Positions 1 to 64,000 of a DNA stretch of 64,000 nucleotides are shown piece after piece (the stretch's first letter is position 1; every line of letters starts with the position of its first letter). The stretch is from Polaribacter atrinae (GTDB taxonomy: Bacteria; Bacteroidota; Bacteroidia; Flavobacteriales; Flavobacteriaceae). The notes below the pieces were generated by a model. That model was not told the DNA's origin. It saw nothing but the letters and a program-made list of their open reading frames with translations, and did not search any database. The position numbers and the translations under genes are program-made. Location: assembly GCF_038023995.1 (NCBI RefSeq), contig NZ_CP150660.1, forward strand, positions 1,176,501 to 1,240,500, given 5' to 3'.

Positions 1-46
1 TATCAGCTAAATTCTCGCAACAAATCATAACACAAACACGTTGCCA
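1..46 (+). repeat. attC-like site A0, right half
   Basis: Only the right arm is inside the window: CGCAACAAATCATAACAC, then the spacer and GTTGCC. It shows that the array continues to the left. Confidence 0.8.
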
Positions 47-490
47 AAAATTGTCCAGAACCACTCAAACCGTTGGAAAAAAAACAATAAAACTCTTGAA
101 GTTTAAAATGTTAGACACTCTCTCGCGAGTCAAAAATTTAGTTTTTAATAAAAATTAAAAAAGGTTGAAAATATATAGATTCTTAAAACAAAGTTTGTGG
201 AATTTTTACTCAAACTTAAAACTTAAAAAGGCGGAGAAATCTCGTTTTTTAAGAATAAAAGAAACCACTCAAATGTTGAATTTCCAATTATTGCGGAATG
301 AAAATCTTGGCGGAATTATCACCCAAACGCAAAATTTAAAAATTAGGAAAGATCTCGTAAGTCAAAACATGAAAAAACACTCAATTGTTGAATTCCCAAT
401 ATTGCGGAATTAAAAATATTGGCGGAATTGTCACTCGAACGCTAAATCTCGAAAATAATAACCAAAATAGGAAAAACAAAAAACAACTTT
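41..490 (+). other. ORF-less cassette family B, copy 1
   Basis: The cassette body lies between A0 and A1 and closes on itself (GTTGCC at the start, GGCAAC at the end). The same sequence, diverged by scattered changes, recurs at 3774-4222 and 11648-12095. It contains about two degenerate internal units around CACTCAAATGTTGAATT and GGCGGAATTATCAC (near 265-360 and 375-465). A frame of 72-82 codons is open in all three copies, but it starts at TTG, runs through the internal repeat and looks like low-complexity translation. I treat the cassette as non-coding, possibly an RNA or structural cassette. Confidence 0.65.
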
Positions 491-625
491 AGGCAACACC
501 GTGTAAAAAAAATTGCTTAATTTTAGCTTAATAAAAATTAGTCGCATTTATATAAACTTCTATTTTCCTTCGGAAAATAGCCGTTCATTTTAATCGCAAC
601 TTTTCATAACACAACAACGTTAGGC
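491..625 (+). repeat. attC-like site A1
   Basis: Left box GGCAAC and arm GTGTAA; right arm ending TTTTCATAACAC, then GTTAGGC. An inner hairpin TTTTCCTTCGGAAAA sits in the middle. It joins ORF-less cassette B to the VWA cassette. Confidence 0.8.
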
Positions 626-653
626 ACAATGCTGAAAAACCAACGAACATTAA

Positions 654-1928
654 ATGAACACAGTAATTGAAATACTAATTGACAATTCCAATAGTATGGG
701 AGATTGCAAAGGAATTATAGAAAACTATAAAGACTACCTTTTGCCTGATGGCTCAACGAGATTGGAACTAGCAAAAAAAATCTTGCTATCGGAAATTATC
801 CCAACAATTGATTATGCCTCGAATATTACGGTCAGTCTTTTTTATTCATTAGAATCTACAGAAAAACCAAGAGAAATTGTTCAACCTATATTGCACAAAG
901 GTAAAAATGACGAACAATTAAAAAATGCGATTAAAGGAATTGCAATTCCACACGAAACAGGAGGCACACCAATTACAGACGCACTTTTGAATTGCATAAA
1001 TAGACTTAAAAATTATTCGGATTCTGACCGAAAAATAATACTCATAACTGATGGAGAAGAAACTGGGAAAAAAGACTATAAAATAGCTGCGAAAAATGCA
1101 CTTAAAGTTTCGGGAATTAGTTGCAACATATTTATTGTTGGAATATCATTAAAGCCAGAAGCACGAATTAAAGCCGAATCACTTGTAAAAGAAACAAAGG
1201 GCGAATACTTTCATTTAGAAACTTCAAATTATAATAAAACAACAATCCAAAATAAATTAATTCCGTTAAAAAGTGCATTAATAGTAGACACAGTAAATAA
1301 AATAACTTCAACGAAAATAGAGGAACCAAAAGTTGAAATAAACAAAACTCACGACGAAAAAAGTACACCAGAAAAAATTACAGCTTTAGAACAAAACGTT
1401 TCTGATAATAATAAATTATTAAACCTGATTTCTAAACAAGTTTCATTAATCCAATCTGGAATTTCAAAACAGAACGAAGAGGATGATTTCGATGATGAAA
1501 ACTTGATAGTTAGAGAAAACAGACAATTAAACGAGAAAGTTAGAAAGGCAAGTGAAACTTACCTCTTTGGACTATTGAAAAAGAAATTTGGAGAAAGAAT
1601 ACAATGGATGAACGAGAATGGAGAAAGCGGAGAAAGTTATGATTTTAAAGTATTGGACAGCATAGATAATAGTATAGAATATTACATTGAGTGCAAAGGC
1701 ACAATTGGAAAGGAGAAAGTGTTTTATATGACTAAAAACGAATGGTCTTTATTTCTAAAAAACAGTTCTAAATATCAAGTATATTTTATTTCAGATGCGT
1801 TGCTAAACCCAAAAGAGATTAAAATTGACAATTTAATGAATTGGATTCTGACCGAAAAGGTAGTTCCTTATCCGACACGAAACCGAAAACAAAAAGCTGA
1901 AAGAATAATATTTACCATAATCGAATAA
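654..1928 (+). CDS. VWA-domain protein with C-terminal NOV_C/DUF3883-like domain
   Basis: A 424-residue protein. An N-terminal von Willebrand A domain (about 1-200) has a full MIDAS: DxSxS at residues 10-14, Thr near 105 in GGTPITDA and Asp near 133 in ITDGEE. A charged linker (about 210-295) is followed by a C-terminal region (about 300-390) with YDFKV followed by YYIECKGT. That spacing of Asp and ExK resembles the NOV_C/DUF3883 fold, related to PD-(D/E)XK nucleases and found in restriction and defence proteins. It fills one cassette (GTTAGGCAC start, GTGCCTAAC end). A cytoplasmic defence or nucleic-acid-sensing role is inference; the VWA call is firm, the nuclease-like call moderate. Confidence 0.75.
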   Translation: MNTVIEILIDNSNSMGDCKGIIENYKDYLLPDGSTRLELAKKILLSEIIPTIDYASNITVSLFYSLESTEKPREIVQPILHKGKNDEQLKNAIKGIAIPHETGGTPITDALLNCINRLKNYSDSDRKIILITDGEETGKKDYKIAAKNALKVSGISCNIFIVGISLKPEARIKAESLVKETKGEYFHLETSNYNKTTIQNKLIPLKSALIVDTVNKITSTKIEEPKVEINKTHDEKSTPEKITALEQNVSDNNKLLNLISKQVSLIQSGISKQNEEDDFDDENLIVRENRQLNEKVRKASETYLFGLLKKKFGERIQWMNENGESGESYDFKVLDSIDNSIEYYIECKGTIGKEKVFYMTKNEWSLFLKNSSKYQVYFISDALLNPKEIKIDNLMNWILTEKVVPYPTRNRKQKAERIIFTIIE

Positions 1929-1936
1929 AGCACAGT

Positions 1937-2132
1937 GCCTAACAACGTATATAAAACATAGCTATTACAGGCTTTTCGAGAGGTTTTCGTGTATTTCCAA
2001 AGTCCGCCAAATTTTTTAATTTGGCTTTTTGAGAAAATAAGATAAAAAGAAAATTAAAAAATTTGGCTCGTGTATAACCCGAAAAGTTAGCGTCTATTTA
2101 AACGCTACGTTTCATATACAAGACCGTTGGGC
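1937..2132 (+). repeat. attC-like site A2, long form
   Basis: A site of about 195 bp. Left arm GTATATAAAACATAGC pairs with right arm GCTACGTTTCATATAC (14 of 16), with 3 spacer bases left (AAC) and 6 right (AAGACC). The closing box is GCCTAAC, a true RYYYAAC, and the outgoing core is GTTGGGC, a true GTTRRRY. The middle holds AT-rich inverted repeats around AAATTTTTTAATTTGG. Confidence 0.85.
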
Positions 2133-2138
2133 ATAATT

Positions 2139-2735
2139 ATGAAAATCGTTACAATAATCATATTTTTAGTTTCATTCAATTTTTATTCTCAAGAAATTGA
2201 ATACCAACTATATTTGAGAAATTCCTGTAATGATTCTATTGAAAAAGGAATTTTCTACTCTTTAAAAGGCGGAAATATTGAATATAACGTTGAAAATCTT
2301 GACAATCCAATTATTATAGTTCCGAAAAAAGGAATTTATGAGTTAATATCGGAAGAAACGAATGAAAAATTTGTAATAGAAATAACAAAAGAAAATAAGA
2401 AAGACACTTTACTTTTTCCTTCAATTTATCAATATATAAAGTCATTACCATTTTCTTTTAAAAAAGATATTGACAGTTCTGAATTAAGAAAGTTACGAAA
2501 AGAATCACGTTCAAAATTTATGAAATGTGACTTACCTTTAAACGGAGAACAAAAAGATTACTTTACGAATGGGAAAATAAGATTTTATGGGAATTTTAAA
2601 CAAGGATTTGCTTGCGGAGAAGTTAAAGAATATTATCAAAATGGGAATATTAAAGCACTTTTCATTTACGACAATGAAGGATTTTTAAAAAAGAAAATAA
2701 AATACAACAAAAATGGAGAAGAAATTGAAAATTAA
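2139..2735 (+). CDS. Secreted YwqK/MORN_2-like repeat protein
   Basis: About 198 residues. A hydrophobic N-terminus ending near FNFYSQE looks like a Sec signal. The C-terminal half has two units of the form YFTNGKIRFYGNF and EYYQNGNIKALFIYDN, the MORN_2/YwqK type. The start is the ATG 12 nt after the cassette core; an in-frame TTG at the core itself would add four residues and is less likely. The cassette opens with the same bases (GTTGGGCATAATTATGAA) as the one at 12222 and encodes a related protein, so the two are probably duplicated and diverged. YwqK-like proteins are sometimes annotated as antitoxins; that function is not shown here. Confidence 0.7.
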   Translation: MKIVTIIIFLVSFNFYSQEIEYQLYLRNSCNDSIEKGIFYSLKGGNIEYNVENLDNPIIIVPKKGIYELISEETNEKFVIEITKENKKDTLLFPSIYQYIKSLPFSFKKDIDSSELRKLRKESRSKFMKCDLPLNGEQKDYFTNGKIRFYGNFKQGFACGEVKEYYQNGNIKALFIYDNEGFLKKKIKYNKNGEEIEN

Positions 2736-2739
2736 CTAT

Positions 2740-2873
2740 GCCCAACACCATATATAATTTATTGCTTTCTTTTCGCTTACTTACGAAAATCCTCGCGGAT
2801 TTTCTTTGTCTGTAATTATTTACTAAATTAGTTGCTTAAACCACGCAACAAACCATATATAAACACGTTGTGC
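2740..2873 (+). repeat. attC-like site A3
   Basis: Box TATGCCCAAC matches the cassette start GTTGGGCATA over 10 bp. Left arm ATATATAATTTATTGC pairs with right arm GCAACAAACCATATAT. Inner hairpin GAAAATCC-TCGC-GGATTTTC. Outgoing core GTTGTGC. Confidence 0.9.
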
Positions 2874-2893
2874 TTAATTAAAAACCGACCAAC

Positions 2894-3646
2894 CTGAAAA
2901 GAATATTTCTACTTTTATTAATCATTTTACAACTGACAAGTTGCGATAATGGAGTTGATTATATAAAACAAAAAGATGGAAAAAATCATCTGATTGATTT
3001 TGGAAAATTTAGCATAATTACACCAACTGAATTTAAATATAAAAAAGTTAGCGGAATTGACTCTTATGTTGGAAAAATAAGGAATTGGAAGTTTACAACA
3101 TTCTGTTTTGATTATGGTTTTTATTCACCTAAACCACCAATGACAAAAGAACAGTTCCTGAATGACAATAAGCAATATCTTGATTTTGAAAGTACTTTAT
3201 TGTTTTTCAATTTAATTGACTTAAAGCCTTATGAAAATGAAGAAGGAGGAGTTAATCCAATGAAAATTACGAAAAAAATCAAAAATATTGTTCTGAATAA
3301 AATGAATGATAATGTAATATTGAGTAAAGGTCAAAACAAAAAATGTGAATATTATTACACATTTGATTTCGAGAAAAAAGAATATAAAATCCCTTTTTGT
3401 ATTCCTCAAGAAAATTTAGATAACTTTAAATATTATGACATTGAAATAGATACAATCAAAAACTACCAAAGAACATTATCTATTTGGAAAAATGAAGAAA
3501 AAGAAAATTATTCAAGCGTGAATTTAATTCCTATAAATTCTGAACCAGATAAAATGGAATTATGGATTGGAATAAATACAAATGGAGAAATGAAAATCGA
3601 AAAAATAAGAGAGATTTTGGAAACTGTAAAACTGAAAAATAACTAA
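2894..3646 (+). CDS. Predicted lipoprotein, unknown function
   Basis: The reading frame is open from a stop at 2879 and gives a clear lipoprotein signal (about 16 residues ending LQLTSC, Cys at 2942) before the first ATG at 3140. That ATG would cut off the signal and 80 further residues. The only start-like codon ahead of the signal is CTG at 2894, so either CTG is used or an ATG was lost by one substitution. The mature part is about 235 residues with no motif I recognise. The cassette closes on itself (GTTGTGCTTA / TAAGCACAAC). Confidence 0.6.
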   Translation: MKRIFLLLLIILQLTSCDNGVDYIKQKDGKNHLIDFGKFSIITPTEFKYKKVSGIDSYVGKIRNWKFTTFCFDYGFYSPKPPMTKEQFLNDNKQYLDFESTLLFFNLIDLKPYENEEGGVNPMKITKKIKNIVLNKMNDNVILSKGQNKKCEYYYTFDFEKKEYKIPFCIPQENLDNFKYYDIEIDTIKNYQRTLSIWKNEEKENYSSVNLIPINSEPDKMELWIGINTNGEMKIEKIREILETVKLKNN

Positions 3647-3779
3647 GCACAACACCGTATAAACTTTATTGCTAGTTATAGCTCACTTGGGAAATTCCTT
3701 CGGAATTTCGCCGTTCGTGTTTTATTTAGTAAATTCATTGTTTAAACATCGCAACAAAGCTTATACAACAACGTTGCCA
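3647..3779 (+). repeat. attC-like site A4
   Basis: Box GCACAAC, left arm GTATAAACTTTATTGC, right arm GCAACAAAGCTTATAC. Inner hairpin GAAATTCCTTCGGAATTTC. Outgoing core GTTGCC. Confidence 0.85.
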
Positions 3780-4222
3780 AAAATTGCTCAAAAACCAATC
3801 AAAACGTTGGAAAAAAAACATTAAAACTTCTGAATTTAAAATGTTAGACACTCTCTCGCAAGTGAAAATTTTAGTTTTTAATAAAGATTTAAAAACTTTG
3901 AAAATATTTAGATTCTTAAAATAAAGTTTGTGGAATATTCTCTTAAACTCAAAATTAAAAAAGGCGGAGAAATCTCGTTTTTCAAGAATAAAAGAAATCA
4001 CTCAAATGTTGAGTTTCCAATTATTACGGAATGAAAATTTTTGTGGAATTATCACTCAAACGCTAAATTTGAAAATACGGAAAGATCTCGTAAATCAAAA
4101 TTTGAAAAACCACTTAAATGTTGAATTCCCAATATTACGGAATTAAAAATATTGGCGGAATTATCACTCGAACGTTAAATCTCGAAAATAATAACAAAGT
4201 CGGAAAAACAAAAAACAACTTT
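3774..4222 (+). other. ORF-less cassette family B, copy 2
   Basis: Almost identical to copy 3 at 11648-12095 and related to copy 1 at 41-490. It ends in GGCAAC and carries the same internal units. No convincing gene on either strand; a 72-codon TTG-initiated frame is judged spurious. Confidence 0.65.
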
Positions 4223-4355
4223 AGGCAACACCTTGTATAAAAAATTGCTAAATTTGGCTTAATCAAAAGTTTGTCCTTTCTTATAAACGCTATTTTTCCT
4301 GCGGAAAAATGCCGTTCATATTAAACGCAAATTTCCATACAAAAACACGTTAGCA
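4223..4355 (+). repeat. attC-like site A5
   Basis: Left arm TTGTATAAAAAATTGC pairs with right arm GCAAATTTCCATACAA; TTGTAT/ATACAA replaces the usual GTGTAT/ATACAC and is a compensated change. Nearly identical to A12. Outgoing core GTTAGCA. Confidence 0.85.
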
Positions 4356-4656
4356 AAAATAACTCGTTGGAACTGCTAAACAGAATTCTGCTGAACTGAA
4401 CGCAGAAAATAATCACTCGATTTCTGACAATCATTCTGCTGAAAATTACTCGAATTCTTCCGAACGGAACTTTGAAAATTTACTCGATTTCTGACAGAAA
4501 TTATGCTGAAAAAATCACTCAAAATCGGAACCAAACTTATCGGAATTTATAAAAACAGAGTTTTGTAAAATGAACAAAATCGCTTTCGGAATTTACTCAA
4601 ATCTGTAAATTCGGAAATGGAATCTCGAAACCTGCTCACTAAAATGTCTCGTTACT
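4350..4656 (+). other. ORF-less cassette family C, copy 1
   Basis: A body of about 300 bp without a credible ORF. It is repeated with the following site, apparently without change, at 18220-18662. The ends match over 10 bp (GTTAGCAAAA / TTTTGCTAAC). It is made of short recurring words such as ATTCTGCTGAA, TTCTGACA and ACTCGATT. Confidence 0.7.
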
Positions 4657-4792
4657 TTTGCTAACAGCGTGTATAAAAAATTGCTTATATTGGCTTAACC
4701 AAAAGTGGTTGCTCGTTTGCTTGCTTCTGATTTTCCTTCGGAAAATCCTCGCGCACAAACTCGCAACTTTTCATACACGCAACACGTTGTAA
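4657..4792 (+). repeat. attC-like site A6
   Basis: Box TTTTGCTAAC, left arm GTGTATAAAAAATTGC, right arm GCAACTTTTCATACAC. Middle hairpin GATTTTCCTTCGGAAAATC. The right spacer is GCAACAC instead of AAACAC. Outgoing core GTTGTAAAAC. Confidence 0.85.
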
Positions 4793-4837
4793 AACATTTA
4801 AAAGAAACATTAACCATAAAACAAACGAACCGAAAAT

Positions 4838-5494
4838 ATGAAATATTACCTTATTGAAAATGATGAAAAAACTGGTCCTTTTACTATTGAAGAACTAAAT
4901 AAAAAGGACATTTATAAAGAAACTCTCATTTGGACAAAAGGATTAGATGAATGGACAGAAGCTAAAAATATTCCAATGTTAAAGGATATTATTGACCAAA
5001 CACCACCAAAATATAAAAGCAATAAAAACACTAACGAAGTTCCACCAGAACCACAAAAAACCGAAAACTCTTCAGAAGATTATTTTGGATATAAATTAGC
5101 ATCGAACTGGGAAAGATTTATTGCCTCACTTATTGGAGGTTTAATAATGTTAGTGCCAATTTTAATAATTACTAAAGGTGATTATTTTGAAAGTGATAGT
5201 TACATATCTATTTATGACGTAATAATAAATATAATACTTGCACTTGTTGTCGGTGGTTTAATGTATCCAATTTGGAGTGGAAATATTGGACACAAAATTT
5301 TTGGGATTAAAGTAATCTCAAAAGAAAATGGGGAAGATGTAAAAAGTCCAATTAGAGGAATTATAAGAGAATTAGGTAAAAACATACTTCAATACCTAAT
5401 AATTCCTGTTATTTGGTTGTTATGGGATAAAGACAAACAAAACTTATATGACAAAATTTCAAAAACCATAGTAGTAAAAAAAAAAGAGGTGTAG
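4838..5494 (+). CDS. GYF_2 and RDD domain membrane protein
   Basis: 218 residues. Residues 1-50 match the GYF_2 pattern (YYLIENDEKTGPFTIEEL, then ETLIWTKGLDEWTEAKNIP). A linker leads to an RDD domain (about 85-215) with three hydrophobic segments and the Arg/Asp pattern ASNWERFIASLIGG, then GNIGHKIFGIKV and LYDKISKT. It shares a cassette with an M48 protease gene. The last codons lie in a run of ten A (5476-5485); a -1 slip there would fuse it to the protease. A paralogue without GYF_2 is at 14408. Confidence 0.8.
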   Translation: MKYYLIENDEKTGPFTIEELNKKDIYKETLIWTKGLDEWTEAKNIPMLKDIIDQTPPKYKSNKNTNEVPPEPQKTENSSEDYFGYKLASNWERFIASLIGGLIMLVPILIITKGDYFESDSYISIYDVIINIILALVVGGLMYPIWSGNIGHKIFGIKVISKENGEDVKSPIRGIIRELGKNILQYLIIPVIWLLWDKDKQNLYDKISKTIVVKKKEV

Positions 5495-6324
5495 TTAAAG
5501 GCTTTTTTCGTTGGGTTTTCAAATTTATTGTATCAATAGTAGTAATTATTTTTTCATTTTTTTTATTAGGTACTTACGTTTATACAGACGGAATACCAGT
5601 AGCGTCAGATTATTTAATTGAAAGTTTGCCTGAAAGTGTTTCTACAGATTTAGGCAAGGAATTAAGAAACGAGGTTTTAAGTAAATACGACATTGACGAT
5701 TACAAAACCGAAAAAATAAATCTTTTCACTAAAGAATTGAACTTTGAAAAAGATGTAAAAGTATATGTAATAAAATCAAGACAATTCAATGCTTTTGCAA
5801 CACCAGGAAAATATATTTTTGTTTATAGTGGAGTTTTTGACAAATTAAATAGTTACGAAGAATTAGCAAGTCTTTTATCGCACGAATACACACACATAGA
5901 TAAAAATCACGGTTTACGTTCTGTTGGCAGAAGTTTTGGTTATGAAATTTTTACTTCTGTATTTTTTAGTGATGATTTAAAAGAGCAAATTTTTGACAAT
6001 TCAAATATGTTAATCAATCTTGAATACTCAAGAGCATTTGAAAAAGAAGCTGATTTAAATACAATTAAATTACTTCAAAAAGAAAATATTGATTTAAATG
6101 GTATGCTTTCTTTGCTAAAAATAATGCGAGAAATTGAACCACGAAGAATATCAAATAGTGAATTGAGCGACCATCCAAATACAATCGAAAGAATTGAGTA
6201 TATTGAGGACGAAATTGAGATTACCAATAATAACTCAACAATAAATTATGAATTGGAAACGATATTTTCGGAGATTAAAAACAGCAAATATAAAACGTTT
6301 TACAACAACGTATATAGCTCATAG
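5494..6324 (+). CDS. M48-family membrane zinc metalloprotease
   Basis: The frame is open from before 5494. It encodes a hydrophobic segment (VFKFIVSIVVIIFSFFLLG) followed by an M48 peptidase domain with SLLSHEYTHIDKNHG (HExxH) and, downstream, EKEADLNTIKLL as the likely third ligand. There is no ATG or GTG ahead of the domain; TTG at 5626 would remove the membrane segment. The simplest readings are translation by -1 frameshift from the GYF/RDD gene, or a frameshift mutation in an original fusion. The last 8 codons read into site A7 and use a stop supplied by it. Confidence 0.7.
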   Translation, partial: VKGFFRWVFKFIVSIVVIIFSFFLLGTYVYTDGIPVASDYLIESLPESVSTDLGKELRNEVLSKYDIDDYKTEKINLFTKELNFEKDVKVYVIKSRQFNAFATPGKYIFVYSGVFDKLNSYEELASLLSHEYTHIDKNHGLRSVGRSFGYEIFTSVFFSDDLKEQIFDNSNMLINLEYSRAFEKEADLNTIKLLQKENIDLNGMLSLLKIMREIEPRRISNSELSDHPNTIERIEYIEDEIEITNNNSTINYELETIFSEIKNSKYKTFYNNVYSS

Positions 6325-6497
6325 CTAATTAGTTGTTTAATCGAAGTTAAGACTTATTTGGAAAGTCGCCAAATTTTTAAATTTGACGATTTCCAATGAA
6401 AAAAGATAAATAGTAAAATTTAAAAATCTGGCTTGTGCTTAATCCGAAAAAATATCGCTAATTCACACGCTACGAGCCATATACAAAACCGTTGGCA
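6297..6497 (+). repeat. attC-like site A7, long form
   Basis: Box GTTTTACAAC is an exact 10-bp match to its cassette start GTTGTAAAAC. Left arm GTATATAGCTCATAGC pairs with right arm GCTACGAGCCATATAC. Against A2, AAA/TTT in the arms has become GCTC/GAGC, a compensated change. Outgoing core GTTGGCAAAC. Confidence 0.9.
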
Positions 6498-6502
6498 AAC
6501 AT

Positions 6503-7684
6503 ATGACAGAAAACCTTGACGACATAATAGAATTTGAAAATGAAAATACCGAATTGGATTTTAAGGCAATTCAGTATCAAAAAGTCAAGTTTCAAGATTT
6601 ACTGAAAGATTTAATGTCTATGGCTAATGCTAAAACAGATGCTAATAAATATATAATAGTTGGTGTTAAGTTATTAGGAAATGGAAATAGAGATATTTTA
6701 GGTATCACAGAAGATTTTATTGACGAAGCCACCTATCAACAACTAATTCATAACAATATTGAACCTGAATTAAACTTTTCTTACGTTTCTTATCAGTTTC
6801 AAAATAAAACTCTCGGAGTATTTAAAATCTTTGATTCCATTGACCGACCTTATATGATGAAAAAGGATTATGGTAAATTAAAAATTGGAGAGGCTTTTAT
6901 TAGAAAAGGTTCGCATCAAACAAGATTAACAAGAAAAGACTTTGACTTTTACACCGAAAAGAAAATAACTGAAAAGAGATTTAAAGGTAAAATCCTTACT
7001 TATTTTGATAAAATAAATCAAAAGTCAATTGCCCTAAAGATATTAAGTAATGGAGATTATCCATCAGACAAAGCGGCAGGAAAAATTAAAAAAATACTTT
7101 TAGAAAAAAAGGAGAAATTAAAAAAAACCGAAGGAATGTTTGTGCCATTTTTTGACCAAGACATTCGAATGTTAGGTGGAACACCTTATGAAAATAGAAG
7201 TATTAAAACATTAGAAGAAAATTTAGAAAATGTAGCAAAAACTTATCGAGAAGATGATTTGCATTATCTTTTCGAGGTTAAAGCGTATAAGTTTAACTTT
7301 AGAATATTAAATGATGATACCGAATATTTGGAAGACGCCTCGATTGAACTAAAAATTGAAAAAGAAGGATTATATATTGCCGACAAAATTTATTCTAAAC
7401 CAGATAATTCAAATAGTATTATATCTTTAAAATATGAACTAAATCCACCATCTTGGGAAAGTATGAATTATCCAGAAGTTATAGAAAATGAAACGGAATA
7501 TCTAATACTTGAAAACCTAGGGAATTTAAAACATCAAATAAGTGAGAATGCGCTAAAAGTAGATTTAAGAATTGCAATAAATCCAAAATTAAACAAAACT
7601 GAAAAAATAGTAAAGATTAAAATATTTGGAAAAAACTTGAGCAAGCCTATTGAAGACCAATTGATAATTAATGTGATTGAATAA
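6503..7684 (+). CDS. AlbA_2 (Schlafen-type) domain protein
   Basis: 393 residues. The N-terminal 150 match the AlbA_2/Schlafen DNA-binding domain: ENENTELDFKAI at the start, then DLMSMANAKTDANKYIIVGV, GITEDF and a late GEAFIRKGSHQTRLTR. The remaining 240 residues are charged, then beta-rich, without a motif I can name. It sits alone in its cassette, ATG 12 nt after the core. Proteins with this domain are often linked to defence or transcription control; here that is inference. Confidence 0.75.
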   Translation: MTENLDDIIEFENENTELDFKAIQYQKVKFQDLLKDLMSMANAKTDANKYIIVGVKLLGNGNRDILGITEDFIDEATYQQLIHNNIEPELNFSYVSYQFQNKTLGVFKIFDSIDRPYMMKKDYGKLKIGEAFIRKGSHQTRLTRKDFDFYTEKKITEKRFKGKILTYFDKINQKSIALKILSNGDYPSDKAAGKIKKILLEKKEKLKKTEGMFVPFFDQDIRMLGGTPYENRSIKTLEENLENVAKTYREDDLHYLFEVKAYKFNFRILNDDTEYLEDASIELKIEKEGLYIADKIYSKPDNSNSIISLKYELNPPSWESMNYPEVIENETEYLILENLGNLKHQISENALKVDLRIAINPKLNKTEKIVKIKIFGKNLSKPIEDQLIINVIE

Positions 7685-7691
7685 AATACGA

Positions 7692-7826
7692 TTTGCCAAC
7701 ACCGTGTATAATTAATTGCTTGGTTTTAGCCAATTTACGAAAGTCCTCGCGGACTTTCTATCTGTGTTTTATTTGCTAACTTTAGTGCTTAAAACACGCA
7801 ACTAATCATACACAAACACGTTGTAG
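7692..7826 (+). repeat. attC-like site A8
   Basis: Box TTTGCCAAC (cassette start GTTGGCAAA). Arms GTGTATAATTAATTGC and GCAACTAATCATACAC pair 14 of 16. Inner hairpin GAAAGTCC-TCGC-GGACTTTC. Outgoing core GTTGTAGCAA. Confidence 0.9.
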
Positions 7827-7837
7827 CAAATTACAGA

Positions 7838-8320
7838 ATGAAAACAATTAAAGTAGATTTAGACTTTTTAGAATTTATAAAAACTGGAAAATTTGGTTTT
7901 ATTAAGCTTGGAGAAAATAAAACTGAAATTGAAAGTCAAGGTTTACCAGCTGAAAATTGGATTAATGGAAAATCTAAAGAAAATTCAAGAATATGGAGAT
8001 ATGGAAATATTGAATTTCATTTTAATGAAAAAAATGAATTAATTCAAATTTTCAATGATTATATATCTGAAATTAATGGTGGAGAAAGTTTCTTTATTTC
8101 AGACTTTTGGATTTTTCCAAATAATGGAGAAAAACCTAGCTTACTAAAAACAATGAAGGAATTAAATTTTTTGAATATAGATTTTATGAAAAAAACTTAT
8201 GAAGTTGGAATTATTGAAATAAAACTTAAAAATGGAGTTTACTTTTCATTTTATGGAAATAAAGAAAACAAAACTGAAAGTCCAAATAATTGGAAAATGT
8301 GTGTAATCGGAAAAAAATAA
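7838..8320 (+). CDS. Hypothetical protein
   Basis: 160 residues, acidic and soluble, no signal or membrane segment. It has repeated aromatic/Gly patches (GKFGFIKLGENKTEIE, RIWRYGNIEFHFNEKNEL) of a kind seen in small immunity-like proteins of polymorphic toxin systems, but I cannot assign a family. Single gene in its cassette; ends GTTGTAGCAA / TTGCTACAAC. Confidence 0.6.
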   Translation: MKTIKVDLDFLEFIKTGKFGFIKLGENKTEIESQGLPAENWINGKSKENSRIWRYGNIEFHFNEKNELIQIFNDYISEINGGESFFISDFWIFPNNGEKPSLLKTMKELNFLNIDFMKKTYEVGIIEIKLKNGVYFSFYGNKENKTESPNNWKMCVIGKK

Positions 8321-8322
8321 AC

Positions 8323-8459
8323 TTGCTACAACACCGTGTAATAAAAATTGCTTAATTTTAGCTTAACCAAAAGTTGTTGCTTTTTTATTCACTTCTATTT
8401 TCCTGTGGAAAATAGCCGTTCACAAAAATCGCAACTTTCAATACACAACAACGTTGTGT
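8323..8459 (+). repeat. attC-like site A9
   Basis: Box TTGCTACAAC. Left arm GTGTAATAAAAATTGC; right arm GCAACTTTCAATACAC. Middle hairpin CTATTTTCCTGTGGAAAATAG. Outgoing core GTTGTGTGCA. Confidence 0.85.
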
Positions 8460-8738
8460 GCAAGCCGAAAAACGAGAATAATTGAGAAAACGATTTACAT
8501 AATTACTCTGATTTTATCAATAATCGGAATTCCATTATTTGAATTTATGGCTTTTAATTCAATGGTCAGTTTAAAATATGAAACACGTGAATTGACTGAA
8601 TGTATTTCACTCGTTTCTGGAATTGATTTATGCAACGCAATTAGAACTTTTCACATTTTAGCAATTCTTTGTGGACTGACTTTCATCACGCTTTTGATTT
8701 ACAGAAAACGGATTTTAAAAACGACTGAAAAGATATGA
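8454..8738 (+). CDS. Small membrane protein, start at the cassette core
   Basis: 94 residues with two hydrophobic segments (about 11-33 and 66-84). The only start-like codon before the first helix is TTG at 8454, which is made of the first bases of the cassette (G then TTG). The next ATG lies inside the first helix. It overlaps the following gene by ATGA, so the pair is probably translated together. Function unknown. Confidence 0.5.
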   Translation: MCASRKTRIIEKTIYIITLILSIIGIPLFEFMAFNSMVSLKYETRELTECISLVSGIDLCNAIRTFHILAILCGLTFITLLIYRKRILKTTEKI

Positions 8739-9142
8739 TTTCAATTTTGCTCTTAATTCCGTGGATAATCTTTGGTTTCAAAAATCCGAATCTCAATTTA
8801 TTCGGTTTAAATCAAACAAAAAAGTCCTTGCTTTTACTTTTAGGAATTGAAATTCTATTTTTTCTAATTCTTTATCTGACTTTACCAGAACCGACTTCAA
8901 AAATTGCAGGACTTCAAAGTTTTGCGTGGAATTATTTTATCTTGTATTATGCAAAAGGAATTATACCAACAACCGTTTTGAGCGAATATTTAAACGGAAA
9001 TTTAGGAGATAAAATCGATTTGAATTATCAATATGTATATTTAATCGTAAGTTTAATAATCGACTATTTTATTTTGCTAATTATTAGTCCGAATATTAGA
9101 AAAATATGGAAAAAGAAAAAGCCTGCACACAACACCGTATAA
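8735..9142 (+). CDS. Membrane protein, unknown function
   Basis: 135 residues with three or four hydrophobic segments; resembles a small CPBP/DUF-type integral protein only in general shape. The start ATG overlaps the previous stop by 4 nt. The C-terminus (KPAHNTV) is encoded by the left end of site A10, which also provides the stop. Confidence 0.55.
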   Translation: MISILLLIPWIIFGFKNPNLNLFGLNQTKKSLLLLLGIEILFFLILYLTLPEPTSKIAGLQSFAWNYFILYYAKGIIPTTVLSEYLNGNLGDKIDLNYQYVYLIVSLIIDYFILLIISPNIRKIWKKKKPAHNTV

Positions 9143-9259
9143 AATTAATTGCTTGGTTAAAGCCTATTTACGAAAGTCCTCGCGGACTTTCTATCTGTGA
9201 TTTATTTGCTAACTTTAGTGCTTAAAACACGCAACTAATCTTATACAAACACGTTGTGG
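9124..9259 (+). repeat. attC-like site A10
   Basis: Box TGCACACAAC matches cassette start GTTGTGTGCA over 10 bp. Left arm GTATAAAATTAATTGC; right arm GCAACTAATCTTATAC. Hairpin GAAAGTCC-TCGC-GGACTTTC. Outgoing core GTTGTGGTTT. Confidence 0.9.
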
Positions 9260-9353
9260 TTTATATTTCGCTAGTCTAAAAGCGAAATAGAATACCTAAA
9301 AATCATTGCTTATTTACAATAAATTGAATATTAATTACTAATTTTATAAAACT

Positions 9354-11087
9354 ATGAAAATGAAAAAAAACAAATTACCTAACCTCTTAAAAACAGGAAT
9401 TCTACTTTTTGGAATTTCTATTTTACTTTGGAATTGTCAGAATATTATTGATAATGAAAAAGTAAATTTAGAGAAGAGCGTTATAGATTATGGAATATCA
9501 AAAGAGAAACTTTTAAATTTAAAAACAACTAAAAGAGTTGCTGCAAAAATCAAAGGTTCCAAAAAAAGCAATAGCTTACTAAATAAAACTACAGCTGGAG
9601 AATTAACATTTGAAGAACTTGTTGAAAGATTAAATTTAGAAAACACATATTATTCTTTAACAGATAGTACTGAAGTATTAAGTGCACCTGTTAAAACTCT
9701 GGGGAATTATAAAAGAGTTTTATTCTCAGTAACAACCGGAGAAATTAATAACTCTTATTTACTAACCTACCCAAACCCACAAGACACAAAAACATTTTAC
9801 GTTAGTAATTTATATGGAAAATTACTTCAAAAAGTTGTTATTCAACCAAATGGAATTGGAAAAGTAGTCTCTTATAGTAGTAATAATACTTTAGCTAAGG
9901 GAGATTTTTGTGGAGACCAAACAGTTTACGAAACTTGTAGTTCAGGAAGTCATAGTTTTCAAAATGAAGATACAGTATGGGAATGTGATTATTGGACTGA
10001 TTTAAGCAGCGGAACTCCTCCTAGTTTGTTTACAATATCTGGAGATTGTGGAGGGAGCAGTGGTGGTGGAAGTCCTTCAAACGATGACACTAGTGGAAAT
10101 CCTACAAATACTGGTGGTGGAGTTTCAACTGCTCCATCTGGAGGTGGTGGACTACCTACTAATTTAGAACAAGAATGTGTTGCTAGTTTAGACTGTGAAG
10201 AATGTGATTTACCAGGAGATTTAAATAGAGATTGTACCATTGATGAATATGAAGGATGTAGAATGTTAGGATATTCTGATGAAGTTTGTGTATGTTCAGT
10301 AAATGGGGGAAATATAGATGAGTGTACTTTTGACGAACAAGTTTTTATAGATGATAGTTTCAAAGACAATTCCTGTTTAAAATCTGTTTATGACAAAATG
10401 GGCAAAGCAACTAAATTCAAAGAATATTTACAAAACTTTAAGAATGGAATGTCTGTCGCAGATTTAAGATTTACTACAGATGATAATTTTAGTGGTAATG
10501 AAGATGCTGATTATCATAATGCTATGGCTATTACAAAACCACCTTTAGCTAATAATGAAATAAAAATTAAATTTAACACAGATACTAGTACAACAGGAAA
10601 TATTTTAAATAAACCAGATGTTTTTAAAGCTGTATCTATGATACATGAAGTAATTCATGCAGAAATGTATAGAAAAATGTTAGATGCTATGATAGTTGCT
10701 CAAGCCAATGGAACTACTTTAGATTGGACAGATTTAACATATGATGAATTTAGACAATATATAGATGTCACTTTACAAAATAAATATTTTGGAATTTGGG
10801 ATTACTATGTTAGATATGATGATAATGATGATACTCCAGATAATGGTCAACATCAACAAATGGCTCAACATTATAGAGATATTGTAAAACAAGCTTTAAC
10901 AGATTATGACCCAACTCTAACAGAAGAACAAAAAGAGGCTCTTTCTTGGATTGGATTAAACGAAGCAAACATTGTTGCTTGGCAAAATTTAGATGAAGAC
11001 CCTAATCTTAATACACAACAAGAGCAAGCTGCTATTAATACTACCATTACTCAAATCAAAAATACTTTTCCAAATGAATGCAACTAA
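9354..11087 (+). CDS. Large lipoprotein with zincin-like HExxH motif
   Basis: 577 residues. Lipoprotein signal with Cys near residue 26 (LLWNCQN). Region 185-330 is rich in Cys and Gly/Ser/Asn, including an acidic stretch with DLNRDCTIDEYE that looks like a calcium-binding loop. Near residue 440 there is MIHEVIHAEMYRKM, an HExxH metal site typical of zincin proteases. Probably a secreted or surface metallopeptidase-like protein; substrate and family unknown. The longest gene among the classical cassettes and followed by an overlapping secreted gene. Confidence 0.65.
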   Translation: MKMKKNKLPNLLKTGILLFGISILLWNCQNIIDNEKVNLEKSVIDYGISKEKLLNLKTTKRVAAKIKGSKKSNSLLNKTTAGELTFEELVERLNLENTYYSLTDSTEVLSAPVKTLGNYKRVLFSVTTGEINNSYLLTYPNPQDTKTFYVSNLYGKLLQKVVIQPNGIGKVVSYSSNNTLAKGDFCGDQTVYETCSSGSHSFQNEDTVWECDYWTDLSSGTPPSLFTISGDCGGSSGGGSPSNDDTSGNPTNTGGGVSTAPSGGGGLPTNLEQECVASLDCEECDLPGDLNRDCTIDEYEGCRMLGYSDEVCVCSVNGGNIDECTFDEQVFIDDSFKDNSCLKSVYDKMGKATKFKEYLQNFKNGMSVADLRFTTDDNFSGNEDADYHNAMAITKPPLANNEIKIKFNTDTSTTGNILNKPDVFKAVSMIHEVIHAEMYRKMLDAMIVAQANGTTLDWTDLTYDEFRQYIDVTLQNKYFGIWDYYVRYDDNDDTPDNGQHQQMAQHYRDIVKQALTDYDPTLTEEQKEALSWIGLNEANIVAWQNLDEDPNLNTQQEQAAINTTITQIKNTFPNECN

Positions 11088-11514
11088 ATTAGTTTTAATA
11101 CTATTCTTTTTAAGTTCAAATTTTATTTTTGGGCAAGGGTCAGAGTATCCAAAAGACACTATATTCCTAAAATTTAAGGATACCATTTTTACAAACACAA
11201 AAATGAAATCAAAAGCAATTCATAATTTTCAAGGGAAAAATGGAATTAAATTTTGGTGGAAAGGAAAATGGATGTTTTATGATAAAAATCGAAAAGCTGA
11301 TACTTTATGTTATAAACATCTAAAAGACTATACTTTTTTAAGTTTAAAAGAAATAGAAAAAAAAGAACGGGAATATTATAAAAACAGATTTGGAGGAAAT
11401 CCTTGGATAAAAAATAAAAATGGAGTATTTTATACTTTTTTAATTGAGAAAATTTCAAGAGAAAAATTTGTGATTTATCCAGTAATATGGAGAAATGAAG
11501 GAACAATTCAATAA
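11074..11514 (+). CDS. Small secreted protein, partner of the zincin-like lipoprotein
   Basis: 146 residues from the ATG at 11074, which overlaps the previous gene by 14 nt in another frame. The N-terminus (KLVLILFFLSSNFIFGQG) is a Sec signal; an upstream in-frame ATG at 10993 would bury it and is rejected. The mature part is Lys/Tyr-rich with WWKGKWMFYDKNRKAD. No family recognised. The overlap suggests coupled translation and perhaps a shared task such as inhibitor or cofactor. Confidence 0.6.
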   Translation: MNATKLVLILFFLSSNFIFGQGSEYPKDTIFLKFKDTIFTNTKMKSKAIHNFQGKNGIKFWWKGKWMFYDKNRKADTLCYKHLKDYTFLSLKEIEKKEREYYKNRFGGNPWIKNKNGVFYTFLIEKISREKFVIYPVIWRNEGTIQ

Positions 11515-11518
11515 ATAC

Positions 11519-11653
11519 AAACCACAACACGGTATATAAAAAATAGCAGTTAAGTGCAAACTTCAAAGTTTATTCTTTTCTGCTATTTTCATTCACAAAT
11601 TGAAAATAATAGCTTATTTATTCTGCTACTTTTCATATACCAACACGTTGCCA
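11519..11653 (+). repeat. attC-like site A11, variant middle
   Basis: Box AAACCACAAC pairs with cassette start GTTGTGGTTT over 10 bp. Left spacer ACG and arm GTATATAAAAAATAGC; right arm GCTACTTTTCATATAC. Here the inner stem ends in TAGC/GCTA instead of TTGC/GCAA, again compensated. Confidence 0.85.
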
Positions 11654-12095
11654 AAAATTGCCCAAAACCAATCAAAACGTTGGAAAAAAAACAATAAAAC
11701 TTCTGAATTTAAAATGTTAGACACTCTCTCGCGAGTGAAAATTTTAGTTTTTAATAAAGATTTAAAAACTTTGAAAATATTTAGATTCTTAAAATAAAGT
11801 TTGTGGAATATTCTCTTAAACTCAAAATTAAAAAAGGCGGAGAAATCTCGTTTTTCAAGAATAAAAGAAACCACTCAAATGTTGAGTTTCCAATTATTAC
11901 GGAATGAAAATCTTTGTGGAATTATCACTCAAACGCTAAATTTGAAAATACGGAAAGATCTCCTAAATCAAAATTTGAAAAACCACTCAAATGTTGAATT
12001 CCCAATATTACGGAATTAAAAATATTGGCGGAATTATCACTCGAACGTTAAATCTCGAAAATAATAACAAAGTCGGAAAAACAAAAAACAACTTT
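11648..12095 (+). other. ORF-less cassette family B, copy 3
   Basis: Near-identical to 3774-4222 including the following site, so the cassette moved or was duplicated recently. No convincing gene. Confidence 0.65.
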
Positions 12096-12228
12096 AGGCA
12101 ACACCTTGTATAAAAAATTGCTAAATTTGGCTTAATCAAAAGTTTGTCCTTTCTTATAAACGCTATTTTTCCTGCGGAAAAATGCCGTTCATTTTAAACG
12201 CAAATTTCCATACAAAAACACGTTGGGC
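12096..12228 (+). repeat. attC-like site A12
   Basis: Twin of A5, one visible base difference in the middle. Left arm TTGTATAAAAAATTGC. Outgoing core GTTGGGC, unlike A5, which shows that the unit between cores was copied. Confidence 0.85.
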
Positions 12229-12234
12229 ATAATT

Positions 12235-12870
12235 ATGAAGACATTGCAAAAATCAATCTTTCTGCTATTAATCAGCTTTTCGTGTTTTAGTCAAAAAAAC
12301 GAAAGGGAAAAACTGAATTTAGTTTTCTTTGACAAATGCACTAATAATTTTATAAAACCTGAAATAGAAATTGACACTATTGCAGGTTTGAAAAATGGAA
12401 GACTATTAACTTACTATATAAAACGTGGAGATTGGATTTCTCAAGCTTTTTCTTCAACTATGCTCAATAGAGAATCAATTGATACAATTAAAATTCCGAA
12501 AATCCTTTTTTCCTTTGGAAATGAATTGCATTCAAAACGGTGGAATTACTTAAATTGTGAAAAAATTTGTGAAGGAATAGAAACTGACTTCTACGAAAAC
12601 GGAAATAAGAGAATTGAAGGAAATTTTAAAAACGGAAAGCCAGTTGAATTAAAAGAGTTTAAGGAAAATGGGAAATTATTTTCGCAGAGTTTTTACGAAA
12701 ATTTTACATTGAATTTTAAACGAATTAATTACTTCAATGAAAATGAAGAGATTTATGAATATGACATTTACGAGAATAAAAAAAGAAAAACTATAATTCG
12801 AACATTTGACAAAAATGGAGTTTTAATTAGTAAAGAAATTGAGAAAAAACATATTGAAAAAAGACATTAA
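12235..12870 (+). CDS. Secreted YwqK/MORN_2-like repeat protein
   Basis: About 211 residues. Signal-like N-terminus ending SCFSQKN, then a domain with repeats DFYENGNKRIEGNFKNGKP, ELKEFKENGKLFSQSFYENF and later RTFDKNGVL. It is a distant paralogue of 2139-2735 with the same 5' leader. ATG lies 12 nt after the core. Ends GTTGGGCATA / TATGCCCAAC. Confidence 0.7.
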   Translation: MKTLQKSIFLLLISFSCFSQKNEREKLNLVFFDKCTNNFIKPEIEIDTIAGLKNGRLLTYYIKRGDWISQAFSSTMLNRESIDTIKIPKILFSFGNELHSKRWNYLNCEKICEGIETDFYENGNKRIEGNFKNGKPVELKEFKENGKLFSQSFYENFTLNFKRINYFNENEEIYEYDIYENKKRKTIIRTFDKNGVLISKEIEKKHIEKRH

Positions 12871-12877
12871 AATTAAC

Positions 12878-13014
12878 TATGCCCAACACCGTACAAAATT
12901 AATTGCTTGCTTTTTGCTTACTTACGAAAATCCTCGCGGATTTTCTTTGTCAGTAATTATTTATTAACTTAATTGCTTAACCAACGCAACTAATCTTGTA
13001 CAAACACGTTGGCA
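12878..13014 (+). repeat. attC-like site A13
   Basis: Left arm GTACAAAATTAATTGC pairs with right arm GCAACTAATCTTGTAC: GTACAA/TTGTAC replaces GTGTAT/ATACAC, a strong compensated change shared with A19. Outgoing core GTTGGCAACA. Confidence 0.9.
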
Positions 13015-13048
13015 ACAAGCTGAAAAATTCGTTAAACCAAGAAAGATA

Positions 13049-13078
13049 TTGATTGAATTTGATAATTTAGTATCTTTG
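13049..13078 (+). promoter_or_regulatory. Bacteroidota-type promoter of the toxin-antitoxin cassette
   Basis: TTG at 13049-13051, 19 bases, then TATCTTTG at 13071-13078 (TAnnTTTG). It lies 17 bp before the antitoxin start and is one of few promoters visible inside a cassette. Confidence 0.6.
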
Positions 13079-13095
13079 ATAAAAAGAAACTCGAA

Positions 13096-13329
13096 ATGAA
13101 TATAGAAGCTCGAAAAATAGAATTTATTCAAGAATTCCTTAAACTTCAAAGCGAGGAAGCAATTTCCAAACTTGAGAAAATATTGAAAAAGGAAAAAGAC
13201 ACTTCTGACGAAAGGCTTTTTAAGCCAATGACCATTGATGAGTTAAACAAAAGAATTGACAAATCAGAATCGGATTTCAAAAATAATCACTTTAAAACAA
13301 GTTCTGAACTTTTATCCAAATACAAATAA
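13096..13329 (+). CDS. Antitoxin of ParE/RelE-type pair
   Basis: 77 residues, helical and charged (FIQEFLKLQSEEAISKLEKILKKEKD, then PMTIDELNKRIDKSESDF). This is the usual layout of Bacteroidota antitoxins: short helical N-terminus and a disordered toxin-binding tail. Stop and next start overlap by one base. It is identified mainly by its partner. Own promoter directly upstream. Confidence 0.75.
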   Translation: MNIEARKIEFIQEFLKLQSEEAISKLEKILKKEKDTSDERLFKPMTIDELNKRIDKSESDFKNNHFKTSSELLSKYK

Positions 13330-13646
13330 TGAATTTTAAAATTATTTGGTCAGACTTTTCGGAAACTCAACTTGATGAAATTTATGAATATTACGAAAAG
13401 AAAGCAAGTTTAAAAGTTGCTACTAAAATTGTAACTGGAATAATTAAAGAATCGGAAAAATTAATCAAAGCTTCCTTTATTGGACAAGAAGAAGAATTAC
13501 TTAAAGATAGAGAAATTCAATATCGTTATTTGGTTTTCAAAAACTACAAAGTGATATATTCGGTTGATGAACAAAACGGATTTATAAAAATTGCTGATGT
13601 TTTTGATACTCGACAAAATCCACCGAAAATGAAACGAACAAAATAA
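13329..13646 (+). CDS. RelE/ParE-family toxin
   Basis: 105 residues. Motifs of the RelE/ParE fold: IIWSDFSETQLDEIYEYYEKKA helical hairpin, then IQYRYLVFKNYKVIYSVDEQNGFIKIADVFDTRQNP. The product would inhibit translation or gyrase when free of antitoxin. Pairs of this kind are common in integron cassettes and are thought to stabilise arrays. Confidence 0.85.
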   Translation: MNFKIIWSDFSETQLDEIYEYYEKKASLKVATKIVTGIIKESEKLIKASFIGQEEELLKDREIQYRYLVFKNYKVIYSVDEQNGFIKIADVFDTRQNPPKMKRTK

Positions 13647-13651
13647 AGCCA

Positions 13652-13785
13652 GTTGCCAACAGCGTATATAATTTATTGCTAGTTCTAGCCTACTTACGAA
13701 AATCCTCGCGGATTTTCTATTCGCTTTTTATTTGCTAAATTAGGTGCTTAAAACACGCAACAAACCATATACAAACACGTTGTGT
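13652..13785 (+). repeat. attC-like site A14
   Basis: Box TTGCCAAC; left spacer AGC, arm GTATATAATTTATTGC, right arm GCAACAAACCATATAC. Hairpin GAAAATCC-TCGC-GGATTTTC. Outgoing core GTTGTGTGTA. Confidence 0.9.
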
Positions 13786-13801
13786 GTAATTACCCAAATC
13801 A

Positions 13802-14233
13802 ATGTACAAAGGAAAATCAAGCAAAGGATTAGAGTTTTATAATTTACTAAATCAATCGGAAGAGTTCACTTCTGAATTAGGAAAAGTAGCTTTAGCATCT
13901 GGAAGATTAGAAGCGGAATTTATTCTCTATTTGACAAAGAATGAGGTGAAAGGGAATTATAAAAAAGCGACGCTCGGAACACTTATCAGAATTGCGAATG
14001 AAAACAAACTATTATCAGAGAATGAAAACTTAATTTTCAAGCAAATTTCAAAACAGCGGAATTATATAACGCATAATATTTACGCTCTTTTCTCGGACTT
14101 AATTGACGAGACAATTTTGGAAAAGGAGAACTTATTAGATTCAGATGTACATTTATATACTGAAAGAGCTTGGCAACTGAGAGAAAATCTCAACGGACTA
14201 TCTGATGTTATAAAAACAAAACGGAATAAATAA
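13802..14233 (+). CDS. HEPN-like small protein
   Basis: 143 residues, all-helical. Contains KQRNYITHNIY, a match to the HEPN motif RxxxxH with a polar residue after Arg, within a domain that begins GKVALASGRLEAEFILYL. HEPN proteins are often RNases in toxin-antitoxin or defence modules. Alone in its cassette, so no partner antitoxin is visible. Family call is tentative. Confidence 0.55.
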   Translation: MYKGKSSKGLEFYNLLNQSEEFTSELGKVALASGRLEAEFILYLTKNEVKGNYKKATLGTLIRIANENKLLSENENLIFKQISKQRNYITHNIYALFSDLIDETILEKENLLDSDVHLYTERAWQLRENLNGLSDVIKTKRNK

Positions 14234-14237
14234 AAAC

Positions 14238-14372
14238 TACACACAACACCGTATAAAAATAATTGCTATTTTGGGCTTAATAAAAGGTCGTTGCACTTTT
14301 GTTACGTCTGATTTTCCTGCGGAAAATCCTCGCACACAAAACCGCAACTATTCTTATACATAAACGTTGTAG
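14238..14372 (+). repeat. attC-like site A15
   Basis: Box TACACACAAC pairs with GTTGTGTGTA. Left arm GTATAAAAATAATTGC; right arm GCAACTATTCTTATAC. Hairpin GATTTTCCTGCGGAAAATC. Outgoing core GTTGTAGCAC. Confidence 0.9.
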
Positions 14373-14407
14373 CACATTAACCAAAAACCTCATAAAAAAG
14401 AAAAACA

Positions 14408-14875
14408 ATGAACGAAACAAAAACACACGGATACCAATTAGCATCAAAAGGAAAAAGACTTATAGCTTCACTTGTTGAAGGAATAATATTTATTCTTTTA
14501 ACTTTGGGAGTTTATCTAATATTAGGGAAATCTATTTCTGAATATTGGAATAGTGACTTTGAATTAATTGAAGTAGTTTACTCTGCTATTACAGGATTTA
14601 TTGTTGGAGCAATATTTTATCCAATGTTTATAGGGAATTTAGGACATAGAATTTTTAATTTGAAAGTGATTTCAGAAGAAACTGGAAAAGATTATAATAA
14701 AGCAGAAAAAGGAGCGATTCGTGAATGTTTGAAATATGCTTTAGGATATTTATTAATTCCAATTATTTGGATATTATGGGACGAAAAAAATCAGAATTTA
14801 TATGACAAACTAACAAAAACGTTAGTGGTTGAAAAAACAAGAATGAATAAAAACGTGCTACAACACCGTATATAA
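14408..14875 (+). CDS. RDD-family membrane protein
   Basis: 155 residues with three hydrophobic segments. RDD pattern YQLASKGKRLIASLVEG, then GNLGHRIFNLKVISEETGKD and IIWILWDEKNQNLYDKLTKT. Closely similar to the RDD part of 4838-5494. The C-terminal tail (NVLQHRI) is encoded by the left end of A16. Confidence 0.8.
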   Translation: MNETKTHGYQLASKGKRLIASLVEGIIFILLTLGVYLILGKSISEYWNSDFELIEVVYSAITGFIVGAIFYPMFIGNLGHRIFNLKVISEETGKDYNKAEKGAIRECLKYALGYLLIPIIWILWDEKNQNLYDKLTKTLVVEKTRMNKNVLQHRI

Positions 14876-14991
14876 TTTATTGCTGGCTTCTTGCCTACTT
14901 GCGAAAGTCCTCGCGGACTTTCTTGGTCGGTAATTATTTACTAAATTAGTTGCTTAAAACACGCAACAAACCATATACAACAACGTTGTCT
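14855..14991 (+). repeat. attC-like site A16
   Basis: Box GTGCTACAAC matches start GTTGTAGCAC over 10 bp. Arms GTATATAATTTATTGC / GCAACAAACCATATAC. Hairpin GAAAGTCC-TCGC-GGACTTTC. Outgoing core GTTGTCTATA. Confidence 0.9.
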
Positions 14992-15038
14992 ATAATGCGA
15001 AAAAAAATCGTTCATTGAAAAAACAGTCTCGTTAAGAG

Positions 15039-15293
15039 ATGAAAATTTTGGTATTCAAAGTTACCAAGTCTATTGATTTTACTATGCTCTTAATCAGAGT
15101 TGGACAGACTATTAATCCAATTGAATTAATAAAAACCTTAAAAACATTGATTATGATAAAAATAGAACAGATTAAGAAAAGTACTGTAAAGGAAAAATTT
15201 ATGAATTTTATTAAAAGTATGGTTGTGGGATTAGCACTAGTGGAGAAAAGAGTCGGTCTTATTCCTCTGATTATAAAGTATAGATTTCAATAG
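15039..15293 (+). CDS. Doubtful ORF upstream of a tRNA-like element
   Basis: 84 codons from an ATG, but the 3' third overlaps the tRNA-like segment and the composition (poly Ile/Lys/Leu, no domain) is that of a chance frame in AT-rich DNA. Kept because it is the only + strand frame in this half of the cassette. Confidence 0.2.
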   Translation: MKILVFKVTKSIDFTMLLIRVGQTINPIELIKTLKTLIMIKIEQIKKSTVKEKFMNFIKSMVVGLALVEKRVGLIPLIIKYRFQ

Positions 15294-15358
15294 TTTACTT
15301 GTTAACCGAATTCCAAGACGAAGTGCGTAGGGAGGTTCGAATCCTCCCTTCTCCACCA
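15240..15358 (+). other. tRNA-like or tmRNA-like element, probably degenerate
   Basis: The 3' end is a good tRNA T-arm plus acceptor: GGGAGG-TTCGAAT-CCTCCC (15330-15348) followed by TTCTCCACCA. Upstream, GTGGAGAA (15240-15247) can pair with TTCTCCAC. The segment between is about 80 nt, too long for a tRNA, and no clean anticodon arm forms. It could be a tRNA pseudogene, a tmRNA-like remnant or an old integrase attachment site. Confidence 0.4.
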
Positions 15359-15371
15359 AATTTTGAAAATA

Positions 15372-15860
15372 ATGGAAATAGGAAGTTTTAAAATATCAGG
15401 ACATTCAACAAAAAGAGAATGGGCAGTTTACTTATTCATTGCAACACCAATAAACGAAAATGGGTTAAAGAAAATATATGTTGGTAAAGTTGGAGACAAT
15501 AGAGACGGTTGTAATCCTGTAATATCAAGAGTAGGAAATCATTTTTCTCATAATAAAATTCATTCTCAAATTCGGAATAGAATTGGAAAAACGGAAGATT
15601 ATAATTATGAATATTTCTACTGTCATTTCGGAGAATATGAATTGAATCAAGAAAGTAGAATTAAAAGCAGACAAAAAACCAACGAATTAGAAAGAGAATT
15701 GAATAGAATTGTTCAGAAAAAAATAGACACAAACTATTATGAACTATTAAATCCATACAAAGGAACTCACGTTTCTAAATCAAAAAGGATCGAACGTTCG
15801 GAATTGATAAATGAATCGGAAAAGAATTTATTGGAAAGATTATGTGAAAAAGCACTATAG
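15372..15860 (+). CDS. GIY-YIG-like nuclease domain protein (tentative)
   Basis: 162 residues from ATG 15372. WAVYLFIAT, then KKIYVGKVGDNR and ISRVGNHFS follow the order of a GIY-YIG domain (GIY-like strand, YIG-like strand, RxxxH helix). A charged helix follows. Only 13 nt separate it from the tRNA-like CCA, and both are in one cassette. The stop TAG lies inside box TATAGACAAC. Confidence 0.45.
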   Translation: MEIGSFKISGHSTKREWAVYLFIATPINENGLKKIYVGKVGDNRDGCNPVISRVGNHFSHNKIHSQIRNRIGKTEDYNYEYFYCHFGEYELNQESRIKSRQKTNELERELNRIVQKKIDTNYYELLNPYKGTHVSKSKRIERSELINESEKNLLERLCEKAL

Positions 15861-15992
15861 ACAACACCATATATAATTTATTGCTGGCTTTTTGTTTACT
15901 TACGAAAATCCTCTCGGATTTTCTTTGTCAGTAATTATTTACTAAATTAGTTGCTTAAACTACGCAACAAACCATATATAAACACGTTGGCA
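15856..15992 (+). repeat. attC-like site A17
   Basis: Box TATAGACAAC pairs with GTTGTCTATA (10 bp). Arms ATATATAATTTATTGC / GCAACAAACCATATAT. One inner stem base changed (TCTC loop). Outgoing core GTTGGCAAAC. Confidence 0.9.
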
Positions 15993-16543
15993 AACAGTTA
16001 ACCAGACCAACAAAAATTTTCCTTCAATTCAAGTTTTTAGATTTTTAACAAAAGAAAAAATAAATCGAATCTGAAATCGAAATGGAAAAAACAACGTCGG
16101 AAATAATTACTATTGCGGAAAAAATACGCTGGAATTTTGGCTTGCCGAATGTTAGTTTTTTAAATCGAAAATTTAGCAAACAGGAAAGTTTTGGCTGATT
16201 ATCAGAAACGCAAAACGTTCGGAAAAAAACGGAATGAAAGGCGGAAATTTTTTTGAGAATTTTAAGAAATTATAAACTTGAAATCTAAATTAAAAAATAG
16301 CGTCTGAATTTAACACTCTTGTGGAAAATTACGTCTGAATTTTGATTTGTCAAATGTCAGTTCAATGCATCGAAAATTTAGCAATCCGAAAAGTTCTGGC
16401 TGAATAGCAGAAACGCAAAACGTTCGGAAAATAAACGGAATGAAAAGCGGAGATTTTTTTGAGAATTTTAAGAAAAAAAAGCTAAATTACGCTTGAGAAA
16501 CAAAACGTCGGAATTTAACGATTGCGAAAAAAAATAAAACCGA
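15987..16543 (+). other. ORF-less cassette with internal direct repeat
   Basis: About 560 bp with no gene on either strand. A unit of about 140 bp occurs twice (near 16131-16272 and 16334-16478), including GAAACGCAAAACGTTCGGAA and TTTTTTTGAGAATTTTAAGA. Ends GTTGGCAAA / TTTGCCAAC. Confidence 0.65.
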
Positions 16544-16679
16544 TTTGCCAACACCGTGTATAATTAATTGCTAGGTTCGTGCTTACTTACGAAAGTCCTC
16601 CCGGACTTTCTTGGTTCGTGTTTTATTTAGTAAGTTTCTTGCTTAAACACGCAACTAATCATACACAAAATCGTTAGCA
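16544..16679 (+). repeat. attC-like site A18
   Basis: Arms GTGTATAATTAATTGC / GCAACTAATCATACAC. Hairpin GAAAGTCCTCCCGGACTTTC. The spacer before the core is AAAATC instead of AAACAC. Outgoing core GTTAGCAAAC. Confidence 0.9.
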
Positions 16680-16714
16680 AACATTGCTCACTCAAACCTA
16701 AAAAAAACGACAAA

Positions 16715-16942
16715 ATGTATTTAGAAAAAATTTTACTATTTGAAAAAACTCCTTTAAGTGAATTATCAGAATCAAAGGAAAAAACTATTCTCGAAAACTT
16801 TAAAGAGAAATTGAAACCAATTGAAAATGAAATAAAAGCTCAACCAAGTGGAACAATCGGAATAAAAGAATCTGGAAATACATTTGTTGTCGGATTTTCT
16901 AAAGATTTGACTAAACAGATTTCGGAATTAATGTATAGTTAA
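16715..16942 (+). CDS. Small hypothetical protein
   Basis: 75 residues, charged helix (about 10-45) then a short strand-like end (TIGIKESGNTFVVGFSKDL). No family recognised. The first 24 nt of its cassette are also found in front of the IS30 copy at 45422, so a second copy of this cassette once existed. Confidence 0.55.
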   Translation: MYLEKILLFEKTPLSELSESKEKTILENFKEKLKPIENEIKAQPSGTIGIKESGNTFVVGFSKDLTKQISELMYS

Positions 16943-17066
16943 GTTTTAATTGAATTCCGTTTTGGAGTAATTTATCAATTATAGTTATAAGTTGAGAAGT
17001 TTCATCTTTGTTTAAGATTTTTGAAACTCCTTCTGGCTGAATTGATACGTTAAATTTATCTGACAT
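16911..17066 (-). CDS. Possible small antisense ORF
   Basis: 51 codons from ATG 17066 reading leftwards, overlapping the end of 16715-16942. The product (SDKFNVSIQPEGVSKILNKD, then ETSQLITIIDKLLQNGIQL) has protein-like composition. The start context AAATATTATGTCA recurs for a minus-strand frame at 19030. No promoter is evident. Confidence 0.35.
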   Translation of the reverse strand: MSDKFNVSIQPEGVSKILNKDETSQLITIIDKLLQNGIQLKLNYTLIPKSV

Positions 17067-17137
17067 AATATTTGAATTTAAAATCATTCACTTTAATATT
17101 GGTGGAATGAAAACCATAATCTGAAATAAAAAAACGA

Positions 17138-17274
17138 TTTGCTAACACCGTACAAAATTAATTGCTTTATTTCTGGCTCACTTACGAAAGTACTCGCGTA
17201 CTTTCTTTGTCTGTTATTATTTATTAAATTAACTGCTTAACCACCGCAAAAAATCTTGTACAACAACGTTACCC
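17138..17274 (+). repeat. attC-like site A19
   Basis: Box TTTGCTAAC. Arms GTACAAAATTAATTGC / GCAAAAAATCTTGTAC. Inner hairpin GAAAGTAC-TCGC-GTACTTTC, where CC/GG of other sites became AC/GT, a compensated change. Outgoing core GTTACCCATA. Confidence 0.9.
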
Positions 17275-17292
17275 ATAATTAAAAAAAACATC

Positions 17293-18090
17293 GTGACTAA
17301 AGAGAAACACCTTTACCGATTTTTATTTCTTGCGTCAATTTTTATATTACTGATTAACGACTTATACTTGAAATTTGAATATCACAATTATCTGACTGGA
17401 AAACTATCAGATTTTGCTGGATTATTTGCTTTTCCATATTTCTTCAGTTGTTTCTTTCCGAAAAGGATAAAGCCAATTTATATTTTAAGTGGGATTTTAT
17501 TCGTGTTTTGGAAATCGGAATTTTCACAACCAATGTTTGATTTTGCTCACTCATACGGAATCGGAATAAACCGAACAGTAGATTACTCGGATTTAATGGC
17601 TTTGCTAATTTTACCAATTTCATATTCTTATTGGAATAAAAAACAAATAATCACAAAAGAACCGAAAAGAATATTTAAACCGATAATTATAGCAATTTGC
17701 AGTTTCAGTTTTATTGCAACAACTTTAGCCGCACATATTGAAGAACTGAATTTAAAATCCGATTTTAAAACAACCTTAAATTACGATTTAGAAACTGTAA
17801 AAAAAGAATTAAGAATTTATCACGACAGCATTGTTCCAATTGGTTCATTTAAAATCAATTTGGAGGATAAAAAAGCGGAGATTTGGACTAAAATATCTTT
17901 GAGAAAAATTGACAGTACTAAAACACAAGTTTCTCTTGATAGTATTCTTGATTTTAAAGTGCAAGGCACAGGAGTTATATTTTACAGCGGAATTGACGAA
18001 AATGATGTTGAGTTTATGAAAAAGCTGACTAAAAGTGAAATAGAACAATTATTTGAAAAGTCGATAAACAAAGAGTTTTCGGAAAAATAA
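17293..18090 (+). CDS. Membrane protein, unknown function
   Basis: 265 residues from a GTG start 24 nt after the core. Four hydrophobic segments in residues 8-150 (FLFLASIFILLINDLYL onwards), then a soluble C-terminal domain of about 110 residues with SFKINLEDKKAEIWTKISL. No family recognised. Ends GTTACCCATA / TATGGGTAAC. Confidence 0.65.
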   Translation: MTKEKHLYRFLFLASIFILLINDLYLKFEYHNYLTGKLSDFAGLFAFPYFFSCFFPKRIKPIYILSGILFVFWKSEFSQPMFDFAHSYGIGINRTVDYSDLMALLILPISYSYWNKKQIITKEPKRIFKPIIIAICSFSFIATTLAAHIEELNLKSDFKTTLNYDLETVKKELRIYHDSIVPIGSFKINLEDKKAEIWTKISLRKIDSTKTQVSLDSILDFKVQGTGVIFYSGIDENDVEFMKKLTKSEIEQLFEKSINKEFSEK

Positions 18091-18091
18091 C

Positions 18092-18225
18092 TATGGGTAA
18101 CACCGTATATAATTAATGGCTGGTTTTAGCTTGCTTACGAAAATCCTCGCGGATTTTCTATCTGGTGTTTATTTGCTAAATTAGGTGCTTAAACACGCCA
18201 CTAATCATATACATAAACGTTAGCA
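18092..18225 (+). repeat. attC-like site A20
   Basis: Left arm GTATATAATTAATGGC pairs with right arm GCCACTAATCATATAC; the inner end is GGC/GCC instead of TGC/GCA, compensated. Outgoing core GTTAGCAAAA. Confidence 0.9.
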
Positions 18226-18525
18226 AAAATAACTCGTTGGAACTGCTAAACAGAATTCTGCTGAACTGAACGCAGAAAATAATCACTCGATTTCTGACAA
18301 TCATTCTGCTGAAAATTACTCGAATTCTTCCGAACGGAACTTTGAAAATTTACTCGATTTCTGACAGAAATTATGCTGAAAAAATCACTCAAAATCGGAA
18401 CCAAACTTATCGGAATTTATAAAAACAGAGTTTTGTAAAATGAACAAAATCGCTTTCGGAATTTACTCAAATCTGTAAATTCGGAAATGGAATCTCGAAA
18501 CCTGCTCACTAAAATGTCTCGTTAC
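18220..18525 (+). other. ORF-less cassette family C, copy 2
   Basis: Appears identical to 4350-4656, and the following site A21 appears identical to A6. No ORF; exact conservation at a distance of 14 kb indicates a recent copy event of the complete cassette. Confidence 0.7.
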
Positions 18526-18662
18526 TTTTGCTAACAGCGTGTATAAAAAATTGCTTATATTGGCTTAACCAAAAGTGGTTGCTCGTTTGCTTGCTTCTGA
18601 TTTTCCTTCGGAAAATCCTCGCGCACAAACTCGCAACTTTTCATACACGCAACACGTTGGCA
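18526..18662 (+). repeat. attC-like site A21
   Basis: Same sequence as A6 up to the core, where the following cassette (GTTGGCAAAC) replaces GTTGTAAAAC. This places the exchange point at the GTT core. Confidence 0.9.
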
Positions 18663-18699
18663 AACATTGCTTAATCATACTTATAAAAACTAAAAAAAA

Positions 18700-18984
18700 A
18701 TGGATATAGATGAATTTATGAATAATAAATCTGAAACGAAATACGAAGTAAACATTGGAAACGCTTTATTAAGAATTTTAGAAATATCAAATAGGAATCA
18801 AGTGTTTATCCAAAACATATTTGAAAGACAATTAGAAATAAAATCATTATTAAAAGGAAAAACTGAATCGGATTTCGACGAATATTTTCGAGATAAAGTT
18901 TTCGAAATGGAAAAGGATATTTATGAAATCTCGAAAACCGATTATCATAAGTTGCTCTATCAAGTTCTTGATACGAAGGAATAG
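18700..18984 (+). CDS. Small helical hypothetical protein
   Basis: 94 residues, predicted all-helical and acidic (RILEISNRNQVFIQNIFERQ, then KDIYEISKTDYHKLLYQV). No family. First of two genes in the cassette, 61 nt before the next. Confidence 0.5.
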   Translation: MDIDEFMNNKSETKYEVNIGNALLRILEISNRNQVFIQNIFERQLEIKSLLKGKTESDFDEYFRDKVFEMEKDIYEISKTDYHKLLYQVLDTKE

Positions 18985-19045
18985 CATTTTTACATACAAA
19001 TACTTTTAATGAAACTTCTTTTTTTGACATAATATTTAATTTTTA

Positions 19046-19423
19046 ATGAATAAATCGAGTAAGATAGTTAGAACAAAGACCACTAATGGTTCTGAAAAGA
19101 ACCTAGAAGAAATGTATTATGAAATTGAATTTATGACATTTGAAAAGTATGTATCGGAATTGAATAAATATAACGAATATAATTATATCGGAAAACCTAA
19201 GTTTGAAAAATACCCTTATAAATGGTATGACTTAAGAAAAATTTACCAAATCCCATCACATTACTTCTTCCATAAATTGAATGTTTTTTTTAACAGAAAA
19301 ATAAATTTTAATAAAACAAAGACAACGGCAATGTATTTAACTGTGTTTATAATGGAGTCCTTATCTGCTTGGTTAATTGTTGAATTTGTAAAATTAGTTA
19401 TTAAGAATTTACATACTGAATAA
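19046..19423 (+). CDS. Hypothetical protein with one C-terminal membrane helix
   Basis: 125 residues; polar N-terminal 85, then TAMYLTVFIMESLSAWLIVE as a membrane segment. Tail-anchored layout. Function unknown; may act with the upstream small protein, since they share a cassette. Confidence 0.5.
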   Translation: MNKSSKIVRTKTTNGSEKNLEEMYYEIEFMTFEKYVSELNKYNEYNYIGKPKFEKYPYKWYDLRKIYQIPSHYFFHKLNVFFNRKINFNKTKTTAMYLTVFIMESLSAWLIVEFVKLVIKNLHTE

Positions 19424-19428
19424 AAAAC

Positions 19429-19565
19429 GTTAGCCAACACCGTGTAAAAAAAATTACTTATTTCTGTAATTATCATTTGTTCTGTTTTTCCTTATTTATT
19501 ATATTTAAATTCGGAAAGTATTAGCGTTTTTATATCGCAACTTTCCTTACACAAACCCGTTGGCA
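19429..19565 (+). repeat. attC-like site A22, diverged
   Basis: Box GTTAGCCAAC is a 9 of 10 match to its start GTTGGCAAAC. Arms GTGTAAAAAAAATTAC and GCAACTTTCCTTACAC; the middle lacks the usual hairpin. Outgoing core GTTGGCAGTA. Confidence 0.8.
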
Positions 19566-19626
19566 GTAATGTAAAAAAAACGGAGCTATATTGAAATTTA
19601 AGGAAAATTGAAAGAATGAAAAACGA

Positions 19627-20094
19627 ATGAATTACATTGTTGAAAATAAAAAATTAACGCTTCAATATATTCCCGGAAATGGAGCTTGGACATATCAATT
19701 GATAATCCCGAACACAAAAAATATTAAAGGAAAATGGGGCGATTTAAAAGTATCTGGAACTATAGATGGTTATGAAATAAAGAATAAAAATTTAGAACCA
19801 GTAAAAAATGCGGACAAAAAAATGTCTATAAATTCAGAAATTAGAAACGCAATAAATAAAGATGGTGGCGATACTGTAATTGTGACCTTATATCTCGAAA
19901 ATCAAACCCAAACTAACGATATTTCTGAAATTTTGGAATGTTTTAAAGATGCACAAGTTTTAGGAATCTTTGAACAATTGGAAAAAAAAGAACAAACAGA
20001 AATTCTAAATGAAATTACGAATGTTGCAACGGACGACCAAAAAGCGGAAAAAATAATCAAGTCGATTGAAAATCTTGAGAGTAAAAAAACATAG
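19627..20094 (+). CDS. DUF1905 and YdeI/OmdA-like protein
   Basis: 155 residues. The first 90 match DUF1905 (GAWTYQLIIPNTKNIKGKWG, then KVSGTIDGYEI and DGGDTVIVTLYLE). The rest matches the YdeI/OmpD-associated C-terminal helical region (LGIFEQLEKKEQTEILNEI). A nearby upstream ATG at 19616 runs into a stop, so 19627 is the start. Biochemical role unknown. Confidence 0.75.
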   Translation: MNYIVENKKLTLQYIPGNGAWTYQLIIPNTKNIKGKWGDLKVSGTIDGYEIKNKNLEPVKNADKKMSINSEIRNAINKDGGDTVIVTLYLENQTQTNDISEILECFKDAQVLGIFEQLEKKEQTEILNEITNVATDDQKAEKIIKSIENLESKKT

Positions 20095-20108
20095 GAAAAT
20101 GAAAACAC

Positions 20109-20247
20109 TACTGCCAACACCGTGTATAAAAAATTGCGTAGTTTAGTGCTTAACCAAAGTTAGTTGCATTTTTTGCTACTTCTGATTTTCCTGCGGAAAA
20201 TCCTCGCACACAAAAAACGCAACTTTCCATACACAAAACCGTTGGGC
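20109..20247 (+). repeat. attC-like site A23
   Basis: Box TACTGCCAAC pairs with GTTGGCAGTA (10 bp). Arms GTGTATAAAAAATTGC / GCAACTTTCCATACAC. Outgoing core GTTGGGCGTA. Confidence 0.9.
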
Positions 20248-20281
20248 GTAAGCTAAAAATCAGAACGTTAAAACTTGACAA

Positions 20282-20833
20282 ATGAGTAAAACAAGAATAT
20301 TTACAACTCGAAAGTTAGAAAAAATAACGAAAGAATTTATATCTGAAAATGAGGAATTTAATAATGAATATTTAGGAGATTGGACTTCTACTCTATTTTA
20401 TGTAAGTCATAAAAAATGTTGGTTATTAATCAATAAAATGACAAAATACCTTTTAATCTTACCGAATATAAAGAAAACTGACTTAAAAAATATATCTTCT
20501 ATTTTTAAAGAGAATTTATTTGCTCAACTAACTTTTGACGGAATTGAAACAAGATATGAATTGGTGGAGAAAATAATCGGAGAAATTAAATTGCAGGAAA
20601 CAAATAATGACAGAAGTACTAATGGTTCTTTAAATAACTGTTTGCTTTTTCTTGAGGATTGGAAATATGAATTTGGAGATTATGAAAATATGAACTTTAG
20701 AGATTTGAATGGCAGACTAAATAGTTCACCGAACAAAATGTTGAATTGGAAATATCCAAAAGAAAAAATGAATGAAATGATAAATAATTACGAAAAAAAA
20801 TCATTTTTAGAAAAAAACAGAATTGTACTTTAA
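20282..20833 (+). CDS. DUF6933-like hypothetical protein
   Basis: 183 residues. Residues 5-90 resemble the DUF6933 pattern: TTRKLEKITKEF, YLGDWTSTLFYVSHKKCWLL and TKYLLILPNIKKTD. The C-terminal half is helical. Soluble; role unknown. Cassette ends GTTGGGCGTA / TACGCCCAAC. Confidence 0.6.
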   Translation: MSKTRIFTTRKLEKITKEFISENEEFNNEYLGDWTSTLFYVSHKKCWLLINKMTKYLLILPNIKKTDLKNISSIFKENLFAQLTFDGIETRYELVEKIIGEIKLQETNNDRSTNGSLNNCLLFLEDWKYEFGDYENMNFRDLNGRLNSSPNKMLNWKYPKEKMNEMINNYEKKSFLEKNRIVL

Positions 20834-20900
20834 AACAGGAAAGAATTGAAAGATTTAGAATAACAAAATAGAATTTGAAAAAAAGTTGAACAAAAAAGCC

Positions 20901-21035
20901 TACGCCCAACACCATATATAATTTATTGCTGGCTTTTTGCTTACTTACGAAAATCCTCGCGGATTTTCTATTCAGTTTTTATTTACTAAATTAGGTGCTA
21001 AATCACGCAACAAACCATATATAAACACGTTAGCT
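20901..21035 (+). repeat. attC-like site A24
   Basis: Arms ATATATAATTTATTGC / GCAACAAACCATATAT. Outgoing core GTTAGCTTTA, followed after 25 nt by the first IS30 copy. Confidence 0.9.
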
Positions 21036-21054
21036 TTAATGCTGGAGCAAGTTC

Positions 21055-22158
21055 CCTCCATTCAATAACTTAACGCAACAAATCTAAAATTATAGATTTG
21101 TAAAATGGAATTAAAAAAACATAGAAGATTAACTTTAAAAGAAAGAGTGATTATTCAGACACTTTTAATAGAAAAAAAGTCAAAATCCTACATCGCTAAA
21201 AAACTAAAAAGAGCACCTTCAACAATTACAAGAGAAGTGAATAAATGGGTACAAAAAAAGGAAGATAATTATGATGCTGAACTTGCTCATTGGTGTGTTA
21301 AAGAAGATTACTTAAACAAAAGAAACTTAGATAAAATAAGTACATATTCTCTACTTAAATTTTTTGTTTATAGAGGTCTTTTATCAAACTGGACACCGGA
21401 ACAAATTTCAGGAAGACTCAAAGAGCTGTATCCTAATGACCCAATAATGTCTATTTCACACGAAGCTATTTATAGACACATTTATACTAGACCACAAGCT
21501 CGTTTAAACAAAAAGTTAATCAAACTATTAGTACGTAAAAAAACAAGGCGTAGAACACCTAAAAAAAGACGTGGTGGTGGATCTAAAATAATCAATCAAA
21601 TCAGCATTGACAATAGACCTAAGCATATTGATCTCAGAAATGAAGTTGGACATTGGGAAGGGGATTTAGTCATTGGAAAAAATCATAAAAGTGCTATTGG
21701 AACTATAGTAGAACGCAAAACTAGATTTACTTTAATAGTGAAATTAGAGTCTAAAAAAGCAGGTGAAGTAGCAAACAAATTTTCTAAAATATTAAATAAA
21801 TTAAATCCTATTTATAAAAAATCAATGACATATGATAACGGAATTGAAATGGCAAGACACGAAATAATCACCAAAAATACAGGTATAAAAATATACTTTG
21901 CTCATCCATATTCTTCCTGGGAAAGAGGTACAAACGAAAACACTAATGGGCTCATTAGAAGGTATCTTCCTAAAGGAACAAACTTCAATGAAATTGACCT
22001 AAATCAACTACAGATTATTCAAGAAAAATTGAACAACAGACCTCGAAAATTATTGGTTATAAAACTCCTCAAGAAATGATAGATCTTGAACTTAAATTTG
22101 TAGCTTAGTAACATCAAAAAACATAAACGCTTTGTTGCATTACAACATTGAATCCAAG
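21055..22158 (+). mobile_element. IS30-family element, copy 1
   Basis: Boundaries are from comparison of five copies. The ends are imperfect inverted repeats of about 28 bp (CCTCCATTCAAT...GCAACAAA and the reverse complement of TTTGTTGC...ATTGAATCCAAG). It starts 25 nt after the G core of A24; the other four start 24 nt after it. Confidence 0.85.
21105..22108 (+). pseudogene. IS30 transposase, C-terminal frameshift
   Basis: Same as the other copies except for one lost A in a run near 22048 (CGAAAATTATT), which replaces the last residues and stops at 22079. HTH and DDE residues (GHWEGDLVIG, TYDNGIEM, GTNENTNGLIRR) are intact, so some activity cannot be excluded. Confidence 0.8.
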
Positions 22159-22169
22159 CATCGAAAGAA

Positions 22170-22187
22170 ACAACATTGAATCCTAAG
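22170..22187 (+). repeat. IS30 right-end remnant
   Basis: ACAACATTGAATCCTAAG repeats the IS30 right terminus with one insertion, 12 bp after the complete element. A scar of an earlier insertion or deletion. Confidence 0.55.
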
Positions 22188-22207
22188 ACAAAAATTTTAA
22201 AAAACTT

Positions 22208-23329
22208 ATGAAAGATAGAATTATTAAATCAAATTTATTAAAAAGTAAACCACATTTTGAAATATTAGACGGCTTAAGAGGTTTAGCTGCTATTGTGGTG
22301 GTTATTTTTCATTTTATGGAAATTATTATTACCGATTTTAGTGAAAATTTTATTTCACATGGCTATTTAGCTGTAGATTTCTTTTTCTGTTTATCTGGCT
22401 TTGTTGTTGCTTATGCTTACGATAATCGTATTGCAGGTATGGGTTTAAAAACTTTTATTAAATTACGATTAATTCGTTTGCAACCTTTAGTTATTATAGG
22501 CTCTGTTTTAGGCTTGCTTACTTTTTTGTTTGACCCTTACAGTAATTTATATGCTATATATGGTTTTAAAGAAACTGCATTAATTTTTATAACATCAACT
22601 TTTTTAATCCCCTATCCTGTAGTTTCTGAACGCTATTTTAATCTGTTTAATTTAAACGCACCAAGTTGGTCATTATTTTGGGAATATTTTGCCAACTTAG
22701 TTTATGCAACCGTATTGTTTAAAGCCACGAAAAAAGTTCTGCCTATATTGGTTTTTTTTGCAGCAGTCATTCTTATTTATGTAAGTTGGAATTCTGGTAG
22801 TTTGCTTGGTGGTTGGAGTGGTGGTACTTTCTTTGATGGTTTAGCTCGTATTTCTTATTCTTTTTTAATGGGAATGTTAATTTTGCGTTCTAACTGGATA
22901 TTTAAAAACAAATTAGGTTTACTAAGTATGAGTGCTTTATTATTATTAGCATTTTTAGTGCCTTATAACCAACATTGGAATTGGTTAGTCGATTTACTTA
23001 TAGTTGTTTTATACTTTCCACTATTAGTTTCATTAGGGGCTGGAGCTATTTTTACTGATAAATATACTAAGTTAAATAAATTTTCAGGTAAGATTTCTTA
23101 TCCACTTTACATGACTCATTATCCATTTATGTGGATATTTGCAAATTTTGTCATTACTGAAAAACCAAGCATTGCTCTGTTAAGTTGGGTAATTCCTATT
23201 TCAGTAATTTTACTCATAAGCTTTGCATATTTGGTTTTTAAGTTTTTAGACTTCCCTATACGACATTATTTTACTGATAAATTAAAAGTTAGTTCAGCAC
23301 GTCAAAAACTAACGAACGAAAATCTGTAA
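22208..23329 (+). CDS. Acyltransferase 3 (OafA/YrhL-type) membrane protein
   Basis: 373 residues with about ten membrane segments. The hallmark FEILDGLRGLAAIVVVIFHF opens the protein; LAVDFFFCLSGFVVAYAY follows. This family transfers acyl groups to surface carbohydrates from the inner membrane. It is the only gene of its cassette and follows the IS30 remnant by 20 bp. Confidence 0.85.
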   Translation: MKDRIIKSNLLKSKPHFEILDGLRGLAAIVVVIFHFMEIIITDFSENFISHGYLAVDFFFCLSGFVVAYAYDNRIAGMGLKTFIKLRLIRLQPLVIIGSVLGLLTFLFDPYSNLYAIYGFKETALIFITSTFLIPYPVVSERYFNLFNLNAPSWSLFWEYFANLVYATVLFKATKKVLPILVFFAAVILIYVSWNSGSLLGGWSGGTFFDGLARISYSFLMGMLILRSNWIFKNKLGLLSMSALLLLAFLVPYNQHWNWLVDLLIVVLYFPLLVSLGAGAIFTDKYTKLNKFSGKISYPLYMTHYPFMWIFANFVITEKPSIALLSWVIPISVILLISFAYLVFKFLDFPIRHYFTDKLKVSSARQKLTNENL

Positions 23330-23435
23330 GGGAAAATTATTCATATGAATTTTATCTATAGAATGTTACTAATGCCAATTTAAAACTGACAAATTAGTAA
23401 AATATAAATAACAGAATTAGATATGAAACACGAAC

Positions 23436-23565
23436 CGCTAACACGCAATATAGCAAAAAGCGGTGAAGTGCTTAATTGGAACGTTTTTAGCCCGTTTCGG
23501 CTTCATCACGGTTTGATAGTGTTTCGCTCGCAATCCGCTTCATGCCATATTGCCAACCGTTGTGG
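23436..23565 (+). repeat. attC-like site A25, divergent family
   Basis: Box CGCTAAC, spacer ACG, arm CAATATAGC; right arm GCCATATTG, spacer CCAACC, core GTTGTGG. The primary sequence is unlike the main family but the 3/6 spacer geometry is kept. Middle stem AAGCGGTGAAG / CTTCATCAC. Confidence 0.7.
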
Positions 23566-23583
23566 TACATTTGACCAAATCAC

Positions 23584-24688
23584 CCTCCATTCAATAACTT
23601 AACGCAACAAATCTAAAATTATAGATTTGTAAAATGAAATTAAAAAAACATAGAAGATTAACTTTAAAAGAAAGAGTGATTATTCAGACACTTTTAATAG
23701 AAAAAAAGTCAAAATCCTACATCGCTAAAAAACTAAAAAGAGCACCTTCAACAATTACAAGAGAAGTGAATAAATGGGTACAAAAAAAGGAAGATAATTA
23801 TGATGCTGAACTTGCTCATTGGTGTGTTAAAGAAGATTACTTAAACAAAAGAAACTTAGATAAAATAAGTACATATTCTCTACTTAAATTTTTTGTTTAT
23901 AGAGGTCTTTTATCAAACTGGACACCGGAACAAATTTCAGGAAGACTCAAAGAGCTGTATCCTAATGACCCAATAATGTCTATTTCACACGAAGCTATTT
24001 ATAGACACATTTATACTAGACCACAAGCTCGTTTAAACAAAAAGTTAATCAAACTATTAGTACGTAAAAAAACAAGGCGTAGAACACCTAAAAAAAGACG
24101 TGGTGGTGGATCTAAAATAATCAATCAAATCAGCATTGACAATAGACCTAAGCATATTGATCTCAGAAATGAAGTTGGACATTGGGAAGGGGATTTAGTC
24201 ATTGGAAAAAATCATAAAAGTGCTATTGGAACTATAGTAGAACGCAAAACTAGATTTACTTTAATAGTGAAATTAGAGTCTAAAAAAGCAGGTGAAGTAG
24301 CAAACAAATTTTCTAAAATATTAAATAAATTAAATCCTATTTATAAAAAATCAATGACATATGATAACGGAATTGAAATGGCAAGACACGAAATAATCAC
24401 CAAAAATACAGGTATGAAAATATACTTTGCTCATCCATATTCTTCCTGGGAAAGAGGTACAAACGAAAACACTAATGGGCTCATTAGAAGGTATCTTCCT
24501 AAAGGAACAAACTTCAATGAAATTGACCTAAATCAACTACAGATTATTCAAGAAAAATTGAACAACAGACCTCGAAAAATTATTGGTTATAAAACTCCTC
24601 AAGAAATGATAGATCTTGAACTTAAATTTGTAGCTTAGTAACATCAAAAAACATAAACGCTTTGTTGCATTACAACATTGAATCCAAG
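23584..24688 (+). mobile_element. IS30-family element, copy 2
   Basis: Complete copy 24 nt after the core of A25. The flanks do not form a target duplication I can see, and the cassette ends do not match. Confidence 0.85.
23634..24638 (+). CDS. IS30-family transposase
   Basis: 334 residues: N-terminal HTH (SKSYIAKKLKRAPSTITREV) and a DDE domain with D in GHWEGDLVIG, D in TYDNGIEM and E in GTNENTNGLIRR. Cuts and joins the element ends. Intact. Confidence 0.9.
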   Translation: MKLKKHRRLTLKERVIIQTLLIEKKSKSYIAKKLKRAPSTITREVNKWVQKKEDNYDAELAHWCVKEDYLNKRNLDKISTYSLLKFFVYRGLLSNWTPEQISGRLKELYPNDPIMSISHEAIYRHIYTRPQARLNKKLIKLLVRKKTRRRTPKKRRGGGSKIINQISIDNRPKHIDLRNEVGHWEGDLVIGKNHKSAIGTIVERKTRFTLIVKLESKKAGEVANKFSKILNKLNPIYKKSMTYDNGIEMARHEIITKNTGMKIYFAHPYSSWERGTNENTNGLIRRYLPKGTNFNEIDLNQLQIIQEKLNNRPRKIIGYKTPQEMIDLELKFVA

Positions 24689-24701
24689 CGCCAAACAACA
24701 A

Positions 24702-25535
24702 ATGAACAAACTATTCCACATATTCAGAGTTGACGAAGAAGAAGCAAAAAAGATTTCTGAACAACCTGACGAACCTCACAATCACGACTTTGAAGAATTG
24801 TTGATTGGAATAAACGGAGAGTTGGAGCATTTCATTGATTTTAATACCACCAAAATTCAAGCACCTTTTGTGAGTTTCGTAACCAGAGGAAAGGCACACC
24901 GAATAATACCAAGAATTTATAAAGGGAAATGCGACATTTGGGGAATTCGTTTCAAGAGTGAATTTATTCCCGAGACTACATTTCAACTATACTCTCTCTA
25001 CCACGACCAAGCTAACATAAAATTTAAAGAAGGGTATTGTTTTCAAAGATTGGTTACACTTTGTGAGATGATGTATTCAGAAACACAACAAGAAACAACT
25101 GACCTTTCTATAACAAGACAACTATTAAGTGTACTGTTCACTATGATAGAAGCCGAAAGAAAAAAGTTAGAAACACAAAATGAGCCTTTGCATAAAACAC
25201 AGCATATTTCATTTGGAAATTTTCTGACCATTCTCGAAGAAAATTATAAAAGATCTGTTGGCGTAGAATTTTATGCAGAAAAACTATTTATGTCTTCAAG
25301 AAATCTGAATCTAATTTGCCAAAATATTTTAGAGCAAAGCGTATCGGAAATCATTGAAACACGAAAACTAATTGAAGCCAAAAATTTGTTGATTTCCACC
25401 GATAAAACAATTTCTGTAATTGCCTATGAATTAGGGTACAATGAAAACTCATACTTCTCTAATGTATTCAAAAAAAAGTCTGGACAATCGCCAAGTGAGT
25501 TTAGGGACGATATGAAAAAAAGGCTAATTTCCTAA
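24702..25535 (+). CDS. AraC-family transcriptional regulator
   Basis: 277 residues from ATG 24702, 13 bp after the IS30 end; an in-frame TTG inside the IS end is rejected. An N-terminal cupin-like sensor (EPHNHDFEELLIGINGELEH) is followed by a C-terminal double HTH (SVIAYELGYNENSYFSNVFK, then KKSGQSPSEFRDDMKK). Reads towards YceI and a dioxygenase, which it may control. Confidence 0.85.
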   Translation: MNKLFHIFRVDEEEAKKISEQPDEPHNHDFEELLIGINGELEHFIDFNTTKIQAPFVSFVTRGKAHRIIPRIYKGKCDIWGIRFKSEFIPETTFQLYSLYHDQANIKFKEGYCFQRLVTLCEMMYSETQQETTDLSITRQLLSVLFTMIEAERKKLETQNEPLHKTQHISFGNFLTILEENYKRSVGVEFYAEKLFMSSRNLNLICQNILEQSVSEIIETRKLIEAKNLLISTDKTISVIAYELGYNENSYFSNVFKKKSGQSPSEFRDDMKKRLIS

Positions 25536-25633
25536 ATCTACAATTCAATTACTGAATAATGTAACAATTTGAAGCTTAATTGTTTTCATCTTTGCATTGT
25601 TAATTTATTTATAAACAATTAAAAGAAAATAAA

Positions 25634-26164
25634 ATGAAAACAACAAAATGGTCAATAGACCCAGCACATAGCGAAATCACTTTTAAAGTAAAACACTTAA
25701 TGATTTCTAACGTAAAAGGAGAATTTAAAACTTTTCAAGCAAACATTGATGGCGAAGATTTTACAAAATCAACAATTTCGGCAAACATTGATGCAAGTTC
25801 TATATCAACCAACAATAACGATAGAGACACGCACCTCAAAAGTTCTGACTTCTTTGAAGTAGAAAAATATCCAGAAATTACATTTGTAAGCACTTCAATC
25901 AAAAAAGTAGATGATGATGAATTCAAATTAGTAGGCGACCTTACAATTAAAGGAACTACTAAAGAAATCACGTTAGATAACGAGTTTGGAGGTTTTATGA
26001 AAGACCCTTACGGAAACGAAAAAGCAGGTTTTTCCATAAATGGCAAACTGAACCGTAAAGACTTCGGACTCAATTGGAATGCTGCCTTGGAAGCAGGAGG
26101 CGTTATGGTAGGTAATGAGATTAAAATTAACGCAGAGGTTCAATTTATAAAGCAAGTTTCATAA
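25634..26164 (+). CDS. YceI-family protein
   Basis: 176 residues, complete YceI lipocalin-like domain: TKWSIDPAHSEITFKVKHLM at the start, LKSSDFFEVEKYPEITFVST in the middle and AGFSINGKLNRKDFGLNW near the end. No signal peptide, so this form is cytoplasmic. Family members bind polyisoprenoid lipids. Likely in an operon with the dioxygenase gene 12 bp downstream. Confidence 0.9.
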   Translation: MKTTKWSIDPAHSEITFKVKHLMISNVKGEFKTFQANIDGEDFTKSTISANIDASSISTNNNDRDTHLKSSDFFEVEKYPEITFVSTSIKKVDDDEFKLVGDLTIKGTTKEITLDNEFGGFMKDPYGNEKAGFSINGKLNRKDFGLNWNAALEAGGVMVGNEIKINAEVQFIKQVS

Positions 26165-26175
26165 TTTATTATGAA

Positions 26176-27063
26176 ATGGATAGAAAACGATTTATAAAAT
26201 CAATGGCGTTATTGCCACTAATAAGTAGAAGTATGAATTTAAAAGATTTAAACAAAATGACTTCAACAATGAGTAACACAGGCAAAATGCCTGTGTTATT
26301 TCTTGGTCACGGAAGCCCAATGAATGCCATTGAAGAAAACGAATTTGTTACGGAATTTAGAAAATTGGGGAAAGAATTGGCACGACCAAATGCTATCCTT
26401 TGTATTTCTGCACATTGGGAAACAAAAGGCACGTTTGTTACTGCAATGCAAAATCCACCAACCATTCACGATTTTGGTGGTTTTCCACAAGCATTATTTG
26501 ACGTTCAATATCCAGCAAAAGGAAGCCCAGAACTTGCACAAGAAACCAAAAGTATTATAACCAAAACAGAAGTTGGATTAGATGATAAATGGGGACTTGA
26601 CCACGGAGCATGGAGCGTAATCAAACATCTATATCCAAATGCCGATATTCCAGTAATACAAATGAGCATTGATTATTCGCAACCAGCAAAATATCATTAC
26701 GAACTGGCGAAAGAAATTAGTAGCCTTCGTCAGAAAGGAGTTTTGATTGTTGGTAGCGGAAATATTGTCCATAATCTACGTATGGTTGCTTGGAAAAAAT
26801 TAAACGAACAATTTGCCTATGATTGGGCAACAGAAGCAAACGAAAAAATGAAAAGTCACATTTTAAGTGGCGACCATCAAAAACTTATTGACTTTAAATC
26901 ACAAGGAAGAGCTTTTGATTTAGCTATTCCGACACCAGAACATTATCTGCCATTACTTTATACATTGGCATTAAAAGAAGAAAATGAAAAAATAACATTA
27001 TTCAACGACAAAGCAGTCGGAGGCTCGCTATCAATGACTTCTATAAAAATCGAATCTGTATAA
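26176..27063 (+). CDS. 4,5-DOPA dioxygenase extradiol-like (LigB superfamily)
   Basis: 295 residues. Iron-ligand region LFLGHGSPMNAIEEN, then AILCISAHWETKG, GLDHGAWSVIKHLYPNADIP and VGSGNIVHNLR, as in YgiD/DODA proteins that open catechol rings. A short hydrophobic N-terminal extension (KSMALLPLISRS) may be a degenerate signal. It is the last gene of its cassette. Confidence 0.88.
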   Translation: MDRKRFIKSMALLPLISRSMNLKDLNKMTSTMSNTGKMPVLFLGHGSPMNAIEENEFVTEFRKLGKELARPNAILCISAHWETKGTFVTAMQNPPTIHDFGGFPQALFDVQYPAKGSPELAQETKSIITKTEVGLDDKWGLDHGAWSVIKHLYPNADIPVIQMSIDYSQPAKYHYELAKEISSLRQKGVLIVGSGNIVHNLRMVAWKKLNEQFAYDWATEANEKMKSHILSGDHQKLIDFKSQGRAFDLAIPTPEHYLPLLYTLALKEENEKITLFNDKAVGGSLSMTSIKIESV

Positions 27064-27082
27064 GAAACCGAAAAAAGGCAGC

Positions 27083-27216
27083 AGCTAACACCGCATATAA
27101 TTTATTGCTGGCTTCTCGCCTACTTACGAAAGTCCTCGCGGACTTTCTTGGTCGGTAATTATTTACTAAATTAGTTGCTTAAACCACGCAACAAACCATA
27201 TACAAACAAGTTACCT
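27083..27216 (+). repeat. attC-like site A26
   Basis: Box GCAGCTAAC does not match its own cassette start GTTGTGGTAC. Arms GCATATAATTTATTGC / GCAACAAACCATATAC. The spacer is AAACAA instead of AAACAC. Outgoing core GTTACCTGC. Confidence 0.85.
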
Positions 27217-27236
27217 GCAAGCTAAAAAAAATCTAA

Positions 27237-28070
27237 ATGCCAATAGAGAACATACCAGAAATTTTCTTTAAAGACCCAAAAGTACAACAAGACATATTTG
27301 TATATGACTTTAAAATGACAAGCGATGTTGTGAAAAGCAAAGTCAATTTAGGAATGAATATGTTTAGTTTTCTACAAGTTGGTAAAAAGCAAGTCCATTT
27401 TGCAAACACCTCTAAAGCAGTTAATAGCGAGCAATCATTATTGTTAAAAAAAGGAAACTGGCTTTGGACAGAGTTATTAGACACGGAAGCGATTTATTAT
27501 TGTAAACTCTTCTTTTTTTCAGAAAAAAAACTAACCGATTTTTTAAGTAAGTACACCAAAGACGTTAAGCCTTACCAAGAAAAGGTGCCATATTTTGTAA
27601 TAGAAAATGATGATTATATAGCGTCTTTTATAAGTTCGTTGTCTTCTATAACTTTTGAAGATTCTCCATATTACGATGCAATATTAGCGCTTAAATTTGA
27701 CGAAATACTATTGTACTTACTAGATAAATATGGTAGCGAGTTTGAACATTACTTACATGCTTTAATCTCTAAAGAAGTATCACCTTTTAAAAATATAGTA
27801 GAAGATCACGTGCATTCGAATTTAAAATTAGAAGAAATTGCTTTTTTATGCAACATGAGTTTGTCTACATTTAAAAGACATTTTACTGCAGAATATAAAG
27901 AAGCTCCAGGAAAATGGTTAAAAGATAAGCGTTTGCAAAAAGCTAAAGAGTTACTACAAGGTGGCGATTTAAAAGCGTCTGACATCTATTTAGACGTCGG
28001 TTATAACAACCTATCTAACTTTAGTGTGGCGTTTAAAAACAAATTCGGAATTAGTCCAACCGAAATCTAA
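27237..28070 (+). CDS. AraC-family transcriptional regulator
   Basis: 277 residues. The N-terminal sensor resembles the AraC_N/PobR type with VSLF-like beta strands; C-terminal HTH SNLKLEEIAFLCNMSLSTFK and YLDVGYNNLSNFSVAFKNKF. It opens a 6.2-kb multigene cassette and is upstream of an aldehyde dehydrogenase gene. Confidence 0.85.
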   Translation: MPIENIPEIFFKDPKVQQDIFVYDFKMTSDVVKSKVNLGMNMFSFLQVGKKQVHFANTSKAVNSEQSLLLKKGNWLWTELLDTEAIYYCKLFFFSEKKLTDFLSKYTKDVKPYQEKVPYFVIENDDYIASFISSLSSITFEDSPYYDAILALKFDEILLYLLDKYGSEFEHYLHALISKEVSPFKNIVEDHVHSNLKLEEIAFLCNMSLSTFKRHFTAEYKEAPGKWLKDKRLQKAKELLQGGDLKASDIYLDVGYNNLSNFSVAFKNKFGISPTEI

Positions 28071-28211
28071 ATATTTCTATTTTATTTTAAATTATTGAAA
28101 ATCAATGTTTTGATAATTAATTAAGATTTAATTAACACAGGTTTTTGCTATTTGGACTGTTTTCATAAGTTATTGAACCGTATCAATAAATACAAAGCCT
28201 CTCCTCCATTC

Positions 28212-28219
28212 TATCTTTG
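28212..28219 (+). promoter_or_regulatory. -7 box before the aldehyde dehydrogenase gene
   Basis: TATCTTTG, 58 bp before the ATG at 28278. No well-spaced TTG found upstream. Confidence 0.45.
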
Positions 28220-28277
28220 TACCATAATTAAAATGCTTGTCACAAAGCATATATTCACATTAAAAAAACTTACAATT

Positions 28278-29780
28278 ATGGCAAATGTAACAAAACCCGA
28301 ATTTAAAGAAAGATATGGAAACTTTATTGGAGGAAAATTTGTAGACCCAGTAAAAGGGCAATATTTTGAAAACAGATCTCCTGTAGATGGTAAAGTATTT
28401 ACACAAGCAGCACGATCAACACAAGAAGATATCAATCTTGCATTAGATGCAGCACACGAAGCGTTTCCTGCTTGGAGTAACACGTCTGCAACAGAACGTA
28501 GCAATGCGTTATTAAAAATTGCTCAGGTTATGGAAGATAATTTAGAGTATTTAGCAACCTTAGAAACTATTGATAATGGTAAGCCAATTCGTGAAGCTCG
28601 TGCTGCAGATATTCCTTACTGTATCGATCACTTCCGTTATTTCGCAGGTGTAATTCGTGCAGATGAAGGTAGTATTTCAGAACATGACAAAGACACTGTA
28701 AGTATCGTATTACACGAGCCAGTTGGTGTGGTTGGAGAGATTATCCCATGGAATTTCCCAATGTTAATGTTAGCATGGAAAATTGCTCCAGCTTTAGCAG
28801 CAGGTTGTACAGCTGTTGTAAAACCAGCAGAACAAACACCAACAAGTGTTATGATGTTAATGGAACTTATTGGTGATATTTTACCAGCAGGTGTATTAAA
28901 CATTGTAACTGGTTTTGGTAAAGAAGCTGGTGCAGCATTAGCAACATCTAACAGAATTGCTAAATTATCATTCACAGGTTCTACAGAAACTGGACGTACA
29001 GTATTACATAATGCAGCAGAAAATATTATTCCTGTAACTATGGAATTAGGTGGTAAATCACCAAACATTTTCTTCCCATCTGTAGCAGCTCAAGATGATG
29101 AGTTTTTTAGTAAAGCTATTGAAGGTGCATTAATGTTTGCTTTAAATCAAGGTGAAATTTGTACCACTCCATCTCGTATTTTAGTACACGAAGATATTGC
29201 AGATCGTTTTGTTGAAAAAATGCAAGAACGTTTAAAATTAGTAAAACCAGGAAACCCATTAGATCCAGAAACAATGATTGGTTCTCAGGTATCTAAAGCG
29301 CAATACGAAAAAATATTAAACTATATTAAAATTGGTATTGAAGAAGGTGCTGCTGTTTTAGCTGGTGGTGAAGCTGGTAACTATGAAGGTGAATTATCTG
29401 AAGGTTATTACATACAACCAACCGTTTTAAAAGGAGATAACAAAATGAGAGTCTTCCAGGAAGAAATTTTTGGACCTGTTGTAGCCTTAACCACTTTTAA
29501 AACTACGGAAGAAGCGATTGCTATTGCAAACGACACACCTTACGGATTAGGTGCTGGTGTTTGGTCTCGTGATGCTCACGAATTATACCAAGTGCCACGC
29601 GCTATACAAGCAGGTAGAGTTTGGGTAAACCAATACAATACTTATCCAGCGCATGCGCCTTTTGGTGGTGTAAAAGAGTCTGGATTTGGACGTGAAAATC
29701 ATAAAATGGCATTAGACCATTACCGTGTTGTAAAAAACATGTTGATCTCTTACGACAAGAAACCTGTGGGATTCTTTTAA
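28278..29780 (+). CDS. NAD(P)-dependent aldehyde dehydrogenase
   Basis: 500 residues from ATG 28278. Full ALDH fold: [20 protein letters not shown], cofactor region [12 protein letters not shown], catalytic Glu in [13 protein letters not shown] and catalytic Cys in [12 protein letters not shown], then [13 protein letters not shown]. Oxidises aldehydes to acids in the cytoplasm. The GC-richer, regular codon use differs from the small cassette genes. An earlier in-frame ATG at 28152 would add an unconserved tail. Confidence 0.95.
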
Positions 29781-29809
29781 TTAAAACTTTATAAAATAAG
29801 TTTATAATA

Positions 29810-29835
29810 AAAACCCTGGAAATTCCAGGGTTTTT
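29810..29835 (+). terminator. Intrinsic terminator after the aldehyde dehydrogenase gene
   Basis: AAACCCTGGA-AAT-TCCAGGGTTT followed by TTT. Confidence 0.8.
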
Positions 29836-29883
29836 ATTGTTTTAATCAAAGTCTTAATAAAAGATTTTAATCACTTTTTAATT

Positions 29884-30398
29884 ATGAAAAAAACATTCTA
29901 TCTTTTCCGTTATATCAGCTGGACTGCAAAATAGGTTCACTTCTTGGCTCACTGTTACTTTTTATCGTTGGTGCTTTAAAAACCATTAATGCTTTTAGAG
30001 TTGTCATCTTCAATTATATTCCTGAAAATAAAGCACATTTACATCCTGCAGATATAGCCACTACTTATCTTATAAAATCTTTAGATACGTTTTTAATAGC
30101 ATTGGTGCTATTCATTTTTGCACACGGAGTTTATACTTTGTTTATTTCAAACAAAATATATGATGATGGAAATGGTGTTTTAAAATGGATTAGAACACCA
30201 AATATTGGTCATTTAAAAAATGTGCTTGCCGAAGTTATTGTCATTATTCTTTTTGTGAAATTTCTTGAGGTAGTATTTGTAAATATTGACAACCTTAAAT
30301 GGGAGATTTTAATACTTCCAGCATCTATTGTGCTATTAGCATTGGGTTTAAAATTTTTAAGTCTTAATAAAGAAGATATTGATAAAACTAAAAAATAA
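29884..30398 (+). pseudogene. YqhA/UPF0114-family membrane protein, frameshifted
   Basis: The ATG at 29884 gives MKKTFYLFRYISWTAK and then a stop. In the next frame IGSLLGSLLLFIVGALK continues without a break to 30398, as in UPF0114 (YqhA) proteins. One base lost or gained near 29930 explains it. An internal start at 30102 would lack half the protein. Confidence 0.75.
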
Positions 30399-30404
30399 TA
30401 GCTT

Positions 30405-31400
30405 ATGAAAGCCATACAATTTACAGGTTATGGAGAGGTTTCGAAAAAAGTAAAAACTTCCGAAATTGTTAAACCAACCATTAGCAAAGATGAAGTATTA
30501 ATTGAAACGTATGCTGCTAGTGTAAACCCTTTAGATATAAAAGTAGTTGAAGGAAAACTAAAAAGCGTGAGTAATTTTAAGTTACCAACAACTTTAGGTT
30601 ATGATGTTAGTGGAATTATTATTGAAAAAGGCGAAAATGTTCCTAATTTCAATATTGGAGACGAGGTGTTTTCTAAAGTGAATAGACAAGGAACGTTTAC
30701 TGAATTTGTCGCTGTGAATCAAAAACTAGTTAGCCTAAAACCCAAAAACACAACTTTTGAAGAAGCTGCTAGCTTACCATTAGTAGGTCTTACAGCAATT
30801 CAAGCCTTGAAACGAGGTAAACTAAAATCTGGGGAAAGTATTTTAATTCATGCTGGTTCTGGTGGTGTTGGTTCATTTGCCATTCAATATGCAAAATCAA
30901 TTGGAGCTTATGTATATACTACTACAAGTTCAGAAAATGTAAGTTGGGTAAAAAAACTTGGAGCTGATGAAGTGATTGATTATAAAACTGTAGATTATAC
31001 TGCTATTGTACAAGATGCAGATATGGTTTTGGATACACTTGGAAACGAATACACTGAAGAAGCTTTTAGCGTAATAAAAAATGGTGGAAAAGTAATAACC
31101 CTTGTTGGTCCTGTAGATAAAGAAACTGCCAACAGAATGAAACTCAATAAAATCACTAAACTATTCTTAGCGTTTAAAAGACGAAAAATAACAAAACAAA
31201 TAAAGCAAAAATCAGCATTTTATAGTTTAGTATTCATGCGAGCCAATGCAAAACAACTCAATGAAATTTCTGAACTTGTAGAATCTGGAACAGTCAAAAC
31301 CAAAATAGACAAAGTGTTTCCATTAAAAGACACACTAAACGCCTTGCTTTACGTTAAAAAAGGGCGAACTAAAGGAAAAGTTGTTATCAAAATTAAATAA
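30405..31400 (+). CDS. NADP-dependent zinc-free alcohol dehydrogenase/quinone reductase
   Basis: 331 residues, MDR superfamily. NPLDIKVVEGKL and GYDVSGIIIEKGENV in the catalytic part, LIHAGSGGVGSFAIQYAKSI as the nucleotide-binding GxGxxG. The structural zinc cysteines are absent, as in quinone oxidoreductases. 7 bp after the YqhA remnant and 4 bp before the next gene, so a tight operon. Confidence 0.88.
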   Translation: MKAIQFTGYGEVSKKVKTSEIVKPTISKDEVLIETYAASVNPLDIKVVEGKLKSVSNFKLPTTLGYDVSGIIIEKGENVPNFNIGDEVFSKVNRQGTFTEFVAVNQKLVSLKPKNTTFEEAASLPLVGLTAIQALKRGKLKSGESILIHAGSGGVGSFAIQYAKSIGAYVYTTTSSENVSWVKKLGADEVIDYKTVDYTAIVQDADMVLDTLGNEYTEEAFSVIKNGGKVITLVGPVDKETANRMKLNKITKLFLAFKRRKITKQIKQKSAFYSLVFMRANAKQLNEISELVESGTVKTKIDKVFPLKDTLNALLYVKKGRTKGKVVIKIK

Positions 31401-31403
31401 GTC

Positions 31404-31904
31404 ATGAGTAGAGGATTTGTAAAAGAAGATGACCAAGAGGAAATTCCTATGGTACCACCAAGAGCCGACTTACCAGAAGGTGTAACTAATTATGTAACGC
31501 AAGTTGGTATGGATGAACTTTTAATTGAAAAACAAAAATTGATTAATGAAAGAGAGCATCTTGACATTTCAAACGAAAAGGAAAGCCGAATAGCCTCCAA
31601 TTATATAAACGCTAAATTGCAATTGTTGAAAAACCGAATTGCTACAGCAAAAATAGTAGATCTAAACAATCAACCAAAAAACATAATTCGATTTGGTGCA
31701 TTAGTAACTCTAAAAATTGAAAATAAAACAGCGCCTGAACACTATCAAATTGTAGGTGTAGATGAAGCTGATATTTCTAAAGGAAAAATCGCATTCATTT
31801 CACCAATTGCTAGACTTTTGATAAACAAAAAAGTGGGAGAAAAAGCAGTGTTGAAACTAGCTAAAGAAGACAGGTATTTTAAAATTATTAATATCAAATA
31901 TTAA
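31404..31904 (+). CDS. GreA/GreB-family elongation factor
   Basis: 166 residues. GRE layout: an N-terminal coiled coil (GMDELLIEKQKLINEREHLD) and a C-terminal FKBP-like part (RFGALVTLKIENKTAPEHYQ, then ISPIARLLINKKVGEKAVLK). GreB-like proteins help stalled RNA polymerase cleave backtracked RNA. An unusual cargo for a cassette. Confidence 0.85.
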   Translation: MSRGFVKEDDQEEIPMVPPRADLPEGVTNYVTQVGMDELLIEKQKLINEREHLDISNEKESRIASNYINAKLQLLKNRIATAKIVDLNNQPKNIIRFGALVTLKIENKTAPEHYQIVGVDEADISKGKIAFISPIARLLINKKVGEKAVLKLAKEDRYFKIINIKY

Positions 31905-31924
31905 TTATATAAAAACTAAATTAA

Positions 31925-33031
31925 ATGTACACAAAGCGTAATTATTCTTTAAAGCAGATTCTACTTTGGACACGGAAAGATATTTTTTATTTCGTAATAC
32001 TTTCAACAGTACCTGTAATACTTTATACCGTTTTTCGTTGGTATTGGTTACATTTACCTTGGCTACCTATTAGTTTAATAGGTACTGCAGTAGCTTTCAT
32101 TATTGGTTTTAAAAATAATGCTTCTTACGACCGTTTATGGGAAGCACGAAAAGTTTGGGGAGGCATTGTAAATACTTCTCGATCTTTAACTATAATGCTT
32201 AACGATTATGTAAATAATGAACATGCAAAAAAAATACTTTCAGATCAAGAATTATTCGAAATTAGAAAGACATTTATATTGCGTCACATAGCTTGGATGA
32301 GTTCGTTACGTCACGCTTTACGCACACCAAAGTCTTGGGAAGCAGAACCAAGAAAGAAAACTGGTATAGACTATAGAAAACACTTAGAAATTAGAGAGCA
32401 AAAATATTCACTTGAAGAAGAACTAAAAGGCTATTTATCTGAAGAAGAAAAGGACTATGTTTTAAGTAAAAAAAATAAGCAAGCAGCCTGTTTAAATTTA
32501 CAATCAAAACATTTAAGTGCACTTAAAACTGAAGGCTATGTTTGGGAATTTGCCCATTTAGAGATTGAAAAGATGTTTGTTGAATTATTTACTCTTCAAG
32601 GTAAAGTAGAACGTATTAAAAATTTCCCTTATCCTCGTCAGTTTGCCACATTAAATAAGTTTTTTGTTTGGATTTTTGTTATTCTCCTACCATTTGGTAT
32701 GATGAATGAATTTGATAAAATTGGGATAATCATCGTTGAAAGCATGGAACAATACAAACCTTATCCTAATTCAGGATTCCATTATTTAATAGAATTAATG
32801 GGGCATTATTTTGTATGGTTTACTGTGCCTTTTAGCGTCATCATATCATGGGTTTTTAATACTATGGAGCGTGTAGGTGAAGCCTCTGAAAACCCTTTTG
32901 AAGGAGAAGGCAATGATGTGCCAATTACAACAATGTCTCGAGACATAGAGATTGATATTCGTCAAATGATTGGTGATCATGAAAATAATATACCTAAACC
33001 AGAGCCTGAAAAATTTAATACTCAATTATAA
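31925..33031 (+). CDS. Bestrophin-family channel protein
   Basis: 368 residues. Typical bacterial bestrophin pattern: FKNNASYDRLWEARKVWGGI near residue 63, long helical middle, FAHLEIEKMFVELFTLQGKV, and late FPYPRQFATLNKFFVWIFV. Chloride or anion channel in the inner membrane. Same operon direction. Confidence 0.9.
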   Translation: MYTKRNYSLKQILLWTRKDIFYFVILSTVPVILYTVFRWYWLHLPWLPISLIGTAVAFIIGFKNNASYDRLWEARKVWGGIVNTSRSLTIMLNDYVNNEHAKKILSDQELFEIRKTFILRHIAWMSSLRHALRTPKSWEAEPRKKTGIDYRKHLEIREQKYSLEEELKGYLSEEEKDYVLSKKNKQAACLNLQSKHLSALKTEGYVWEFAHLEIEKMFVELFTLQGKVERIKNFPYPRQFATLNKFFVWIFVILLPFGMMNEFDKIGIIIVESMEQYKPYPNSGFHYLIELMGHYFVWFTVPFSVIISWVFNTMERVGEASENPFEGEGNDVPITTMSRDIEIDIRQMIGDHENNIPKPEPEKFNTQL

Positions 33032-33433
33032 TTTTATGTTTCGGCTCAAATTCTAGGAGCTATTTTTGCAAGTGGTTTACTAAAATTTACATTCTCTAAA
33101 AACTTAACGTTAGGAACTACAATTCCTTCTGGCTAGTTAGTACAATCGTTCATTTTAGAATTTGTTCTGACTTTCTTTTTAATGCTTACAATTTTAGGAG
33201 TAACATCTAAAAAAGAATTTTCATATATAGCAGGTCTTATAATTAGATTAGTTGTTACTGGAATTATTTTATTTTCAGGTCCAATTTCTGGAGGCTCGTT
33301 TAATCCTGCGAGAAGTTTGGCACCTGCAATTGTATCTGGAAACTTCATTGCTCTTTGGGTTTATATTACTGCACCAACTTTAGGAGCAATAGTCGCAATG
33401 TTAATTTGGAATTCATTTAACAAAACGGAGTAA
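33032..33433 (+). pseudogene. Aquaporin (MIP) family, C-terminal remnant
   Basis: FYVSAQILGAIFASGLLKF, then an in-frame TAG at 33134, then FILEFVLTFFLMLTILGV and SGGSFNPARSLAPAIVSG with the second NPA-type box (NPAR). The N-terminal half with the first NPA is missing. The box that closes this cassette follows immediately. Confidence 0.8.
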
Positions 33434-33561
33434 AGCCAGCAGGTAACAAAGAACTGAGCTAAAAAACAACTCTTTTCTTCATTAAATTTACGCACTATTA
33501 TTTTAGGCTCATAATGCTATCAATTAGTATTTTGAGCTTTTATTTTTTATGTAATTACTAC

Positions 33562-34530
33562 TTATTTTGATAAAACAGAAACGTACGTTTCGTTATATGG
33601 TAAACCTGATTTTGCGATAGCAAAACTCTGTTTTATCAGTTTATTTGAAACCGCTATTAATGCCAATTTCTTACTCTTACCCTTGTTTACAATTCGCTCG
33701 TAAATCTCGCGACACCCTTTATTATGCTTGCAAGCTGTAAAAGCACAGAGAAACAAGAGGTTTCGTAACTTCCTATTTCCAACCTTACTTATTCTACTTC
33801 TTCCTCGCACACTACTCCCAGATACTCTTATCGTTGGAGTAATTCCTACATAACTACATAATTGTGAAGCCGTTTCAAACTTCTTAAATCCATCAGTAAT
33901 TACGATTAAAAATAATGCCGTTTTCAATCCTATTCCTGGAATACTTGTTAGCAATGTTAACTGTGCTTGCTGGTCTTGTTTTACTAACGATAATACTTTT
34001 GTTTCGATTCCTAAAATCTCTTTATCTAAATGTTTTTTAGTCCGTTTTAATGAACCATAAACCCACTTAGAAGGAATCCCTAAAACTTCTTCTCCGTGAA
34101 TTTTATTCTTAACCGCTGTACGTTTTTTAATATTACTATCTAATAATCTAAACAACTGTAAACACTCACTCTGAACATTGGTAAGAGCCGTATACAATGG
34201 AACTTCATTAATGGTTCCATATTCACAAATAGCCTTCGCATCACTTTTATCCGTCTTTACTTTAGATAATTTCATTTGGATAAATCGCTTGACTGATAAA
34301 GGATTTACAACTGATACAAAAATGCTTTGCTTGTATAAAAACTGAGCTAATCTATAATGGTAATAACCTGTTGCTTCCATAATTACTAGTGAGTTTTTAG
34401 GTAAACTTTTTAAGAAGGTTTTAAAACCTAATTCATCATTTTTAAATTGATCATGACCACTTGTACTTCCATAAACATCAAAAACGTCTTTACTGATGTC
34501 AACTCCAAAAATTTCCTTATATTTATTCAT
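33562..34530 (-). CDS. IS110-family DEDD transposase
   Basis: 322 residues from the ATG at 34530 (an upstream start at 34599 would add 23 unconserved residues). DEDD catalytic residues are visible: D in VDISKDVFDV, E in VIMEATGYYH, and D..D in KTDKSDAKAI. The C-terminal part has SIPGIGLKTALFLIV and RVSGSSVRGRSRIS with the catalytic serine region. IS110 recombinases act with a bridge RNA. Confidence 0.9.
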   Translation of the reverse strand: MNKYKEIFGVDISKDVFDVYGSTSGHDQFKNDELGFKTFLKSLPKNSLVIMEATGYYHYRLAQFLYKQSIFVSVVNPLSVKRFIQMKLSKVKTDKSDAKAICEYGTINEVPLYTALTNVQSECLQLFRLLDSNIKKRTAVKNKIHGEEVLGIPSKWVYGSLKRTKKHLDKEILGIETKVLSLVKQDQQAQLTLLTSIPGIGLKTALFLIVITDGFKKFETASQLCSYVGITPTIRVSGSSVRGRSRISKVGNRKLRNLLFLCAFTACKHNKGCREIYERIVNKGKSKKLALIAVSNKLIKQSFAIAKSGLPYNETYVSVLSK

Positions 34531-34599
34531 AAGAACTGATTTATGAAAGAATAACCTACTTTTACTCACAACAACTTGAAATCGAGATCTAGGTCTCAC

Positions 34600-34752
34600 A
34601 GAACTGAACGTGATTTTTAGTAGAAAAGAGAGAGGATTATCAATGTTGTCGAAGTCTTGGCTTCACCGTATATATTAACCTTAATTCTCTCTTTTATTCT
34701 TTCTGATTTATATACTTAAATTTAGTCTTTTATTATAAAATGCTAACTTAAG
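34600..34752 (-). ncRNA. Putative IS110 bridge RNA, copy 1
   Basis: The non-coding DNA between the element end and the transposase start folds into a stem (34624-34639 with 34682-34695, AAAAGAGAGA against TCTCTCTTTT). Its loop holds CACCGTATATA (34664-34674), an exact 11-nt copy of the array-site left arm in which the element is inserted. Nearer the gene, AGAACTGA (34600-34607) repeats the element's own end (33450-33457). The order, target-like loop then donor-like segment then gene, is that of known IS110 bridge RNAs. Not tested. Confidence 0.55.
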
Positions 34753-34894
34753 ACGTATATAAAAAATTGCTGCAAAGTGCTTAATTCATTGGCTTTTTTA
34801 TATATTTATGGTCAGTTTAAATTCGAAAGGTTGGTGATTATTTACACACAACTTTTCATATACAAACACGTTGTAGGTAAGCTGGCGAAAGAAA

Positions 34895-35999
34895 CCTCCA
34901 TTCAATAACTTAACGCAACAAATCTAAAATTATAGATTTGTAAAATGGAATTAAAAAAACATAGAAGATTAACTTTAAAAGAAAGAGTGATTATTCAGAC
35001 ACTTTTAATAGAAAAAAAGTCAAAATCCTACATCGCTAAAAAACTAAAAAGAGCACCTTCAACAATTACAAGAGAAGTGAATAAATGGGTACAAAAAAAG
35101 GAAGATAATTATGATGCTGAACTTGCTAATTGGTGTGTTAAAGAAGATTATTTAAACAAAAGAAACTTAGATAAAATAAGTACATATTCTCTACTTAAAT
35201 TTTTTGTCTATAGAGGTCTTTTATCAAACTGGACACCTGAACAAATTTCAGGAAGACTCAAAGAGCTGTATCCTAATGACCCAATAATGTCTATTTCACA
35301 CGAAGCTATTTATAGACACATTTATACTAGACCACAAGCTCGTTTAAACAAAAAGTTAATCAAACTATTAGTACGTAAAAAAACAAGGCGTAGAACACCT
35401 AAAAAAAGACGTGGTGGTGGATCTAAAATAATCAATCAAATCAGCATTGACAATAGACCTAAGCATATTGATCTCAGAAATGAAGTTGGACATTGGGAAG
35501 GGGATTTAGTCATTGGAAAAAATCATAAAAGTGCTATTGGAACTATAGTAGAACGCAAAACTAGATTTACTTTAATAGTGAAATTAGAGTCTAAAAAAGC
35601 AGGTGAAGTAGCAAACAAATTTTCTAAAATATTAAATAAATTAAATCCTATTTATAAAAAATCAATGACATATGATAACGGAATTGAAATGGCAAGACAC
35701 GAAATAATCACCAAAAATACAGGTATGAAAATATACTTTGCTCATCCATATTCTTCCTGGGAAAGAGGTACAAACGAAAACACTAATGGGCTCATTAGAA
35801 GGTATCTTCCTAAAGGAACAAACTTCAATGAAATTGACCTAAATCAACTACAGATTATTCAAGAAAAATTGAACAACAGACCTCGAAAAATTATTGGTTA
35901 TAAAACTCCTCAAGAAATGATAGATCTTGAACTTAAATTTGTAGCTTAGTAACATCAAAAAACATAAACGCTTTGTTGCATTACAACATTGAATCCAAG
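34895..35999 (+). mobile_element. IS30-family element, copy 3
   Basis: Complete copy 24 nt after the core of A27. The cassette start (GTTGTAGG) and its end (GTAGCCTAAC) do not match. Confidence 0.85.
34945..35949 (+). CDS. IS30-family transposase
   Basis: 334 residues, intact DDE set; differs from the other copies by an Asn in ELANWCVKED and two silent changes. Confidence 0.9.
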   Translation: MELKKHRRLTLKERVIIQTLLIEKKSKSYIAKKLKRAPSTITREVNKWVQKKEDNYDAELANWCVKEDYLNKRNLDKISTYSLLKFFVYRGLLSNWTPEQISGRLKELYPNDPIMSISHEAIYRHIYTRPQARLNKKLIKLLVRKKTRRRTPKKRRGGGSKIINQISIDNRPKHIDLRNEVGHWEGDLVIGKNHKSAIGTIVERKTRFTLIVKLESKKAGEVANKFSKILNKLNPIYKKSMTYDNGIEMARHEIITKNTGMKIYFAHPYSSWERGTNENTNGLIRRYLPKGTNFNEIDLNQLQIIQEKLNNRPRKIIGYKTPQEMIDLELKFVA

Positions 36000-36027
36000 T
36001 CCGTAATAATTTGAAAATTTATGATTA

Positions 36028-36708
36028 ATGAATTTAGAAAGTCACTATAAAAAACTTTATAATGAATCCATAAATAAAATATCTTCTGACAATTACGAAA
36101 TTGACGATTTGATAGATTCTAACAAAGACAATAGGTTTGGAATAACACTTTTGATAAGACCTTCAATTGAGATAAAAGAAAAAATTCAAAAATTTATAAA
36201 AGAAATTAAGAAAATTGAACCGAATCAATATTTTTACCCAAATTCTGATATTCATATTACTGTTATGTCAATCATTTCTTGTTACGACGGATTTGATATT
36301 AAAAAGATTGATTTAGCAAAGTATATTGAATTGACTGAAAAGTGTCTTTTTGAGAAGAAAGATATGAATATCACTTTTAGAGGAATTACTGCCTCAACTT
36401 CTGGAATTATGGTTCAAGGATTTATGGATAATAACGAACTAAATGAAATTAGAGACAGGTTGAGAAAAGAATTTAAAAACTCTAATTTGGAGCAAAGTTT
36501 AGACAAAAGATATTCAATACAAACAGCTCACTCAACAATTGTTCGATTTAGAAAGGAATTAAGTCAAAAAGGAAAATTATTAGAATTTTTGGATGAAAAT
36601 ATTAATTACGAATTTGGAACTTTTAAAGTAAATGAATTTGAACTTGTTTATAACGATTGGTATCAAAGAGAAAAATACGTGAAAGAAATATATAAATTTG
36701 TTACGTAA
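36028..36708 (+). CDS. 2H phosphoesterase / 2'-5' RNA ligase-like protein
   Basis: 226 residues. Two HxT-type boxes: DIHITVMSI near residue 72 and AHSTIVRFRK near residue 171, with the symmetrical fold spacing of 2H phosphoesterases. Acts on cyclic phosphodiester or 2'-5' linkages in RNA or nucleotides; substrate unknown. ATG 29 nt after the IS30 end. Such enzymes counter nucleotide second messengers or repair RNA; either would fit an accessory region. Confidence 0.75.
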   Translation: MNLESHYKKLYNESINKISSDNYEIDDLIDSNKDNRFGITLLIRPSIEIKEKIQKFIKEIKKIEPNQYFYPNSDIHITVMSIISCYDGFDIKKIDLAKYIELTEKCLFEKKDMNITFRGITASTSGIMVQGFMDNNELNEIRDRLRKEFKNSNLEQSLDKRYSIQTAHSTIVRFRKELSQKGKLLEFLDENINYEFGTFKVNEFELVYNDWYQREKYVKEIYKFVT

Positions 36709-36717
36709 AATAACGTA

Positions 36718-36917
36718 GCCTAACAATGTATATAAAAAATAGCGCAAGTAGTTGCTAACATTAAGGCTTGGGCATTTTTGGGAAGTTGCCAAATTTTTAA
36801 ATTTGACAAATTTCTAAAAATAAAATAATTAGTAAAATTTAAAAATTAGGCTTGTGTTTAATCCAAAAAGTTATCGCTTATTTTCAGCGCCACTAATCAT
36901 ACACAAAACCGTTGTAC
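36718..36917 (+). repeat. attC-like site A28, long composite form
   Basis: Box GCCTAAC (RYYYAAC), left arm GTATATAAAAAATAGC of the long family; the right end GCCACTAATCATACAC, AAAACC, GTTGT belongs to the A20 type. Interior AAATTTTTAAATTTG repeats as in A2. Apparently a recombinant between two site families. Confidence 0.75.
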
Positions 36918-36932
36918 AACATTGAATCCAAG
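36915..36932 (+). repeat. IS30 right-end remnant
   Basis: TACAACATTGAATCCAAG, the exact last 18 bp of the IS30 element, directly after GTTG of A28. The rest of the element is gone. The gene that follows starts 27 bp later. Confidence 0.75.
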
Positions 36933-36958
36933 CATATTTCCATTTAAAAAAACTTGTC

Positions 36959-37813
36959 TTGAACAACCAACTACAAATTATTACCGAAAAAAACTTACTG
37001 AACCATATAGGTCTTGGCAAATCTTATCCTTCTACAAAAACATCAATATTCGTTGTAAAAAAAGGAACGATTACTTTTGTAAAAGCGTTTGAAACGGTTA
37101 CACTTAAAGAAAATAACATCTATTTTTCTTTTCCAAATGTTTTTTTCGAGTTAATAGCCATAAGTCCAGATATCGAAATCAATATTATTGCGCTCGACGT
37201 TGAACTGTTTTCAAAATTGTCCTTTGAGTTTAATAGATTGGATGTCTACCAATTTTTGCTTTCTAACTATTCCAATCAATTTGAAATTCCTGAAACTATT
37301 GTTTCAGAATTATGGAAGTTATCCGAAGTATTACAATTAAATCTCATCAAATCAAAAAGTAAGTTTAATACCACTATACTTTTAAATTTATTGTCAGTTG
37401 TTGTATATACTGCGCTTGATGCCATTAATACATACCACGATTTTACAACCAAAGGTGTAATGACCCGAAAACAGGAATTGGTTTTCGATTTTTTAAATCT
37501 CCTTTCAAAACATTACAAAAAGGAACGTGAAGTTTCGTTTTACGCCCAAAAATTGAAGGTTACCACACGCCATTTATCTGTAACAATAAAAAAAATTACT
37601 GGTAAAACTGCCAATCAAGTAATCCACCAATATATCATTGCAGAATCTAAGGTATTATTGGCTTCATCAAATAAAATGATTTCTGAAATTGCTTTTGAAC
37701 TAAATTTTAATGATCCATATTATTTTAGTAATTTTTTTAAAAAGCATACAGGTTTAAATCCTACTGAATTTAAAGCGAAAAACAAAAAAGATTACATTTA
37801 CACATCTATTTAA
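36959..37813 (+). CDS. AraC-family transcriptional regulator
   Basis: 284 residues from TTG. Cupin-like N-terminus (TITFVKAFETVTLKENNIYF) and C-terminal HTH (KLKVTTRHLSVTIKKITGKT, ISEIAFELNFNDPYYFSNFF). Upstream of the TolC/HlyD/MFS set in the same direction, so the likely regulator of the pump. Confidence 0.8.
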   Translation: MNNQLQIITEKNLLNHIGLGKSYPSTKTSIFVVKKGTITFVKAFETVTLKENNIYFSFPNVFFELIAISPDIEINIIALDVELFSKLSFEFNRLDVYQFLLSNYSNQFEIPETIVSELWKLSEVLQLNLIKSKSKFNTTILLNLLSVVVYTALDAINTYHDFTTKGVMTRKQELVFDFLNLLSKHYKKEREVSFYAQKLKVTTRHLSVTIKKITGKTANQVIHQYIIAESKVLLASSNKMISEIAFELNFNDPYYFSNFFKKHTGLNPTEFKAKNKKDYIYTSI

Positions 37814-37848
37814 ACCTTTTCACCATTTAAAAACACTTTAAATACGTA

Positions 37849-37856
37849 TAAATTTG
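37849..37856 (+). promoter_or_regulatory. -7 box of the efflux operon
   Basis: TAAATTTG, 25 bp before the TolC-like start. A very similar stretch (AAATTTGCAT) precedes the SDR gene at 47772. Confidence 0.5.
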
Positions 37857-37880
37857 CATCATATTATAAATATGTGAAAA

Positions 37881-39197
37881 ATGCGTCCTATAAAATATGT
37901 ACTAAGTTTAGTACTTGTATTGTTCTTTAAGTTTGGCTTTTCTCAAGAAAAGGTTTCAAAAAAATATACAATTGATGAAATTGTACAATTGGCTTTAGAC
38001 AACAATCAAAAACTAAAAGTTTCAAAACAGTCTGTTGCTATTGCAGCACAACAAAGCGAAGTTTACAAACAATACCAATTACCAGATATTTCGTTTAATG
38101 CAAAAGCAATGTATCTTGGTGATGTAGTTTTATTAGATACCGATTTTTCAAAAGTAACAACGGTAGACATGCCACATTTTGGTAATACATTTTCGTTACA
38201 AGCCCAACAACTTATATATAAAGGAAATGCTATAAATAATACAGTAAAAATTGGCTCTTTACAAGAGCAATTGGCCAATTTAAATGTAGAAAACGATGTT
38301 ATTGGTGTTAAATTTTTAGTGATTTCTAACTATTTAAATTTATACAAACTATACAACCAGAAACAAGTATTTGTAGAAAATATAAAACTGGCACAAAAAC
38401 GTATTGATAATGTCACAAGTTTTTATAAACAAGGTATGGTTACACGTAATGAGATTATACGTGGTGATTTGTTACTAGCATCACTAAATCAGGCTATTGT
38501 TACAATAGATAATAACATTGCCATCTTAAACACTCAACTTGCTATTGCATTGGGTTTACCAGAAAATGAGCAAATTATTCCTGATGATGAAATTTTAAAG
38601 TTAGATACTGCATTACAAGATTATGGAACTTATAAAGAAGAAGTCATAACAAATCATCCATTAATTAAAACTATTGATTTGCAAAAAGAACTTGCTCAAA
38701 CAAGTTTAGATATCACAAAATCTGATAAACTGCCTATACTTGCTGGTTTTGCAGCGTATAACATGCAACGTCCTTTAACTAACTCTTTTCCAATTCAAGA
38801 TTTATATAATAACAATTGGCAAGTTGGTGTTTCTCTAACTTATAATATTGAATCGCTTTACAAAACATCTAAAAAGGAGTCGTTAGATAAACTTAAAATA
38901 GAGCAAATTTCAGAAGTAAAAACCCTAACACAACAAAATTTACAAGTAGCAACAAAAGCGGCTTATTTAAAATATAATGAGGCTATTTCACAAAAAGACA
39001 CCTATTTAGAAAGCAAACGTTTGGCAGAAGAAAATTACCGAATTACCGAAAAAAAATACTTAAACCAATTAGCATTAATTACCGAAATCTTAGACGCTAG
39101 TAATTCAAAATTAGAAGCCGAACTTCAATATATAAATTCAGAAATCAGTATTATTTATAGTTACTATAATTTATTGAAAACTACAGGAAACTTATAA
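37881..39197 (+). CDS. TolC-family outer-membrane efflux protein
   Basis: 438 residues. Signal peptide ending FGFSQEK, then two long helical repeats typical of OEP proteins (TIDEIVQLALDNNQKLKVSK and the late KYLNQLALITEILDASNSKL). Outer-membrane exit duct for the HlyD/MFS pump encoded next. Confidence 0.9.
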   Translation: MRPIKYVLSLVLVLFFKFGFSQEKVSKKYTIDEIVQLALDNNQKLKVSKQSVAIAAQQSEVYKQYQLPDISFNAKAMYLGDVVLLDTDFSKVTTVDMPHFGNTFSLQAQQLIYKGNAINNTVKIGSLQEQLANLNVENDVIGVKFLVISNYLNLYKLYNQKQVFVENIKLAQKRIDNVTSFYKQGMVTRNEIIRGDLLLASLNQAIVTIDNNIAILNTQLAIALGLPENEQIIPDDEILKLDTALQDYGTYKEEVITNHPLIKTIDLQKELAQTSLDITKSDKLPILAGFAAYNMQRPLTNSFPIQDLYNNNWQVGVSLTYNIESLYKTSKKESLDKLKIEQISEVKTLTQQNLQVATKAAYLKYNEAISQKDTYLESKRLAEENYRITEKKYLNQLALITEILDASNSKLEAELQYINSEISIIYSYYNLLKTTGNL

Positions 39198-39218
39198 TCA
39201 TTATAAAGAAAAACATAA

Positions 39219-40286
39219 ATGTCAGATAATAACACGCAAACAGAAAAAAAAGCCAGCAAAAATAAAACGCTAGTTTTAATAACCAACATACTTGTCTTTA
39301 TTGCAGCACTTGTTGCTTTATTTTTTGTGGTAAGGCACTACTTTCATATTGGCGATAAAAATTTCACCAACGATGCACAAGTAGAAGCATATATAAACCC
39401 AATAGATACACGAGTTTCTGCATATATAAAAGAAATTCGATTTGAAGAAAATCAAAAAGTAAAAAAAGGAGATACTCTTGTTATTTTGGACGATAGTGAA
39501 ATAAAATCGAAAGTAACTCAAGCAGAAGCCGCTTACTTAAGTGCTTTAGCAGGCGAAAAAACTGCAAAATCTTCAGTAAATACTATTTCTAACAACACAT
39601 CTATAATAGAAGCCAATATTGCTGGAGCAAAATCGAATTTAGAATTTGCAGAAAAGGATTTAATGCGTTTTAAAAATTTGCTAAAAGATGAAGCTGTAAC
39701 GCAACAACAATACGATGGTATAAATACTAAATACGAAGCTGCCAAAGCACAATATAATGCTTTGTTAGGGCAACGCAAATCTGTTAATTACTCACTTCGT
39801 GAAATGGATGGCAGAATAGAAATGAGTCAAGCAGGAATAAAACAAGCAGAAGCCGCTTTAGAATTAGCAAAACTAAATTTATCATATACTGTAATTACTG
39901 CACCTTACGATGGTTTTGTGGGAAGACGTAAAGTAAATGAAGGGCAATTGCTAAATCCTAGTCAGCAAGTAGCAACTATTGTAACAGATGATAAAAAATG
40001 GATTGTAGCCAACTATCGTGAAACACAAATGGAAGACATTACTGTTGGCAAAAAACTAACTATTGAAGTAGATGCACTTGGAGGAAAAGAATTTATTGGC
40101 GTTGTTACTTCAATTTCGGCAGCAACAGGTTCTAAATTATCTACGATTCCAGTAGATAATTCCACAGGGAATTTTGTAAAAGTACAGCAACGTATTCCTG
40201 TTCGTATTGATTTTTCAGAAGAAAATAAAGCAGAAGATTTAAAGTTATTACGTGTAGGAATGAATGTAGAGGTTACTGTAGATTAA
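39219..40286 (+). CDS. HlyD/EmrA-family membrane fusion protein
   Basis: 355 residues. One N-terminal membrane helix (LITNILVFIAALVALFFVV), lipoyl-like halves TRVSAYIKEIRFEENQKVKK and VITAPYDGFVGRRKVNEGQL flanking an alpha-hairpin. Connects the MFS pump and TolC. 4 bp before the MFS gene. Confidence 0.92.
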   Translation: MSDNNTQTEKKASKNKTLVLITNILVFIAALVALFFVVRHYFHIGDKNFTNDAQVEAYINPIDTRVSAYIKEIRFEENQKVKKGDTLVILDDSEIKSKVTQAEAAYLSALAGEKTAKSSVNTISNNTSIIEANIAGAKSNLEFAEKDLMRFKNLLKDEAVTQQQYDGINTKYEAAKAQYNALLGQRKSVNYSLREMDGRIEMSQAGIKQAEAALELAKLNLSYTVITAPYDGFVGRRKVNEGQLLNPSQQVATIVTDDKKWIVANYRETQMEDITVGKKLTIEVDALGGKEFIGVVTSISAATGSKLSTIPVDNSTGNFVKVQQRIPVRIDFSEENKAEDLKLLRVGMNVEVTVD

Positions 40287-40290
40287 TTGT

Positions 40291-41901
40291 ATGTACAACA
40301 AAGGACTTTTTAAAGATTGGGTACCAAAACCTGTAATGCTATTACTCATTTTAGCATATTTATTTCCTATTTTAATAGTAGGTGGAATTTATACTGCCAA
40401 TTTTAGGGAAATGATGAGTGATTTGGCAATGTATTCTGAATACTTGTCTTTTGCCAACTACGCATCTTTTATAGGAATGGGAACAGCATTACCACTTTTA
40501 TTACGCTTTAAAATGCGTTTTAGAAGTAAGGAATTAATGATAACTAGTTTATCCACTATTGCTTTATGTTCAGTAGTAATTGCAACCACAGATAGTCCTT
40601 ATGTTATTATATTTTCAAATTTTGTTATTGGTTTTTTTAAGATTATTGCCATTATAGAATTTGTACTTCCATTGTTACATATACTTAGTCCAGATGGTGA
40701 TCGTACAAAATTTTATACTATATTTTATCCATTAAGTATTACAACAGCCCAACTAAGTACTTATCTGTTTGCAAAAATTGCCTACAACTTAGAATGGGAA
40801 TCTGTCTATTTAGTAATGGCAATCATTATGTTAATACTCGTATTAGTATCTGTAATCTTTATGCACAATTTACGTTTTTCAAGAAAGTTGCCACTATATC
40901 AAATCGATTTGTTGAGTATGCTTTTGTTTGTGACTTCATTCTTTTTATTGACCTATGTACTCGTTTTTGCAAAACAACAAGATTGGTTTGCGTCACCTTA
41001 TATACAAGGATCTAGTGTTGGATTTATTATCACTTTTGCACTTTTACTTTGGAGACAAAAAGGCGTAAAACGTCCCTTTGTACCATTAACCATATTTAAA
41101 AAGAAAAACTTTATTCAAGGAGTTACTTTACTAATGGGTTTAGGAATGTTATTAGCATCAGCAACCATTCAAAACACCTTTACCGTTGGGATTTTAGGTT
41201 TGAATTCAGTCACCAATAACTTACTAAATTACGCAATGGTTCCAGGTCTTGTTATAGGTGCTATTTATGCTCGGAAATGGTATGCAAAACGCTTACCAAC
41301 CAAATTTTTAATTATTTCTGGGATGGTATTCTACACCTTACATTTTGTAATGATGTATTTTTTAATCAGTCCAAATGTGGACGTTTATTATTTAATTATT
41401 CCTTCAATATTACGAGGAATGGGAATGGTAATACTTTTTATAAGCATTTGGTTTTATACCTTGGATGGTTTTGATATGGCAGAAACATTAGCAGTGGCAT
41501 CTTTGGCAATTGTAATACGTTCTATGGTAAGTGTTGCTTTTGCAGGAGCCATTTATAGTTGGATTTTTTATAAATTACAACTACAAGGATTAGAAAATAT
41601 AGCACATCATTTAGATGCTATAAGTTTATCGCCATATAGAGGAGGAGGATTAGCAGTGTATGGACGTTCACGATTACAGGCAGTTTTAACAGCATCAAAA
41701 GCATTGTATGGCTATACTATTATTGCAAGTATGTTATTAATAATATACACGTTAATGCTTCGTTTTGAAAAAACACATTATAGACGAATAATATTAATTA
41801 GAAAACTTATCAAAGGTGAGTCGATAAAAGGTTACAATCATAGTGCAAGAAAAGCCACTGTCCAGTCTATTTCTGATAGTGCAGGTGCTGTGGCTGTGTA
41901 A
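40291..41901 (+). CDS. MFS transporter, EmrB/DHA2-like
   Basis: 536 residues, about 14 membrane segments. The loop motif is weak but the size, the long last loop with YRGGGLAVYGRSR and the neighbours fit a DHA2-type drug exporter. Exports small toxic molecules across the inner membrane. Confidence 0.85.
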   Translation: MYNKGLFKDWVPKPVMLLLILAYLFPILIVGGIYTANFREMMSDLAMYSEYLSFANYASFIGMGTALPLLLRFKMRFRSKELMITSLSTIALCSVVIATTDSPYVIIFSNFVIGFFKIIAIIEFVLPLLHILSPDGDRTKFYTIFYPLSITTAQLSTYLFAKIAYNLEWESVYLVMAIIMLILVLVSVIFMHNLRFSRKLPLYQIDLLSMLLFVTSFFLLTYVLVFAKQQDWFASPYIQGSSVGFIITFALLLWRQKGVKRPFVPLTIFKKKNFIQGVTLLMGLGMLLASATIQNTFTVGILGLNSVTNNLLNYAMVPGLVIGAIYARKWYAKRLPTKFLIISGMVFYTLHFVMMYFLISPNVDVYYLIIPSILRGMGMVILFISIWFYTLDGFDMAETLAVASLAIVIRSMVSVAFAGAIYSWIFYKLQLQGLENIAHHLDAISLSPYRGGGLAVYGRSRLQAVLTASKALYGYTIIASMLLIIYTLMLRFEKTHYRRIILIRKLIKGESIKGYNHSARKATVQSISDSAGAVAV

Positions 41902-41917
41902 GAAAAACAGAAAAAAC

Positions 41918-42054
41918 GTTGCACAACAACGTGTATAATTAATTGCTTGGTTTTAGCCAATTTACGAAAGTCCAAACGGACTTTCCTAGTTCATGTTTTA
42001 TTTATTACTTTAGTGCTTAAATCACGCAACTAACCAAACACAAACACGTTGCCA
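41918..42054 (+). repeat. attC-like site A29
   Basis: Box GTTGCACAAC against the cassette start GTTGTACAAC, where the IS30 scar has replaced the original bases. Arms GTGTATAATTAATTGC / GCAACTAACCAAACAC. Hairpin GAAAGTCCAAACGGACTTTC. Outgoing core GTTGCCAGTA. Confidence 0.85.
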
Positions 42055-42059
42055 GTAAT

Positions 42060-42623
42060 ATGAAAAAAACACTGCTAATATTAATCTTTCTTTCTTTCAT
42101 TTCTAATTCTTGTGAAAAAAACAACAGCGTAATAAACGAAAAGAAAAAAATTGAAACACTTGAATTAAATACAAAATCAAGTGAAAATAAAGTCCTGATT
42201 GACTCATTTAGAGTTTTAAAGGACTCTGTAATAATCCCTGAATTTGCTATCAAAATTAACTTGAGTGAAAAAGCAAAAGCCAAACTCAAAAAAGACAATG
42301 AATCGACTATCGTTCAAGCATACTTCTCGGGAATTCCTAAAGATACTTTGGATTCTGACTATCAAAAATGGGGAGAAACAAATATTGGACAACATCGAAT
42401 TGAATTGTGGAACTCAAAAATTGCTCATTTTAAAAATGTAAAAATTTCAAAAAAGGCTCTCGAGGATTTATCAGACACGAATTTTGAGGTATTAATAAAT
42501 GTTTTTTCTGGTCGACATTCAACAACTTCCAACATATTAGATTGTGGAATATTACAGGCAAGTATTGACAAAGTGAAGGGAAAAACACATTTGATAAATG
42601 GAAAATTACTCTTTGGAGAATAA
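42060..42623 (+). CDS. Predicted lipoprotein, unknown function
   Basis: 187 residues. Lipobox ISNSCEKN after a short hydrophobic helix. A beta-rich mature part with two parallel phrases (AKAKLKKDNESTIVQAYFSG, KKALEDLSDTNFEVLINVFS) that may be a repeated domain. ATG 12 nt after the core. No family recognised. Confidence 0.65.
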   Translation: MKKTLLILIFLSFISNSCEKNNSVINEKKKIETLELNTKSSENKVLIDSFRVLKDSVIIPEFAIKINLSEKAKAKLKKDNESTIVQAYFSGIPKDTLDSDYQKWGETNIGQHRIELWNSKIAHFKNVKISKKALEDLSDTNFEVLINVFSGRHSTTSNILDCGILQASIDKVKGKTHLINGKLLFGE

Positions 42624-42628
42624 AATAA

Positions 42629-42764
42629 TACTGGAAACAATGTATAACCGCAATTACGGCGGATTCAACTACGTCCGAATCCACTCGGAATTGCTAACGC
42701 CAGTTCTTAACCGAAAAACATTAACTTTAATCCCGTAACTGACGGTTACACGAAACCGTTATAA
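42629..42764 (+). repeat. attC-like site A30, divergent family
   Basis: Box TACTGGAAAC matches start GTTGCCAGTA in 9 of 10. Arm GTATAACCG / CGGTTACAC with 3 and 6 spacer bases (AAT, GAAACC). The middle segment (CAATTACGGCGGATTC ... GGAATTGCTAACGCCAG) recurs in A32. Confidence 0.75.
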
Positions 42765-42782
42765 AAGATTTGAGACCGAAAT

Positions 42783-43887
42783 CCTCCATTCAATAACTTA
42801 ACGCAACAAATCTAAAATTATAGATTTGTAAAATGGAATTAAAAAAACATAGAAGATTAACTTTAAAAGAAAGAGTGATTATTCAGACACTTTTAATAGA
42901 AAAAAAGTCAAAATCCTACATCGCTAAAAAACTAAAAAGAGCACCTTCAACAATTACAAGAGAAGTGAATAAATGGGTACAAAAAAAGGAAGATAATTAT
43001 GATGCTGAACTTGCTCATTGGTGTGTTAAAGAAGATTACTTAAACAAAAGAAACTTAGATAAAATAAGTACATATTCTCTACTTAAATTTTTTGTTTATA
43101 GAGGTCTTTTATCAAACTGGACACCTGAACAAATTTCAGGAAGACTCAAAGAGCTGTATCCTAATGACCCAATAATGTCTATTTCACACGAAGCTATTTA
43201 TAGACACATTTATACTAGACCACAAGCTCGTTTAAACAAAAAGTTAATCAAACTATTAGTACGTAAAAAAACAAGGCGTAGAACACCTAAAAAAAGACGT
43301 GGTGGTGGATCTAAAATAATCAATCAAATCAGCATTGACAATAGACCTAAGCATATTGATCTCAGAAATGAAGTTGGACATTGGGAAGGGGATTTAGTCA
43401 TTGGAAAAAATCATAAAAGTGCTATTGGAACTATAGTAGAACGCAAAACTAGATTTACTTTAATAGTGAAATTAGAGTCTAAAAAAGCAGGTGAAGTAGC
43501 AAACAAATTTTCTAAAATATTAAATAAATTAAATCCTATTTATAAAAAATCAATGACATATGATAACGGAATTGAAATGGCAAGACACGAAATAATCACC
43601 AAAAATACAGGTATGAAAATATACTTTGCTCATCCATATTCTTCCTGGGAAAGAGGTACAAACGAAAACACTAATGGGCTCATTAGAAGGTATCTTCCTA
43701 AAGGAACAAACTTCAATGAAATTGACCTAAATCAACTACAGATTATTCAAGAAAAATTGAACAACAGACCTCGAAAAATTATTGGTTATAAAACTCCTCA
43801 AGAAATGATAGATCTTGAACTTAAATTTGTAGCTTAGTAACATCAAAAAACATAAACGCTTTGTTGCATTACAACATTGAATCCAAG
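42783..43887 (+). mobile_element. IS30-family element, copy 4
   Basis: Complete copy 24 nt after the core of A30. Cassette start (GTTATAAAAG) and end (GGCTACAAC) do not match. Confidence 0.85.
42833..43837 (+). CDS. IS30-family transposase
   Basis: 334 residues, intact HTH and DDE domain, same protein as in copy 2 apart from the Glu at residue 2. Confidence 0.9.
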   Translation: MELKKHRRLTLKERVIIQTLLIEKKSKSYIAKKLKRAPSTITREVNKWVQKKEDNYDAELAHWCVKEDYLNKRNLDKISTYSLLKFFVYRGLLSNWTPEQISGRLKELYPNDPIMSISHEAIYRHIYTRPQARLNKKLIKLLVRKKTRRRTPKKRRGGGSKIINQISIDNRPKHIDLRNEVGHWEGDLVIGKNHKSAIGTIVERKTRFTLIVKLESKKAGEVANKFSKILNKLNPIYKKSMTYDNGIEMARHEIITKNTGMKIYFAHPYSSWERGTNENTNGLIRRYLPKGTNFNEIDLNQLQIIQEKLNNRPRKIIGYKTPQEMIDLELKFVA

Positions 43888-43892
43888 ATAAT

Positions 43893-45263
43893 ATGAATTT
43901 TCACAAAATAACTTTTTTAGTAATTATTCTTTTTGGATTGTTTTCCTGCCAAAAGTCTGATGAAAGTATACAAGCAACAGATGACAATCAAGACGCAGAA
44001 TATACACAATACGGAACTCCTTTTACAGGCACTCCATTAAACAATGATATTATATTATACGAAGTTAATTTGAGAGCTTTCAGCTCTTCAGGAAATCTTC
44101 AAGGCGTCATTCAAAAAATGGATCATATAGAAAGTTTAGGCACAAATGTGATTTGGTTAATGCCTATTCATCCTGTAGGTCAAATAAATTCTGTTAACTC
44201 TCCTTATTCAGTTAAAGATTATAAAGCCATTGGAACAGAATATGGAAATCTTGAAAATTTAAGACAATTAACAGAAGAAGCTCATTCTAGAGGAATTGCA
44301 GTTATTATGGATTGGGTTGCAAACCATACTTCGTGGGACAACGAGTGGATTAATAATACAAGCTGGTACACCCAAGATAATAATGGGAATATTATTTCAC
44401 CAGCCGGAACTAATTGGCAAGATGTTGCGGATTTAAATTTTAATAACAATGATATGCGAGATGCCATGATTGATGCTATGAAATATTGGATTTATGAGGC
44501 CAATATTGACGGCTTCAGGTGTGATTTTGCAGATGGTATACCTTTTGATTTTTGGTCAGAAGCAATTTCATCTATTAACACAATATCAAATAAAGATTAT
44601 ATTTTCTTTGCAGAAGGAAATAGAGCAGATCATTTTAATGCTGGTTTTGATTTGAATTTTGGATGGGGTTCCTATGCTGCAATTAAGAATGTATTTAATG
44701 GGCAATCGGCAAGTCAAGTTTTTACAGCTAACACTAATGGATATAATGGTACGCCAAACAACAAGCATTGGGTTCGTTTTACAACTAACCATGATGAATC
44801 TGCTTGGGATGCAACACCCATTAATTTGTTTAATGGAAATAAAGGTGCGCTTGCGGCTTCAGTTGTTACAGTCTTTACAGGTGGTGTTCCGCTTATTTAT
44901 GGAGGTCAAGAAGTTGGTGTTTCTGAAAATATACCTTTCTTTTCAAATTCCACTTTTAATTGGAATGCAAATCAAGAATTATTAAACTCGTACCAAGATC
45001 TATTTCAATTTTATTCTCAATCTAGTGTTGCTAAAAGAGGACAAAATACTGTTTACTCGAATAGCGAAATAGTATCTTTTAAAAAAGTTTTAGGAAATGA
45101 AGAAATAGTTGTGATAGTAAATGTTAGAAATACAGACATAAATTTTAACCTACCAAATGAGTTGGAAAACACCAATTGGGTAGATGCATTATCACAAAAT
45201 ATGGTATCATTAACGAGCCAATTATCTTTAGAACCTTATCAATTCTATATATTAAAACAGTAA
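43893..45263 (+). CDS. GH13 alpha-amylase-family lipoprotein
   Basis: 456 residues. Lipobox LFSCQKS. GH13 conserved regions are all present: DWVANHTS, DGFRCDFAD (nucleophile Asp), FFAEGN (acid Glu) and TNHDES (third Asp). A short C-terminal beta domain follows. Cell-surface or periplasmic alpha-glucan hydrolysis. The ATG is 6 nt after the IS30 end, which fits a cassette body cut at about position 25. Confidence 0.92.
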   Translation: MNFHKITFLVIILFGLFSCQKSDESIQATDDNQDAEYTQYGTPFTGTPLNNDIILYEVNLRAFSSSGNLQGVIQKMDHIESLGTNVIWLMPIHPVGQINSVNSPYSVKDYKAIGTEYGNLENLRQLTEEAHSRGIAVIMDWVANHTSWDNEWINNTSWYTQDNNGNIISPAGTNWQDVADLNFNNNDMRDAMIDAMKYWIYEANIDGFRCDFADGIPFDFWSEAISSINTISNKDYIFFAEGNRADHFNAGFDLNFGWGSYAAIKNVFNGQSASQVFTANTNGYNGTPNNKHWVRFTTNHDESAWDATPINLFNGNKGALAASVVTVFTGGVPLIYGGQEVGVSENIPFFSNSTFNWNANQELLNSYQDLFQFYSQSSVAKRGQNTVYSNSEIVSFKKVLGNEEIVVIVNVRNTDINFNLPNELENTNWVDALSQNMVSLTSQLSLEPYQFYILKQ

Positions 45264-45270
45264 AAAAACT

Positions 45271-45403
45271 GGCTACAACACCGTATATAATTTATTGCTA
45301 GTTCTAGCCTACTTACGAAAATCCTCGCGGATTTTCTATTCGGTTTTTATTTGTTAACTTAGTTGCTTAACCACGCAACAAACCATATACAACAACGTTA
45401 GCA
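45271..45403 (+). repeat. attC-like site A31
   Basis: Box GGCTACAAC. Arms GTATATAATTTATTGC / GCAACAAACCATATAC. Outgoing core GTTAGCAAAC, whose following 24 nt equal those after A18. Confidence 0.9.
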
Positions 45404-45421
45404 AACATTGCTCACTCAAAC

Positions 45422-46526
45422 CCTCCATTCAATAACTTAACGCAACAAATCTAAAATTATAGATTTGTAAAATGAAATTAAAAAAACATAGAAGATTAAC
45501 TTTAAAAGAAAGAGTGATTATTCAGACACTTTTAATAGAAAAAAAGTCAAAATCCTACATCGCTAAAAAACTAAAAAGAGCACCTTCAACAATTACAAGA
45601 GAAGTGAATAAATGGGTACAAAAAAAGGAAGATAATTATGATGCTGAACTTGCTCATTGGTGTGTTAAAGAAGATTACTTAAACAAAAGAAACTTAGATA
45701 AAATAAGTACATATTCTCTACTTAAATTTTTTGTTTATAGAGGTCTTTTATCAAACTGGACACCGGAACAAATTTCAGGAAGACTCAAAGAGCTGTATCC
45801 TAATGACCCAATAATGTCTATTTCACACGAAGCTATTTATAGACACATTTATACTAGACCACAAGCTCGTTTAAACAAAAAGTTAATCAAACTATTAGTA
45901 CGTAAAAAAACAAGGCGTAGAACACCTAAAAAAAGACGTGGTGGTGGATCTAAAATAATCAATCAAATCAGCATTGACAATAGACCTAAGCATATTGATC
46001 TCAGAAATGAAGTTGGACATTGGGAAGGGGATTTAGTCATTGGAAAAAATCATAAAAGTGCTATTGGAACTATAGTAGAACGCAAAACTAGATTTACTTT
46101 AATAGTGAAATTAGAGTCTAAAAAAGCAGGTGAAGTAGCAAACAAATTTTCTAAAATATTAAATAAATTAAATCCTATTTATAAAAAATCAATGACATAT
46201 GATAACGGAATTGAAATGGCAAGACACGAAATAATCACCAAAAATACAGGTATGAAAATATACTTTGCTCATCCATATTCTTCCTGGGAAAGAGGTAAAA
46301 ACGAAAACACTAATGGGCTCATTAGAAGGTATCTTCCTAAAGGAACAAACTTCAATGAAATTGACCTAAATCAACTACAGATTATTCAAGAAAAATTGAA
46401 CAACAGACCTCGAAAAATTATTGGTTATAAAACTCCTCAAGAAATGATAGATCTTGAACTTAAATTTGTAGCTTAGTAACATCAAAAAACATAAACGCTT
46501 TGTTGCATTACAACATTGAATCCAAG
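45422..46526 (+). mobile_element. IS30-family element, copy 5
   Basis: Complete copy 24 nt after the core of A31, in a duplicate of the cassette seen intact at 16674. Cassette end GCGCCCAAC does not match the start. Confidence 0.88.
45472..46476 (+). CDS. IS30-family transposase
   Basis: 334 residues, intact frame. One change near the catalytic Glu (RGKNENTN in place of RGTNENTN). Confidence 0.9.
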   Translation: MKLKKHRRLTLKERVIIQTLLIEKKSKSYIAKKLKRAPSTITREVNKWVQKKEDNYDAELAHWCVKEDYLNKRNLDKISTYSLLKFFVYRGLLSNWTPEQISGRLKELYPNDPIMSISHEAIYRHIYTRPQARLNKKLIKLLVRKKTRRRTPKKRRGGGSKIINQISIDNRPKHIDLRNEVGHWEGDLVIGKNHKSAIGTIVERKTRFTLIVKLESKKAGEVANKFSKILNKLNPIYKKSMTYDNGIEMARHEIITKNTGMKIYFAHPYSSWERGKNENTNGLIRRYLPKGTNFNEIDLNQLQIIQEKLNNRPRKIIGYKTPQEMIDLELKFVA

Positions 46527-46616
46527 AATGAAAGTCAATGAAAAAAAACTTGATTGAATGATTATATACAAATCGAAAGATTAAATTTGTCGAATTAAAA
46601 AAAATATAGACACTTT

Positions 46617-47516
46617 ATGAGGCAATTCATTCAAAATAAATATTTTCTACTCATCTTTATTGCTATAATCTGGGGTTCTTCTTTTATACTCATAAAAAAA
46701 TTACTACCAGTATTTGACCCATATCAAATCGGAGCTTTTAGGGCAGGATTGTCAGGCTTGCTTTTGTCATTTATTGGATTCCCAGCTTTGAAAAGAATGT
46801 CAAAAAAGGACGTTTTTTGGATTGCTCTATCAGGGTTATTTGGTAACTTTTTAGTGGTCTTTATTTTTCCTATTGCACAACAAGGCGTAAGTAGCTCATT
46901 GGCAGGCATCATAAATGCATTAGACCCAATATTCACACTCGTTTTAGGAGCAATTCTGTTTGGAATCAGAAATAAAGTTATTCAATATGCTGGAGCAATA
47001 ATTGGATTTATAGGTGCTATCATTTTAGTTTACTCTTCCAATTCAGGAAATGGCGAAAATCATCTTTATTATACGGTTTTATTAGTTATAGGTTCGTTAC
47101 TTTATGCAGTTGCTGCACTCATTATTGAAAAAAAATTACATCACATAAAATCGACAGATATATCAACAGGTATTTACACTATTTGGATGGTGCCGTCTCT
47201 TTTAATTTTAAGTTTTTCAGGTTTTTTTACAGACATTGATTACAGCCAAAATGAAACTTTAACGGCTCTAGGCTATTTAGTCTTTCTAACCGTCATTAGC
47301 ACTACTTTGGTAATGTTTTTGTTTTTCAAGCTTGTTCAAGATACCTCTGCAGTTTTTGTAAGTACTATTTCACTTTTATTACCAGTCGTTGCGGTAATTT
47401 GGGGCGTTTTGGACAAAGAGAAATTTACAGTTTGGTATGCAATCGGTGGATTATTAATTTTGATTAGTGTATATCTCATTAGAGAAAAGAAAAATAAATC
47501 ATTGGAAAAAGAATAA
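46617..47516 (+). CDS. EamA/DMT-family transporter
   Basis: 299 residues, ten membrane segments in two EamA halves (IAIIWGSSFILIKKLLPVFD, FRAGLSGLLLSFIGFPALK; then LLYAVAALIIEKKL, LLLPVVAVIWGVLD). Probably exports metabolites. About 90 bp of leader separate it from the IS30 end; no promoter box seen. Confidence 0.9.
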   Translation: MRQFIQNKYFLLIFIAIIWGSSFILIKKLLPVFDPYQIGAFRAGLSGLLLSFIGFPALKRMSKKDVFWIALSGLFGNFLVVFIFPIAQQGVSSSLAGIINALDPIFTLVLGAILFGIRNKVIQYAGAIIGFIGAIILVYSSNSGNGENHLYYTVLLVIGSLLYAVAALIIEKKLHHIKSTDISTGIYTIWMVPSLLILSFSGFFTDIDYSQNETLTALGYLVFLTVISTTLVMFLFFKLVQDTSAVFVSTISLLLPVVAVIWGVLDKEKFTVWYAIGGLLILISVYLIREKKNKSLEKE

Positions 47517-47520
47517 AAAC

Positions 47521-47680
47521 TGCGCCCAACAACGTATATAGCTCATAGCTAATTAGTTGCATAACAGCAATTACGGCGGATTCGACTACCTCCAAATCCA
47601 CTCGGAATTGCTAACGCCAGTTCTTAACCGAAAATAATTATTTTTAAACCTTAACTGACGATTATAGGAGAACGTTACAT
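47521..47680 (+). repeat. attC-like site A32, composite
   Basis: Left third equals A7 (GTATATAGCTCATAGCTAATTA), middle and right equal A30 (CAATTACGGCGGATTC, GGAATTGCTAACGCCAG), core GTTACATG. A recombinant of two site families; the arms no longer pair well. Confidence 0.7.
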
Positions 47681-47771
47681 GTAACCTGAAAAACAGCCTT
47701 TAAAAATTTAAATCTGTAATTTGTTTCAACCTTTCCTTTTTTTGTTTCACTCTAAACCTTAACTACATATG

Positions 47772-47779
47772 TAAATTTG
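47772..47779 (+). promoter_or_regulatory. -7 box before the SDR gene
   Basis: TAAATTTG, 38 bp before the ATG. Confidence 0.5.
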
Positions 47780-47816
47780 CATTAGAAACTATTTAATAAT
47801 CTAAAAGCAGAATAAA

Positions 47817-48569
47817 ATGAATTTAAAAAACAATATTTCAGGAAAAGTAGTTGTGATAACTGGAGCAAGTAGTGGATTAGGTGAAATTACAGCTCGTCAT
47901 TTAGCTTCATTAGGAGCCAATGTTGTTTTAGGTGCACGTCGTGAAAATCGTTTACAAGATATTTCTAATGAAATCAATCAAAAAGGTAACGGAAAGGCAA
48001 TTTTTGTAAAAACAGATGTAACCAAAAAAGAAGAGGTACAATCATTAGTTGATAAAGCTGTGACTGAATTTGGTAAAGTAGATGTAATGCTAAACAATGC
48101 TGGATTAATGTCTATAGCACCAATGAGTGAGACCAAGGTAGATGAATGGGACAGAATGATAGACATTAATGTAAAAGGTGTCTTATACGGAATTGCTGCC
48201 GCATTACCAGTATTTCAAAAGCAAGAAAATGGTCATTTCATTAATTTATCATCAGTTGCAGGTGTAAAAGTATTTAGTCCAGGTGGAACAGTTTATAGTG
48301 GAACTAAATATGCAGTTAGAGCAATTTCAGAAGGGTTAAGACACGAAGTGGGTGGAAAAATTAGAACTACAACCATAGAACCAGGTGCTATTGATTCTGA
48401 ATTGAAACACGGAAGTTCTCATAAAGAAAGTTCAGATTTTGTACGTGAATTCTATAAAAGTGCAATTCCTTCAGATTCTATAGCTAGAACTATAGCTTTT
48501 GCAATTGAACAACCTGCAGATGTTGACATTAACGAAATTGTAATTCGTCCAACAATACAAGATTTTTAA
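47817..48569 (+). CDS. SDR-family oxidoreductase
   Basis: 250 residues, classical short-chain dehydrogenase: VVITGASSGLGEITA, NNAGLMSIAP, catalytic Ser in FINLSSVAGV and YxxxK in YSGTKYAVRA. NADP-dependent alcohol/ketone conversion; substrate unknown. Terminator 32 bp downstream. Confidence 0.93.
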   Translation: MNLKNNISGKVVVITGASSGLGEITARHLASLGANVVLGARRENRLQDISNEINQKGNGKAIFVKTDVTKKEEVQSLVDKAVTEFGKVDVMLNNAGLMSIAPMSETKVDEWDRMIDINVKGVLYGIAAALPVFQKQENGHFINLSSVAGVKVFSPGGTVYSGTKYAVRAISEGLRHEVGGKIRTTTIEPGAIDSELKHGSSHKESSDFVREFYKSAIPSDSIARTIAFAIEQPADVDINEIVIRPTIQDF

Positions 48570-48578
48570 TTTACATTG

Positions 48579-48586
48579 TACCTTTG
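48579..48586 (+). promoter_or_regulatory. -7 box before the AraC gene at 48649
   Basis: TACCTTTG. A strong hairpin stands between this box and the start codon, so a transcript from here would begin with the hairpin and could be attenuated. Confidence 0.4.
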
Positions 48587-48600
48587 TAGTTATAAGGTGG

Positions 48601-48634
48601 CTGTAAAGTACTTCCATACTTTACAGTCTTTTTT
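48601..48634 (+). terminator. Intrinsic terminator between SDR and AraC genes
   Basis: CTGTAAAGTA-CTTCCA-TACTTTACAG, a perfect 10-bp stem, followed by TCTTTTTT. Confidence 0.8.
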
Positions 48635-48648
48635 ATTCAAATAAAATA

Positions 48649-49500
48649 ATGCAACATTTCAATTCCATAAAAAAATACAATCAATACATTGGTTATAAGT
48701 CACCAAAAAAAGATTTGATTGATATTGTAAATTATAATGATTACGACAAACTACGCTTAAACTGTGATGGCTTGACATCAGACTTTTATATGATGGCTTT
48801 TAAGCAGAATATGACCGATTTACAATGGTTTGGAAACACAAAATTTGATACATCATCGTCATTTTTATACTTTATCCAGCCAAAACAGGTTTATAAATGG
48901 AGCGTTGAAAAACAATGGAAGGGATATCATATTTTAGTGTCACCAGTTTTGTTGCAAGAATACAATATCGATTTTAGTTTTTTTCAATACGAAATTAATG
49001 AAGCTTTATTTTTAACAGAAGCCGAACAGCATCATATCGGAACCTTATTCCTGCAAATCAACGAAGAATACCAAAAAGATAATTATGAATTAGACTTACT
49101 TATAGCCTATTGCAACTTAATTTTTACATATATTGGCAAATGCTATAAAAGGCAATTTAATACACGTCAACCCTTGTACAATAAAATAGTTGTAGAATTT
49201 AAAAAATTACTTAATACCTACTACAAATCAAATATAAATGAATTGCCAAATGTGAATTTTTTTGCAGAAAAACTCGATCTATCTACTAACTACTTTGGCG
49301 ACTTGATTAAACATCATACAAACAAAACAGCTTCTGAAATTATTCAAGAAAAAATAATCTCGGAAGCAAAAAACAGATTGCAAAACACCAACAAAACAAT
49401 TGCCGAAATTGGCTACGAATTAGGATTTGAATACCCTACCTATTTTAGCCGAATGTTTAAAAAACATATAGGGCAAACACCATCGCAATACAGAAAATAA
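48649..49500 (+). CDS. AraC-family transcriptional regulator
   Basis: 283 residues; N-terminal sensor of the Bacteroidota cupin kind (FLYFIQPKQVYKWSVEKQWK), C-terminal HTH (FFAEKLDLSTNYFGDLIKHH, IAEIGYELGFEYPTYFSRMF). Probably regulates the SDR gene in the same cassette. Confidence 0.88.
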   Translation: MQHFNSIKKYNQYIGYKSPKKDLIDIVNYNDYDKLRLNCDGLTSDFYMMAFKQNMTDLQWFGNTKFDTSSSFLYFIQPKQVYKWSVEKQWKGYHILVSPVLLQEYNIDFSFFQYEINEALFLTEAEQHHIGTLFLQINEEYQKDNYELDLLIAYCNLIFTYIGKCYKRQFNTRQPLYNKIVVEFKKLLNTYYKSNINELPNVNFFAEKLDLSTNYFGDLIKHHTNKTASEIIQEKIISEAKNRLQNTNKTIAEIGYELGFEYPTYFSRMFKKHIGQTPSQYRK

Positions 49501-49509
49501 TAAAGCCTA

Positions 49510-49640
49510 CAGGTTAATGTGTATAATTAATGGCTAGTTATCGCCTACTTACGTAAATCCTCGCAAATTTGCTATTCGGTTTTTATTTGCTAAGTTAGGT
49601 GCTGAAATCACGCCACTAATCATAGCCTAGAACGTTAGCC
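49510..49640 (+). repeat. attC-like site A33, damaged left box
   Basis: The arms are still the main family (GTGTATAATTAATGGC / GCCACTAATCATAGCC). The cassette start GTTACATGTAACCTG predicts a closing CAGGTTACATGTAAC; the sequence instead reads CAGGTTA then ATGTGTATAA. About a dozen bases including the AAC appear to be lost. Outgoing core GTTAGCCGT. Confidence 0.75.
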
Positions 49641-49674
49641 GTCATCATAGTAAACATTAACAAAAAAATAAACA

Positions 49675-50685
49675 ATGAAAGTAATTGGATTTAAAACATC
49701 GTTGCCCATCAGCAACCCAAAAAGTTTTATCGAAGTTGAAACAGAAAAGCACCTACCAACAAACAGGGATTTGTTAGTACGGGTTGAAGCTATTTCCGTA
49801 AACCCCGTGGACTATAAAATCCGCCAAGGTAGCCTCAAAGATAAGGTACAGGATATTCCAAAAATAATAGGCTGGGATGCTGTGGGTGTTGTTGAAATGG
49901 TTGGTGACAACGTATCCCTGTTTAAAAAAGGGGATAAGGTATGGTATGCTGGCGACATCACAAGAAGTGGTTCAAACCAAGAATATCAATTGGTTGACGA
50001 ACGCATTGTCGGATTTGCCCCAACAATTAGCAACGAAGATTCAGCAGCATTGCCTTTAACCTCACTTACAGCTTATGAGTTGTTTATTGATAGAATGAGA
50101 TTAAGTAAGGAAAGAGATGAGAATAAATCCATACTTATTGTTGGTGGAGCAGGCGGTGTGGGTTCTATTGCAATACAACTTGCTAAGAAAATTTTGGGAT
50201 TAACAGTAATAGCAACTGCTTCAAGAAAAGAATCGATAAATTGGTGCAAAAAAATGGGTGCAGACTATGTTGTTAATCATAAAAACCTCGTAGAAAATGT
50301 TAATAATTTGGGCTTTGAAACAGTAGATATCATTGTTGATTTTGTTGATTTAAATCAATATTGGGAAGCGTTTGCTAAACTCATCAAACCGCAAGGTCAA
50401 ATAGGCTCTATTAGTGATCCAACACAGCCCATAAATCTTAGATTGTTAAAAAGCAAAAGTGTTAGTTTCTATTGGGAACTAATGTTTACTCGTTCTATGT
50501 TTCAGACAAAAGATATGATTGCCCAACATCATATCCTAAATAAAGTTGCAGATTGGTTCAACAAAGGAATGCTTCAATCAACTGTTGGAAGAGTTTTAAC
50601 CGGGTTTACGGTATCCAATTTAAGAGAAGCACACGAACAATTAGAATCGAGAACTACAATCGGGAAAATAGTAATCAAATTTTAA
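49675..50685 (+). CDS. Zinc-type alcohol dehydrogenase-like quinone reductase (MDR)
   Basis: 336 residues. NPVDYKIRQGSL, GWDAVGVVEMVGDNV, nucleotide site LIVGGAGGVGSIAIQLAKK. Belongs to the zinc-binding alcohol dehydrogenase/ZADH-like branch without the structural zinc loop. Better GC and codon use than small cassette genes. Single gene of a perfectly closed cassette (GTTAGCCGT / ACGGCTAAC). Confidence 0.9.
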   Translation: MKVIGFKTSLPISNPKSFIEVETEKHLPTNRDLLVRVEAISVNPVDYKIRQGSLKDKVQDIPKIIGWDAVGVVEMVGDNVSLFKKGDKVWYAGDITRSGSNQEYQLVDERIVGFAPTISNEDSAALPLTSLTAYELFIDRMRLSKERDENKSILIVGGAGGVGSIAIQLAKKILGLTVIATASRKESINWCKKMGADYVVNHKNLVENVNNLGFETVDIIVDFVDLNQYWEAFAKLIKPQGQIGSISDPTQPINLRLLKSKSVSFYWELMFTRSMFQTKDMIAQHHILNKVADWFNKGMLQSTVGRVLTGFTVSNLREAHEQLESRTTIGKIVIKF

Positions 50686-50730
50686 CATCGATTGTGTTGA
50701 AAACAAAGTAGTACCTGAAATAAAAGACGA

Positions 50731-50827
50731 ACGGCTAACAAGGTATTACCAAAAGCGGTGCTGAACGGCTTCGATTGAACTTTTGTGCTAAAAATCCCCG
50801 CCTTCGGCAATACCCGAAACGTTATGA
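50731..50827 (+). repeat. attC-like site A34, short divergent family
   Basis: Box ACGGCTAAC (RYYYAAC). Arm GTATTACC / GGCAATACC, spacers AAG and CGAAAC, core GTTATGAAC. Middle AAGCGG / CCGCCTT. At 97 bp it is close to canonical attC length. Confidence 0.75.
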
Positions 50828-50831
50828 ACAA

Positions 50832-51722
50832 TTAATTTGACTCTAGTTTAGCAAAACCAACTGTCTTACGATAAATATCAGGTGATACTCCTACCTTCTT
50901 TTTAAAAAAACGACTGAAATAGAATTCATCGTCATAACCTAAAAAAGCAGCAACTTGTTTCACTGGTTTAGAAGTTAGATAAAGTTCTCGTTTCGCCTCA
51001 ATAATGATCCTATTTGAAATTAAGGATGAAGTCGTTTGATTGAGATATTTCTTGACGATACCGGCTAAAGTTTTAGGACTTACACATAGTTCATCTGCGT
51101 ATTCTTGGGGAGAATGGAATTTGCAATAATTACTCTCAATTGCATCGACTAAATTTTGTAAAATTTCTGTTTTTGAATCTGACAATCTGGGAGTTAATTG
51201 TTGATCGAATTGTTTCTTATGTCTGACCGCTTCTATTAAAAACACTTTTAAAAATGCCACAAGAACTTCATGCTGAGCGATTGAGTCTTTGTCCATCTCT
51301 TTCGAAATTTGATCAATCAAATTAAGAAATAGGCTTTGCTCGTTTACAGTAAAATAGGGTAAACCATGGAAATTATTAAAAAGGAATCCCTCGGTCTCTA
51401 TTTCGTTTTGATGTCTATATGTACAAAAAAAATCGGGATGAAAATTCAATAAATAACCCTGACACTTTTCTTCAGAACGTATCATGAAAGGTTGATACGG
51501 AGCCAAACAAATCATTTGATTTCCTTGCAATTCAAAACTTTGAAAATCAACGCTTAGTTCATAGCTAATTCCAAATAACAATACGATAGAATAATAATTT
51601 CTTCTTTGTAAATGATCAAACTGGCTTAGGTCGTTGAATTCTTCTAATCTAAACGCAAGTTCCCCGTTTTGTTTGTCTATAATTATTTGGGCCATACTAA
51701 ATTTATTTTTTAGCTCATTCAA
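50832..51722 (-). CDS. AraC-family transcriptional regulator
   Basis: 296 residues; sensor domain with a cupin-like start, C-terminal HTH (YADELCVSPKTLAGIVKKYL, KQVAAFLGYDDEFYFSRFFK). One of few minus-strand genes in the array; reads opposite to the cassette direction and ends 5 bp from the core of A34. Lies 49 bp downstream of the next gene in the same direction. Confidence 0.9.
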   Translation of the reverse strand: MNELKNKFSMAQIIIDKQNGELAFRLEEFNDLSQFDHLQRRNYYSIVLLFGISYELSVDFQSFELQGNQMICLAPYQPFMIRSEEKCQGYLLNFHPDFFCTYRHQNEIETEGFLFNNFHGLPYFTVNEQSLFLNLIDQISKEMDKDSIAQHEVLVAFLKVFLIEAVRHKKQFDQQLTPRLSDSKTEILQNLVDAIESNYCKFHSPQEYADELCVSPKTLAGIVKKYLNQTTSSLISNRIIIEAKRELYLTSKPVKQVAAFLGYDDEFYFSRFFKKKVGVSPDIYRKTVGFAKLESN

Positions 51723-51771
51723 ATTTAATAAGAAAGGAGTGCCAAAAGCACTCCTTTCTTAAATCAAATAT

Positions 51772-52491
51772 TTATTTTGAAGCTAGAATGTTAATTTTTT
51801 GAATTGCTGAAGCATCAAAGCCTTCCAAAATTACAGGCGCATTCTCCATCAACGCTGCTGCTACTTTCCCTGATAAATGAGCATCTCTGCCAGCGTCATC
51901 TGCAAACGTATCGAAAATGGCATAGGTTTCTTCATTGATTTTAATAGCATACCAAGATAAAGTTGCAGGCTCAGAACTTACCAATGACTTGCCCGCTTGT
52001 AAGAAATCCTCCACTGCAGATGTCTTTCCTTCTTTGGCTTTCATAATCACCAACAATCCCTTATTCTGATTACCCACTTTATGATTACTTGCCTGAACAT
52101 CAACAGTCTTAATGTCTCTGCTAGAATCAAAACCTTCTAAAAGATCTCCAGCATTGGCCAATAAGGCTTTTGCCACTTCTCCTTTTAAGTGTGCCTGTCT
52201 GCCTTCTTCAGTTTCAAATGTGTCATAAATTCCGAAAGTTTGTTCATCTATTTGAAATGCAAACCAAGATTCAGTTTTTGGTTCTGCATTTACCAATGAT
52301 AAACCACCTAGAAGAAACTCTTTTACTTCTTGCTCCTTACCTTCTTTCGCTTTCATGATTACTAATAATCCGATTTTTTCATTTTTTGTGTTGTCCATAA
52401 TATTACTTTTTTTAGATTGAGGAAATGTTTGAATTGTTATCCCTAGAATTAGAACTAGGCTACTTAATTTGATTAAACTTTTAAATTTCAT
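51772..52491 (-). CDS. Exported protein with two antibiotic-biosynthesis-monooxygenase domains
   Basis: 239 residues. Signal-like N-terminus (LVLILGITIQTFPQSKKS), then two ABM (dimeric ferredoxin-like) domains in tandem: IGLLVIMKAKEGKEQEVKEF and GLLVIMKAKEGKTSAVEDFL. The two halves are close copies, so a recent internal duplication. May oxidise a quinone-like substrate. Confidence 0.85.
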   Translation of the reverse strand: MKFKSLIKLSSLVLILGITIQTFPQSKKSNIMDNTKNEKIGLLVIMKAKEGKEQEVKEFLLGGLSLVNAEPKTESWFAFQIDEQTFGIYDTFETEEGRQAHLKGEVAKALLANAGDLLEGFDSSRDIKTVDVQASNHKVGNQNKGLLVIMKAKEGKTSAVEDFLQAGKSLVSSEPATLSWYAIKINEETYAIFDTFADDAGRDAHLSGKVAAALMENAPVILEGFDASAIQKINILASK

Positions 52492-52514
52492 TTTGACTTA
52501 TTTTTGTTACACTA

Positions 52515-52522
52515 CAAATGTA
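52515..52522 (-). promoter_or_regulatory. -7 box of the ABM gene
   Basis: TACATTTG on the minus strand, 23 bp before the ATG. It probably drives both the ABM and AraC genes. Confidence 0.55.
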
Positions 52523-52602
52523 GAACTAAATAAGGGGTCTTGGAATGGAGATAAGAAACTTAAGCATGGACAATTTTCCAGTGACAATGAAGAATGTAAT
52601 AA

Positions 52603-52675
52603 AGCCCATAACACTGTTTATAAAATCATAGCTCACATTCGGGCGCTACGCTTCATAGACTAAACGCTGTACGCA
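52603..52675 (+). repeat. Degenerate attC-like site A35
   Basis: CCCATAAC resembles the expected GTTCATAAC of the preceding cassette (CATAAC shared). The right side GCTGTACGCA resembles the GTTGTGTGCA expected for the next cassette (7 of 10), with GTT changed to GCT. The arms pair weakly. Probably an inactive relic. Confidence 0.4.
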
Positions 52676-52688
52676 AGCCTATATATTT

Positions 52689-53822
52689 TTATTCTTTCGT
52701 AACATACTCAGATATATCCTTGGTTAAGATAAACTTGAAATTGGCAAACGTGTAAAACAGCATACCTATTGTAATTCCAACAAGCGCATATTCTATTTTT
52801 GGCAAAAAGGTAGATGCTATGGTTATAAAAATACATACCAGTGTATTAATTGTCATCCTTTTACGGAACGGAGGAATAAAAACAATATAAACGGTTTGTT
52901 TTCCGATGTAAAAAAAGCTCATTCCAGTAATCGCCAGAATTCTAAACTCATTCATATTTAGATCATTTAAAATAGCATGTCGAATCACATTAGCCATGAT
53001 TACAAAACCCATAGCTAAAAACAAGTGGGAATACAACATAGGAAACCCGTTGGTCATAGATTTAATCCGCTCATTGACAGGAAAACTATCGTAATATATC
53101 CACCAAATAAGGCCAATCATAATAAAACCCGTAACTGCTGCCACAATACTTAAAATGTCCCAATTGACACTTCTTAAAGTACCTGTAAGACTTATAATAG
53201 ATTCTCCCAGAAGTATTATTGAAGACAATCCTATTCGTTCTACCAGATGTTCGCGATGGACCGGTTTTGGTTTCTCCAAATTCCGTGTACTTACAAGATA
53301 AATACCGAGCATTTCAATTAGAATTCCGGAAACCAAAATAATTTCCCTTAAGGGGGTTTCCATGAAAATGGAAAAAGCTGAAATTCCCGTGCCGAAAAGA
53401 ATTACATAACCACTTTTCCTAGCATAACTTACAGAGTGCTGGTCTTGATTAGATGCTCTAAAAAATAAAAACACCAATATTAACTTTATAACCGCATAAA
53501 AACCGACAAAGGCAGGATAATTCTGAAAGAGATCATCTCCAAAAAATGCAGCCATGACTATCATCAAGAACATAATGGTAAGACTAAAGATTCTTTCAAT
53601 CCTATTATCATGATTGAATCGATTGGAAAATAAGGTATGTACAGTCCAGATCCACCAGATTATAATAAATTGTAAAGGGAATAGCCAAATCTGTTCAGAA
53701 GTTAAATGATTATTATGAGTATGCGCCAGATTATGAGTCACTACTCCAATGCTGGATACAAAAACTAGGTCGAAGAATAGTTCGAGCCAGGTAGCATGTC
53801 GGTGTTTTAGAAAATATTCCAA
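52689..53822 (-). CDS. Low temperature requirement protein A (LtrA) family membrane protein
   Basis: 377 residues with about ten membrane segments. The LtrA hallmarks are present: HATWLELFFDLVFVSSIG at the N-terminus and LVERIGLSSIILLGESIISL in the middle. Function in bacteria is not well defined. Confidence 0.9.
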   Translation of the reverse strand: MEYFLKHRHATWLELFFDLVFVSSIGVVTHNLAHTHNNHLTSEQIWLFPLQFIIIWWIWTVHTLFSNRFNHDNRIERIFSLTIMFLMIVMAAFFGDDLFQNYPAFVGFYAVIKLILVFLFFRASNQDQHSVSYARKSGYVILFGTGISAFSIFMETPLREIILVSGILIEMLGIYLVSTRNLEKPKPVHREHLVERIGLSSIILLGESIISLTGTLRSVNWDILSIVAAVTGFIMIGLIWWIYYDSFPVNERIKSMTNGFPMLYSHLFLAMGFVIMANVIRHAILNDLNMNEFRILAITGMSFFYIGKQTVYIVFIPPFRKRMTINTLVCIFITIASTFLPKIEYALVGITIGMLFYTFANFKFILTKDISEYVTKE

Positions 53823-53940
53823 ATATTAAATTTTTAGGATTTACTTTTAAAGAAATTGTAAACGACTTTTTCTTCAGCAACCAATTGACCTTCCTGGAAA
53901 GCCTACATAGTTGTTATCATTAATCTATTGCCCAAATGTA

Positions 53941-54120
53941 CTAAATTATCTTAAAATAATTAAATGCCTTTGCACCCTGTAAATAATCAATTCTAAGATT
54001 AATACTTACTAATTTATCTTCTTCAGAAATAAAATTGGCAATTCCAACCATTCCACCTACTAAATCCATTATTAGATCAATAACGCCACCGTGTCACCTG
54101 CTTCTTTGAATGTCTCCTAC
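53941..54120 (-). pseudogene. PaaI-type hotdog thioesterase, C-terminal fragment
   Basis: From 54093 leftwards the frame reads HGGVIDLIMDLVGGMVGIAN, then INLRIDYLQGAKAFNYF to a stop at 53941, the typical second half of a PaaI-like thioesterase. An in-frame TGA precedes HGG and the N-terminal half is missing. Confidence 0.7.
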
Positions 54121-54182
54121 CAATTCTGCCCTGTAAGGTAATAAAACCCGTACTGGCTGAACCAAAAAACCAAAGTTGTACA

Positions 54183-54425
54183 AATGAAAGCGCTAATATA
54201 TTAACGGAAAAATGTTTAGCAGATTCTAAAGAAATGGCAGTAAAATATCCTGATTTGACTAAAGGGTATCATAAATGTTTAACTGCAAAGATTCAAGCGG
54301 AATTCACTCTAGCGGAATATATCGAGATTATTAAAATTGGAATTGAAGAACAAAAGCAAAAGTTATTACCAGTATTTCCAAGCTGCTTGTCGGATTACCA
54401 AAATAATGTGAAAAAGCATAATTAA
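54183..54425 (+). CDS. Short hypothetical or truncated protein
   Basis: The open frame gives SCTNESANILTEKCLADS before the ATG at 54234 and ends IGIEEQKQKLLPVFPSCLSD. It may be the remainder of a longer lipoprotein cut at its 5' side near the thioesterase fragment. Low confidence in the start. Confidence 0.35.
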   Translation, partial: NESANILTEKCLADSKEMAVKYPDLTKGYHKCLTAKIQAEFTLAEYIEIIKIGIEEQKQKLLPVFPSCLSDYQNNVKKHN

Positions 54426-54445
54426 AACATTAATATTAATAAGCC

Positions 54446-54581
54446 TGCACACAACAACGGTTCATCGCCAATAAGCGGCTTCGTTAGTAAGAAAATAATT
54501 AACTTTACCAACAAACCAATACTAAGCCGACAAATTCGCGTCTCTTACTCCGCCAAATGGCGATAAACGAGACCGTTGCGA
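54446..54581 (+). repeat. attC-like site A36, divergent family
   Basis: Box TGCACACAAC, same as A10. Arm GGTTCATCGCC pairs with GGCGATAAAC; outer spacer GAGACC; core GTTGCGAG. Middle stem AAGCGGCTTCG. Confidence 0.75.
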
Positions 54582-54590
54582 GTAATTTAA

Positions 54591-55175
54591 ATGAACATCG
54601 AAAATTCAATAATATTAGAAATTTTTAAGGGCATTTCTTTTTCAAAAAAAGAAATGAATATTATTGAAAGTAAACTTAAAAAACTCAAGTTAAAAAAAGG
54701 GACTACAATATTAAAAGCAGATGATAAAGTGAACAGTCAATATTATGTTTACAACGGATGTTTAAGAACTTACTTTATTGACAAATCTGGTAAAGAACAT
54801 ACTTTGCAATTCGCCATTAATGATTGGTGGATAAGCGATTATACGGCTTTCTTCACAGCATCCAAAGCGATTATGTATATTGAAACTATTCAGGAAGCAA
54901 CTTTGTATGAAATTTCCAAAAAAAGTATGGAAGATTTATTTGTAGAGATTCCACAATTAGAAACTTTTTTCAGAAAAAAAATGGAAAGAGCTTTTGCTAG
55001 CTTTCAAAAAAGAATATTAGCAAATTTAGCCCAATCAGCTAAAGAAAGATACGTTTCTTTTATTAGCACTTACCCAAAAATTGAACAGACTGTAAAAAAT
55101 TACCATATAGCTTCTTATCTAGGAATTACTACCGAAAGCTTAAGTAGAATTAGAAAAGAAATATCTCATAATTGA
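54591..55175 (+). CDS. Crp/Fnr-family regulator
   Basis: 194 residues: cyclic-nucleotide-binding beta-roll (LKLKKGTTILKADDKVNSQY) and C-terminal HTH (NYHIASYLGITTESLSRIRK). ATG 15 nt after the core. Typical of Bacteroidota Crp-like proteins without visible cAMP contacts. Precedes the DJ-1-like gene. Confidence 0.88.
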   Translation: MNIENSIILEIFKGISFSKKEMNIIESKLKKLKLKKGTTILKADDKVNSQYYVYNGCLRTYFIDKSGKEHTLQFAINDWWISDYTAFFTASKAIMYIETIQEATLYEISKKSMEDLFVEIPQLETFFRKKMERAFASFQKRILANLAQSAKERYVSFISTYPKIEQTVKNYHIASYLGITTESLSRIRKEISHN

Positions 55176-55209
55176 TTTTATTACCATACATCAATTTTTA
55201 GTACTTAAT

Positions 55210-56031
55210 TTGAAAGTAATTTTGTCTCTAATCAAAAGAATAACAACAATTATAATCGATTTAGCTTTATTATCCTCTTGTGGTAAAAACACAAAAGAAA
55301 ATAATTCTAATGAAAAAAAATTAAGTATTAACACAAAAAAAAGCAAAACAATGAAAAAAGTATTATTTGTATTAACTAATCACGAAGATTTAGGAGATAC
55401 TGGATTGAAAACTGGTTTTTGGATTGAAGAATTTGCAGCACCTTATTACTTATTAAAAGATAAAGGAATTGAAATTACTATGGCATCTCCAAAAGGTGGA
55501 CAACCTCCAATTGACCCAAAAAGTAATGAACCAGATTTCCAAACTCCAGCAACCATAAGATTTAATGATGATAAAGAAACTAAAGAGATCTTATCTAAAA
55601 CAATAAAATTGGAAACTGTAAATCAAGCAGATTATGACGCAGTATTTTATCCTGGTGGACACGGTGTTGTATGGGATTTAGCTGAAGATGAAAACTCAAT
55701 TGCCTTAATAGAAGATTTTTATAACAACAATAAACCTGTTGCTGCTGTTTGTCACGCTCCTGCAATTTTTAAAAACACAAAAAATACGGATGGGACATCT
55801 TTGGTTAATGGGAAAAAAGTAACTGGATTTACAAACGGAGAAGAAGAAGCTGTTCAACTAACTTCTGTTGTTCCATTTTTGGTTGAAGAAATGTTAAAGA
55901 GTAATGGTGGAATTTACACTAAAAAAGCAGACTGGAGTCCTTATGCGGTCGAAGATGGTTTGTTAATAACCGGACAAAATCCTGCATCTTCAGAACCAGT
56001 TGCCGAACTATTACTAGAAAAGTTAAAGTAA
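55210..56031 (+). CDS. DJ-1/PfpI-family class I glutamine amidotransferase-like protein
   Basis: The domain begins at ATG 55351 (MKKVLFVLTNHEDLGDTGLK) and has the nucleophile elbow AAVCHAPA and YPGGHGVVWD. Hsp31-like chaperone/glyoxalase proteins have this form. A longer frame from TTG 55210 adds a lipoprotein-like signal (LALLSSCGKN), so both a cytosolic and an exported form are possible. Shares its cassette with the Crp/Fnr gene. Confidence 0.85.
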   Translation: MKVILSLIKRITTIIIDLALLSSCGKNTKENNSNEKKLSINTKKSKTMKKVLFVLTNHEDLGDTGLKTGFWIEEFAAPYYLLKDKGIEITMASPKGGQPPIDPKSNEPDFQTPATIRFNDDKETKEILSKTIKLETVNQADYDAVFYPGGHGVVWDLAEDENSIALIEDFYNNNKPVAAVCHAPAIFKNTKNTDGTSLVNGKKVTGFTNGEEEAVQLTSVVPFLVEEMLKSNGGIYTKKADWSPYAVEDGLLITGQNPASSEPVAELLLEKLK

Positions 56032-56035
56032 AAAC

Positions 56036-56169
56036 TACTCACAATAACGTGTATAAGTAATAGCGACTTGGTTTTTTAATTCAAGTCGCTATTCTTTTTT
56101 ATTTTGTAAATTACTTTCCGAAAGTGATCGCAAAAATTTCGCTAATACTCATACACAAATACGTTGCCA
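56036..56169 (+). repeat. attC-like site A37
   Basis: Closing box TACTCACAAT matches the expected TACTCGCAAC in 8 of 10 and lost the conserved AAC. Arms GTGTATAAGTAATAGC / GCTAATACTCATACAC. Middle hairpin TCAAGTCGC-style rather than TCGC. Outgoing core GTTGCC. Confidence 0.75.
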
Positions 56170-56198
56170 AAAACACTTCAGTGAGCTTGGAAAATTTA

Positions 56199-56310
56199 AT
56201 GTAAAGAAAAGTCAAATAACTTATCATTTAAAATTATTATGTAAAGAAAAGTCCATTTTCTTATCATTATAAATTACCTTTGTAAAGAAAAATAGAATTT
56301 CTTATCATTA
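56199..56310 (+). promoter_or_regulatory. Three tandem operator-like repeats and promoter before fic
   Basis: TGTAAAGAAAA ... TTTCTTATCATT occurs three times (starting 56200, 56240, 56281), spaced 40-41 bp, that is close to four helical turns. Each is a partial palindrome (TAAAGAAAA against TTTTCTTATC). TACCTTTG at 56275-56282 provides a -7 box between units 2 and 3, so a bound protein would block it. The Fic protein has a winged-helix C-terminus and may be the repressor. Confidence 0.65.
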
Positions 56311-57386
56311 TGAATGACTTTAAACTTGAAAAACTTCCTTTAAAAAAAGACATTGAAACAAAAAATGTTCTTAAAAAATTAAATGAAGCTCATAGAGCAT
56401 TAGCTGAATTAAAAGGTTTAGTATCTAGTATTCCAAATGAAAATATCCTAATTAATACATTAGGTTTACAAGAAGCAAAAGATAGTTCTGAAATTGAAAA
56501 TATCATCACAACACACGATGATCTTTATAAAGCTGAACTAAATTTAGATGGAGTAAAATCGTTAGATGCTAAAGAAGTTCAAAATTATATTTCTGCATTA
56601 AAAATTGGGTATTCATTAATTTCAAAAAGAAATATTTTAACAAATAATGACATTATCCAAATACAATCTGAATTAGAAAAAAACAATGCTGGTTTTAGAA
56701 AAGTACCTGGAACTGCATTAAAAAATGCTAAAACTGGAGAAACAATTTATACTCCGCCACAAGACCTTGAAACTATAAAAAATTTAATGTCTAATTTAGA
56801 ACAATTTATTAATGACGATACTTTATCTGACTTTGACCCAATAGTAAAAATGGCTATTATACATTATCAATTTGAAAGTATCCACCCTTTTTATGACGGT
56901 AATGGTAGAACAGGAAGAATTATTAATGTGCTTTATTTAGTAATGAAAGATTTACTTGATTTACCTATTTTATATTTGAGTAGGTTCATTATTGAAAATA
57001 AAGCTAAATATTATGAATTATTACAAGAAGTTAGAATAACTGACAATTGGGAAAATTGGTTAATCTATATTATCAAAGCAGTCGAGCAAACCTCTAAACA
57101 AACTATAATTCTAATAAAAGATATTCAGAAATTAATGCTTGAATATAAACACATAATTAGAGATAATTATAAATTTTATAGTCAAGATTTATTGAATAAT
57201 TTATTTCAACATCCATACACAAAAATTGAGTTTATAGAAAGAGATTTAGGAGTATCAAGAATTACAGCTGCTAATTATTTAAATAGACTTGCGAAAGACG
57301 GAATTCTAACAAAACAGAAACTTGGAACAGGAAATTACTATGTCAATGAAAAATTATATACGATTTTAACAAAAAAAGTACTTTAG
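56310..57386 (+). CDS. Fic-family protein with N-terminal DUF4172-like and C-terminal HTH
   Basis: 358 residues. Fic motif HPFYDGNGRTGRIINVLYL (HxFxDGNGRxxR) near residue 195. An inhibitory helix-like motif EAKDSSEIENIITTHDDLY near residue 60 matches the (S/T)xxxE(G/N) class of self-inhibited Fic proteins. The C-terminus (IEFIERDLGVSRITAANYLN) is a winged helix. AMPylates target proteins; probably autoregulated by the upstream repeats. Confidence 0.92.
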   Translation: MNDFKLEKLPLKKDIETKNVLKKLNEAHRALAELKGLVSSIPNENILINTLGLQEAKDSSEIENIITTHDDLYKAELNLDGVKSLDAKEVQNYISALKIGYSLISKRNILTNNDIIQIQSELEKNNAGFRKVPGTALKNAKTGETIYTPPQDLETIKNLMSNLEQFINDDTLSDFDPIVKMAIIHYQFESIHPFYDGNGRTGRIINVLYLVMKDLLDLPILYLSRFIIENKAKYYELLQEVRITDNWENWLIYIIKAVEQTSKQTIILIKDIQKLMLEYKHIIRDNYKFYSQDLLNNLFQHPYTKIEFIERDLGVSRITAANYLNRLAKDGILTKQKLGTGNYYVNEKLYTILTKKVL

Positions 57387-57517
57387 CCAACAACGTGTAG
57401 TAAAAATTGCTAAATTAGTGCTTAACCTAAGGTAGTTGCAATTTTGTTACGTCTGATTTTCCTGCGGAAAATCCTCGCACACAAAACCGCAACTTCTCAT
57501 ACACAAAACCGTTGCAA
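57386..57517 (+). repeat. attC-like site A38
   Basis: Box GCCAAC begins at the last base of the fic stop codon. Arms GTGTAGTAAAAATTGC / GCAACTTCTCATACAC. Hairpin GATTTTCCTGCGGAAAATC. Outgoing core GTTGCAAGTA. Confidence 0.85.
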
Positions 57518-57591
57518 GTAATTGGCGGAAACCACTCAGACACTTGAATTTTGAAAAATTGAAAAAGTGCTACAAGCTGAAAAAAACCAAC
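57512..57591 (+). other. ORF-less mini-cassette
   Basis: Only 80 bp of body between two sites, with perfectly matching 10-bp ends (GTTGCAAGTA / TACTTGCAAC). It contains GGCGGAAACCACTCA, a word shared with the family B cassettes. It shows that a cassette needs no gene. Confidence 0.75.
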
Positions 57592-57727
57592 TACTTGCAA
57601 CACCGTTTATAAAAAATTGCTAAATTGTGCCTTATCAAAACTAGTCGCATTTTTGTAAACCCCTATTTTCCTGCGGAAAATAGCCGTTCACATAAATCGC
57701 AACTTTTATTACACAAACACGTTGTGG
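57592..57727 (+). repeat. attC-like site A39
   Basis: Box TACTTGCAAC. Arms GTTTATAAAAAATTGC / GCAACTTTTATTACAC. Hairpin CTATTTTCCTGCGGAAAATAG. Outgoing core GTTGTGGTTA. Confidence 0.88.
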
Positions 57728-57740
57728 TTAATTTTAAAAA

Positions 57741-58088
57741 ATGACGATAGAACAATTAAAATCGAACATAAAATGGTGGGAATCCAAAAGATGGATTTAT
57801 AATGTTGCTGTTGGACTTTTCGGGATTTTTGGAATTTACGATGGACTTTCAAGAGGAGAATACTCTTGGACAATAGACGATACAATCGGAATTTTGATTT
57901 GGGGAATTGGAGCAAATATTTTTTATTCATTAGGAATTTTATTGGAATTATTTGACTGGTATTACCTGAAAAATAAAGTCGGAATTAAAAGGTTCCGAAT
58001 GATATTCTTCGTAATCGGAATTTTATTCAGTTGCTTTTGGACTTTATGGTGTAGTTGGCTTTATTTTGCAAAACCACATTTATGGTAA
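57741..58088 (+). CDS. Small membrane protein, unknown function
   Basis: 115 residues with three hydrophobic segments (IYNVAVGLFGIFGIYDGL; IGILIWGIGANIFYSLGILL; MIFFVIGILFSCFWTLWCSW). Three-helix membrane proteins of this size are frequent in cassette arrays. Its end overlaps the leader of the next gene. Confidence 0.6.
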   Translation: MTIEQLKSNIKWWESKRWIYNVAVGLFGIFGIYDGLSRGEYSWTIDDTIGILIWGIGANIFYSLGILLELFDWYYLKNKVGIKRFRMIFFVIGILFSCFWTLWCSWLYFAKPHLW

Positions 58089-58108
58089 AACAAATCAAGA
58101 AGTCTAAA

Positions 58109-58522
58109 ATGAACGAAATCTATTTATCTAAAATAAATGAAGAACAAAATCGAGAGGTCATTGTCGAAGGCGATGACCATTCTGTTTGGGCCTATGTCTT
58201 AAAACATTCGGAGGAAAGTATCGGAATTGAATTTGACGGATTTATATGTTCTCGTGGAACTCTTGTTGAGTCAAGTAAAGAAATAAAAGACTATATCAAT
58301 AACGCTATTTCTGCGCCATTAATGAAAAGGTATTCGAATGAATTCTCTATCCAACGAGAAATTGAAAATAAGGACATAGAAATTGATTGGAACGGAAACG
58401 AAATAAGTATAAAACTAAACGGGATTGATTTTCTGATTATGGATTTAAAAAACCGAAAATCTTACTCAAAATCAACATCTGAAAATGGTCCTTATGGAAT
58501 TCCAATAACTGAAAAAAACTAA
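58109..58522 (+). CDS. Hypothetical protein
   Basis: 137 residues from ATG 58109; longer in-frame starts at 58055 and 58082 would overlap the previous gene. Beta-rich start (REVIVEGDDHSVWAYVLK) of a kind seen in immunity-like proteins. No family assigned. Stop lies inside the closing box. Confidence 0.55.
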   Translation: MNEIYLSKINEEQNREVIVEGDDHSVWAYVLKHSEESIGIEFDGFICSRGTLVESSKEIKDYINNAISAPLMKRYSNEFSIQREIENKDIEIDWNGNEISIKLNGIDFLIMDLKNRKSYSKSTSENGPYGIPITEKN

Positions 58523-58529
58523 CCACAAC
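58519..58529 (+). repeat. attC-like site A40, left box only
   Basis: TAACCACAAC pairs exactly with the cassette start GTTGTGGTTA. The site is cut one base later by IS110 and no right half follows, so the array ends here. Confidence 0.8.
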
Positions 58530-58643
58530 AAAGAACTGAGCTAAAAAACAACTCTTTTCTTCATTAAATTTACGCACTATTATTTTAGGCTCATAATGCT
58601 ATCAATTAGTATTTTGAGCTTTTATTTTTTATGTAAATACTAC

Positions 58644-59608
58644 TTATTTTGATAAAACAGAAACGTACGTTTCGTCATATGGTAAACCTGATTTTGCAAT
58701 AGCAAAACTCTGTCTTATCAATTTATTTGAAACCGCTATTAATGCCAATTTCTTACTCTTACCCTTGTTAACAATTCGCTCATAAATATCGCGACATGCT
58801 TTATTATGCTTACAAGCTGTAAAAGTACAGAGAAACAAGAGGTTGCGTAACTTCCTATTTCCCACTTTACTTATTCTACTTCTTCCCCGTACACTACTTC
58901 CAGATACTCTTATCGTTGGAGTAATCCCTACATAACTACATAATTGTGAAGCCGTTTCAAACTTCTTAAATCCATCAGTAATTACGATTAAAAACAATGC
59001 CGTTTTCAATCCTATTCCTGGAATACTTGTTAGTAATGTTAACTGTGCTTGCTGGTCTTGTTTTACTAACGATAATACTTTTCGATTCCTAAAATCTCTT
59101 TATCTAAATGTTTTTTAGTCCGTTTTAATGAACCATAAACCCACTTAGAAGGAATCCCTAAAACTTCTTCTCCATGATTTTTATTCTTAACCGCTGTACG
59201 TTTTTTAATATTACTATCTAATAATCTAAACAACTGTAAACACTCGCTCTGAACATTGGTAAGAGCCGTATACAATGGAACTTCATTAATGGTTCCATAT
59301 TCACAAATAGCCTTCGCATCACTTTTATCCGTCTTTACTTTAGATAATTTCATTTGGATAAATCGCTTGACTGATAAAGGATTTACAACCGATACAAAAA
59401 TGCTTTGCTTGTATAAAAACTGAGCTAATCTATAATGGTAATAACCTGTTGATTCCATAATTACTAATGAGTTTTTAGGTAAACTTTTTAAGAAGGTTTT
59501 AAACCCTAATTCATCATTTTTAAATTGATCATGACCACTTCTACTTCCATAAACATCAAAAACGTCTTTACTGATGTCAACTCCAAAAATTTCCTTATAT
59601 TTATTCAT
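58644..59608 (-). pseudogene. IS110-family transposase, frameshifted
   Basis: A 4-nt deletion near 59083 relative to copy 1 splits the frame. The N-terminal DEDD half (from ATG 59608) and the C-terminal half (58644-59009) are otherwise the same as copy 1. Confidence 0.85.
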
Positions 59609-59677
59609 AAGAACTGATTTATGAAAGAATAACCTACTTTTACTCACAACAACTTGAAATCGAGATCTAGGTCTCAC

Positions 59678-59830
59678 AGAACTGAACGTGATTTTTAGTA
59701 GAAAAGAGAGAGGATTATCAATGTTGTCGAAGTCTTGGCTTCACCGTATATATTAACCTTAATTCTCTCTTTTATTCTTTCTGATTTATATACTTAAACT
59801 TAGTCTTTTATTATAAAATGCTAACTTAAG
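59678..59830 (-). ncRNA. Putative IS110 bridge RNA, copy 2
   Basis: Same stem-loop as in copy 1, again with CACCGTATATA (59742-59752). Here the match to the flanking target (ACA then CCGTATATA) is complete. Confidence 0.5.
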
Positions 59831-60369
59831 CCGTATATAAGACACTAAATAAACAACAAAACAAAAAGCCTTCTAATAATAATTTATTATATATTATATT
59901 ATTAATATTGTTATTTTTTGGAGTTTACTTTATCCAAAAAAAACTGTTTCAGATACAAAAAAACAGACCTATTAATCATAAGGATAATTCATCACCTGAT
60001 ATTCTTTCTGAAAAAATAGAAAGCGAGTTGATGCAGAAAATAAAAGAATTTGAAGAATCTAAGCATTATTTAGATAAAAATATGTCTTTGCCTACTCTAA
60101 TTAGTTTACTAAATACAAATACTACCTATTTGAGATCTTTTATTAAAAAACATAAAAATACAGATTACAACAATTATATTAATGAATTGAGAATACAATA
60201 TATTAAAGAAAAATTAACTACAGACAAAGATTATTTAAATTATAAAATTAGTTATCTAGCAAATAAATGCGGTTTCCGTTCTCATAGTAAATTCTCTACA
60301 AATTTTAAAAAATTTACAGGTTTATGTCCTTCAGAGTTCATTACAGATATAAGAAATAAATCTATTTAG
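59831..60369 (+). pseudogene. AraC-family regulator, 5' truncated by IS110
   Basis: The frame is open from the very end of the IS: VYKTLNKQQNKK, a membrane helix (LLYIILLILLFFGVYFI), a linker, then a complete AraC HTH (SLPTLISLLNTNTTYLRSFI, KISYLANKCGFRSHSKFSTN). This is the C-terminal end of the TPR-containing membrane AraC proteins common in Flavobacteria. The N-terminal TPR part is missing. Confidence 0.75.
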
Positions 60370-60644
60370 TATTGTAATGACTTTAGAAATTATATAAAAT
60401 ATTTAAGTAATACTTTTATTTCCTTATAATTTATGTAGTTTTTCTTAAGTCATAAAATGATTTTCTAATCATAACTATAAAACTATACCAACTCATTTCA
60501 TATTAAGAATACTAACAAACCCAGTACTAAGAAATACGAATTAGCCACAAGAAAATAACAAATAGATTACTATTATTTACTCCTCTAATAATAACACTCC
60601 AATCTATTACTAAAATAAAACTAAAGAAATAAGCACTATTTCTT

Positions 60645-60682
60645 AAAAAAAACAGGATTAAACAATAAAAGTCTAATCCTGT
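60645..60682 (-). terminator. Terminator of the metal-efflux operon
   Basis: On the minus strand ACAGGATTA ... TAATCCTGT followed by eight T. Lies 90 bp after the HMA gene. Confidence 0.7.
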
Positions 60683-60689
60683 AATTTTA

Positions 60690-60722
60690 AATTACACAGT
60701 AAAGGGGGAGTGTAATTTTTCT
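60690..60722 (+). terminator. Possible terminator on the + strand
   Basis: AATTACAC ... GTGTAATT followed by TTTTTC. The rest of 60370-60772 shows no gene, only AT-rich DNA with these two hairpins. Confidence 0.45.
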
Positions 60723-60772
60723 AATATAAAACTGACGATATTAGAAATAAAACCCAAAAGTACTCTTTTAGA

Positions 60773-61204
60773 TTAATCGTGATTAGCATGATCATCTGCT
60801 GTTACTTCTCCAGACTGATTCATTGCCATTGTATGATCATATTTACAACAACCAGGTAAACCATTGTATGCTTCTTCGCTTCCTGATACTTTTTCTGTAT
60901 CATAACCAGAAGCCGCAATTGCAGTATGAATTGCCATTACATCTGTCTTAGTATCATCAAAAGATACTTCTATTTTCTTTTTATCAATACTCCAATTGGC
61001 ATTGGAAACACCTTCTACAGCATTGGCTGCTTTTTCAATGGTATTTTTACACATACCACAGTTTCCTCTAACTCCAAAAGTTAGCGAAGCGTTTGCTACT
61101 TCTTTAGAAATTTCTGTAGTATTTGTTTTTTGTTTGGTTTCATTTTTACAACTTGTAAAACCGACTGTAGCTATAATAGCTAAACTTAAAATTACTTTTT
61201 TCAT
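60773..61204 (-). CDS. HMA-domain lipoprotein (metal-binding)
   Basis: 143 residues. Lipobox TVGFTSCKNE, then a heavy-metal-associated domain with GNCGMCKNTIEKAA (MxCxxC variant) and a His/Asp-rich tail (DHTMAMNQSG, ADDHANHD). Probably binds copper in the periplasm. Last gene of the minus-strand operon. Confidence 0.88.
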   Translation of the reverse strand: MKKVILSLAIIATVGFTSCKNETKQKTNTTEISKEVANASLTFGVRGNCGMCKNTIEKAANAVEGVSNANWSIDKKKIEVSFDDTKTDVMAIHTAIAASGYDTEKVSGSEEAYNGLPGCCKYDHTMAMNQSGEVTADDHANHD

Positions 61205-61239
61205 TGATTTATATTTAATTATTAGTATTTAATTTTTTA

Positions 61240-63018
61240 TTATTCTATTACTTTTTTTACTTCTCCACAGGTTAACATAGCACCTCCAAAATAAGGATTT
61301 ACTACTTTTTCTTCTTTACTTAACCAATAAGCACCTTTGTTATTATCAGACATTGGGCAGTACAAATGATATACTTTTTCATGAATACCAAACACTTCTA
61401 ACGCAATGGCCATATTTGATGATAAATTCTTAAAATAGGTTCTTTGAACTTTAATATCATCTGTATTAGAAATTAAATTAGCAGTTGCTTTTAGTTCTTT
61501 TTCTAAAGGCATCCAATGCTGATGTGCATTTTTACTCTTTAATAACTTCATATCTACTTTCCCTAAATCAGTTAATAAATGTTTCGATTGCTTTTTAAGG
61601 TTCTGAGTATTATCTATTGCCAAAGCATTCTTTAATTCAATATAAGTATTAAAAACCACGTTTAATTGATCTTGAAACTCTTTAGAAACAGCTATTCTTT
61701 CATTTTTATTTAAAGGTTTCTTCGTGTCTGAAGTATTGGTTTTCATATCCATATGTCCTTCATGACCTGTCATTACTTTACCACCTTTTTTATTCATCAT
61801 CGATTTTTTGCCTTGTAATTGGGCAGCAGCATCTACCGTAAAGGTTCCGTTGGTTACAATTTCATCACCATTATTTAGCCCTTCTAAAACCAGATAATTT
61901 TCACCTATTTGTTTCCCTACAGTAATTTCACGCATTTCAAAAACAGGTTCATTTGGGTTTGTTTTTAGATAGACTACAGAGCGTTTTCCGGTCCATAAAA
62001 CAGCCGAAGCAGCTATGGATAAAACTTCCTTTTTAGTTGAAGAATCAATTCTTTTAATTTTGCCTTCTACAAACATTCCTGGTTTAAAAAGATCGTTTTT
62101 ATTATTTAACACGACTCTTAAATTTACCGTTCTTGTTTTACTATCTAAGATAGGATCAATAAAATCGACTTTCCCTTTAAATTCTTTATCTGAATAAGCA
62201 TTTGTTGTGATTACAATATCTTGCCCTTCTTTAAATTGACTAATTTGATTTTCATAGACATCAAAATTTGCCCAAACGCTATGTAAATTAGAGACTTTAA
62301 AAATGGGTTTCCCATCCATAATATGAGAACCTTCATTGATGGCAATTTCTGTAACCACGCCAGCTACATGAGAATAAATGGTAAAACTATTTTTTACGTG
62401 TCCTGTTTGTTCCACTTCTGTTAACTGCGCGCCATGAATCATCCAATTTTTGAACTTATTTTTAACAGCTTTGTACAATTGAGGTTGCGATTCTTTTAAT
62501 GTATACGCAGTAATTAATTCTTGTTGCGCTGCAATTAATTCTGGAGAATAAATTTGTGCAACGGCTTGTCCTTTTTTAACACGTTCTCCCAAAGAATTTA
62601 CAAATAATTTTTCTACTCTACCATTAAAGTGAGCTGGCATAGTGGCTGTTTCGTTTTCATTCTCTGTAATTTTTCCTGATAAAACAGTCCCAGAATTAGC
62701 ATTAGAAATACCTTTTCCAACGATGGATACTTGTATGTTTGCTAATGCCATGGCATTTTTAGAAAGCTTAAATTCATCTGCTAACAATCCTTCTTCACTG
62801 CTTGCAGCAGGAATTAAATCCATTCCACAAATAGGACAGTCGCCTGCTTCTGGTTGCATAATTTGAGGATGCATAGAACAAGTCCACATTTGATTTGTTT
62901 CTGTAGCCACATCATGTTTGTGCGCAGTTTCTGTAGGTGCTGTGTTTCCTCCAAAAAGCAGCCACCCTAAAAATAGCCCAAGAGCTAAAAGAACGATGTA
63001 AATGATATATTTTTTCAT
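61240..63018 (-). CDS. CusB-like efflux RND periplasmic adaptor with metal-binding and DUF3347 domains
   Basis: 592 residues. N-terminal membrane anchor, heavy-metal-binding domain (WTCSMHPQIMQPEAGDCPIC), HlyD/CusB core (VSIVGKGISN, AGVVTEIAINEGSHIMDGKP) and a C-terminal DUF3347 (EFQDQLNVVFNTYIELKNAL, then YHLYCPMSDNNKGAYWLS). Delivers Cu(I)/Ag(I) to a CusA pump, which must be encoded to the right of the window. Confidence 0.93.
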   Translation of the reverse strand: MKKYIIYIVLLALGLFLGWLLFGGNTAPTETAHKHDVATETNQMWTCSMHPQIMQPEAGDCPICGMDLIPAASSEEGLLADEFKLSKNAMALANIQVSIVGKGISNANSGTVLSGKITENENETATMPAHFNGRVEKLFVNSLGERVKKGQAVAQIYSPELIAAQQELITAYTLKESQPQLYKAVKNKFKNWMIHGAQLTEVEQTGHVKNSFTIYSHVAGVVTEIAINEGSHIMDGKPIFKVSNLHSVWANFDVYENQISQFKEGQDIVITTNAYSDKEFKGKVDFIDPILDSKTRTVNLRVVLNNKNDLFKPGMFVEGKIKRIDSSTKKEVLSIAASAVLWTGKRSVVYLKTNPNEPVFEMREITVGKQIGENYLVLEGLNNGDEIVTNGTFTVDAAAQLQGKKSMMNKKGGKVMTGHEGHMDMKTNTSDTKKPLNKNERIAVSKEFQDQLNVVFNTYIELKNALAIDNTQNLKKQSKHLLTDLGKVDMKLLKSKNAHQHWMPLEKELKATANLISNTDDIKVQRTYFKNLSSNMAIALEVFGIHEKVYHLYCPMSDNNKGAYWLSKEEKVVNPYFGGAMLTCGEVKKVIE

Positions 63019-63021
63019 AAT

Positions 63022-64000
63022 TTAATTGATTAAATAATTGATGTTTGTGGTTTGAAAATAGTAGTTTTTTACCGCTTCAATCTGATTCATTTGAAATTTT
63101 AATTGCAATTCTTGAATGTCTAAAACGTCATTAAAATCAATCGTTCCTGTTTCATAACTTTTAATTAAAATGTCTTCTGCTGCCTTAGCTTGTTTTAAGT
63201 TTTTAACTTGTGTATTGTAAGTGATTCTTGCCGAAATACGATCGTTTATGGCCTTATCTAAAAAGGTTTCTAAAGTGTTTAAACGTTCTTGTTTTTGTGC
63301 TTCAATTTCTTGTTGTTGCAATTCATTTTGCTTCGTTTTCGATTTGTACTTCTTATTAAAAATAGGAATTGATAAGGATACTGTTGGCATCAAAATATCT
63401 TTTCCTTTTTCACTAAAAGTGATGTCTGGACCTGCATGAATATTGATGTAATCGAATCCAAAACCAAAAGAAGGCTGACTTTCTTTTTGATTCATTAATT
63501 CGGATTGTGCTACCGATTGAAATAGTTTATCGTATTTTAATAATTCGGGGTGTAAATCTAAATTATTAGTGTTAATGTCAAAACCTTTAGAAGGCATTAA
63601 CAAAGCATCTACAACATCAATTTTAATCGTATTTTCTCTATTTAAAAGGTTGTTAAAAGTTGTTTGTTCCGTTAAAAACTGTTGTTCTAAAACCAACCTT
63701 AATTGCTCTAATTCATTCTGACGCATTTGCAATCTAAAAAGATCTACTGCAGAAGCTTTACCAACTTCAATAGACGTTAATGCCAATGTTTCATACGTTT
63801 TAAGCAGTTTATTGTTTTCAACCAAAATAGCTTGTTTGGCTTTGTTTACATATAATTTATAGTACGATTTTGATACAGAAACCATTAATTTTCGTTTGGC
63901 AATTACAATATCTTCATACTTTGTATCAGCCAAAGAACTCGCATAATTTTCACGAGATGTAATGGTTCCAAACCAAGGCAACATTTGTTTTGCCGATACT
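63022..64000 (-). CDS. CusC-like TolC-family outer-membrane protein (incomplete)
   Basis: The C-terminal 325 or so residues are in the window and the frame is open to its edge (SAKQMLPWFGT). Coiled-coil OEP repeats with AAEDILIKSYETGTIDFNDV near the end. Ends 4 bp before the CusB start. Its N-terminus lies to the right of the window. Confidence 0.9.
   Translation of the reverse strand, partial: VSAKQMLPWFGTITSRENYASSLADTKYEDIVIAKRKLMVSVSKSYYKLYVNKAKQAILVENNKLLKTYETLALTSIEVGKASAVDLFRLQMRQNELEQLRLVLEQQFLTEQTTFNNLLNRENTIKIDVVDALLMPSKGFDINTNNLDLHPELLKYDKLFQSVAQSELMNQKESQPSFGFGFDYINIHAGPDITFSEKGKDILMPTVSLSIPIFNKKYKSKTKQNELQQQEIEAQKQERLNTLETFLDKAINDRISARITYNTQVKNLKQAKAAEDILIKSYETGTIDFNDVLDIQELQLKFQMNQIEAVKNYYFQTTNINYLIN

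What the first reader, a model, noticed from the sequence alone, without database searches (positions are those of the whole stretch)
1..58529. A 58-kb integron-like cassette array in a Flavobacteriaceae-type genome
About 40 palindromic sites alternate with short + strand genes. Each site has the same geometry: box ending AAC, 3 bases, stem of 8-16 bp, variable middle, stem, 6 bases, GTT. The arms covary at least seven ways between sites (for example GTGTAT/ATACAC, GTACAA/TTGTAC, TTGTAT/ATACAA, and AAA/TTT versus GCTC/GAGC in A2 and A7), which shows that the folded strand is what is selected. Integrons are known mainly from Proteobacteria and a few other phyla, so an array of this size in Bacteroidota would be of wide interest.
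Basis: partly seen in the sequence, partly recalled or inferred. Interest (0 to 1): 0.95.

Follow-up and report, generated by a model that had tools for sequence, protein, structure and literature searches.

The report
Bacteroidota integrons without IntI integrase
In this likely Polaribacter genome more than 150 small gene cassettes are strung between DNA hairpins of one kind, such hairpins occur in 122 of 148 genera sampled from its family, and the cassettes are predicted to be captured and shuffled by a recombinase that lacks the part thought essential in known integrons, which would make this a second, largely overlooked way for bacteria to stockpile genes.

Summary
The window holds the right end of a ~173-kb array (135 sites, one strand); a second array (34 sites) lies elsewhere on the contig, directly behind a tyrosine recombinase gene. 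The sites are attC-like hairpins with compensated arms (48 doubly changed cells against 15.5 shuffled). The bottom strand is the one kept foldable: top-strand A.C (bottom G.T) outnumbers top G.T 177 to 1 in outer arms and 485 to 8 in the inner stem; it folds better in 184 of 186 sites. Each cassette's start is complementary to its own end; like cassettes match up to GTT and not beyond (36 of 36 pairs).

In 22 loci with the recombinase family, 110 of 110 nearby sites lie downstream on the same strand, usually with an attI-like insertion point behind the gene. The recombinase lacks the IntI-specific I2 domain (58 residues where IntI1 has 100); no IntI passes the cut-off in 149 family genomes. 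It works like an integron but fails the IntI test. Recombination is untested.

The parts
1..46 (+). right end of an attC-like site cut by the window edge
   Evidence: 1-42, E 0.037
495..621 (+). attC-like site
1941..2128 (+). attC-like site (long middle)
2744..2869 (+). attC-like site
3651..3775 (+). attC-like site
3776..4351 (+). ORF-poor cassette with its site; near copy at 11650-12224; full-length matches in other genomes of the genus, in one of them directly behind an attI match
4227..4351 (+). attC-like site
4352..4788 (+). ORF-poor cassette with its site, identical to 18222-18658; identity ends within 4 bases of GTT on both sides
4663..4788 (+). attC-like site
6304..6493 (+). attC-like site (long middle)
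7698..7822 (+). attC-like site
8330..8455 (+). attC-like site
9131..9255 (+). attC-like site
11526..11649 (+). attC-like site
12100..12224 (+). attC-like site
12885..13010 (+). attC-like site
13658..13781 (+). attC-like site
14245..14368 (+). attC-like site
14862..14987 (+). attC-like site
15863..15988 (+). attC-like site
16550..16675 (+). attC-like site
17144..17270 (+). attC-like site
18099..18221 (+). attC-like site
18222..18658 (+). second copy of cassette 4352-4788
18533..18658 (+). attC-like site
19436..19561 (+). attC-like site
20116..20243 (+). attC-like site
20908..21031 (+). attC-like site; end of the dense stretch
23440..23561 (+). diverged site (hairpin geometry only, not in the R1 list)
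27087..27212 (+). attC-like site
27213..33447 (+). large multi-gene cassette: begins GTTACCTGC, ends GCAGGTAAC
   Evidence: sequence, genes
34750..34872 (+). attC-like site, its left end replaced by an IS110 copy
36722..36913 (+). weak attC-like site
   Evidence: (36824-36913, E 0.049)
41925..42050 (+). attC-like site
42636..42760 (+). weak attC-like site
   Evidence: E 0.0031
45277..45399 (+). attC-like site
49516..49636 (+). attC-like site
56043..56165 (+). attC-like site
57389..57513 (+). attC-like site
57599..57723 (+). attC-like site
58520..58529 (+). left end of the last site (TAACCACAAC), then an IS110 copy

Best explanation
The array is a chain of gene cassettes between attC-like hairpins, most likely an integron-type system in which a XerA-like tyrosine recombinase without the IntI-specific domain would excise and insert cassettes by cutting the folded bottom strand at G|TT. 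Shown by sequence: each cassette runs from TT after one hairpin to the G at the end of its own hairpin; its first about 11 bases are complementary to its last bases before AAC, so the outer arm is complete in a free circle but not in the array; like cassettes share sequence up to GTT; the bottom strand is the one kept foldable; arrays of this type lie downstream of genes of one recombinase family, on the same strand, and where the first cassette could be traced it mostly starts 26-125 bp behind that gene. Inferred: the recombinase binds the arms of the folded site and of attI and exchanges one strand. For this window's array the likely recombinase is IntB (C1:2,777,080-2,778,303), because the array head is a near copy of the attI-like sequence behind the closest relative of IntB in another genome of the genus; IntA (C1:3,854,044-3,855,168) heads the second array. 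That either protein acts on these sites is untested.
For: Own-cassette arm complementarity of 5 or more contiguous bases: 106 of 123 (array A), 28 of 30 (array B), 60 of 67 (11 of 18 loci of other genomes that had countable cassettes), against 7, 1 and 2 for the two sides of the same site; totals 748, 192 and 411 against maxima of 199, 77 and 123 in 3000 permutations each. Bottom-strand bias 177:1 and 485:8; lower bottom-strand energy in 184 of 186, random windows 57 of 150. In 36 of 36 like-cassette pairs (not independent: one five-copy family gives 10) the shared run past GTT is 6 nt or less, identity 0.98 before and 0.41 after. 110 of 110 sites downstream and on the same strand in 22 recombinase loci, 21 of 22 with a site. 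Cassette start traced by arm match in 24 of 28 loci tried, in 18 of 28 at 26-125 bp from the gene. One cassette lies mid-array here and directly behind an attI match in G734. The array-A head is 87% identical over 71 columns to the attI-like sequence behind the closest relative of IntB in G131. Catalytic residues invariant in 19 of 19 aligned (roles by homology, recalled). Cassette ORFs forward 98 against 5 of 126 (A) and 26 against 5 of 33 (B). In print: one of two attC sites tested from Polaribacter phage P12002L was recombined into attI1 by IntI1, bottom strand only (PMC9892861, section 13 read); that phage has three full-length R1 matches and a short one at E < 0.001, but which site was tested could not be checked, and the arms of the two phage units looked at do not match.
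Against: No recombination was observed; everything is comparative. Four of 24 genomes chosen for few contigs have sites but no family recombinase at E <= 1e-30 (G071 with 26 sites, G059 11, G142 5, G143 5), and the window's own array has none beside it. IntI's I2 helix is described as the innovation that allows single-strand recombination (PMC7790495, passages seen), and it is absent here. Three of 22 recombinase genes carry an internal stop (L063, L067, L086). No cassette start was found behind IntB in this genome, nor in three other loci. In one small locus (L074, 3 cassettes) arm matches did not exceed permutation.
Confidence: 0.85

Rival explanations
1. The sites are ordinary attC sites moved by a canonical IntI that acts in trans or has been lost; the neighbouring recombinase family is incidental.
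For: One attC site from a Polaribacter phage works with IntI1 in E. coli (PMC9892861); some genomes have sites without the family recombinase.
Against: 0 of 149 family genomes have a match over the TIGR02249 cut-off, which IntI1 and another IntI pass with 507.5 and 446.7 bits against 265; 110 of 110 nearby sites are downstream of the family gene on its strand; cassette starts mostly lie directly behind it.
Confidence: 0.07
2. The hairpins are transcription terminators or RNA elements between genes.
For: They follow forward genes and fold.
Against: Transcripts carry the top-strand sequence, where the conserved A.C mismatches break pairing; selection keeps the bottom strand foldable. It does not explain start-end complementarity within cassettes or ends at GTT. 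No Rfam family reaches its gathering score in the window.
Confidence: 0.02
3. A hairpin-recognising transposon (IS200/IS605 type) or Xer-dif type modules (pdif) spread the repeats.
For: Both kinds move unlike DNA by way of hairpins or Xer sites (recalled).
Against: The units hold unlike genes in one orientation and are linked to one tyrosine recombinase family with attI-like heads; the sites are about 125-nt asymmetric hairpins. No search for a TnpA was made.
Confidence: 0.04

Closest known systems
Sedentary chromosomal integrons (Vibrio-type, IntI/attI/attC)
   Same: Large one-direction cassette arrays, imperfect hairpins folding on the bottom strand, units ending at G|TT, attI-like head, ORF-poor cassettes, defence-like and toxin-antitoxin genes among cassettes.
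   Different: Recombinase without the I2 domain; core GTTRRRY in only 17 of 249 sites; outer arm long and cassette-specific with A at position 8 in 156 of 156; recombinase gene read towards the array, whereas intI of known integrons is usually read away from it (recalled); inverted repeat with arms of 7 bp or more in 11 of 18 attI-like sequences.
XerA / archaeal Xer recombinases (NF040815; PDB 5hxy, 4a8e)
   Same: Best NCBIfam match of the recombinases (201.8 and 214.3 bits, cut-off 220) and best fold matches; no I2.
   Different: Extra N-terminal part of about 95 residues; linked to cassette arrays rather than, as recalled, to a single dif site.
Salinibacter ruber integron and Bacteroidetes In0 elements (IntegronFinder 2.0, PMC9024848)
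   Same: Earlier reports of integron parts in the phylum (passages seen); reviews also list Bacteroidota among phyla with integrons (PMC8618304, PMC9668308, passages).
   Different: Those rest on IntI detection; here no IntI was found and the system is widespread in the class.
attC sites of Polaribacter phage P12002L (PMC9892861)
   Same: The phage carries R1-type matches; one of its attC sites recombined with attI1 through IntI1.
   Different: Section 13 and the passages seen do not link them to host arrays or to a non-IntI recombinase.

Membership tests
Integron (IntI, attI, attC) | Integrase of the IntI family with the I2 additional domain | tested here: not met
   58 residues between the KDR block and HxLRH in 19 of 19 against 100 in IntI1; TIGR02249 189.6 and 205.0 bits against a cut-off of 265, in two stretches around the missing part, while IntI1 scores 507.5; 0 of 149 genomes over cut-off
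Integron (IntI, attI, attC) | Tyrosine recombinase with intact catalytic residues | tested here: met
   R231, K256, H320, R323, H346, Y355 invariant in 19 of 19 aligned (roles recalled); three further genes of the 22 carry stops
Integron (IntI, attI, attC) | attI next to the integrase gene, first cassette inserted there | tested here: met
   cassette start traced in 24 of 28 loci, 18 of 28 at 26-125 bp; one kind of left flank found in 17 of 97 genomes of the genus, backward control in none
Integron (IntI, attI, attC) | attC: imperfect hairpin, structure conserved over sequence, bottom strand favoured | tested here: met
Integron (IntI, attI, attC) | Core sites GTTRRRY / RYYYAAC | tested here: not met
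   17 and 18 of 249
Integron (IntI, attI, attC) | Extrahelical bases that the I2 helix reads | tested here: inconclusive
   a 3/6-nt asymmetric spacer (208 of 249) could serve; no structure of a complex
Integron (IntI, attI, attC) | Cassettes, mostly of one orientation, exchanged as units ending at G|TT | tested here: met
   the cut cannot be placed within GTT because all partners carry GTT
Integron (IntI, attI, attC) | Integrase-catalysed excision and insertion | not testable with these tools
   needs an assay
Integron (IntI, attI, attC) | Cassette promoter Pc and SOS control of the integrase | not tested
   IntA follows DnaE- and DinB-like genes beside a divergent HTH/S24 gene here, but none of these was found at the 22 other recombinase loci or at IntB's
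XerA | Curated NF040815 score | tested here: not met
   201.8 and 214.3 bits against 220

The most novel reading that the evidence does not exclude
Bacteroidia carry a second integron system, built on an XerA-like recombinase that never had (or lost) the I2 helix, that captures and shuffles cassettes as folded bottom strands; its cassettes carry private complementary end arms that close the outer arm of the site only in the free circle and may pair the two ends of a cassette before excision.
Probability: 0.7. Interest if true: 0.95.

Novelty: new variant of a known kind. Interest (0 to 1): 0.9.

Why it matters
Integrons are thought to depend on IntI, whose I2 helix is described as the innovation that made single-strand recombination possible (PMC7790495, passages seen). 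A recombinase family without I2 at the head of attC-like arrays across a class would mean that the trick was solved twice, or that I2 is not needed for it; both are directly testable. It would also mean that a large gene reservoir in Bacteroidota, with anti-phage and toxin-antitoxin genes among its cassettes, has been missed because searches for integrons start from the IntI domain.

Tried and rejected
RNA-element reading: no Rfam match, and the strand bias speaks against a transcript-level role. Canonical IntI in this genome or the family sample: not found; the 14 control genomes have none over the cut-off either, so I scored two IntI proteins as positive controls afterwards and both pass. 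SOS-operon reading of IntA: its neighbours were not found at other loci, so it stays a remark. Control recombinase loci: 3 sites in 9 loci; one of these controls (L077) is a broken family member by its place in the tree, so the control was not clean. The 150 matches are all that call scored (of 6812 candidates), so the genome-wide number of sites is a lower bound; at most 23 candidates per genome were scored. Geometry scan without R1 in 28 loci chosen mostly outside the family: 39 downstream on the same strand against 2, 9 and 2 in the other three positions; 12 of the 28 had none downstream on the same strand. Tree: two IntI lie outside the array family, but their place among archaeal and other relatives is unresolved. 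tRNA search of the window: none. Paper searches with integron and Bacteroidota, Flavobacteriaceae, Flavobacteria or Polaribacter terms listed no report of this system in the held library; preprints and most subscription journals are not held.

Rows dropped: sites without AAC/GTT ends (5 of 135, 2 of 34) and cassette bodies under 60 or over 4000 nt were left out of the arm counts; the outer-arm wobble count used unique cassettes with at least 4 contiguous matches (156 of 186); the energy test used unique sites under 141 nt (186); the alignment A5 holds IntA, IntB and 17 of the 22 loci (left out: three with stops, L058 without a start found, L087); attI was tried at 18 of the 22 loci (not L070, L072, L075, L087), IntA's and IntB's loci and 8's; the palindrome test used 18 of the 24 traced heads; L191 was fetched and not used.
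Full report
Where it is. The window is C1:1,176,501-1,240,500 of a single 4.01-Mb contig.

The sites. I aligned 24 sites from the window, folded them (13 pairs, 8 with double changes) and built a covariance model, R1, that covers AAC to GTT only. Against shuffles and slid controls the structure stands out. R1 finds 135 sites in the 184 kb that hold the window's array, 135 of 135 on the + strand, and 34 in the 58 kb around a second array, 34 of 34 on the - strand (34 of the 126 matches, which also searched other genomes). In the window 32 sites pass E <= 0.002.

Cassettes are units. For 24 consecutive window cassettes the bases after GTT match the reverse complement of the bases before the next AAC over 6.0 nt on average, against 1.1 nt for the two sides of one site; summed 144, against a maximum of 70 in 100,000 permutations. 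One search repeats this for array A (106 of 123 with 5 or more), array B (28 of 30) and loci of other genomes (60 of 67 cassettes, from 11 of 18 loci). Single small loci prove little: L074 with 3 cassettes does not exceed permutation. R1 does not see these arms, so the test is independent of how the sites were found. The natural reading is that the arms meet in the free circle and are parted when the cassette is inserted at G|TT. Like cassettes inside the genome agree: 36 pairs (one five-copy family gives 10 of them), identity 0.98 in the last 28 nt before G and 0.41 in the 28 nt after GTT, no shared run over 6 nt past GTT in 36 of 36; on the left the run is 6 nt or less in 30 of 36. Four of the 36 pairs join arrays A and B; at a looser threshold 6 of 128 cassette families occur in both. 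The 576-base unit at 3776-4351 has matches at E <= 1e-30 in 8 of 97 genomes of the genus, this one included; they are full length in G733, G767, G730 and G725, and in G734 it runs to the contig end and begins directly behind an attI match.

Which strand folds. In the outer arms A.C oppositions on the top strand, which are G.T pairs on the bottom strand, number 177 against 1 of the reverse kind; in the inner stem 485 against 8 (the inner columns are part of R1, the outer arms are not). Position 8 after GTT is A in 156 of 156 unique cassettes with an arm, opposite C in 132. With DNA energies the bottom strand is more stable in 184 of 186 circle-form and 180 of 186 array-form sites; random windows give 57 of 150. 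Genes run on the top strand, so transcripts carry the poorly folding version; this argues against terminators.

The recombinase. Array B starts behind a 374-aa tyrosine recombinase, IntA. In 24 genomes of the family chosen for few contigs, relatives reach E <= 1e-30 in 19 and sites occur in 23; four have sites but no such relative. I fetched 20-kb stretches around 22 of these genes and 9 other tyrosine recombinases. R1 gives 113 sites: 110 in the 22 loci, 110 of 110 downstream on the same strand, one locus (L075) empty, and 3 in the 9 controls, one of which is a broken family member. The loci with downstream sites include Algoriphagus, a Sphingobacteriales MAG, a Bacteroidales MAG, Alkalitalea and the plasmid. 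A geometry scan without R1 gives 39 against 2, 9 and 2 in 28 loci, 12 of them without any on the downstream same strand.

attI. Using the arm rule on the first detected site, the start of its cassette was found in 24 of 28 loci tried, in 18 of them 26-125 bp behind the recombinase gene. Two kinds of left flank occur...ATATAACCA|GTT and a palindrome ending about 4 nt before GTT; 11 of 18 flanks have perfect arms of 7 bp or more, against 63 of 2000 shuffles. In the genus the first kind is found in 17 of 97 genomes with up to 3 mismatches and the backward control pattern in none.

The window's own head. Array A starts at C1:1,061,703 behind a sequence 87% identical over 71 columns to the one that lies 33 bp behind the closest relative of IntB in G131. 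In this genome IntB lies at 2.777 Mb, and no cassette start was found behind it. So the window's array was most likely IntB's and became separated from it; IntB or IntA would act in trans. This last step is inference.

Contents. Of 107 cassette proteins scanned (of 121 forward ORFs found), Pfam and PADLOC hits include ParE toxins, a Fic protein, a ThsB-like protein, type IIG restriction-modification, an OLD-like ATPase and acetyltransferases (only the 25 commonest families of each are listed). That is the usual make-up of large chromosomal integrons (recalled).

Prior work. IntegronFinder 2.0 names Salinibacter ruber as the complete Bacteroidetes integron beside those of Chlorobi and Ignavibacteriae (PMC9024848, passages); a 2008 survey and two later papers list the Bacteroidetes/Chlorobi group or Bacteroidota among phyla with integrons (PMC2426708, PMC8618304, PMC9668308, passages). 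An attC model study used 11 taxa, none of them Bacteroidota (PMC8352920, passages). A phage study tested two attC sites of Polaribacter phage P12002L; one recombined with attI1 through IntI1, bottom strand only (PMC9892861, section 13). That phage has four R1 matches at E < 0.001, one of them short; the arms of the units looked at do not match. If the tested site is one of them, this kind of site is already known to recombine in the hands of IntI1; I could not check which site was used.

Verdict. It works like an integron and fails the IntI membership test, so I file it as a new variant of a known kind. Recombination by this family remains to be shown.

Noticed in passing
window 21055, 23584, 34895, 42783, 45422: Five IS30 copies (NF033563, one copy scanned) all start 23-24 nt after the GTT of a site and in the same orientation, as if the element targets the outer arm of these sites.
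   Followed up: partly
window 33448-34752 and 58530-59830: Two IS110 copies sit at the same place inside a site, just after AAC in the 3-nt spacer; this recalls the IS1111-attC group that targets attC (recalled).
   Followed up: partly
window 27213-33447: A 6.2-kb cassette with matching ends holds several genes, among them an AraC-type regulator and an aldehyde dehydrogenase; far larger than the median of 740 nt.
   Followed up: partly
window 15320-15356: A stretch resembling the 3' half of a tRNA lies in a cassette; ARAGORN finds no tRNA.
   Followed up: no
L014:9044-15207: In this genome IntA is preceded by DnaE-like, DinB-like and divergent HTH/S24 genes; not found at the other loci tested.
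   Followed up: yes
L178 (Chryseobacterium sp. SNU WT5 plasmid): A family relative annotated 'site-specific tyrosine recombinase/integron integrase' with two weak R1 sites downstream lies on a plasmid, so the system may be mobile.
   Followed up: partly
G733: Nine places match the attI pattern in one genome, some close together, as if attI itself had been duplicated.
   Followed up: no
G071: 26 sites but no family recombinase at E <= 1e-30 and no TIGR02249 match at 1e-20.
   Followed up: no
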